From: a virus
Reading direction: 5' to 3' (one strand)
Length of the DNA stretch: 29,687 bases
IMG/VR virus record: IMGVR_UViG_3300042691_051073
Location: 1 to 29,687 of that record
The translations under genes were made by a program, and so were the position numbers. Shown in pieces: positions 1 through 29,687 of the stretch. Positions within the stretch are counted from its first letter, which is position 1, and each line of letters begins with the position of its first letter. The notes under the pieces are model-generated. The model saw only the letters and a list, made by a program, of their open reading frames with translations. It was not told where the DNA came from and ran no database searches.

Positions 1-6
1 GGAAGA

Positions 7-13
7 ATATATA
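7..13 (+). promoter_or_regulatory. Putative late promoter box ATATATA (copy 1)
   Basis: The sequence reads GAATATATAAAG and lies 24 bases before the ATG at 38. It is one of ten intergenic copies of ATATATA in the window and resembles the T4 late promoter box (TATAAATA) in composition and position. The promoter role is inferred. Confidence 0.5.
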
Positions 14-37
14 AAGACAGAAATATAACATATTACT

Positions 38-403
38 ATGCAGAACCTAAAACAAATGGAAGATTATAAAAAGGAAAGAATGTCTAAATCCCCTGTTGAT
101 GAAGCTCCTGTTGCTGATGATAATCTAGGCATGGAAGACACTGAGGACGGAGAAGATATGGATATGGACTTTGCGGAAGAGCCAACTTTCTCACAAGAGG
201 TTCCTGGACAAATAGAAATAGAGCCGAGTGAAGCTAAGCCCTATATGGTATTAGCAAATTTGAAGAAAATATGCGACCAGGCTAATCAACTAGTTTCTAT
301 GGTTCAAAGTTCTGGTAAAGTTGAGCAATGGGCAGTTGACCACATTACTACTTCGGCAGACGATATTGAGGAGGTTTATAACTATTACAAATACAGAGAT
401 TAA
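38..403 (+). CDS. Hypothetical acidic protein
   Basis: A protein of 121 residues, not confidently recognised. Residues 20-65 are strongly acidic and probably disordered (runs of D, E and M). Residues 66-121 form a compact, probably helical segment containing KICDQANQL and EQWAVDHITTSADDIEEVYNYY. This W...H/K-I-T-x-A-x-D-x-(V/I)-E-x-V-x-x-Y pattern is familiar from small domains in T4-like phage structural proteins, but I cannot name the family. A putative late promoter lies just upstream and a hairpin terminator follows at 427, so it looks like a monocistronic late unit. It could be a small virion or scaffold-type protein; that is a guess from context and acidity. Confidence 0.75.
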   Translation: MQNLKQMEDYKKERMSKSPVDEAPVADDNLGMEDTEDGEDMDMDFAEEPTFSQEVPGQIEIEPSEAKPYMVLANLKKICDQANQLVSMVQSSGKVEQWAVDHITTSADDIEEVYNYYKYRD

Positions 404-426
404 AAATATCTTACCTAATAATTAGA

Positions 427-453
427 AGCCTCGGAAACCCCGGGGCTTTTTTA
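427..453 (+). terminator. Rho-independent terminator
   Basis: AGCCTCGG and CCGGGGCT form an 8-bp stem with one G-T wobble around an AAACC loop, followed by a run of seven T. It closes the transcript of the gene ending at 403. Confidence 0.85.
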
Positions 454-456
454 TTG

Positions 457-469
457 TATAATAAATTAA
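457..469 (+). promoter_or_regulatory. Possible early/middle promoter element
   Basis: TATAATAAATTAA lies 9 bases before the ATG at 479 and directly after a terminator. A close variant, TATAATATTAAATTAA, precedes uvsX at 1847. The shared TATAAT core suggests a host-type -10 element for non-late genes. No -35 element was identified. Confidence 0.25.
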
Positions 470-478
470 AAATAAACC

Positions 479-748
479 ATGGCTGACAAGAATTTTAGGA
501 GAGTTAAGGACATTAGCCCAGATCTAGAAATTTACTACAGAAAGTATTTTGAAAGAAACGCTACCAAGTTTATCTGGAAATGGAATCTTAAGATGGCTGA
601 TCTCGAAGATACCTGGATTAGCGAGGATATTGAATACTCAATAATCGGACAGGTCAGCGAGCACACATTCATATTAAAAAGACTAGATGAAAATTCTAGA
701 TGGTTCGTTTCAGGAGAAAAGTTCGTAAGGGATTTCTCTAAAAAATAA
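479..748 (+). CDS. Hypothetical protein
   Basis: A small protein of 89 residues, rich in aromatic and charged residues (several W, Y, F and K), with no signal peptide or membrane segment. I do not recognise a family. The start follows an A-rich stretch (AAAAATAAACC-ATG). It follows the terminator at 427 and ends 8 bases before the DUF458-like gene at 757, so the two probably share a transcript. No catalytic motif is visible. Confidence 0.7.
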   Translation: MADKNFRRVKDISPDLEIYYRKYFERNATKFIWKWNLKMADLEDTWISEDIEYSIIGQVSEHTFILKRLDENSRWFVSGEKFVRDFSKK

Positions 749-756
749 AGGGGAAT

Positions 757-1215
757 ATGACAAGAGAATTTAAAAAGATCGGTGGGGAAAATGTAGCTGA
801 TCTATTATTATATGCAAAGGAAATTCTGGCAAAAAACCCAGATTCTAAAATACATGTGGGTTGTGATAGCCAGTCATATGCAACAAAAACAGTTTATGTT
901 ACAACAGTTGTCTTTAGGTACGAAAACAGAGGAGCTCATGTAATTTATCAAAGAGAGGTAATCCCAAGGGTAAAGGATCTTTGGTCTAAACTCTGGGGCG
1001 AACTTAACAGAGCTATTGATGTTGCGGGATATTTGAAATTCGAGGGAAAAATTGATATTCACCAGATAGATCTGGATTATAACACAAGCCCGAAATATAA
1101 GTCTAACATCGTTTTAAAAGCTGCAGTCGGATATGTTGAAAGCATGGGATATAATTACGCTGTAAAACCCGAAACCCTTATCGCAATCAGTGCAGCAAAC
1201 GAGCTTTGCCGCTGA
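757..1215 (+). CDS. DUF458/YkuK-type RNase H-like protein
   Basis: A protein of 152 residues matching the DUF458 (Bacillus YkuK-like) family, which is predicted to have an RNase H-like fold but has no settled function. The diagnostic features appear in order: the first strand IHVGCDSQS with Asp37; a central IPR...LW..L..E segment near residues 69-82; HQIDLDYN at 102-109 with acidic Asp105 and Asp107; SPKYKSN at 111-117; and the C-terminal KPETLIAISAANELCR at 137-152. The acidic residues are where an RNase H-like metal site would sit. The start has a purine-rich AAAGGGGAAT before ATG. It may process nucleic acid during replication, since it sits upstream of the recombination operon; that is inferred. 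Confidence 0.8.
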   Translation: MTREFKKIGGENVADLLLYAKEILAKNPDSKIHVGCDSQSYATKTVYVTTVVFRYENRGAHVIYQREVIPRVKDLWSKLWGELNRAIDVAGYLKFEGKIDIHQIDLDYNTSPKYKSNIVLKAAVGYVESMGYNYAVKPETLIAISAANELCR

Positions 1216-1233
1216 AACCAAAGAACATTTTAG

Positions 1234-1240
1234 ATATATA
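1234..1240 (+). promoter_or_regulatory. Putative late promoter box ATATATA (copy 2)
   Basis: The context is TAGATATATAAGAC, 21 bases before the lipoprotein ATG at 1262 and outside the preceding gene, which ends at 1215. The spacing matches copies 1, 6, 9 and 10 (about 16-24 bases). Confidence 0.55.
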
Positions 1241-1261
1241 AGACTTAAATTAATCAAAAAC

Positions 1262-1456
1262 ATGAAAAAAATCTTAGGAATTTTCGCATTATCTTTTGCT
1301 TTAGTTTCTTGTGGTTCTGGATCTTCTAATTCAGAATCTACAGTAGATTCTACCGCAGTGCAAGTTGATTCTTTAGCAGTAACTGCAAATGACTCAACAA
1401 CGGCTCAAATCCCAACTGAAGAAGCACCAGCTGAACCAGTAGAACAAGTGAAATAA
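1262..1456 (+). CDS. Small phage-encoded lipoprotein
   Basis: A predicted lipoprotein of 64 residues. It starts MKK, has a hydrophobic core (ILGIFALSFALV) and a lipobox ending in Ser16-Cys17, followed by GSGSS. The mature part (about 48 residues) is rich in Ser, Thr, Ala, Glu, Asp and Pro, with no predicted fold, so it would be an acidic tether on the cell surface or in the periplasm. An in-frame start at 1190 would bury the signal peptide and overlap the previous gene, so 1262 is chosen. It stands alone between a putative late promoter and a strong terminator. Phage lipoproteins often block superinfection or act in lysis; either role is inference here. Confidence 0.85.
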   Translation: MKKILGIFALSFALVSCGSGSSNSESTVDSTAVQVDSLAVTANDSTTAQIPTEEAPAEPVEQVK

Positions 1457-1478
1457 CTTGAAAGAATTTGAATAGAAG

Positions 1479-1504
1479 AAGCAGACGAGAGTCTGCTTTT
1501 TTTA
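1479..1504 (+). terminator. Rho-independent terminator with GNRA loop
   Basis: AAGCAGAC and GTCTGCTT pair perfectly over 8 bp around a GAGA tetraloop, followed by a long T run. It ends the lipoprotein transcript. Confidence 0.92.
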
Positions 1505-1526
1505 TTGTCCATCAAAAAATATCAAA

Positions 1527-1832
1527 ATGAAAGACGTTTTTTATTCAAAAGGTTTTATTCCGGGGAGGATGATCAGCGGATCAAAATCCAGATACAGAGA
1601 CTTGTATCCTGACAACGAGGTTTATTTTAATGCGAACGTGTTTGTTTTAGGAGAGGGGAAGATTTGGCACGGGGATTTAGACTTAACAAGGGATAAGGAT
1701 TCTCTTAGGGAAATAGCTAGGGAAATCGGGAAAAATCTTTTTATTCTTAGTGAAATGGACGGGAGATTCGAAAATGAGAACAGAACAGATTCCGATATCA
1801 TAAAATTTGCAGTCCATAAGGTGGAAATCTAA
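1527..1832 (+). CDS. Hypothetical protein
   Basis: A protein of 101 residues with no recognised family. It has mixed beta-like segments (EVYFNANVFVLGEGKIWHGDLDL, residues about 31-53) followed by a helix (DSLREIAREIGKNLFIL). No signal peptide or membrane segment is seen. It begins 22 bases after the terminator T-run, behind an A-rich leader (AAAAAATATCAAA-ATG), and ends about 40 bases before uvsX. It may belong to the early/middle replication group by position. Confidence 0.7.
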   Translation: MKDVFYSKGFIPGRMISGSKSRYRDLYPDNEVYFNANVFVLGEGKIWHGDLDLTRDKDSLREIAREIGKNLFILSEMDGRFENENRTDSDIIKFAVHKVEI

Positions 1833-1846
1833 TATGGTTTCAGGTC

Positions 1847-1862
1847 TATAATATTAAATTAA
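1847..1862 (+). promoter_or_regulatory. Possible early/middle promoter element for uvsX
   Basis: TATAATATTAAATTAA ends 9 bases before the uvsX start and resembles the element at 457. No late ATATATA box is present here, which fits early or middle expression of the replication operon. No -35 element was recognised. Confidence 0.25.
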
Positions 1863-1871
1863 TTAGAAAAT

Positions 1872-3053
1872 ATGGCTAAAGAAAAATCAACATCCAAGAA
1901 AGAATTTTCATTCCTAGAACTCGATAAACAACTTTCAAAAATAGAAGGGTTTGAAGCTGGTTCAATTTTAGAAGAAAATGAATTTTCCGAAGTTACTGAG
2001 TGGATAGGAACGGGAAATTACGTTTTAAATGCACAGCTTTCCGGAAGTCTTTTTGGCGGAGTAGCTAATAACAGATCGATGGGAATAGCAGGCGATCCAC
2101 AAACTGGAAAAAGCTTTCTTTGTATGAATATAGTAAGAGAATCACAAAAGCAAGGATATAATGTAATCTATTGTGATACAGAGGGAGCCATCGATAGATC
2201 AATGGCAAAGAAATTTGGAATTGACACCAACACTGTAAGATATCAGCCAATTAAATCAATTTCAGATTTTAAAGTATTTGTTGCCAATCTGGTAGATCAG
2301 ATTAAAAAACTTAGAAAAGATGGAGCAGATCCTAAAATTTTATTGGTTTTGGATTCTCTGGGGATGCTTACAACAATGAAAGAATCAGCAGATGCTTTAA
2401 AAGGTAAAACTGCAATGGATATGGGTATCAGATCCAAAGAAATGAGAGGGCTATTCAGAGAGATCACATTAGATCTAACCGGAGTTAGAATTCCTTTAAT
2501 TTGTACCAACCACACAACAACTGCTGGTATTGGAAGTTTTATGACGACCAAAGAAGCTTCCGGAGGTGACGGACCGATTTTCTCTATGAGTAATGTTATC
2601 ATGCTATCGAAAGCACAGCTTAAGGATAGCAACGATAAGAAAACCGGTATCATCGTTACATCGACTCCCAAGAAAACAAGATTTACAAGACCATATCCAA
2701 CAAAATTCCACATTTCTTTTATCAATGGTATGAATCCGTATGTTGGTTTGGAAGAGTTTGTTTCTTGGGACATTTGTGGAATCGAAAGAGGAAAATTGGA
2801 GGTAGATAAAAAAACAGGCGAATTAGAATTCACCGCTAGTGCATCTTCCACAAAATGGGCAATTGCTCATTTGGGTAAATCTATATTCTCTTCACAATTA
2901 TTCACGCCTGAAGTCTTTACAGAAGAGGTTTTAAGAAAAATAGACGAAAAAGCAATTAAACCTCATTTCTTGTTGCCTGATTTATTCGACATGAATGAAC
3001 TGGATGCTATAGTTAACGGTGAAGAATCAGACGAAGAAGATGGACAAGAATAA
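1872..3053 (+). CDS. uvsX: UvsX RecA-like recombinase
   Basis: A strand-exchange ATPase of 393 residues, close to T4 UvsX (about 390). It would polymerise on single-stranded DNA for recombination-dependent replication and repair. Walker A is GDPQTGKS at residues 74-81, followed by VIYCDTEGAID (98-108), which carries the conserved acidic residue of RecA-type ATPases. Walker B is ILLVLDSLG (156-164). The DNA-binding loop region TNHTTT...EASGGDGPIF runs from 212 to about 237, as in UvsX. The C-terminus is acidic (ESDEEDGQE), as in RecA-family proteins. It leads an operon with the gp41 helicase, the T4 uvsX-40-41 arrangement. Confidence 0.95.
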   Translation: MAKEKSTSKKEFSFLELDKQLSKIEGFEAGSILEENEFSEVTEWIGTGNYVLNAQLSGSLFGGVANNRSMGIAGDPQTGKSFLCMNIVRESQKQGYNVIYCDTEGAIDRSMAKKFGIDTNTVRYQPIKSISDFKVFVANLVDQIKKLRKDGADPKILLVLDSLGMLTTMKESADALKGKTAMDMGIRSKEMRGLFREITLDLTGVRIPLICTNHTTTAGIGSFMTTKEASGGDGPIFSMSNVIMLSKAQLKDSNDKKTGIIVTSTPKKTRFTRPYPTKFHISFINGMNPYVGLEEFVSWDICGIERGKLEVDKKTGELEFTASASSTKWAIAHLGKSIFSSQLFTPEVFTEEVLRKIDEKAIKPHFLLPDLFDMNELDAIVNGEESDEEDGQE

Positions 3054-3330
3054 ATTAAAGATGAAATATCACATGGGTATCTGGAAAGAACTTCCAGATT
3101 ATCCACGTGAGGAAGATGTGATTTTTGAATTAAATTCTTATCTAGTTAGAGATGGTCGACCACAGGGAGAATTTTCAGAACAGACCTTCAATTCTTTTTT
3201 ACCCAATGATTGGGAATCTAAAAAACACGGAGAAATAATAAAATCTTTGATCGAAAAGGGAATTTTTGAGCGACAGAAGTCTAAAGGAAATAAGACCGTT
3301 TATAAGATTAAAGATAACCCTCACTATTAA
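3040..3330 (+). CDS. Small hypothetical protein between uvsX and 41
   Basis: A basic protein of 96 residues. Residues 45-96 look like a small winged-helix unit: helix (SEQTFNSFL), helix (HGEIIKSLIEKGIFER), then a basic hairpin (QKSKGNKTVYKI). I cannot assign a family. The start at 3040 overlaps the uvsX end by 14 bases; in-frame alternatives are 3019 and 3061, the last removing the overlap. It sits where T4 carries gene 40 between uvsX and 41, but no similarity to gp40 is claimed. It may bind nucleic acid or a helicase partner; that is inferred. Confidence 0.75.
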   Translation: MDKNKLKMKYHMGIWKELPDYPREEDVIFELNSYLVRDGRPQGEFSEQTFNSFLPNDWESKKHGEIIKSLIEKGIFERQKSKGNKTVYKIKDNPHY

Positions 3331-3335
3331 TAATT

Positions 3336-4640
3336 ATGGTTAATTCACATTTAGAGAACGTATGGTTTTGTAGCATAATTTCTGATCCAATTTACGTGGA
3401 AGCTGCTAAACCTTCTTTCTTTAAGGATGTCAGATATCAGGAATGTTTTAAAATAGTCAAGTCATTTTGGAAAAAATATTCACAACTTCCTTCTACCCAG
3501 CAGGTTAAGGAAATTGTTAAGATGTTAAAGCTGAACGACAAACTTCCAGAATCACAGATTGATGTTATCTTCGACATTAAGCTTAATGACTATGATTCCG
3601 AATGGCTAAAAGAAAACACAGAAGCCTGGATAGAATGGAAGAATCTAGAGCAAAGTGCGATGGATTCTATTTCATACATTAAATCAACTGAGGTTTCCCC
3701 CGAAAATATCAAGGATGTAGTTAACACTTTTAAAACCATTATTAACGAAAGAAACAGCCTTGACTTTTCTTTTGATCTTGGATTGGATTTCACTGATCCC
3801 GAAAATCACAAACAACCCAAATCTAATACATTCTCTTCCGGGTATGATTTTATTGATATTTGTCTTGGCGGTGGATTTTCTGCCAAAAACCTTTATGTTT
3901 TTCTAGGTCAACCTAAGGTAGGAAAAACTCTATGGCTAGGAAATATAGCAGCACAAGCAATCAGGGCTTCAAATAATGTTGCGATTATAACATTGGAACT
4001 TAACGATCGCAAGTATATGAAAAGGGTAGGAGCTAATCTTCTTGGCATCAAAATGTCAGAATATAATAATGCGACAGAGGACGGGGAACTGATCAAGAAG
4101 AAAATTAGAAATCTAACTTTTGATAACCTGTCAGTTCCAGGCCAGCTTTACGTAAAGGAATTTGGTACTAGCCAGGCATCAGTTCTAGATGTTGAAAAAT
4201 GGCTCAGAAAGGTTGAAGAAGTCAAAGGTATTAAGTTTAAGATAGTAGTCATAGACTACATTAATATCATGAAGAACTGGAGAAATCCAAACACAGAGAA
4301 CACCTACATGAAGATTAAGCAAATAGCGGAGGATCTAAGAGCGATGGCACAGAGAAATAATTGGTCCGTTATTACAGCAACACAAACCAAGCAATCTGAA
4401 TTCGATGCTACAGATCTTTCCATGAATTCGGCTTCAGAATCATCTGGACTTGTTGCAACAGTCGATGGTATGTTTGGTATTATTCAAGATCCACTGATGT
4501 ACTCCAATAATGAATATAAATTAAAGGTACTAGCTAATAGAGATGAAGGATATAAAAATTCTTATAAAAAATTCCTCGTTGATTATAGCTTTATGAGGAT
4601 CTCCGAAGATCCCAACTCCCAAATAATGAATGAGTCTTAA
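3336..4640 (+). CDS. 41: Replicative DNA helicase (gp41/DnaB-like)
   Basis: A DnaB-family helicase of 434 residues (T4 gp41 is 475), which would move 5' to 3' on the lagging strand as a hexamer. The N-terminal 140 residues are helical, as expected for the primase-interacting domain. The RecA-type core starts with SSGYDFIDICLGGG (167-180). Walker A is GQPKVGKT (191-198), followed by VAIITLELND (215-224), where the conserved Glu is expected. Walker B is IVVIDYIN (303-310). A sensor-like ITATQTKQSE (346-355) and a late arginine-rich stretch (ANRDEG, 400-405) complete the core. It follows uvsX in the operon and overlaps the next gene at TAATG. Confidence 0.92.
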   Translation: MVNSHLENVWFCSIISDPIYVEAAKPSFFKDVRYQECFKIVKSFWKKYSQLPSTQQVKEIVKMLKLNDKLPESQIDVIFDIKLNDYDSEWLKENTEAWIEWKNLEQSAMDSISYIKSTEVSPENIKDVVNTFKTIINERNSLDFSFDLGLDFTDPENHKQPKSNTFSSGYDFIDICLGGGFSAKNLYVFLGQPKVGKTLWLGNIAAQAIRASNNVAIITLELNDRKYMKRVGANLLGIKMSEYNNATEDGELIKKKIRNLTFDNLSVPGQLYVKEFGTSQASVLDVEKWLRKVEEVKGIKFKIVVIDYINIMKNWRNPNTENTYMKIKQIAEDLRAMAQRNNWSVITATQTKQSEFDATDLSMNSASESSGLVATVDGMFGIIQDPLMYSNNEYKLKVLANRDEGYKNSYKKFLVDYSFMRISEDPNSQIMNES

Positions 4641-5098
4641 TGAAACAGAAAAAACTAATTGAAGAGGAAGAGAAGAAAGAAATAGAATTACCCGCTCAGG
4701 ATTCAACGTTTGAAGAATACCTACATATAGATGATGGAAGTAGAGATTATCATTCATTTAAAACTAGCAAGGATAATGACGATGAAAATTACAGGCATCT
4801 ATCAGCATTAAACACTTTAGTTTATGAAATTTTTCACAGATCTAGATGGTGTGCTTTGGGACCGAATAAAAAAATACCTAAGGACTTGATCCCATTTTTA
4901 TTTCAAGATCTATTAGAAGAAATGGAAGGTACCGAATTTAGTATGGTAGAAAAATTTGTTACTATATGTGATTTCATGAACGTGGGATATCAGAAAGCTT
5001 ACGAGCTAATACACATGAAATACAAAGAAATTATTGTTAACGAAATGGATCAAAAATTTGGAATTGTTTCCAAAAAGAAGATCAAGAAAATATTCTAA
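4640..5098 (+). CDS. Hypothetical protein in replication operon
   Basis: A protein of 152 residues, unrecognised. Residues 1-60 are acidic and low in hydrophobics (KKLIEEEEKKEIELP), while 60-152 are helical with conserved-looking aromatic positions (RSRWCALGPNKK, FVTICDFMNVGYQKAYELIHMKYKEIIV). The C-terminus is basic (KKKIKKIF). Its ATG overlaps the helicase stop in a TAATG junction and it ends directly before the gp47 start at 5099, so it is translationally tied to both. A role as helicase or nuclease accessory factor is possible but cannot be shown from sequence. Confidence 0.8.
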   Translation: MKQKKLIEEEEKKEIELPAQDSTFEEYLHIDDGSRDYHSFKTSKDNDDENYRHLSALNTLVYEIFHRSRWCALGPNKKIPKDLIPFLFQDLLEEMEGTEFSMVEKFVTICDFMNVGYQKAYELIHMKYKEIIVNEMDQKFGIVSKKKIKKIF

Positions 5099-6193
5099 AT
5101 GGATTCATCAAAGATTAAAAGGGTTTGGATGATAACAGATACCCATCTGGGTGTCAGAAATAGCTCGGAAGAGTGGATCCAAATCATGAGAAAATATTTT
5201 TTTGAATGGTTTATACCTTTGGTTAAAAAAGAATATAAGCCTGGTGATGCTTTAGTTCACTTGGGTGATGTTTACGACTCCAGACAAAGTATTAATCTCA
5301 AGGTATTAAACTTGTGTGTTGAGATCTTTAGTGAACTCTCTAAGATTTTTCCCGATGGAGTATATGTAATTTTAGGAAATCATGACTGCTACTCCAAAGA
5401 ATCTAATGACATTAATTCTCTTAGTTCTCTAAAATGGATTCCTAATGTGAAAATATACGAGGAGCCTGAAAGTATTAAATTGGGGACTAGAAAAGTTCTC
5501 ATGATGCCGTGGAGAACTAGCGAAGAATCCGCGGTTGAGCTACTTTCTGAAGCGGAAGAACACGATTATCTTTTCTGCCACAGCGATATTAAAGGACTTA
5601 GCTTTAATAAATACACAAAAATAGAGGAAGGAATTGGCTATAATAAGCTGGAAAATTTCAATCGAGTTTATTCTGGGCACATCCATTACTCTCAAAATTT
5701 TGGTAAGGTTAGAATGCTAGGATCACCCTATCAACTAACTAGATCCGATATGGATAACAAAAAGGCAATACTTTTACTTGATCTGTCAACAGAGGAAGAA
5801 AAGCTATTCGAAAACGATTTTTCTCCTAAATTTATCCGAATGGGGTTTGATCGGGTTCTGGAAAAAACTCCTTCAGAACTTAGTGAGATTTTTAGAAACA
5901 ATTTCGTTGATATTTTAATAGACCCAAAACTAGCAGTAAAGGCTTCTCTTGGGATTTTAACTGAAATGGTGTCAACACAGTTAAAAACAAACTTCACACC
6001 AATAACAGAAAATCAGGCAGAACAAAATGTAGAGGAAACATTGTTCAACCTAGATGGTAAGAATTTTTCCATTATAGATTTTGCTGATCAATATATCGGT
6101 GCTTTGGATGAACCAGACGAAGTTAAGGAGAGAATGAAAAAAACAATAAAAGTTCTCTATAATAGAATAGCTCACAAAGAGGAAAAAGAATGA
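5099..6193 (+). CDS. 47: gp47-like recombination nuclease subunit (SbcD/Mre11)
   Basis: A metallophosphoesterase nuclease of 364 residues (T4 gp47 is 339), the Mre11/SbcD partner of gp46. The motifs appear in order: DTHLG with Asp14 and His16; HLGDVYD with Asp57; LGNHD with Asn94, His95 and Asp96; FCHSD with His161; and GHIH at 193-196. These are the metal-binding residues of the family. The C-terminal third would form the capping and gp46-binding part. The stop overlaps the gp46 start (ATGA), as expected for a complex whose subunits are made together. The complex resects DNA ends for recombination-dependent replication. Confidence 0.93.
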   Translation: MDSSKIKRVWMITDTHLGVRNSSEEWIQIMRKYFFEWFIPLVKKEYKPGDALVHLGDVYDSRQSINLKVLNLCVEIFSELSKIFPDGVYVILGNHDCYSKESNDINSLSSLKWIPNVKIYEEPESIKLGTRKVLMMPWRTSEESAVELLSEAEEHDYLFCHSDIKGLSFNKYTKIEEGIGYNKLENFNRVYSGHIHYSQNFGKVRMLGSPYQLTRSDMDNKKAILLLDLSTEEEKLFENDFSPKFIRMGFDRVLEKTPSELSEIFRNNFVDILIDPKLAVKASLGILTEMVSTQLKTNFTPITENQAEQNVEETLFNLDGKNFSIIDFADQYIGALDEPDEVKERMKKTIKVLYNRIAHKEEKE

Positions 6194-7854
6194 GATTATC
6201 AAAAATAGAATGGAGAAATTTTGCTTCCTATGGAAATAAAATACAATCTCTAACTTTCGGGGATAACCCTGGATTATATTTAGTAGTAGGAGAAAACGGA
6301 GCAGGTAAATCCACAATATCCGACGTTATAACTTTCGGTCTTTATGGTAAACTCGACGGGAAAAAACTAAAGGATATTCCTAATAGAATTAACGGAAATG
6401 CTTGGGTGAAAATAACTTTCTTAGTAAATGGGGAGGAATATTCAGTTGAGAGAGGTTTAGATCCCTCAATTTTTAACCTATATGTTAATGGATCATTATA
6501 TGATAAGGCTGGTTCTAGGTCAGTACAGGACTATTTAACCGATGATATAATCCAAATTCCTAACTACGTTTTTAACAATACAATTTCTTTATCAATTAAT
6601 GATTTTAAGAGCTTCCTTAAAATGTCTCCGTCGGATAAAAAATCCATCATTGATAAAATATTCGGATTTTATGTGATCAACGAAATGAGGGATCTTCTGA
6701 AGGAAGAAACTAAATCCATTCGAGAAAATTTGATCAGGATTTCGGGGGAAGTTGATTCTCTTTCTAAAACACTTAGCAGAACACAGGAAGAAATGGATGT
6801 TCTTTCTAAAAAGATTCTAGAGGTTTCTAAGGATAAGATAAGTGATTTGGAGGATAAAATTTCCAAATACAACCAGCTATTAGAAATACACAAAACAAAA
6901 ACCTCTGAATTTTCGAGATTAGAATCAGATCTCCAGGGGGAAACCAGAAAAGCATACAAGATATTAACAGAGTCTAAGGGATCGTTAAGAGGAGTGGAAG
7001 AAAAGATGAGACTTTATAATAACGATAAATGCCCGACATGCGCTTCAGATCTTTCTAGTATTTTTCATCAGGGAATAAAAGATGGACTACTTAAACAGAT
7101 CGATGATTTTAAAAAAGAAATTCTAGATGCTCAAAAAAATTATGATGATTGCTCTTCCAAAGAAGCAAATCTAAGAAAGGAAAGAGAGGAAATAAACACC
7201 AAAGGTAACAAGATTATAGTCAACATAAACTCTGCAAAAGAAGAACTAAAAAAACTAAAATCCGGTGCTTCCTCGGATGGAATAGATTCTCTTAAAAAAA
7301 TAGCAGAGGAGACAAGAAACAATATCCAGGGATTTACCGAAGAAAAATCTAAGGAGGATAAAAAAAGTGAGTGGCTTAAGAAGATAGAGGAAATCCTAGG
7401 GGAAAAAGGAATCAAGCAACTAGCGCTTAAAACCATTCTTCCTTCTTTAAATAACCATATAGCGGAATTAATGCAATCCCTGCATCTTTCATATACAGTT
7501 ACCTTTGACGAGGATTTTAATGCTTCTATCATCCATATGGGTGAGGATATATCAATTTCAACTTTAAGCACCGGAGAAATGAAGAAAGTTGATTTTGCTG
7601 TACTTCTTTCCGTTATAAAGCTGATGAAAATAAGATTCAGTAGCATAAATCTTCTATTTTTGGATGAAATTTTTAGTTCTGTAGATCCGGACGGGGTTTA
7701 CACGATTCTAAACACCCTCAGAAAAGTTTGTGATGACCACGGACTTAATGTTTTTGTGATCAATCACGCTCCAATGCCTACCGAAATTTTCGATTACAAG
7801 ATAGAAATTCAGAAAAGAAACAACTTCTCTGATCTTTTAATAGAGAAGGTATAG
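6190..7854 (+). CDS. 46: gp46-like recombination ATPase subunit (SbcC/Rad50)
   Basis: An SMC-like ATPase of 554 residues (T4 gp46 is 560). Walker A is GENGAGKS (34-41). Long coiled coils run from about 165 to 400, interrupted by the zinc-hook CPTC at 281-284. The ABC signature LSTGE lies at 459-463, Walker B LLFLDE at 488-493, a D-loop-like SSVDPDG follows, and the H-loop His is near 526 (VINHAP). All parts of a functional Rad50-type ATPase are present. It is the last gene of the replication operon and overlaps 47 by 4 bases. With gp47 it would process DNA ends and host or phage DNA. Confidence 0.93.
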   Translation: MRLSKIEWRNFASYGNKIQSLTFGDNPGLYLVVGENGAGKSTISDVITFGLYGKLDGKKLKDIPNRINGNAWVKITFLVNGEEYSVERGLDPSIFNLYVNGSLYDKAGSRSVQDYLTDDIIQIPNYVFNNTISLSINDFKSFLKMSPSDKKSIIDKIFGFYVINEMRDLLKEETKSIRENLIRISGEVDSLSKTLSRTQEEMDVLSKKILEVSKDKISDLEDKISKYNQLLEIHKTKTSEFSRLESDLQGETRKAYKILTESKGSLRGVEEKMRLYNNDKCPTCASDLSSIFHQGIKDGLLKQIDDFKKEILDAQKNYDDCSSKEANLRKEREEINTKGNKIIVNINSAKEELKKLKSGASSDGIDSLKKIAEETRNNIQGFTEEKSKEDKKSEWLKKIEEILGEKGIKQLALKTILPSLNNHIAELMQSLHLSYTVTFDEDFNASIIHMGEDISISTLSTGEMKKVDFAVLLSVIKLMKIRFSSINLLFLDEIFSSVDPDGVYTILNTLRKVCDDHGLNVFVINHAPMPTEIFDYKIEIQKRNNFSDLLIEKV

Positions 7855-7863
7855 TCCTTTCAA

Positions 7864-7870
7864 ATATATA
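7864..7870 (+). promoter_or_regulatory. Putative late promoter box ATATATA (copy 3)
   Basis: The context is TTTCAAATATATAGGAAC. Only 5 bases separate the box from the ATG at 7876, so a T4-like start site would give a nearly leaderless mRNA. It marks the switch from replication genes to morphogenesis genes. Confidence 0.5.
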
Positions 7871-7875
7871 GGAAC

Positions 7876-8202
7876 ATGGCTATCACATCAAGAAATGACC
7901 TTGAGAGGTTCACGTATTTCTTCGTTTCTAAAAGTGTCAAGAAATACCTATCTCCACTACCGATTATAGAGTTTCATGTCTATAAATTCGAAAATCCAGT
8001 TTCTGCTGAGAGAGGTAAAAAATATTTAAGAGACGAATTTACTTTAGACGTTTATCAAATAACGGATGAAGTATACAAAACAGAGTCTTTTGAACATCCC
8101 AAGTATAGAAACCAGAAAAACCAGTATATAAAGTTCAAATACATAGATATACCACTTAAAACTGTTCCTGTGGAGACCAGTAGAAATATAGAATTAGCAT
8201 GA
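7876..8202 (+). CDS. Hypothetical late protein
   Basis: A protein of 108 residues, unrecognised, basic and rich in aromatics, with alternating beta-like stretches (PIIEFHVYKFEN, FTLDVYQITDEVY, QYIKFKYIDIPLK). No membrane segment or signal peptide is seen. It directly follows a late box and overlaps the gp15-like gene by 4 bases (GCATGA), so it is probably co-translated with it and likely a tail or neck component or assembly factor. There is no other in-frame Met near the N-terminus, so 7876 is the best start even though the leader would be very short. Confidence 0.75.
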   Translation: MAITSRNDLERFTYFFVSKSVKKYLSPLPIIEFHVYKFENPVSAERGKKYLRDEFTLDVYQITDEVYKTESFEHPKYRNQKNQYIKFKYIDIPLKTVPVETSRNIELA

Positions 8203-8996
8203 ATTTTTTAGATAAATTTAATAGCGATGACGTTTTTTTCAGAGGATTAATTATTGGGATGCTAAAATCCCTAAATGAAAAAATTACGTTTTATCAGACA
8301 ACTAGTTCCGGAAAAATCCAAGAGATCTATATCCCCTTCTTTTATTCTTTAGCAGGAGATGAATCATTTTTACAAGATTTTTATTTGAATTATGGTGACT
8401 GTGACGGAAATCCTCTATTTGCAGAGGGTAACTATGATGTTATTCCAAGGGGAATTTTAGAATATCAAAGTTCTAGGATCACAACATCATCATCAACAAA
8501 TAAGTATGTGAGGGGTACATATGAGAAAGAAATCGTTCAGGAATCTGGAGGATCTGAGATAAAAGCTTATTCTGCTTATCTGTCACCAATACCAATTGAT
8601 GCAACATTTTCACTTAAAATTAAGGTTGATACTACGACGGATGCTCTAAAAATTCAGGCTAGAACTATAGAGGTTCTATTCAAAAACTTTATTTATTATT
8701 TTGAATATAACGGATTTAGAGTTCCAGTTCAAGCATCATTGGCTGATCAATTGCCAGATAAAGCTCCAAACGTTTTTAATTTTAGCTATGGAAGTACTGG
8801 AGGAGAAGGAATTACCTTATCGATCAACGTTAATGCTGAGACATATTTACCACAACTAGATCTCTCGACAGAAAGGTTTAGAGGAAATCTAATGCAGGGA
8901 GGGATCAAATTAAAAACCGAATTAGGAGTAGTCCCACCTGATAATTCAGCCATTCTAAAAGGGTTTACAACTCTTTCCCAAACCACAATTAAATAA
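8199..8996 (+). CDS. gp15-like tail sheath stabilizer/tail completion protein
   Basis: A protein of 265 residues (T4 gp15 is 272). The pattern resembles gp15-family proteins, though I am matching from memory of the family: an early ITFYQTTSSGKIQEIYIPFFYS segment (residues about 28-50, compare 'SG...IRVPLAY'), a central VIPRGILEYQSSRIT (80-95), then YLSPIPIDATFSLKIKVDTTTDALKIQARTIEVLF (about 129-163), corresponding to the 'P.P......L.I.......D.L.QI.EQIL' stretch. In T4 gp15 caps the tail and joins it to the neck. The neighbouring neck-like, terminase, sheath and tube genes support this. It could instead be another baseplate or neck subunit. Confidence 0.6.
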   Translation: MNFLDKFNSDDVFFRGLIIGMLKSLNEKITFYQTTSSGKIQEIYIPFFYSLAGDESFLQDFYLNYGDCDGNPLFAEGNYDVIPRGILEYQSSRITTSSSTNKYVRGTYEKEIVQESGGSEIKAYSAYLSPIPIDATFSLKIKVDTTTDALKIQARTIEVLFKNFIYYFEYNGFRVPVQASLADQLPDKAPNVFNFSYGSTGGEGITLSINVNAETYLPQLDLSTERFRGNLMQGGIKLKTELGVVPPDNSAILKGFTTLSQTTIK

Positions 8997-9284
8997 TTAG
9001 GAATTTAGAGGCTGATCCTGTACAATATCTGTGATCTCTGTTCCTTTGGATGGATCCTGAGACTTTCTATATCCAAGAAGTCCTGCACCAATTCCAGTAA
9101 AAACAACAGACTGAAGTAAAATGTCAGTGTCCTTTATTAATGAACCATAAAGGAAAGATATGCTACCGATGGTACATATTAGCACACCCATAGTCCCGCT
9201 AGCAGAAGTTTTCCCGTTCGAATTAGAGGTCATCTGAGCAAAACTGAATTTATTAATCATTTCTTTAAGATCTTTTAATCCCAT
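8997..9284 (-). CDS. Small two-helix membrane protein on the opposite strand
   Basis: A protein of 95 residues and the only credible minus-strand gene in the window. Residues 1-30 are soluble, with a Ser/Asn/Gly/Thr-rich stretch (TSNSNGKTSASG). Two membrane helices follow: about 31-52 (TMGVLICTIGSISFLYGSL) and 56-73 (LLQSVVFTGIGAGLLGY). The tail is short and polar. It fills a slot that holds no + gene: its stop abuts the stop of the gp15-like gene, and its start lies 32 bases from the start of the neck gene. An ATATATAT palindrome at 9304 sits 19 bases upstream of its ATG. The size and topology fit a holin-like or other small inner-membrane protein; the function is unproven. Confidence 0.7.
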   Translation of the reverse strand: MGLKDLKEMINKFSFAQMTSNSNGKTSASGTMGVLICTIGSISFLYGSLIKDTDILLQSVVFTGIGAGLLGYRKSQDPSKGTEITDIVQDQPLNS

Positions 9285-9303
9285 ACCTAGATTTTATTCA
9301 CCG

Positions 9304-9311
9304 ATATATAT
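9304..9311. promoter_or_regulatory. Palindromic late box ATATATAT (copy 4), possibly divergent
   Basis: It lies in the 32-base gap between the divergent genes starting at 9284 (-) and 9317 (+). Read leftward the box stands 19-20 bases from the minus-strand ATG, matching other copies. Read rightward only 5-6 bases separate it from ATG 9317. Because TATATAT is symmetric it could serve both strands. Confidence 0.5.
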
Positions 9312-9316
9312 GAGAA

Positions 9317-11488
9317 ATGACAGACCCGATTATTTTTTCCAGCATTGGAAACTACAGAATTATTAACTACAGCGAAGCATTTAGCGACGTTAAAAAGTTT
9401 AAGGGATGGATTATAGAGGCCACCGGGGAATCGGGCGCTTCTAGGTATCTTAAAAAAGAATTTAGATGGAGCTTAAATAATAGCAATTGGTCTCTATGGA
9501 TAGAATTAACCGAAGAAAATACCAATGCTTTGGATTTAAACCCAGATAATAAATTATATTTAGAATTCAAGTTTACCGCATTTTCTGACGAAGATGCAAG
9601 CCCACACCTTTCGGAAGGATCCCAATTAAATCCTGTAATTGAAATAGAAAATTTTGATCTGGATTTAGAGTATTTTGTACCTGATTATAGAGATCTAATA
9701 GTAAAACCTGCAGTTCTCTGTTCCAAGGAAATGTACACAAGATCTATCATTTTTAATGATGATTGCGATCCAGATAAAGTATTTAAGCCTTATGATGTAA
9801 ATCGTGGAATAAATGTTTATCAGGATTTAAGTAAAACAGTAAATGTTCTTTTTGGGCACGAGGTAAATTATTACTCAGTACAACCAAACGGAAGGGGAAA
9901 GGATGTAGTTCTCCGAGAATACAGTCTCTTCGATGTTGTTGATGAAAAGTGTGTTAAAGTAATGGTTCCGGGTAACAATTTTCCGGACAATAAACCAATT
10001 TATGACACTTTTGGAATTCAATTTGTACAGCCTTTAGAAGTTCATATTGACAGAAAATATTTTGAGGGGATTTTTGGAAAGGGTGCACAGCCAAGAAAAA
10101 GGGATATTATATTTTTCCCATTAACAAACAGAATCTATCAAATTGAGTCAACTTATTTGCACAGGGATTTTAATTTATATCCAGTTTTCTTCAAATGCCA
10201 ATTGATGAAATATGAGGTAAAGAAAAATACCCAATTTATTAACAAGGAAGCAGAAAAAGAGCTCCTAGATTACACCGTAAACACACAGGATCTTTTTGGG
10301 GAGGAAACTCAGGAGGAAATAGAAAAAACAGTAAAACCCCAACAATATTTTGTTTCGTCACAAAGAAGAAACGAAGACCCAACTAGAGCATACATAGATC
10401 AGTATCTTCCAATTATAGAATATGATCTAAATAATAACTGGACAATAGTATTCAATAGTTATTACGATCTAGAAAGATTTTTATACGAAGATCCAACATC
10501 TACAGCTAAAACTGATGAGCAAAGACAAGCTATTAGATATAAATCATTACCTGTTTTGGAAGAGAATGAAGAAATATCATTCACCTGCTGGTTTAAAATG
10601 AAAAACTATATAGATAAAACAAAACTTGTTAATAAACCCGCTTCCAAAATATCTATAACTTCATACACACAGGAAGATGGATTAATCACATATTCAACAT
10701 ATCCTATAGCACACAAATTGAGTATGGGGAGTAATCCAGAAGGATATGTTTCTGTGATTGCGGATGGATCTAGAAGCGGAGGGTTCAAAATAGTAGGTAT
10801 TCCAGATGTATACAGATTTACAGTAAAAGATAATGGAGCTGCTATAACTTCGTCAATTTCCACATGGAAAATGCAAAAAGCACAAGCCAGAACATTGATT
10901 CATGGAAGGAAGAACAATCAAGGAATTTGGATACAAATGATCTGGTCTGGATCCAATGAAACAGAAACAAGCACTAGTTACATACAAACAGGTTCTTTTA
11001 GAATTCTGATTAATGATTTAGAGATACTTTCACCTTTTGGTGCTGGAACAACATCTTCATTAGGACAATTAATACCATCGCTCGAAGATTGGTATGGATT
11101 TGTATTTAACTTTTCGAATATATTTAAACAATACTCCATAAACGTTTGGAAAATGCTTTATGACCCAGAAAATCCAGAAGCTCAAACTTCTGATCTTGGA
11201 TTAATTCATAATAAAGAGGGTGTAATCACTGAAAAATACACTTATAATATACCTTCAGATATTGAATTAGATAACCAGAAAGAAACTTGGAAAACTGATA
11301 ATAATGCATACAAAGTATTAGGGAGTCCGCTTTTATTAACCAATTTGAGAATTTTCCAAAACATGATCGAAAAAGAAAAGCAATCTGCAATCTTGAATCA
11401 GAATGTTGTAGGGGATTCTCAGTTAGCAGTTATTATAGATAATGCTAAACCGGTATTGAAGCTACCTAAAATTGCTAAAAACAGATAA
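9317..11488 (+). CDS. gp14-like neck protein with C-terminal LamG-like region
   Basis: A large virion protein of 723 residues. Residues 259-300 (PRKRDIIFFPLTNRIYQIE..., ending KCQLMKYE) follow the pattern of the T4-like neck protein gp14 ('P.EGD.I..P....LFEI......Y.L.CELFEY'), and the 130-258 region would be the matching N-terminal part. After a linker with an acidic helix (EETQEEIEKTV), residues about 405-690 look like a LamG/concanavalin-like lectin: ISFTCWFKMKNY, IWIQMIWSG, WYGFVFNFSN, and the typical closing LTNLRIFQ...ILNQNVV. T4 gp14 is only about 256 residues, so this is an enlarged, apparently fused version. It may decorate the neck and bind glycans; that is inferred. It is followed by the gp16-like gene with a 2-base gap. 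Confidence 0.6.
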   Translation: MTDPIIFSSIGNYRIINYSEAFSDVKKFKGWIIEATGESGASRYLKKEFRWSLNNSNWSLWIELTEENTNALDLNPDNKLYLEFKFTAFSDEDASPHLSEGSQLNPVIEIENFDLDLEYFVPDYRDLIVKPAVLCSKEMYTRSIIFNDDCDPDKVFKPYDVNRGINVYQDLSKTVNVLFGHEVNYYSVQPNGRGKDVVLREYSLFDVVDEKCVKVMVPGNNFPDNKPIYDTFGIQFVQPLEVHIDRKYFEGIFGKGAQPRKRDIIFFPLTNRIYQIESTYLHRDFNLYPVFFKCQLMKYEVKKNTQFINKEAEKELLDYTVNTQDLFGEETQEEIEKTVKPQQYFVSSQRRNEDPTRAYIDQYLPIIEYDLNNNWTIVFNSYYDLERFLYEDPTSTAKTDEQRQAIRYKSLPVLEENEEISFTCWFKMKNYIDKTKLVNKPASKISITSYTQEDGLITYSTYPIAHKLSMGSNPEGYVSVIADGSRSGGFKIVGIPDVYRFTVKDNGAAITSSISTWKMQKAQARTLIHGRKNNQGIWIQMIWSGSNETETSTSYIQTGSFRILINDLEILSPFGAGTTSSLGQLIPSLEDWYGFVFNFSNIFKQYSINVWKMLYDPENPEAQTSDLGLIHNKEGVITEKYTYNIPSDIELDNQKETWKTDNNAYKVLGSPLLLTNLRIFQNMIEKEKQSAILNQNVVGDSQLAVIIDNAKPVLKLPKIAKNR

Positions 11489-11490
11489 CT

Positions 11491-12288
11491 ATGCCAAGAA
11501 GACCGCCTAAAAACAAGGAAGGATCACCTATTACCAAGGAACAAGCTCTCAAGAAAAAGCAGGAATTAGAGGATCTAATCTTTAACAACGAAACCCTTGA
11601 TGGTTTAACTGCTCCTGATATTCCACCAATGAAGCCATCAAGAGTTATGAATTTTGACTCTTTGAAAACTGAGGTTGAAACTGAAGCAAAAAGTATTCTA
11701 AACTCGTTAATTAAATTTTATATGGATAGCGATATAATCGATGAGAAAGATTATATTTCATTCAGAGCAAAAGTTGATGCACTGAGTATTTCCACTATGG
11801 CTTTTCAGATCAGAACCGCTCAACATGCAGTGACTAAAATGTTAGACGAGATAGACGCAGGGGGTCAATATCAAGCAAGAAACTTTGAGGTGTTAGCTCA
11901 AATGCAAAACCAATTGATGCAAATGCCTGCAAAATTTCAGGCTTATCTGGCAGACATGGAAAAAACATATAAGAATTTGAACAATGAAGCTAAGCTTCAG
12001 GATAACACCAAACAACCTGTCATGTTTGATGGTGATGGGAATGAAGTAATCATTCCTGGATTGGGGGGTGAAGGAGGAACAGTAAAGGTTAGGGGTAATA
12101 AAGGATTTATGGAAGGACTTCAAAGCGTGATTAAAACCGAGGTAATAGTTAAAAAAGCTCAGGTTGTGGAAGAAGTTGAAAGCAATTTGATAGACCCGAA
12201 GATGAAGGATTTAATTACCCCAGAAAACGAATTAAAGAAACAGATCGAAGATGAAACTAAAATAGAATTAGATGAAGATCTATTTTAA
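11491..12288 (+). CDS. Probable small terminase subunit (gp16-like)
   Basis: A protein of 265 residues placed directly before the large terminase. The N-terminus is basic and Pro-rich (PRRPPKNKEG). Residues 55-160 are strongly helical and could form coiled coils (LKTEVETEAKSILNSLIKFY, YQARNFEVLAQMQNQLMQM). Residues 175-215 hold a small Gly-rich beta segment (DGDGNEVIIPGLGGEGG). The C-terminus is acidic and helical. T4 gp16 (164 residues) is mainly coiled coil and recognises phage DNA for packaging. The identification here rests on position and helical character, not on sequence motifs, so another terminase-linked structural protein remains possible. Confidence 0.5.
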   Translation: MPRRPPKNKEGSPITKEQALKKKQELEDLIFNNETLDGLTAPDIPPMKPSRVMNFDSLKTEVETEAKSILNSLIKFYMDSDIIDEKDYISFRAKVDALSISTMAFQIRTAQHAVTKMLDEIDAGGQYQARNFEVLAQMQNQLMQMPAKFQAYLADMEKTYKNLNNEAKLQDNTKQPVMFDGDGNEVIIPGLGGEGGTVKVRGNKGFMEGLQSVIKTEVIVKKAQVVEEVESNLIDPKMKDLITPENELKKQIEDETKIELDEDLF

Positions 12289-12290
12289 TT

Positions 12291-14102
12291 ATGGCAGCTG
12301 AAGAAAAAATACAAAGTAATTATTGGACGTCTGCAAGAGTTGAAGAAATTATCAAAAACGCAGACGAAAAGGGCATAGATTTTAAAGACGTTGATAATCC
12401 ATTCCATGAAAATGACCCGGAGCTCAGAAGAGGAGGGGTTCTTTATGAATATACTGAATGGGAGGTAGCAGAAATGAAGAGGTGTGCTTCTGATGTTATT
12501 TATTTTGCTAACACTTATTGTAACGCGATGACGGACGAGGGTATTCGAAAGATAACACTTCGTGATTATCAAGAACAAATTCTTAGTCAATATCAAAAAC
12601 ACAGATTTAATATCTTCCTAAGCCCCAGACAAAGCGGTAAAACTGTTACGTCATCTATATTCTTGCTGTGGTATTTGCTTTTTAATTATGACAAAAACGC
12701 CATGATTTTGGCAAACATTGGAGACACTGCAACAGAATTGATGGATAAGATTAAGATCATTATGAAGGGTCTCCCGTTCTTTTTAAAGCCTGGAATTTTA
12801 GTTTATAACGTTATGACCATGAAATTTGATAATGGTTGTAGGATTATGGCAAAAACAACAACCAAGCAATCATCTATCGGTTTTACGGTTCACTTTTTAT
12901 ATATGGACGAGTTTGCCCATATCAATCCTAATTTCATAGGTCAGTTCTTTAAATCTGTATATCCTACCATATCTTCTTCAAAGATTTCCAGAATTATTAT
13001 CACTTCCACCCCTAACGGAATGAACAAATTTTATGAAATCTATAAGTCTGCTATTGACGGGGAGAATGAATTCAATCCTATAAGAGTTGATTGGTGGCAG
13101 GTTCCTGGAAGGGACGAAGAGTGGAGAAAGAAAGAAATTGCTAACCTCGGATCGGAAGAAGATTTTAACCAGGAGTATGGAAATCAATTTCTAAGCTCTT
13201 CTAAGTTGCTTTTAGATTCATACACATTGAAAAAGCTCAAAAAAACAGAGGTTAAATTTGTGCACAAGGAGCTGTTGCCGTTTCAAAATTCAATTATAGA
13301 TTATCAAAATTTAACTTGGCATCCAAATTTTGACCCAACAAATCTTTGGGAAGAGGGAGAAAATAAGAGATTTGTAATTTCTGTAGACACCGCAGCGGGA
13401 GGTGGTGGGGATTACAGTGTTGTTAATATTCTTAAGGTTTCTCCTAAACCTCTTGTCTTAATAGAGGAAAAGAAATTTTTTGAAGACGAATCTGACTTTT
13501 TTTCGTTGCTACAGGTCGGGATATTCAGATCAAATACTATTCAAATAGAGGAACTTAAGGTTTTTTTAGAAATATTATGCGCTGATGTTTTTAATCCGGA
13601 ACAAATAAAATTGGTTGTTGAAGTTGACTACAGGGGAGAATATTTAATTGAAAAATTGCTTACGGGAGAGAAGCTTTTTTCTGAAATGTTTGTCTATACC
13701 AAGCATACAGAAAGCTCCAAGCAACTTAAAACCGGAGTTAAAGTAACACCTAAAACCAAAGAAAAATACTGTGAGGACTTAAAAATTAATACAAGAAACT
13801 CAAAAATTATCCCCACAGAGATCACTACAATTCTAGAATTAAGCAATTTTGGGGAAACTAGCAAGGGAATTTATCAGAGTCAAATTGGAAATGATGATAT
13901 AGCCATGACATTGGTAAATGCCAATTCTGTATTTGAATATCAAGATTTTATGTATTTAGTAATGGATGTTTTCGATTCAATTTCGGAAAAATACAAAATT
14001 GCGATAAATAAAAAACTAGCAGAAACCGGAGAAACTGGAATTCAAGGTGACGCTGCTAGTAGAGAAATGGAAACATACAATGTTTTCAAGGACTTCTTTT
14101 AG
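12291..14102 (+). CDS. 17: Large terminase subunit (gp17-like)
   Basis: The packaging motor ATPase and headful nuclease, 603 residues (T4 gp17 is 610). In the ATPase domain Walker A is SPRQSGKT (111-118), Walker B with the catalytic Glu is FLYMDEF (203-208), and motif III is TSTPNG (238-243). In the RNase H-like nuclease domain the acidic residues are Asp366 in ISVDTAAGGGGDYS, Asp446 in VVEVDYRGEY, and Asp535/Asp536 in GNDDIA. All essential motifs are intact. It follows the gp16-like gene with a 2-base gap and precedes the sheath gene, the T4 order 16-17-18. Confidence 0.95.
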   Translation: MAAEEKIQSNYWTSARVEEIIKNADEKGIDFKDVDNPFHENDPELRRGGVLYEYTEWEVAEMKRCASDVIYFANTYCNAMTDEGIRKITLRDYQEQILSQYQKHRFNIFLSPRQSGKTVTSSIFLLWYLLFNYDKNAMILANIGDTATELMDKIKIIMKGLPFFLKPGILVYNVMTMKFDNGCRIMAKTTTKQSSIGFTVHFLYMDEFAHINPNFIGQFFKSVYPTISSSKISRIIITSTPNGMNKFYEIYKSAIDGENEFNPIRVDWWQVPGRDEEWRKKEIANLGSEEDFNQEYGNQFLSSSKLLLDSYTLKKLKKTEVKFVHKELLPFQNSIIDYQNLTWHPNFDPTNLWEEGENKRFVISVDTAAGGGGDYSVVNILKVSPKPLVLIEEKKFFEDESDFFSLLQVGIFRSNTIQIEELKVFLEILCADVFNPEQIKLVVEVDYRGEYLIEKLLTGEKLFSEMFVYTKHTESSKQLKTGVKVTPKTKEKYCEDLKINTRNSKIIPTEITTILELSNFGETSKGIYQSQIGNDDIAMTLVNANSVFEYQDFMYLVMDVFDSISEKYKIAINKKLAETGETGIQGDAASREMETYNVFKDFF

Positions 14103-14113
14103 GTATTTTTTTG

Positions 14114-14120
14114 ATATATA
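14114..14120 (+). promoter_or_regulatory. Putative late promoter box ATATATA (copy 5)
   Basis: The context is TTTGATATATAGATT, just after the terminase stop and 63 bases before the sheath ATG. It is the distal of two boxes in the 81-base terminase-sheath gap. A small hairpin (AGGACT-CCCGA-AGTTCT, 14131-14147) lies between them. Confidence 0.45.
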
Positions 14121-14159
14121 GATTAAGAGCAGGACTCCCGAAGTTCTCACCTCGAAAAG

Positions 14160-14166
14160 ATATATA
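14160..14166 (+). promoter_or_regulatory. Putative late promoter box ATATATA (copy 6)
   Basis: The context is AAAGATATATACAAG, 17 bases before the sheath ATG at 14184. A second box 46 bases upstream suggests a strong, doubled promoter for this highly expressed protein. Confidence 0.55.
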
Positions 14167-14183
14167 CAAGTAAAAAATACAAA

Positions 14184-17100
14184 ATGGCAAAGAAGTTAAC
14201 TCTGGATCTATCCGTTTTTAAAAGTTCTGGTGTCTATACCTTAGAATTTGATGCTTCTGAAAATATTGTAGTAAATCCACAGACAGTAAGATTAGTGGTT
14301 GGATTTTCAAACAAGGGCCCATTCAACACTCCAGTTTATGTGCCAGACGTTCAGACAGCTATTAAAGTTTTCGGTGATATCGATAGAGCTTTAGAAAAAA
14401 AGGGATCGTTCTTCCATCGATCAATATTCACATGCTTAAACAGCGGACCTGTTTTTGCCCTTAATCTTTTAAAGTTGAACAATTCAGTCACAACAAGTGA
14501 CGATCCAGATGTTGCTAACGGAGCTGATGTAGCTAGATATAGAACTTTTTCTGTTGACACTGCAGAATCTAACGGAACTAACTCAACTGATGAGTACACG
14601 AAGGTAAATGCAAATCTTCCTAAGCAGGATAAATTGGTTTCTTCTTATTATAACAAAGAAAAGTTTTGGTTCCCAGATCCAAACATGCTTCTTGCCACAA
14701 TAGATGTAACTGAGCAATCTAAATTGTTCAGTCTGGTTAACTTAAGCCAAAACCCAGTAAGTGTTATTGTAAAGAAATCTTTGGATGCTAGACTTCCTAT
14801 TAAAGGATTTGATATCACAGCTCAAGAATATTTTGGAGCTAGCAATGTTCCAAACTTCATGAATCCTTATGATTACATTTCAGATTACTTTGTAGATGTT
14901 ATCGTAGTAAGCGGAAATTGGACTAAATATCAAGAACTTTCTTTAGATCCTATTTACTCCTCATATTTCACATCAAAGGGATTCGTAAAAGCTCAGATTG
15001 ACAATTTCTTGGCTCTGAAAGAAGTAAACGTGGTTCTAACTGTAACTGGATGCTTGATTCCAGATTTTGTTGATCAAAACGGAATCACACAATACATTAA
15101 GACATTAATTAACAATCAAGTAGGACAAACAGGAGTACTTTGTGCAGTAAATGAAGAGGCTTTAGATGATTTATCATCAGGAGATTACTCTTATATAGAT
15201 TTAGTTGGCCATCACCTAACGGGTGCTTTAAATCCAGCTAATCCTGAAATCAACGAAATAGATTTCTTAAGTTATAGTTCTCCGCTAACTGCAGATTTTA
15301 CATACACTCAAAATTCTAACACCATAACAGATCTTGATAGCCCTTATTCAGATCTTATTGAAATCGGAACAACATTTGTTGATGCCTTCGGCTCACCTAG
15401 TGTTGATGGAGTATTTGAAGAAGATTTTGCAGCATATAGCTCTACAAATCTTGATTCTGGATTACCATATTTGCAAACAAATTTCTTAGGTGCAGATGCA
15501 ACTAGCAGAAAAAACGCACTAAAAAATTTCTTGGCAGTTACTGCAACATCTCCAGCATCTAAATTCATTATTGGTAAAGTTACTGGAAATATTTCAGGGA
15601 ATGTTGAAGCTAAAAAAGCTTTCTCTGCCAATGACATAGTTAAATTAAAGGTTGAGGAAGTAAAAGAGGTAACAGTTTCTCCTGGAAACGTACAACTTAG
15701 AATTAAATGGTCACATCCTTTATTTAAAGCTGCTTCTCCTTTAGTTTCTCCTTATTATAGAACAAACATAGGAGGAAGCCACTATCAATTCTGTAAAGCA
15801 GATTACTTTGATAGATTTGATCCAATTGAAACAAGTCCTGGACCTCTTGGAAGTCCAACTCCTATTAATCCACAGACATTAGGAAACTACACATACTTCG
15901 GTTATGCTGAATCTAAACTTTTCTTAGATCATAAAAATGGATTAATTAGCGACGGAGACGTAATTTACAAAGCATATGACGGATCATCAGTTCAATATCT
16001 TAAATTTGAAAACTCTGTAGACAGAGACGGATTTGAAACAGTTGAAATGAAATCCTACGTTGATGCTGATTTCACAACAGAAGAAGCAGCGGTTTCATTG
16101 GGTGTAAGTTATAAAACTTCCTCAACAGGATCATCAGATACTGTAGACTCTGATGAAGTAAACATCGTATCAATTGCAGGAAACCTAAATCAATTTGTTA
16201 ATGTAATCTCGGTTATTTCAACAAACCAGGTGGAAGTATCAGTTACTGAAGTAGCTGCAACATCTCTTAAAGTAGGTGATCTCCTAGTATCACAGGACGT
16301 TGATCAATTTGAAAACGCAGTTGGTAATAAACTTAACAGATTAACAAGAATTATAGAATCTAAGAAAGTAGCAGTTCCTGGATCACCTGGAAACTACACA
16401 ATTTACGTGAAAACGGATAGACCTATTCTTCTTTACTCCGGAGCTAACGCAAGAGTGAATAAGTTTAGACCGATACATCAATTCGTGGAAACCTACAAGA
16501 TTTCATATCTTCCCGGCTTCCAGCTTAAAACCTCTCACAAGCCTAACGGATCTGATGACAGATTAGACGAAATCTTGGACGTTTTAACCACAACCAATAT
16601 TTCTAAAACACTTGCTGATAGAAATATTATCACTTTCAGATATGTTGTTGATACGTTTGATGGACAAATTCAAACTAACTCCAAACATCAACTAGCTAAA
16701 TTAGCTAAAGATAGACAGAAATGTCTTGCAATTATTAATGCTCCTTCAATGGAGAAATTTAAGGATTCAATAGATCCAAGATTTACTGACGCACCTTCAG
16801 CAACAGAACCAGCTCCTTTACTAAGAGCAAAGTATATTGCAGAGGGCGGAAACTTAGAACTAAATCCTTCATTCAGATTCACTTTACCTGATGAAGATAG
16901 TGGAGCTAAATTCTGCGGTGTGTTTGGACCTTTCTTAACTATAAGAGAAAATGGTAAAAACTTTAATATTCCTCCAGCTGCACACGTAAGTAATAATTTC
17001 ATTAGAAAATTTGTTACTGGAGAACCTTATTCTATCGTAGCTGGTCAAAAAAGAGGGGTACTTTCAGGATCTAACTTAGTTGGACTTGAATATGATTTCT

Positions 17101-17555
17101 CTCAGGATGATAGAGATTTCTTAGAACCCTTTGGATTCAACCCAATCATCAGAAAGAGAAATATTGGATTGGTAATATTTGGTAACCAAACAGGATATCA
17201 AAGAACTAACTCAGCATTTAATAACTTGCACGTTAGAGATCTTCTAATTACTCTTGAAGAAAGTGTTGAGGATATTCTTTCGAATTACGTATTTGATTTT
17301 AACGAAGATTCAATCAGACTTGAAATTAAAACTATCGTAGACAATTACTTAAGCGGCGTTAAAAACGTTGGAGGTATCTATAACTACTTAACTATTATGG
17401 ATTCTTCTAATAATACTCCTGCTATCATAGATCAAAACTTAGGAATTATCGATATCATTCTCGAACCTGCTAGAGGTATTCATAAGTTTATCAACAGAGT
17501 AACTGTTACAAGAACTGGTGGTATTGCTTCTGGAGGTTTCATCCAATTCAGTTAA
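14184..17555 (+). CDS. 18: Contractile tail sheath protein (gp18-like), enlarged
   Basis: The main contractile tail subunit, 1123 residues against 659 in T4 gp18. The N-terminus has the sheath-type opening: KSSGVYTLEFDAS, then RLVVGFSNKGPFNTPVYVPD and a FGDIDRAL segment (about 10-80). The C-terminal 250 residues hold the conserved polymerisation core: DDRDFLEPFGFNPIIRKRNIGLVIFGNQTG (about 970-1005), the LHVRDLLITLEESVEDIL helix, and the terminal RVTVTRTGGIASGGFIQF strand used for inter-subunit contact. The middle (about 330-830) carries extra beta-rich, Ser/Pro/Gly-rich insertions likely to face outward. Two late boxes precede it and the tail tubes follow, as in T4. Confidence 0.92.
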   Translation: MAKKLTLDLSVFKSSGVYTLEFDASENIVVNPQTVRLVVGFSNKGPFNTPVYVPDVQTAIKVFGDIDRALEKKGSFFHRSIFTCLNSGPVFALNLLKLNNSVTTSDDPDVANGADVARYRTFSVDTAESNGTNSTDEYTKVNANLPKQDKLVSSYYNKEKFWFPDPNMLLATIDVTEQSKLFSLVNLSQNPVSVIVKKSLDARLPIKGFDITAQEYFGASNVPNFMNPYDYISDYFVDVIVVSGNWTKYQELSLDPIYSSYFTSKGFVKAQIDNFLALKEVNVVLTVTGCLIPDFVDQNGITQYIKTLINNQVGQTGVLCAVNEEALDDLSSGDYSYIDLVGHHLTGALNPANPEINEIDFLSYSSPLTADFTYTQNSNTITDLDSPYSDLIEIGTTFVDAFGSPSVDGVFEEDFAAYSSTNLDSGLPYLQTNFLGADATSRKNALKNFLAVTATSPASKFIIGKVTGNISGNVEAKKAFSANDIVKLKVEEVKEVTVSPGNVQLRIKWSHPLFKAASPLVSPYYRTNIGGSHYQFCKADYFDRFDPIETSPGPLGSPTPINPQTLGNYTYFGYAESKLFLDHKNGLISDGDVIYKAYDGSSVQYLKFENSVDRDGFETVEMKSYVDADFTTEEAAVSLGVSYKTSSTGSSDTVDSDEVNIVSIAGNLNQFVNVISVISTNQVEVSVTEVAATSLKVGDLLVSQDVDQFENAVGNKLNRLTRIIESKKVAVPGSPGNYTIYVKTDRPILLYSGANARVNKFRPIHQFVETYKISYLPGFQLKTSHKPNGSDDRLDEILDVLTTTNISKTLADRNIITFRYVVDTFDGQIQTNSKHQLAKLAKDRQKCLAIINAPSMEKFKDSIDPRFTDAPSATEPAPLLRAKYIAEGGNLELNPSFRFTLPDEDSGAKFCGVFGPFLTIRENGKNFNIPPAAHVSNNFIRKFVTGEPYSIVAGQKRGVLSGSNLVGLEYDFSQDDRDFLEPFGFNPIIRKRNIGLVIFGNQTGYQRTNSAFNNLHVRDLLITLEESVEDILSNYVFDFNEDSIRLEIKTIVDNYLSGVKNVGGIYNYLTIMDSSNNTPAIIDQNLGIIDIILEPARGIHKFINRVTVTRTGGIASGGFIQFS

Positions 17556-17579
17556 TTTGATGAATACAGAAAAGAGGAA

Positions 17580-17586
17580 ATATATA
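17580..17586 (+). promoter_or_regulatory. Putative late promoter box ATATATA (copy 7)
   Basis: The context is GGAAATATATAAAATAAAAA, 9 bases before the ATG of the first tail tube gene. It lies in the 40-base sheath-tube gap and would allow tube transcripts beyond sheath read-through. Confidence 0.5.
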
Positions 17587-17595
17587 AAATAAAAA

Positions 17596-18168
17596 ATGGC
17601 AGGATTACCACATTATACGTCTTCGAAAGCAGCAGTAAACAAATTTGAACCGATCTATACGAATCAGTTTGAAGTTGTTATTACTCCACCTGCTTCCGTA
17701 GTTCCCCCTCAGGGAAATCCTAATAATGGCAACATTCTTTTAGAGCACGTAAAAAGTGTAGAAGGATTGGGTGTTGATCAGAATCCAGGAGAAATAGCTC
17801 AGCAATATAAAAATGCTAAGAGATATTACTCCGGGGCAAAACCTAGCCAAACTGGATTTGATCTAACGATCAACTTTGAGGTAAACCTAGACGAAAATAA
17901 TTCAATGTACGTTTTTAAAACAATGAGACAGTGGGCGGATTTAATTTACAATCCACTTACGGGAGCTCAGGGTTTGAAAAGAGATTATACTGGTACCATA
18001 GTAATTAGTGCATTTAATAAGGCAGGTGACGTTTTTAGAAGAATCACATGTAAAGACTGCTTTCTTATGGCAAGTTTAACACCTATGGATCTTAACTACA
18101 CTAACACTCAGATATTTAGTTTGAGAGCTCAGTGGGCAGTAGATTACTTTGATGACGTATTTTTATAA
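17596..18168 (+). CDS. 19: Tail tube protein, copy A (gp19-like)
   Basis: A tail tube subunit of 190 residues (T4 gp19 is 163). It opens MAGLPHYTSSKAAV, followed by the tube fold: NQFEVVITPP (23-32), a central LTINFEVNLDENNSMYVFKTMRQWADLIYNPLTG, then VISAFNKAGDVFRRITCKDCF and a terminal strand ending VDYFDDVF. These strand and helix positions match the gp19/Hcp-like tube fold. It stacks into the inner tube through which DNA passes. The position right after the sheath is the T4 order. A clear paralog follows 14 bases downstream. Confidence 0.9.
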   Translation: MAGLPHYTSSKAAVNKFEPIYTNQFEVVITPPASVVPPQGNPNNGNILLEHVKSVEGLGVDQNPGEIAQQYKNAKRYYSGAKPSQTGFDLTINFEVNLDENNSMYVFKTMRQWADLIYNPLTGAQGLKRDYTGTIVISAFNKAGDVFRRITCKDCFLMASLTPMDLNYTNTQIFSLRAQWAVDYFDDVFL

Positions 18169-18182
18169 TAATTAAATAAAAA

Positions 18183-18764
18183 ATGGCAGGACTACCACAT
18201 TTTACGAGTTCAAAAGCAGCAGTAAGCCTATATGAACCGGTTTATTTAAACCAGTTTGAGGTTATAATCCAACCCCCTGCAGCAGTTTCAAACCCTGTGG
18301 GAAATGCAGGTAGATCACTTTTGGTTGAAAATATCATCTCTATCACAGGATTGGAGGTAGATAAAACACCAAGACCTGTAGAACAAAACTACAAATTTGC
18401 AAGAAGAAGATATGCAGGTGGAGCAGTAGAGGATACTGGTGCTAGAATTAGATTACAATTCCACACAAATCTAGATGACAATAATTCTAACTATGTTCAC
18501 AAGACATTGAGAGAATGGTCAGATTTAGTTTATAATCCTCTAACAGGTGCTATGGGAATTAAAAGTACTTATGCAGCTAACACATACGTTTTAGTAAGTA
18601 TGTTCAATAAACAAGGAGATGTTTTTAGAAGAGTTAAATTTTTAAATTGCTTCCCGATAGAAGCGATTACAGCTATTCCTCTACAATATGAGGGAGGTGG
18701 AAATAGACTTTATGATATAAACATATCATTCAGAGCTGACTACTTCGAAGACACATTCAATTAA
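18183..18764 (+). CDS. 19: Tail tube protein, copy B (gp19-like paralog)
   Basis: A protein of 193 residues, a diverged duplicate of the preceding tail tube protein. Shared stretches include MAGLPH-TSSKAAV, NQFEV-I-PPA, NLD-NNS-YV-KT-R-W-DL-YNPLTGA-G, FNK-GDVFRR, and the end DYF-D-F. The translation leader AAATAAAAA-ATGGCAGG is also shared, so the duplication included the start region. Copy B has more basic residues at about 70-80 (FARRRYAGG). The two may form different parts of the tube, or one may be a tube initiator or terminator or baseplate-proximal ring; the sequence does not say which. A terminator follows. Confidence 0.88.
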   Translation: MAGLPHFTSSKAAVSLYEPVYLNQFEVIIQPPAAVSNPVGNAGRSLLVENIISITGLEVDKTPRPVEQNYKFARRRYAGGAVEDTGARIRLQFHTNLDDNNSNYVHKTLREWSDLVYNPLTGAMGIKSTYAANTYVLVSMFNKQGDVFRRVKFLNCFPIEAITAIPLQYEGGGNRLYDINISFRADYFEDTFN

Positions 18765-18779
18765 AAACTTTACGTTCGA

Positions 18780-18786
18780 ATATATA
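18780..18786 (+). promoter_or_regulatory. Putative late promoter box ATATATA (copy 8)
   Basis: The context is TCGAATATATAAAAGG, ending 1 base before the terminator stem that starts at 18788. Transcription from here would start inside the hairpin, so the new transcript would carry only part of the stem and could escape termination, while transcripts from upstream would stop. Confidence 0.45.
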
Positions 18787-18787
18787 A

Positions 18788-18815
18788 AAGGCTTATCTAC
18801 CAATAAGCCTTTTTT
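18788..18815 (+). terminator. Rho-independent terminator after tail tube genes
   Basis: AAGGCTTAT and ATAAGCCTT pair perfectly over 9 bp around a CTACCA loop, followed by T6 (18810-18815). It ends the sheath-tube transcript. Confidence 0.9.
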
Positions 18816-18904
18816 ATTGATTTTTTGTAAAGAAGGAGAACATTATCCAAGCATGGACGAAGGTGATAAAGAATCTAGAGAAATACAAGAAGAAGGAGAA
18901 AAGG

Positions 18905-19102
18905 ATGATCCTTTTCAGAGATACGTCTCTAATGTTAGCGATGTTCTTTCTCCCATTTGGTTACGACGCTTTATTCAAGTTAATCATGGATTTAACTGGT
19001 TCATATTGGGTTGCAGATATCGTTTTTTATTCAATTTCAGGATGTTTTTGGTTATCATATATCTTACTTACGAGACATTTAAATAAAGCCAAAAAATCTT
19101 AG
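18905..19102 (+). CDS. Small membrane protein
   Basis: A protein of 65 residues from ATG 18905, or 79 from a GTG at 18863. It contains hydrophobic helices: about 8-27 (SLMLAMFFLPFGYDALFKLI) and 34-56 (VADIVFYSISGCFWLSYILL), ending in a basic tail (RHLNKAKKS). A purine-rich GAAGGAGAAAAGG lies directly before ATG 18905, one of the few good Shine-Dalgarno-like sites here, which favours this start. An overlapping frame (from 18817 or 18853) also stays open to 19086, but its C-terminal half reads less like a protein. The late box at 18780 suggests late expression. The function is unknown; a holin-like or tail-associated membrane role is possible. Confidence 0.6.
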   Translation: MILFRDTSLMLAMFFLPFGYDALFKLIMDLTGSYWVADIVFYSISGCFWLSYILLTRHLNKAKKS

Positions 19103-19170
19103 ACTCTCACCCCGAATTTTATTTTAAACCTCCTACTACAAGTAAGGATAGATAAAATAGAATTGTTTTT

Positions 19171-20154
19171 ATGGAAAATACTTTTGAAAACGAAATGCTT
19201 TCAAAGCTCTCTGAAAGAGAGAAAGAAAGCGGATTAAACTATGAGGAATTAACCCCTCCCCAACAGGAAATTCCAAAATCACTAGGAAAGGCGTCCTTTG
19301 TCGAAGAGAGTCTTTCTGAACTGGCCATGGAATCCCCCTGGAAAAAATTACCTCTAGAAAATTTACCCTCTCAGGGTTTTGGATATCCGGAAGAAACAGA
19401 GCTTTCTATTAGATCAGCGGAGGTTTCAGAAATTCGTCATTTCTCAACAATAGATGAAAATGATCCCATAGATATAGACGATAAAATAAATCATATAATT
19501 TCTAAATGCTCTTCTTTTAGATGGAAAGGAGGGGTCTTGAATTTCCAAGATATTTATCAGGAAGATAGATTTTATATTTTTATGGCAATTCGTGATTTGA
19601 CTTTTGTTAAAGGGGAAAACAGAATATTTATTCCTATTCAAAATAAATGCACTAAAGAAGATTGCCCGATTCCTTCAGAGATTGAATTGACGTCAGGAGT
19701 TCTTTCTAATTTTTCATTAGATCCAAAACTTAAAACATATTATGACCATGAAAATGGTTATTTTCAATTAACACCCAAAAATGGTGATCCTGCAATTCAA
19801 CTTTTCATTCCTACTATTGGGGTATCTCAAAAAATCAGGAAAATTCTAAGAGATAAAACTAGGGCAGGTAAAAAATACGACTCATCATTTGCCACGGTAT
19901 CTCCTTTCCTAATACCTAACTGGAGAGATCTTGACGAAAAATCTTACGACTCTTATGAAATGAACTCCAAAAACTGGACATATACCCAGTTTGTTTTATC
20001 TGATAATATTTCTAAACAGATAACATTTGCTACAAAAAATAATTTGTCTGTAATTTGTAATAAATGCGGTGCCGAGGTCACTGCTCCTATCCGATTTCGC
20101 GGGGGAATCAGATCCCTTTTCATTGTTTCAGATATCTTTGGACAACTACTTTGA
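19171..20154 (+). CDS. gp26-like baseplate hub / tail assembly protein with zinc ribbon
   Basis: A protein of 327 residues. After a disordered acidic N-terminus (1-55), residues 57-300 resemble the T4-like gp26 baseplate-hub family: PLENLPSQGFGY, then TELSIRSAEVSEIRHFSTID (about 76-95), a DDKINHIISKCS helix, FQDIYQEDRFYIFMAIRDLTF (about 124-144), and a split zinc ribbon CX4C (KCTKEDC, about 159-165) plus CX2C (CNKC, near 296-299). In tailed phages proteins of this shape act in baseplate or tail assembly rather than in the mature particle. The reading frame overlaps a second frame for 101 bases at its 3' end, discussed with the next entry. The family call rests on pattern memory and is moderate. 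Confidence 0.55.
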   Translation: MENTFENEMLSKLSEREKESGLNYEELTPPQQEIPKSLGKASFVEESLSELAMESPWKKLPLENLPSQGFGYPEETELSIRSAEVSEIRHFSTIDENDPIDIDDKINHIISKCSSFRWKGGVLNFQDIYQEDRFYIFMAIRDLTFVKGENRIFIPIQNKCTKEDCPIPSEIELTSGVLSNFSLDPKLKTYYDHENGYFQLTPKNGDPAIQLFIPTIGVSQKIRKILRDKTRAGKKYDSSFATVSPFLIPNWRDLDEKSYDSYEMNSKNWTYTQFVLSDNISKQITFATKNNLSVICNKCGAEVTAPIRFRGGIRSLFIVSDIFGQLL

Positions 20155-20332
20155 AATCAAAAGAAAGCTAGCAAAAGATCATAATATTTCTTTTTCAGAG
20201 CTGGAAAAACTTCCATATTTTGAATTTCAAATCATCCTTGAAAAAATAAACAGGGAAATAGAAGAGAGAAACAAGAAAATTATCAAAGAGAAAGACGGAT
20301 TGGTACCCATTTTTAATTTAACCAAGCAATAA
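20069..20332 (+). CDS. Overlapping downstream ORF, possible frameshift extension of the gp26-like gene
   Basis: A protein of 87 residues if started at GTG 20069, lying +1 relative to the upstream gene and overlapping it by 86 bases. The part after the overlap (NYFEIKRKLAKDHNISFSELEKLPYFEFQIILEKINREIEERNKK) is a convincing helical domain of the sort found at the C-terminus of tail assembly chaperones, so this DNA is coding. No good ribosome site precedes GTG 20069. The overlap contains CGC GGG GGA, where a tRNA in the GGG codon could slip +1 and re-pair perfectly, joining ...IRFRG to ESDPFSLF.... It may be a separate small protein (as T4 has gene 51 after 26), a programmed frameshift product, or the result of a sequence error in the G-run. 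Confidence 0.6.
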   Translation: MPRSLLLSDFAGESDPFSLFQISLDNYFEIKRKLAKDHNISFSELEKLPYFEFQIILEKINREIEERNKKIIKEKDGLVPIFNLTKQ

Positions 20333-20339
20333 ACCTTTA

Positions 20340-20346
20340 ATATATA
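20340..20346 (+). promoter_or_regulatory. Putative late promoter box ATATATA (copy 9)
   Basis: The context is TTTAATATATAGAGG, in the 30-base gap before the TTG start at 20363, with 16 bases between. It sits immediately after the stop of the gene ending at 20332. Confidence 0.5.
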
Positions 20347-20362
20347 GAGGAAAAGGTAGAAT

Positions 20363-21853
20363 TTGGCAATAATTAATTCCGAACAGGTAGATGTTTTTAA
20401 CAAACAGCTCTCAGATAAAAAATCTGCAGATCCTTTATTGGGTAATGCTTCACAAGAAGCTCTTGATATTGCTATAGGGCAGGCAAGGGGTGAAGTTCTT
20501 CCTGGGAGTTTTGGAGCTGCTATGTTTGAAATTCCGGAAGGGAAGGATCCGAGTCAATATATTAATTCTATCACGGATAATATCGTTAGTACAGCAGTTG
20601 AAAACTTCAAGGGTCTTTCATATCAAAATCCAAAATATTTAAGCGGGTGGGTCCAAAATAGACCTTCATTTAAGGATTCTAACGCGTATAACGAACTTAG
20701 AACAATAACTAAAACTGAATTCAATACCATAGAAAACGGAATTGATGATCTGGAAATGGGGGAAAGTCCGGACTTCAATAACAAAGAGCTGAACAAAATT
20801 TCAAGTAATAATTTACAGCACATTTTAGATTCTACTGTTCTTAATTTTCTAAAAGAGATTGGGATACAAAGACAATCCGGGGCTGCTCCTAGCGATGAAT
20901 ATGTCATGAATAGCGCTAAAGAGGTTTTCGATTTTCTGGCTAAATCGTTAATTCCTCCTGCTCCTAAACCTGAACCGATACTCCCGCCTCCTCCCCCAGC
21001 TCCTACAGAACCAGCTCAATCCCCAGCAGCAGAAATCCCTGCCTCTGTTATCACCACACAACAAGAGATAGCCAAACCTGCTGAACCCACACAGGAAATA
21101 ACCCCCGCTACTGCAAATCCGCCGGTAACACAGACCCCTCCTGCTGCAAATCCCCCAGCGGAACCAACATCCACGGTAGTTCAACAAACACAGACGAATG
21201 TTACTAATGTTACAAATCAGGCTGCTGTGGAAGGTCCTAAAACATTTGATGCTGCTACTACCAAAGAATTCACTAAGGAAGAATCCCCTCTACTTAGTAT
21301 GTTAGGGGATCAATTAGGAATGAGTGCAGGAGAGATTGCTAACATGTTTGCCGGAGCAGATATTGCAACATTTGATCAAGCAATTGCTCAGAGCTTTGGA
21401 GGTGAATCCGATGCTATAAATCAAGCGACAGGAGAAATCCTTCAAAACCCCGATTTAGCAGCTAAAGCAAGTACCGTGGTTCAAAATTTAACACAAAATG
21501 AATCCGTTCCAACAGAAGCAAAAGAGCAAGTTGCAAATGTAGTGTCCCAGGCAACCCCAATGGTGGAACAAACCCCTGTTCCTCCAGTTGAACAACAACC
21601 TGCCACCCCTCCCCCACCATCTCCACAAACACCTGCACCCTCCCCACAGGAAGAACCTGAAAAAACCTCAGAAACTAAAGCTCAAGAGGAAAAACAAAAA
21701 TCTGCCGCTGAAGCTGAAACAAAAGCTGCAGATGAATCTAGGAAAGATGAAGACCAAAGAATCAATGGAGAATTACTCAAGACAATGAGAGAAATTTTAA
21801 AGGTTCTTCAAGGTCCACTAATCGTTACAGACAACACTCACAAATTTTCATAA
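20363..21853 (+). CDS. Proline-rich probable virion protein
   Basis: A protein of 496 residues starting at TTG (no suitable ATG nearby; the late box spacing supports it). Residues 1-200 are a folded, mostly helical domain. Residues 200-290 are a Pro/Ala/Thr/Gln-rich linker (PPAPKPEPILPPPPPAP and similar). Residues 300-385 form another helical block (LGDQLGMSAGEIANMFAG). Residues 400-465 are again Pro-, then Lys/Glu-rich. The end is RINGELLKTMREILKVLQGPLIVTDNTHKFS, a terminal helix-strand of a kind seen in phage tail proteins. The family is not recognised. The late box and position after the gp26-like gene suggest a tail or baseplate component, with flexible linkers tethering domains. Confidence 0.75.
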   Translation: MAIINSEQVDVFNKQLSDKKSADPLLGNASQEALDIAIGQARGEVLPGSFGAAMFEIPEGKDPSQYINSITDNIVSTAVENFKGLSYQNPKYLSGWVQNRPSFKDSNAYNELRTITKTEFNTIENGIDDLEMGESPDFNNKELNKISSNNLQHILDSTVLNFLKEIGIQRQSGAAPSDEYVMNSAKEVFDFLAKSLIPPAPKPEPILPPPPPAPTEPAQSPAAEIPASVITTQQEIAKPAEPTQEITPATANPPVTQTPPAANPPAEPTSTVVQQTQTNVTNVTNQAAVEGPKTFDAATTKEFTKEESPLLSMLGDQLGMSAGEIANMFAGADIATFDQAIAQSFGGESDAINQATGEILQNPDLAAKASTVVQNLTQNESVPTEAKEQVANVVSQATPMVEQTPVPPVEQQPATPPPPSPQTPAPSPQEEPEKTSETKAQEEKQKSAAEAETKAADESRKDEDQRINGELLKTMREILKVLQGPLIVTDNTHKFS

Positions 21854-21883
21854 GGTTCAGTTTTTTTTGTGAAACTTTCTTTC

Positions 21884-21891
21884 TATATTTG
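21884..21891 (+). promoter_or_regulatory. Possible Bacteroidota-type promoter -7 element
   Basis: TATATTTG matches the Bacteroidota primary-sigma -7 consensus TAnnTTTG exactly, 19 bases before the ATG at 21911. A TTTG at 21866 is upstream, but with 14 bases between the elements, shorter than usual. It stands at the head of the deaminase-sigma-nuclease cluster, which lacks a late box. Confidence 0.35.
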
Positions 21892-21910
21892 TATAGGATA
21901 ATAAAAAGCT

Positions 21911-22153
21911 ATGTCGGTTACTGAAAAAAAATATATTATGGAGGAAAATTTAAGAGAATCCCTAGCGGATTTTCTAAAAAATCCCTTCGATAACTATCAG
22001 GAATTGATTGGTTTGATTGAAAGCAAAAGCTCCTTCACAGAATCTGAAATCAACAAGATAGTTTCTCTGCTCGGTAAGTTTCCTGCTTATTCTGTTTATC
22101 CAGTAATAGATTTATTTAAAGGAAACTTAAAAGAGGAAAATATTGGAGAATAA
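21911..22153 (+). CDS. Hypothetical protein
   Basis: A protein of 80 residues, unrecognised, predominantly helical and acidic (MEENLRESLADFLKNPFDNYQELIGLIESK, then FTESEINKIVSLLGKFPAYSVYPVIDLF). A second in-frame ATG at 21938 would give 71 residues. It overlaps the start of the deaminase by 11 bases, so the two are translationally coupled. No catalytic motif or membrane segment is seen. Confidence 0.7.
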   Translation: MSVTEKKYIMEENLRESLADFLKNPFDNYQELIGLIESKSSFTESEINKIVSLLGKFPAYSVYPVIDLFKGNLKEENIGE

Positions 22154-22655
22154 TTTTTTTACTGAGCAAGATTCAAATAACTGTTTAGATAAAAAGCAGT
22201 TTAAGTTAGATCTTGTTTATCTCAGAATGGCAAAAGAATGGTCAACTAATTCTCATTGCAAAAGAAGTCAGGTTGGATGTTTAGTAGTCAAAGACAAAAC
22301 CATAATTTCAGACGGATATAACGGAACTCCAACAGGATTTCCAAACATTTGCGAAAATGAAATAAATGAAACCTTGCCTTATGTTTTGCACGCAGAAGCA
22401 AATGCTATAACAAAGCTTGCAAAAAATACGGTGAGTTCACACGGGAGCACGATGTATGTAACGCTTTCCCCGTGTTATGATTGCTCAAAATTAATTATTC
22501 AATCCGGGATTAAAAGAATCGTTTTCTGTGAGATTTACAGAAAGACTGATTCTCTCCAACTGCTAAACCAAGCTGGGATTGAAATTGTTTATATTAACTT
22601 ACATAACCCTTTAAACCAAGAACCAGATGGCAAAGAGCATTCAAGAATTAGCTGA
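22143..22655 (+). CDS. cd: Deoxycytidylate (dCMP) deaminase
   Basis: A zinc-dependent enzyme of 170 residues that would convert dCMP to dUMP, feeding dTTP synthesis (T4 Cd is 193 residues). The zinc site is complete: HAEANA with His83 and catalytic Glu85, and PCYDC with Cys111 and Cys114. The substrate-side motif VGCLVVKD (44-51) and GYNGTPTGF (58-66) are typical of dCMP deaminases. The TTG start at 22143 is used because the next Met (residue 29) would cut into the first conserved helix (MAKEWSTNSHCKRSQVG). Its 3' end overlaps the sigma factor gene by 29 bases. Confidence 0.92.
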   Translation: MENNFFTEQDSNNCLDKKQFKLDLVYLRMAKEWSTNSHCKRSQVGCLVVKDKTIISDGYNGTPTGFPNICENEINETLPYVLHAEANAITKLAKNTVSSHGSTMYVTLSPCYDCSKLIIQSGIKRIVFCEIYRKTDSLQLLNQAGIEIVYINLHNPLNQEPDGKEHSRIS

Positions 22656-23250
22656 AAAATTTTTAATGACATCCCAAGAGAAAGATTTTAAGTCTCTCTA
22701 TGATAGGATTAAACCAGGTTTACTTAATCACTGTAAATCAATCCTAATTGATGAAGAGGTTGCGCAAGATGCAGTGTCAAAAACTTTTGAAAAGATCTGG
22801 GTAAAAGTTGCCCAATATGATCCTTCTAGGGGAAATTTTTCCACATGGGCATATAACATAGCAAGAAACGAATCTCTGCTAATCAAAAAAAATTCGAAGA
22901 AATTTACTCCATTAGTTTATGAATCGATAGAATTAGATGGTAGAGATCATGATGAATTCATTCCTCTCTCTGATATAACCCCAGAGGATATTTTTGCTGA
23001 ACCAGAATGGGAAATAAATAATCAGGAAGGAGGCTTTGATGATCTATATGATACAGTCTTAGAAAAGATGAAACAGCTTCCTGCGATTTATAAGGATATT
23101 CTTATGGATCGGGAACTACATAAGATGAAGTATCAAGATATTGCTGATAAATACGGAATGAAAAAGAGAGCAGTTGCAACACGTATTAGAAGAGCTAGAA
23201 TAAAGATCAGGGAGATGTTTCCTGGAATAAAATTAAATTTTATCGATTGA
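22627..23250 (+). CDS. ECF-like RNA polymerase sigma factor, candidate late sigma
   Basis: A protein of 207 residues with the two-domain layout of ECF (group 4) sigma factors. Region 2 spans about 21-88, with EEVAQDAVSKTFEKIWVKV (core binding) and FSTWAYNIARNESLL (-10 recognition and melting). Region 4 spans about 143-197: LPAIYKDILMDRELHKMKYQDIADKYGMKKRAVATRIRRARIKI, a complete helix-turn-helix. An acidic linker of about 55 residues joins them. T4 uses gp55, a region-2-type sigma, plus gp33 for late promoters; here one protein carries both domains. It is the obvious candidate to read the ATATATA boxes, though this pairing is inferred. Confidence 0.9.
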   Translation: MAKSIQELAEKFLMTSQEKDFKSLYDRIKPGLLNHCKSILIDEEVAQDAVSKTFEKIWVKVAQYDPSRGNFSTWAYNIARNESLLIKKNSKKFTPLVYESIELDGRDHDEFIPLSDITPEDIFAEPEWEINNQEGGFDDLYDTVLEKMKQLPAIYKDILMDRELHKMKYQDIADKYGMKKRAVATRIRRARIKIREMFPGIKLNFID

Positions 23251-23251
23251 T

Positions 23252-23722
23252 ATGATAGATTTTTTAAAGGGATTAATCAGAATTTTTGGAGTTATTAGAG
23301 ACATTAGAAATTATCTATTTCTCCGTAGGGTAATTAAAAAGGAGCTGATGAATTCTCCGATATGGTCAAAAAACAATTTGAGGGTAGACTGGATTGGCAG
23401 AATTTACACAGTTATGAATTTACCACCCGAAGTGACAATGTCCCCAGATTTACCACGGGAGCTTTGGCCAGCTTATTTAATAGAACAATCGAAGGGATTA
23501 AATGAATATCTCACTTCTCTTAATCTTCATGAGATAATCATTCCTGAATATAAGGAGATTCCAGAAAGCAATTCATATCTTTTAGTTTATTATCCTTATT
23601 TCAGAGATCTAACAACCTGGTGGATTGCAAGTAGAACTATTTTTTGGACCACTGCTATCATCATTGAAAGCAAAACACAGTGGCTATCCCAAGCTTGGAC
23701 TTGGACAATATCATTATTTTAA
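23252..23722 (+). CDS. Hypothetical protein downstream of sigma factor
   Basis: A protein of 156 residues, unrecognised, starting 1 base after the sigma stop. The N-terminus is hydrophobic and basic (FLKGLIRIFGVIRDIRNYLFLRRVIKKEL), possibly an amphipathic membrane-surface helix. The rest is rich in Trp, Tyr and Pro (WIGRIYTVMNLPPEV, LWPAYLIEQSKGLNEYL, YLLVYYPYFRDLTTWWIASRTIFW), suggesting a compact beta-rich fold. Tight coupling to the sigma gene could mean a regulatory partner, but no anti-sigma motif is seen. Confidence 0.72.
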   Translation: MIDFLKGLIRIFGVIRDIRNYLFLRRVIKKELMNSPIWSKNNLRVDWIGRIYTVMNLPPEVTMSPDLPRELWPAYLIEQSKGLNEYLTSLNLHEIIIPEYKEIPESNSYLLVYYPYFRDLTTWWIASRTIFWTTAIIIESKTQWLSQAWTWTISLF

Positions 23723-23725
23723 AAA

Positions 23726-24472
23726 TTGACAAATCCTAATATTCAGAGAAAAAGCTATCCCTGGGGAAGAGCTTATGAGGTTATCACGGATCACCAGACT
23801 AAGCTGGTTCTTCCTTCCGTTACAACAGTTTTAAAGCTCCTTACTGAGCCTAAATTCCAACACTTGAGAGAAAAGTTCGGTAACGAGAAATGGCAGCAGA
23901 TACTGGATAAAGCATCATTCAGAGGAACAGTTATGCACTCGATGCTTGAACATTTCCTATTGGAGTATGCAGAATCAAAATCAGTGGATAAGAGTCTTCT
24001 ATCAGCTCAAAATATTGCTAAGGAAGAAGAAAAAAATTCACCAGACAAGTTGGATTTGATTGTGAGAGGTAGAGATCTTTTTTGGAATTTTTATCATGAA
24101 AAATTTTGGTCAGATATTAAATGTGTTCTTCATAACGAACTTTTTCTGTGGACAGATTTTAGAGGCGGATGGGCAGGAGCAACAGATTTTATTTTTCAAG
24201 ACTTTAATGACGAGCACGTGGTAATAGATTTCAAGTCTGCTAGCTCACCTAAAGATGAAGACGATATTGATTCCTATAAATGCCAAATTTCCGCATATAT
24301 GTTTGCTTATGCTGAGAGGTATGGAGTAATTCCTCACCGTGGGGAAATTTGGATTTCTAACGAAAAAAACTCTTCAATCCAAAGATTCATCGTTACAAGA
24401 GACGAGTTTAAAGAACATCTAAGAAAATTTCTGGATCTCTTGAAACAATTCAGGGAAATCCACTCTATTTGA
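23726..24472 (+). CDS. PD-(D/E)XK (Cas4/RecB-like) nuclease
   Basis: A protein of 248 residues starting at TTG. The PD-(D/E)XK nuclease motifs appear in order: RGTVMHSMLEHFL (67-78) with His71; Glu138 in LHNELFL; GWAGATDF (148-155) with Asp154; VIDFKSA (166-172) with Asp168 and Lys170; and the QxxxY-type motif QISAY (187-191). This matches the single-strand or end-processing exonucleases of the Cas4/RecB/AddB class, which T4-like and other phages often carry. A start at the next Met (residue 70) would destroy the first motif. It probably trims DNA ends in recombination or packaging; no iron-sulfur cysteine cluster is visible. Confidence 0.85.
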   Translation: MTNPNIQRKSYPWGRAYEVITDHQTKLVLPSVTTVLKLLTEPKFQHLREKFGNEKWQQILDKASFRGTVMHSMLEHFLLEYAESKSVDKSLLSAQNIAKEEEKNSPDKLDLIVRGRDLFWNFYHEKFWSDIKCVLHNELFLWTDFRGGWAGATDFIFQDFNDEHVVIDFKSASSPKDEDDIDSYKCQISAYMFAYAERYGVIPHRGEIWISNEKNSSIQRFIVTRDEFKEHLRKFLDLLKQFREIHSI

Positions 24473-24521
24473 TGAAACATTAGGTTTAAGAGGATCTAAA
24501 AATGAATATAAAAAATAAAAA

Positions 24522-24974
24522 ATGGCAGAAGAATTAATCACCGAAGTGGAAGTAGATCAAAAAAGAGTCGAAGAGCTACAATCAGCTCTTGACAAAAAAC
24601 AAAAAGAACTGAGTAATAAGGTCTATGGAGTATCTATGAATTCAAAAGATCTAGAGGTGTATAATGATATTGTTTCCTCTCTAGAATGGAGGGGAAAGGA
24701 AGCTTTAGGAATTTTAGAGATCACAAAAAAGCTCGACCAAATCAAAGAAGAAGGCATAAAAAGTGGAGTGATCTATATGAATGCTCTAGAAATCGAAGCA
24801 TCACATTATTTTCTAAATAAATTTTCAGGGAAGGGAAAAAGCCTAGCAAATGATTTTATCCGCATTTTTAAGGCATTCGAACAATCTTTGACCAATATTA
24901 GCCTAGATAATAAAGAGTTTGACGATCTAAAAAAGGATCTAGCAGCAGCTCAACAGGGCTTAGAATCTGAATAA
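24522..24974 (+). CDS. Hypothetical coiled-coil protein
   Basis: A highly charged, helical protein of 150 residues. Residues 10-35 (DQKRVEELQSALDKKQKELSNK) and 122-148 (NKEFDDLKKDLAAAQQ) are coiled-coil-like, flanking a more globular middle (YMNALEIEASHYFLNKFSGKGKSLANDFIRIFKAFEQSL). The family is unrecognised. The start has the same AAATAAAAA-ATGGCAG leader as both tail tube genes, suggesting strong translation. A clear terminator follows at 24997, so it ends the sigma-nuclease unit or forms its own transcript. Confidence 0.75.
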   Translation: MAEELITEVEVDQKRVEELQSALDKKQKELSNKVYGVSMNSKDLEVYNDIVSSLEWRGKEALGILEITKKLDQIKEEGIKSGVIYMNALEIEASHYFLNKFSGKGKSLANDFIRIFKAFEQSLTNISLDNKEFDDLKKDLAAAQQGLESE

Positions 24975-24996
24975 ATTCCGGGTTTTTAATCTTTTA

Positions 24997-25026
24997 GGGC
25001 TCACTTTATCAAGTGGGCCTTTTTTC
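24997..25026 (+). terminator. Rho-independent terminator
   Basis: GGCTCACTT and AAGTGGGCC form a 9-bp stem with one T-G wobble around a TATC loop, followed by six T. The next putative late promoter starts 6 bases later. Confidence 0.9.
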
Positions 25027-25031
25027 TGTGG

Positions 25032-25038
25032 ATATATA
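25032..25038 (+). promoter_or_regulatory. Putative late promoter box ATATATA (copy 10)
   Basis: The context is GTGGATATATAATAC, directly after a terminator and 21 bases before the ATG at 25060. It would drive the membrane protein and the whole fibre operon to the window end. Confidence 0.6.
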
Positions 25039-25059
25039 ATACTTAAAGAAATAACTTAG

Positions 25060-26430
25060 ATGAAAGAAAACAAGTATTTCCCATATATTGTAGCTATTTC
25101 TGCAATCAGCATCTCGTTTTCTGCTGCATTTTATTCGATCTTTGGTATCGGTAAAATGTTTGCAGGTGCTTCTACCAACGTGATGGTGATGGCAGCTAGT
25201 TTAGAATTTGCTAAACTAGTCATAGCTTCTCTGTTGTACAGATTCTGGGACGAAATAAACAAGGCACTTAAGGTTTACCTCACTATAGCATGTTTTGTAC
25301 TAATAGTAATAACCTCGGCGGGGATCTATGGGTTCTTGTCCTCAGCTTATCAGGAAACCGCAAATAAGGTAGAAAACGTAGATAAAAATACTGCTGTCAT
25401 TGAGAAAAGAAAGCAAATGATTCAAAGGCAGCTGGATCAGGCAGAAAAACAGTTGGAGCTTAAAAGTACCAGACAGAACACACTCTCCGATATGAGAAAT
25501 AGACAGCAGAGCAATGCTGATAATCTCATAGCTCAAAACAAATCAACTTCCTCTGTTAGATCACAGATGAACCAATTGAGTAAAGAGAGCAAATCTTTGG
25601 ATGATGATATAAAAGTTTTACAGGACACGATAGCTTCAAAAACTCAGCAAATCAACGATTTAGATCTGGAGATTCTAAACGTCTCTTCCAATAATGATAT
25701 AGCTAACGAAATCGGACCTTTAAAATTTATCGCTAAGATCACTGGTAAATCTTTAGATCAAGTTGTAAACTGGTTTATTATAGCTTTAATGCTGGTATTT
25801 GACCCACTTGCGATTGCACTAGTTGTTGCCGCTAACTTCGTATTCTCCTATGTCAGCGAGAAGAAAAAAACAGAAGAATCCCCAAAAAATCCAGAACCGG
25901 AAAAAATTGAGGAAAAAATTATAGAGACTATAGAGCCAGAAAAGGAAGAAGAAATCAAATTGCCGGATCTAAAAATCGTAGATGAATACAAAACAGAGAT
26001 AGAGGGAATTCCACTTACCTTAAAAGGATTTATTGTAGGAGATACCCCGATAGCAGAGATCAATAATGATATAATAAATGAAAATGAGCAGGAAGACATT
26101 TCCGAGAAAATCGAAGAAACAATTGAAAAAGAAGAAAGAGAAATCATTCTTCCAGAAGATGCGGGAGATAATGAGAAGAGCAAAGAAGATGATGATGTAG
26201 TTTATTCTCCAGATCTCTCCAGTATCGACCCAGATTTAACCCCTGATGAGGATTCAGAAATAATAGAAGAACACGAGGATCTGCCAGAAAATACGGAAGA
26301 CGGTGAATTTGGTGGATACAGGCTAGGTAACGTTTACGGAAAAGAGAGAAGGAGTATCAAAGATTACAAGAATAAAAAGGAAATTCCGATCGACTTATTA
26401 GTCAGAAAGGAAGATCCTACCAGATTATAA
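25060..26430 (+). CDS. Four-helix membrane protein with coiled coil and acidic tail
   Basis: A protein of 456 residues. The hydrophobic helices are about 7-32 (FPYIVAISAISISFSAAFYSIF), 38-61 (TNVMVMAASLEFAKLVIASLLY), 70-94 (LKVYLTIACFVLIVITSAGIYGF) and 235-262 (VVNWFIIALMLVFDPLAIALVVAA). Between helices 3 and 4 lies a long Gln/Lys/Asp-rich coiled coil (about 100-215). The C-terminal 190 residues are cytoplasm-like, very acidic (many Glu/Asp runs) and end with a basic stretch (KDYKNKKEIPIDLLVRKEDPTRL). I recall similar coil-containing membrane proteins in marine T4-like phages, without known function. It leads the fibre operon behind a late box and could act in lysis, superinfection exclusion or membrane-linked assembly. 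Confidence 0.8.
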   Translation: MKENKYFPYIVAISAISISFSAAFYSIFGIGKMFAGASTNVMVMAASLEFAKLVIASLLYRFWDEINKALKVYLTIACFVLIVITSAGIYGFLSSAYQETANKVENVDKNTAVIEKRKQMIQRQLDQAEKQLELKSTRQNTLSDMRNRQQSNADNLIAQNKSTSSVRSQMNQLSKESKSLDDDIKVLQDTIASKTQQINDLDLEILNVSSNNDIANEIGPLKFIAKITGKSLDQVVNWFIIALMLVFDPLAIALVVAANFVFSYVSEKKKTEESPKNPEPEKIEEKIIETIEPEKEEEIKLPDLKIVDEYKTEIEGIPLTLKGFIVGDTPIAEINNDIINENEQEDISEKIEETIEKEEREIILPEDAGDNEKSKEDDDVVYSPDLSSIDPDLTPDEDSEIIEEHEDLPENTEDGEFGGYRLGNVYGKERRSIKDYKNKKEIPIDLLVRKEDPTRL

Positions 26431-26431
26431 G

Positions 26432-27016
26432 ATGCCAAACGTATTAAAAACAGATTCAAGATATGTCAAGTACATTGATTGTAATCCAGAAAAACAGAAA
26501 AAAATAGTTTTTGAAGGATCCATTCTTAAAATCATAGAGGGATCTAAAGTTTTGCATTCTGTGGATATGTCTGGATTTTTTCACCCTGCATCAATTACCG
26601 GGGGAAGCTTCAAAAAGAGAATCTTTATAGATCCCGAAACGTCTTGGAATTTATACGGAGGAAACATAGCTCAAGATCAGGGAGAGGTTTCTTTAATCAT
26701 AGTTAAAGTGAAATATGATAAATCTTTAACAGAAGATGAGAAGTTAATTTTCTGGGAATATAAAGGAAGGACGTTTCCTCTAAAAAACGTCTTATTCCTA
26801 ACAGGGAAAACTTTAGATCATGTTAAACATCACGGATGGGATTTAGAGCCATATAATGTGTATGGTGATCCCACTAATGTTTCTCCTGTGGTAGATCCAG
26901 AATTTAGTCCGGTTTTAAGTCCTCAACCAACCTCGCCAGATTTTAGTTTGGGTGGAATTAAAATTATGAATACAACCCGGAAAGAGGTTGAGGTAGAAAT
27001 ATTAGTTATGAATTAA
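26432..27016 (+). CDS. Fibre-operon virion protein, paralog 1
   Basis: A protein of 194 residues, beta-rich, with no signal peptide. Residues about 85-122 (GEVSLIIVKVKY...FWEYKGRTFPLKNVLFLTG) and the end (GGIKIMN...EVEVEILVMN) align in order and spacing with the next gene's protein, so the two are paralogs. The family is not recognised. It is separated from the membrane gene by 1 base and overlaps the next gene in a TAATG junction. It is a likely fibre base or connector, judging by the operon and by the collagen-like tail carried by its paralog. Confidence 0.7.
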   Translation: MPNVLKTDSRYVKYIDCNPEKQKKIVFEGSILKIIEGSKVLHSVDMSGFFHPASITGGSFKKRIFIDPETSWNLYGGNIAQDQGEVSLIIVKVKYDKSLTEDEKLIFWEYKGRTFPLKNVLFLTGKTLDHVKHHGWDLEPYNVYGDPTNVSPVVDPEFSPVLSPQPTSPDFSLGGIKIMNTTRKEVEVEILVMN

Positions 27017-27660
27017 TGGCAACAGCACCCCTTATATGTAAAGCAGATTTAGCTAATACCTTAATTGAAGGAGGTCAATTTAATCGTTGCACCTTTCAAG
27101 TAACCAAAGATTCGTCTGTTCTAAATTCTTTTGATTTATGTGATTTCTCCCTCGATATAGACGATTTTTTTGCACAAACACTAAAGTTAAAGGGTGGCAG
27201 TGCATTTCTTTTGGATGATTCCGGTTTATCTAATACATTCGGGGAGGTAAAAGCACTTATAGTTAGCGTAAAATATCCAGCATCATTTACAACAGATTCG
27301 AGTAAATATATTAACCTTATTTACGAAGAGAAAATCTATCCAATTGGAGGTTTCCATATCTGGACTGGAGAACCAGGAGCTGATCCCGGAAGAGGGATTT
27401 CAATATATCCGAGCAATTTTCTATCTAGTCCTCTTTATAATGAGGGAGGGATAGTGATACACAATCCACATTCTAATGATGTTGAGATCACTATTATAGT
27501 TGCTTCTGGTGGTGCTCTAGGAACAGGCATCAGCGGAACAAGCGGAACGAGTGCTAGCCCAACTACCAGCGGAAGCAGTGGAACTAGTGGATCTTCTGGA
27601 AGTTCCGGATCAACATCAACTTATTTTGGAATAAGTACAACATCAATAACCCTACCATAA
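27016..27660 (+). CDS. Fibre-operon virion protein, paralog 2, with SGTSG tail
   Basis: A protein of 214 residues. Residues 1-165 form a beta-rich domain parallel to the preceding protein (GEVKALIVSVKY...IYEEKIYPIGGFHIWTG, and GGIVIHNPHSNDVEITIIV). Residues about 172-203 are a collagen-like Gly-x-y stretch of Ser/Thr (GTSGTSAS, SGSSGTSGSSGSSGS), and the last part is a short strand (YFGISTTSITL). Sharing the SGTSG repeat type with the following fibre suggests the two pack as a collagen-like trimer stalk. It overlaps both neighbours at TAATG junctions. Confidence 0.75.
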   Translation: MATAPLICKADLANTLIEGGQFNRCTFQVTKDSSVLNSFDLCDFSLDIDDFFAQTLKLKGGSAFLLDDSGLSNTFGEVKALIVSVKYPASFTTDSSKYINLIYEEKIYPIGGFHIWTGEPGADPGRGISIYPSNFLSSPLYNEGGIVIHNPHSNDVEITIIVASGGALGTGISGTSGTSASPTTSGSSGTSGSSGSSGSTSTYFGISTTSITLP

Positions 27661-29432
27661 TGCCATACTCAAATATAACTATAACGACAAATTCGGGGCT
27701 TTCATTCAGACAGTATGACTTTATACAAGTAACCCATGATTCCGATAATTACATCATCGGTAGAGTTGTTAGCTATAATTCTTCAACAGGCCAATTAACT
27801 TTTACCCCATTAGTAGTTAGGGGGTCGGGGAGTTTTAGCACCTGGGAAGTAACATTAACAGGTGATCCCGGGGATGATGGAAGTAGCGGAAGTAGTGGAA
27901 CTGCAGGATCTGCAACATCAGGAACTTCAGGAGGATCGGGAACTGCAGGAACTTCGGGTACTACCCCCTCGGTATTAGATTCAGGTAATCCATATTCAGT
28001 TCTCAGATATAACGGGTCGGGTACTGGAGTTACTGGTGATGCCAATCTTACTTTTGATGGAGCAACACTCTCGATAGATCCATTAGAATATAGCTCTGGG
28101 GGAGATCCAATCTATCGGATAATTTATCACAATGACGGAACTGCGGGAACCGCGGGCATAGTGGTTCGAGGTCCAATTTTTGGACAACCTTATACTGGGA
28201 TAATTGAGAATAGGATACCACACGATTATCAGCAACAATTTGTCATCGGGGGTAACAATATAGCTCATATAGATTCTCAAGGATTCCACGTCCAGCAAGC
28301 TTTAATAGCAGATAATGGTGTCTATTTAGAAAGTCTAGAATTAGACCCATCACAAACAAGATTTTTAGTATGGGATCCTTCAACTAGTGGGGGTCTTCAG
28401 GGAAAAATTAAATGGAGAACTTCGGGTGCAGAAGGTGCTCAGGGACCAGCGGGAGCACCAGGTTCCCCAGGAAGTTCTGGAACATCAGGAACATCCGGTA
28501 CATCTGGAGAAACCGGAGCATCTGGTTCTTCTGGGACATCAGGAACATCCGGTACATCTGGAGAAACCGGAGAATCTGGTTCTTCTGGGACATCTGGAGA
28601 AAATGGAACATCCGGTTCTTCTGGATCAACTGGTACTTCTGGTACTTCCGGTACATCCGGAAATGGAACATCCGGTACTTCAGGAGCTGGATTTGTTTGG
28701 AGAGGGGAGTGGCAACCAATTCCAACAGTTTATGTAGGTGGCCAAGACGTAGTTTCATATACCGGAGGTTCATACATAAAAATCGGGGACGGTAACTCTG
28801 GCAGTGCTCCTCCAGACGATCCAGTAAGATGGGGTTTAGTTGCTGACAAAGGCTCATCAGGAACTTCTGGGTTAGCTGGAACATCAGGACAATCTGGTAC
28901 TTCAGGTACATCCGGAAATGGAACATCAGGAACATCAGGTGAAACTGGAACATCTGGATCAACCGGTACTTCAGGAAGCTCTGGATCTACAGGAACATCA
29001 GGATCTTCGGGGCAATCTGGTGCTGCGGGGACATCAGGGACTTCAAGCAACGGAACATCTGGTACTTCTTTCAGCTCACCATATTCAGGTAACTTAAATG
29101 TAACATCTGGACAAGCTTGGGTTAGCGCAGATGCTAATGGTAATACTACTTCATCAACCACGGTAAACTGGAACGATAGTAATGTTCAAACTTTTACTCT
29201 AAATGCAGCAACAACTACATTTACATTTAGTAACGGTCAAGCAGGTGCTACATATATTTTAATAATAAGACAAAATGCATCAGGTTCTCAAGTTATAACA
29301 TGGCCTGGAACAGTTGCATGGACAGGCGCAGCTACTCCAACGATGACCTCGACTGCTAGCCGATATGATGTTTTCACTTTCATTTTTGATGGTAGCAAGT
29401 ATTTTGGTTCCTATATACAAAACTTCATATAA
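27660..29432 (+). CDS. Collagen-like tail fibre
   Basis: A protein of 590 residues made of alternating folded and collagen-like parts. Residues 1-68 are an N-terminal beta domain. Residues 69-103 are Gly-x-y repeats. Residues 104-255 are a folded beta domain. Residues 256-344 are long Gly-x-y repeats (GAQGPAGAPGSPG then SGTSGTSGETG). Residues 345-395 are an aromatic module (FVWRGEWQPIP...YTGGSYIKIGD...WGLVADKG) resembling the small carbohydrate-binding modules of tail fibres. Residues 398-470 are a third collagen-like stalk, and 475-590 a C-terminal tip (TFTLNAATTTFTFSNGQAGATYILII...). It most likely binds the host surface as a trimer. Long off-frame ORFs over the repeats are artefacts. Confidence 0.85.
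   Translation: MPYSNITITTNSGLSFRQYDFIQVTHDSDNYIIGRVVSYNSSTGQLTFTPLVVRGSGSFSTWEVTLTGDPGDDGSSGSSGTAGSATSGTSGGSGTAGTSGTTPSVLDSGNPYSVLRYNGSGTGVTGDANLTFDGATLSIDPLEYSSGGDPIYRIIYHNDGTAGTAGIVVRGPIFGQPYTGIIENRIPHDYQQQFVIGGNNIAHIDSQGFHVQQALIADNGVYLESLELDPSQTRFLVWDPSTSGGLQGKIKWRTSGAEGAQGPAGAPGSPGSSGTSGTSGTSGETGASGSSGTSGTSGTSGETGESGSSGTSGENGTSGSSGSTGTSGTSGTSGNGTSGTSGAGFVWRGEWQPIPTVYVGGQDVVSYTGGSYIKIGDGNSGSAPPDDPVRWGLVADKGSSGTSGLAGTSGQSGTSGTSGNGTSGTSGETGTSGSTGTSGSSGSTGTSGSSGQSGAAGTSGTSSNGTSGTSFSSPYSGNLNVTSGQAWVSADANGNTTSSTTVNWNDSNVQTFTLNAATTTFTFSNGQAGATYILIIRQNASGSQVITWPGTVAWTGAATPTMTSTASRYDVFTFIFDGSKYFGSYIQNFI
28482..28589 (+). repeat. Tandem 54-bp direct repeat, two copies
   Basis: 28482-28535 and 28536-28589 are identical except for one base (GAGCA versus GAGAA). 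Each encodes 18 residues of Gly-x-y stalk (GTSGTSGTSGETG-S type). The near identity at third codon positions points to a recent duplication or slippage event that lengthened the stalk in frame. Confidence 0.9.
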
Positions 29433-29687
29433 TGATAGTATTTCCGTTTTCTTTTAAGAAAATGCCAGCATCAGCATCTTTTCTTGAGATTTTTACTACA
29501 GTTGGCACTACCACATGGACTGCACCGGCTAACGTTAATTCTGTCGAATATTTAGTAGTCGGCGGTGGTGGAGGTGGCGGTAACGGCTATGATAATGCTG
29601 GTGGTGGAGGAGGTGGAGGAGGTATGGTATTAACAGGAACCCTATCGGTAGTACCTGGAGCTTCATATGTGGTAACAGTAGGCGACG
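29432..29687 (+). CDS. Glycine-rich adhesin-like protein, N-terminal part (runs off the window)
   Basis: An open frame begins at the ATG in the TAATG junction at 29432 and stays open to the window end (85 codons, no stop). After a short N-terminus the sequence reads FTTVGTTTWTAPANVNSVEYLVVGGGGGGG, a second poly-Gly run (NAGGGGGGGGMVL), then LSVVPGASYVVTVGD. This alternation of W/P-containing strand, poly-Gly and 'PG..Y.VTVG' is the signature of the glycine-rich domain found in phage tail fibres and tip adhesins. It is the next member of the fibre operon, probably the receptor-binding tip or accessory fibre. Its full length is unknown. Confidence 0.8.
   Translation, partial: MIVFPFSFKKMPASASFLEIFTTVGTTTWTAPANVNSVEYLVVGGGGGGGNGYDNAGGGGGGGGMVLTGTLSVVPGASYVVTVGD

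Follow-up and report, generated by a model that had tools for sequence, protein, structure and literature searches.

The heptamer ATATATA found before structural genes is very probably the late-gene switch of this phage, in an altered version of that of T4. The window (the whole stretch of 29,687 nucleotides analysed) is a near-identical fragment (29684/29687 bases) of a 219-kb phage record, G001, which was compared with five relatives as a set of six long records (G001 to G006). We infer from sequence, with considerable confidence, that [A/G]ATATATA is a -10-like late-promoter element to which a 118-aa sigma of the gp55 family would bring host RNA polymerase late in infection. The preliminary description had proposed a late promoter diverged from T4's TATAAATA, and both parts of that proposal are upheld: the box is enriched and conserved among relatives, the same pipeline recovers the boxes of T4 and cyanophage S-PM2, a -35 element is lacking, the gene classes fit and a gp55-family sigma is encoded by the same phage, while the box keeps the T4 register with T at -9. 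Our searches of an open-access library showed no description of an ATATATA late box; it should be a usable late-gene marker for widespread uncultured T4-related phages.

The signal in the window lies in the placement of ATATATA, not in its number. The ten plus-strand coordinates first listed all proved exact on recounting, and all ten copies fall entirely between genes, although just 2.5% of positions would allow this (gaps between genes make up 2.9% of the window); weighted for the higher A+T of the gaps, and with a gene set chosen by hand, this placement has p ~1e-12. Among the 35 arrangements of four A and three T, ATATATA alone is wholly intergenic in the window, where the 35 pooled are intergenic in 42/288 cases. 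Its total on both strands, 12 versus 8.1 +/- 3.5 in dinucleotide shuffles, is not unusual, which rules out a general excess; avoidance of a restriction site is ruled out by the enrichment in gaps. The preceding base, given earlier as A or G, is G in five boxes and A in five. Two sites lie on the minus strand, at 9305-9311 and, within the terminase gene, at 12898.

Two statements of the preliminary description hold in part. "Strictly intergenic" is true of the plus strand of the window and fails genome-wide, where the six records carry 87 sense copies in coding DNA, of which 23 lie no more than 30 nt from the next start. The spacing of 16-24 bases before an ATG describes some boxes: from box end to start the distances are 24, 21, 5, 6, 63, 17, 9, 76, 16 and 21 nt, and the starts at 76 nt (GTG, uncertain) and 16 nt (TTG) are not ATG. 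The reported absence of ATATATA from UvsX (confirmed by family search) and the genes after it was reproduced, as was that of a late box ahead of the deaminase-sigma cluster; the motif that does stand there fits TAnnTTTG, the consensus of the Bacteroidota-type -7 element.

Table 1. Putative late boxes and associated features (window positions unless another record is named)
Feature	Position	Strand	Context
Putative late box (AATATATA)	7..13	+	24 nt before gene 38-403 (121 aa, no assigned function)
Putative late box (GATATATA)	1234..1240	+	21 nt before ORF 1262-1456, small and by inspection lipoprotein-like
UvsX and following genes (41, 47, 46 in the preliminary description)	1872..7854	+	without ATATATA
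Putative late box (AATATATA)	7864..7870	+	ATG of gene 7876-8202 lies 5 nt downstream; near-class box, perhaps leaderless
Two-faced box ATATATAT	9304..9311	both	divergent genes on either side
Plus face of 9304 box (GATATATA)		+	6 nt before gene 9317-11488
Minus face of 9304 box (CATATATA)	9305-9311	-	20 nt before divergent gene 8997-9284; disfavoured C in front
Upstream box (GATATATA)	14114..14120	+	63 nt before sheath gene
Putative late box (GATATATA)	14160..14166	+	17 nt before tail sheath gene 14184-17555
Putative late box (AATATATA)	17580..17586	+	9 nt before tail tube gene 17596-18168
Box (AATATATA)	18780..18786	+	terminator-like hairpin 18787-18815 directly after; similar layout in G002
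Putative late box (AATATATA)	20340..20346	+	16 nt before TTG start of gene 20363-21853
TATATTTG	21884..21891	+	fits TAnnTTTG; ahead of deaminase-sigma cluster
ECF-like sigma factor (regions 2 and 4)	22627..23250	+	not gp55
Putative late box (GATATATA)	25032..25038	+	21 nt before gene 25060-26430, probably for a membrane protein, with fibre-like genes beyond
gp55-family protein, 118 aa	G001 109220-109576		3.7 kb beyond window; profile, PDB and fold matches

Some individual boxes could be followed into relatives. Orthologues of gene 7876-8202 have the box at distances of 5, 4 and 17 in three relatives, and those of the minus-strand gene 8997-9284 also have a box in 2/2 relatives. The 18780 box runs straight into a terminator hairpin, an observation that runs against the late-promoter reading; a terminator right behind a box was seen for 2 of 426 boxes, this one in G001 and one in G002. 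Another terminator-like hairpin lies just 5' of the 25032 box.

Counted genome-wide against dinucleotide shuffles, upstream sense ATATATA occurs 267 times versus ~44 expected and is enriched in each of the six records (seen/expected for G001 to G006: 48/4.2, 59/8.9, 60/5.4, 33/11.5, 28/3.0 and 39/10.6); GATATAT and ATATATA are the top two enriched 7-mers upstream of genes. As a control, the pipeline returned TATAAATA for T4 (19 vs 1.9) and ATAAATA for S-PM2 (24 vs 2.8). Upstream antisense copies are not rare in the six records (108, including 58 that overlap a sense copy), which counts against the late-promoter reading, and ATAAATA is a minor upstream form (64 sense, 13 antisense). The tube gene has the box in 79/79 loci that include the gene start, amounting to 37/37 distinct upstream sequences. 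Across reciprocal-best-hit pairs pooled from four relatives, the box is retained in 49/60 whose G001 member carries one no more than 30 nt away and is present in 13/208 whose G001 member has none. Judged by its sequence, the box is common to many related uncultured phages: 114 loci with a "KGW" gp55, duplicates included, hold 227 sense and 15 antisense upstream copies, and among the KGW loci listed L407 and the 5-kb L337 are without ATATATA. A host search of a genome collection with the tube protein as query gave 34 pattern matches and no relatives.

Virion and lysis genes are the main class that the boxes mark, though there are exceptions. In a scan of 39 G001 proteins, 19 of which received no functional name, named first genes with a box comprise seven virion or lysis genes (the neck and holin matches being weak) and two others, and those without a box three virion genes and eight others, a modest bias (one-sided p about 0.035, by hand). 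Two baseplate genes lack a box and a fibre gene has its box at a distance of 67 nt; conversely, a box precedes an HNH nuclease and an ATPase. TAnnTTTG occurs in 50/340 box-less gaps versus 10/191 box gaps, so most box-less gaps are left unexplained, and we rejected host-type early promoters as the box-less class. The motif CATTTTnnATT, seen by eye before some early genes, is weak (in G001, 6 gaps have it in sense and 1 in antisense; the other records have 1 to 3 sense gaps).

No -35 element accompanies the box: in 169 boxes from four records, information is at most 0.29 bits at any of the 39 positions upstream of the flanking base, which is itself preferentially G or A. Spacing to the start codon is bimodal, with 75 of 277 upstream boxes at 4-7 nt and 112 at 15-22 nt, and the farthest copies lie 129 nt from the start. 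At T4-type late promoters transcription starts one helical turn downstream. In T4 numbering the box would be A(-12)T(-11)A(-10)T(-9)A(-8)T(-7)A(-6), which would put the transcription start 6 nt past the box end; boxes 4-7 nt from the start codon would then give leaderless or nearly leaderless mRNAs, and those at 15-22 nt leaders of about 10-17 nt. The near peak would fit leaderless mRNAs, before whose genes passages in PMC3160421 place a TA-like signal about 10-12 bp ahead of the start, and may offer a phage case of leaderless late mRNA. All 82 starts in the 0-8 nt class are ATG versus 108/119 in the 15-25 class (p 0.003, with a gene caller that favours ATG). The near or far spacing is not conserved, as 2 of 14 near-class pairs stay near.

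The T4-type late box is described in passages of PMC1524935 and PMC7892883 as a -10-like element from -13 to -6 whose adenines at -12 and -8 are read by gp55, and the boxes of all phages compared share an ATAnATA frame. Like T4 (Straboviridae), the window phage combines a -10-only element in the same register, a short way before virion genes and with few antisense copies inside genes, with a gp55-family sigma. Unlike T4, it has T at -9 where T4 has A, and G/A at -13 where T4 has T; boxes of its clade come down to 4 nt from the start codon (minimum 13 for the T4 box); and gp33 is not recognised by profile. Because T dominates at -9, we file the box as a T4-type variant and not as a plain member. 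S-PM2 resembles the window phage in that its gp55 also has F at the T4 H95 position, and differs by A at -9 and by boxes mostly 19-38 nt before the start; because S-PM2, with A at -9, already has this F, H95 was dropped as the cause of -9 specificity. Aeromonas phage Aeh1, for which passages of PMC1524935 give a late promoter CTAAATA with a diverged gp55, is an earlier example of late box and gp55 changing together in one clade, although its change is at -12 and that of the window phage at -9. Upstream ATACATA is found in Tenacibaculum phage PTm1 (40 sense, 6 antisense) and phage PAU (47, 2), which share the frame and have short gp55-like proteins (120 and 140 aa), but carry C at -9 and AGW in gp55 where the window clade has KGW. 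The PAU protein matches phrog_234 at 1e-6; that of PTm1 has no family match at 0.01, and its assignment is based on an alignment and on tblastn against KGW-type loci. The KGW/AGW split covers few independent lineages, AGW being PTm1, PAU and L335, the last with just 2 sense and 1 antisense ATACATA.

The 118-aa protein matches phrog_234 at 6e-17, and this gp55 family is matched in all six records (E 1e-17 to 4e-13); PTm1 (E 0.006) and MaF61 (E 0.002) give weaker hits, in a range where 7 of 14 control genomes matched too at E up to 1. A PDB profile search gave gp55 7d7c_F at 4e-7 (next hit 0.7), and the predicted fold is closest to the same chain (TM 0.75, 1.9 A; Foldseek E-value 2.6e-3). The protein consists of sigma region 2 only and lacks the C-terminal part of T4 gp55, about 60 residues with the clamp-binding motif, which we take to be SLDFLYE; that tail is absent, and the close clade has a conserved short acidic end (e.g. 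DDNQNFNV). The DNA-pocket residues of T4 gp55 given in passages of PMC7892883, N13, Y97 (as F) and T99 (as S), are kept; of its pocket and polymerase-binding residues together, F86 (F/Y), E70 (D) and E77 are kept as well, and H95, R57 and D74 are not. These three losses, the missing C-terminal part and the Foldseek value count against the late-promoter reading.

The gp33 profile finds no match in five of the six records (E 0.004 in G005) and the gp45 profile none in six. Both are probably too narrow, since they also miss PTm1, PAU and MaF61 although PMC7824862 describes gp33 orthologues for the jumbo-phage group to which PTm1 belongs. These reported orthologues make it less likely that a broad uncultured group has a stripped-down late system, a reading we consider rather doubtful. 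In it, a short gp55 (118 aa in the window phage, 124 aa in LR756500), reduced to sigma region 2 and with neither a T4-type clamp tail nor a recognised gp33, would read GATATATA, late mRNAs would often be leaderless, and the -9 base (A, C or T by clade) would have switched with a gp55 segment (QRI/RRI, AGW, KGW), hence specificity would have evolved by changes to a single base and to the surroundings of its shallow pocket; late transcription may then not need the replication clamp as it does in T4. Phages with A, C or T at -9, each with its own gp55, form a natural series in which joint change of a sigma factor and its promoters could be studied.

Another sigma could be the reader. The window's own sigma has regions 2 and 4 and no region 3 (best PDB match SigW, 3e-7) and was ruled out as gp55; that this ECF-like protein, and not the gp55-like one, reads the box as a late or middle promoter is in our view improbable. 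It is found in 9/9 close relatives and in 13/14 more distant records, which were chosen for a KGW-type gp55, and in most of the distant records bearing it GATATATA before ATG is well above a reversed-pattern control (the margin being small in G010, 31 vs 16; G020, 12 vs 8; and G022, 7 vs 5). ECF sigmas, however, normally need a -35 element, and none is seen with the boxes. Moreover, G019, which at 125 kb may be incomplete, shows the box (15 vs control 2) and no ECF-like sigma, and PTm1 and PAU pair the sister box ATACATA and gp55-like proteins with no match to it, though PAU encodes another, longer sigma-like protein. Far less probable still is a translation signal in mRNA, an AU-rich ribosome-binding enhancer with no promoter, for which the 75 boxes 4-7 nt ahead of the start codon could speak, as could passages of PMC6847099 on mRNA without Shine-Dalgarno sequences in F. 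johnsoniae (Bacteroidota); the second spacing peak, the copies as far out as 129 nt and the split by gene class argue for a promoter instead.

We give almost no credence to the pattern being a by-product of AT-rich gaps, with alternating TA runs kept out of genes but accepted in the spaces between: upstream copies outnumber those in dinucleotide-shuffled versions of the same gaps, and the G/A flank, direction, preferred spacing and conservation would go unexplained. Coding depletion is real, with 117 copies versus 527 expected, the lowest among 3319 7-mer pairs. The earlier suggestion that the box is purged from coding DNA is thus correct as to depletion; a promoter-specific purge is unsupported, and depletion cannot be credited to promoter function, because CATATATA, which is not enriched upstream, is depleted just as much and phages with other boxes avoid ATATATA too (o/e on both strands, computed by hand: 0.43 T4, 0.52 S-PM2, 0.58 PTm1, 0.18 PAU, 0.36 MaF61), two observations that speak for the by-product reading. 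Antisense avoidance of a phage's own box in coding DNA is clear in T4 (1 antisense copy seen vs 10.9 expected) and S-PM2 and partial in PTm1 (0.89 sense, 0.53 antisense) and PAU (0.96, 0.43); we rejected it as a general late-box mark, as it is absent in MaF61 (ATAAATA, 0.52 and 0.90) and LR756500 (ATATATA, 0.37 and 0.41). By flanking base, sense/antisense o/e in coding DNA is 0.17/0.10 for CATATATA, 0.25/0.17 for AATATATA, 0.14/0.14 for TATATATA and 0.58/0.09 for GATATATA, and the strand asymmetry of this G form is the sole depletion feature that fits a promoter.

The concentration of ATATATA in the window is a matter of placement. The ten plus-strand coordinates in the preliminary description are all exact, and the sites are confined to intergenic gaps, which make up 864 of the 29,687 bases (p ~1e-12 after A+T weighting); the total number of copies is ordinary, 12 on the two strands against 8.1 expected. 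The claim that none of these ten lies in a gene holds; the minus strand has two further, unlisted sites, one of them inside the terminase gene. Boxes are absent from the stretch between UvsX and 7854 and from the deaminase-sigma cluster, as had been described. The window matches G001, a phage record of 219,355 bases, at 29,684 of 29,687 positions, and counts summed over six long records (G001 and five relatives) give 267 upstream sense copies of ATATATA where dinucleotide shuffling of the gaps themselves predicts 43.6, bearing out the proposed genome-wide enrichment; the upstream antisense count is 108, and 58 of these overlap with a copy in sense.

GATATAT and ATATATA are the two most enriched upstream 7-mers. 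For 169 boxes in four records, the base in front is G in 60% and A in 29%, no position further upstream exceeds 0.29 bits, and the downstream DNA is rich in A (reaching 0.65 bits). Run on T4 and S-PM2 as controls, the code yields TATAAATA and ATAAATA, respectively; for less-known promoters it points to GATAAATA in MaF61, ATACATA in PTm1, TATACATA in PAU and GATATATA in LR756500, and the frame ATAnATA is common to all six of these phages. Late transcription in T4 has been described in detail (PMC2988020, PMC7892883), and in Aeh1 both the late box and gp55, the late sigma known from T4, are reported to have diverged (PMC1524935); T4-type late boxes were looked for in a cyanophage comparison (PMC3037559), a late-promoter search in pelagimyophages is reported as unsuccessful (PMC7029224), and a jumbo-phage survey records sigma factors and gp33 orthologues in a group including PTm1 (PMC7824862). 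No printed description of an ATATATA late box was found in the largely open-access literature covered, and we file the box as an apparently undescribed variant of the T4-type late promoter.

Of 80 tube-gene loci fetched, 79 show where the gene starts, and the box precedes it in 79 of 79, as it does in 37 of 37 distinct upstream sequences, with varying neighboring bases. Boxes of G001 are retained in 49 of 60 orthologue pairs; where G001 has none, the orthologue has one in 13 of 208. Among 39 first genes of G001 scanned, those with a box include virion genes (sheath, collar fibre, neck-like, prohead protease, virion structural protein) and lysis genes (endolysin and, by a weak match, holin), as well as an HNH nuclease and an ATPase. 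Box-less genes, i.e. those with no box within 30 nt, include DNA polymerase, ligase, UvsX, single-strand binding protein, thymidylate synthase, methyltransferase and phosphoesterase, together with two baseplate genes, PhoH (boxes 91 and 93 nt off) and the collagen-like fibre (one 67 nt off). CATTTTT(T)ATT, in places trailed by CGGGG or TAAATTTG, stands ahead of box-less genes upstream of G001 positions 60998, 65216, 114061 and 123889; it may be an early or middle promoter and gave a weak signal in counts.

Two sigma factors could be considered for reading the box (table). The one encoded in the window (207 aa, regions 2 and 4) resembles the ECF sigma SigW and is distinct from gp55: it falls in phrog_1740, T4 gp55 in phrog_234. 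Further sigma-like genes occur in G003, one of the relatives, and in LR756500. A 118-aa protein, present in six of six relatives, has the gp55 chain 7d7c_F as its only significant match in a PDB profile search; its predicted model (pLDDT 85) is also closest to 7d7c_F, with a modest Foldseek E-value of 2.6e-3. By profile and predicted fold, then, it is a member of the gp55 family.

Sigma factors and minus-strand ATATATA copies
Feature	Position	Strand	Evidence
ECF-like sigma	window 22627-23250		kept in 9/9 close relatives, 13/14 distant records searched
gp55-family protein, 118 aa	G001 109220-109576		phrog_234 at 6e-17
ATATATA	opposite face of 9304 site	-	sequence count
ATATATA	within terminase gene	-	sequence count

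In the T4 structure, A(-12) stacks on Y97, A(-8) bonds T99, and A(-9) occupies a shallow pocket that includes N13 and H95 (PMC7892883). The 118-aa protein keeps N13 and differs from T4 gp55 in having F for Y97, F for H95 and S for T99; among the boxes compared, the -12 and -8 bases are constant and -9 varies. Since S-PM2 also has F at the H95 site, this change does not alone explain T at -9. The residues after the pocket are QRI in T4 and RRI in S-PM2 (both A at -9), AGW in PTm1 and PAU (both C), and KGW in this phage and LR756500 (both T). At 114 KGW loci, duplicates included, the pooled upstream -9 base is T 227, A 52, G 15 and C 7 on the sense strand and T 15, A 9, G 12 and C 0 on the antisense strand; locus by locus, T has a clear majority at 27 and A at 1, with 73 lacking a clear majority and 13 having no box. 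The link between -9 base and gp55 segment is a correlation drawn from few lineages. A 245-aa MaF61 protein (54739-55476; loci L178-L186) has two ends that look gp55-like to the eye, separated by a long insertion.

The box was also said to be purged from genes. Depletion there is real, ATATATA/TATATAT being the lowest of 3319 7-mer pairs (117 against 527 expected); its tie to promoter function did not hold up, since the form with C in front is equally depleted though not enriched upstream, and phages with other boxes likewise avoid ATATATA in genes. The known late boxes of T4 and S-PM2 (loci L187-L205) are avoided in genes chiefly antisense: TATAAATA in T4 occurs 7 times sense against 8.9 expected and once antisense against 10.9, and ATAAATA in S-PM2 21 times against 28 and 3 times against 35. 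GATATATA in this clade, at observed/expected ratios of 0.58 sense and 0.09 antisense, has the same asymmetry; antisense avoidance is partial in PTm1 and PAU, and strand asymmetry of the box in genes is absent in MaF61 and LR756500. GATC-containing 7-mers (e.g. AGATCTT, TGGATCT) are strongly avoided in coding DNA of PTm1, PAU, MaF61 and T4, perhaps reflecting restriction avoidance.

The distance from box end to start codon in the six records (n = 277) is 0-3 nt in 1 case, 4-7 nt in 75, 8-14 nt in 40 and 15-22 nt in 112, whereas the shortest distance is 13 nt for TATAAATA in T4 and 18 nt for GATAAATA in MaF61; in PTm1 and PAU some boxes do lie near the start (5 in each at 0-8 nt). With the T4 start point, a 5-nt spacing would put the start codon at +1. 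Leaderless genes have been inferred by the same distance logic in a survey that detects some in Bacteroidetes/Chlorobi and finds many Bacteroidetes genomes using neither SD-led nor leaderless genes (PMC3160421). In F. johnsoniae, leaders exceed 10 nt in 87% of predicted transcripts (PMC6847099), so that abundant leaderless late mRNAs would set the phage apart from hosts of this type, provided its own host is one. A gene-specific role for the spacing is disfavored, as a gene with near spacing can have an orthologue with far spacing and vice versa, and the tube gene has its box 7-12 nt ahead.

The phage is T4-related. Its sheath and UvsX are matched clearly, its tube and neck proteins weakly. 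For the terminase, 2499 phage records contain a match (28-40% identity among the 40 matches listed), those listed including phage PAU, Tenacibaculum phage PTm1, Flavobacterium phage MaF61, cyanophages and huge uncultured phages; we infer a Bacteroidota host from some of these terminase relatives only. A tube-protein search of a genome collection (84,980 species) found no relative. At window positions 18780-18815 a late box lies directly against the 5' arm of a hairpin resembling a terminator, a layout repeated in the relative G002; a transcript starting 6 nt past the 18780 box would have an incomplete stem and might escape that terminator. GATAGATA at 19147-19154, 16 nt ahead of the start of the box-less baseplate gene at 19171, may be a weak variant of the box with G at -9. 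The protein encoded just ahead of the large terminase (11491-12288) ends in the acidic-hydrophobic LDEDLF, which we take to be reminiscent of clamp-binding tails.
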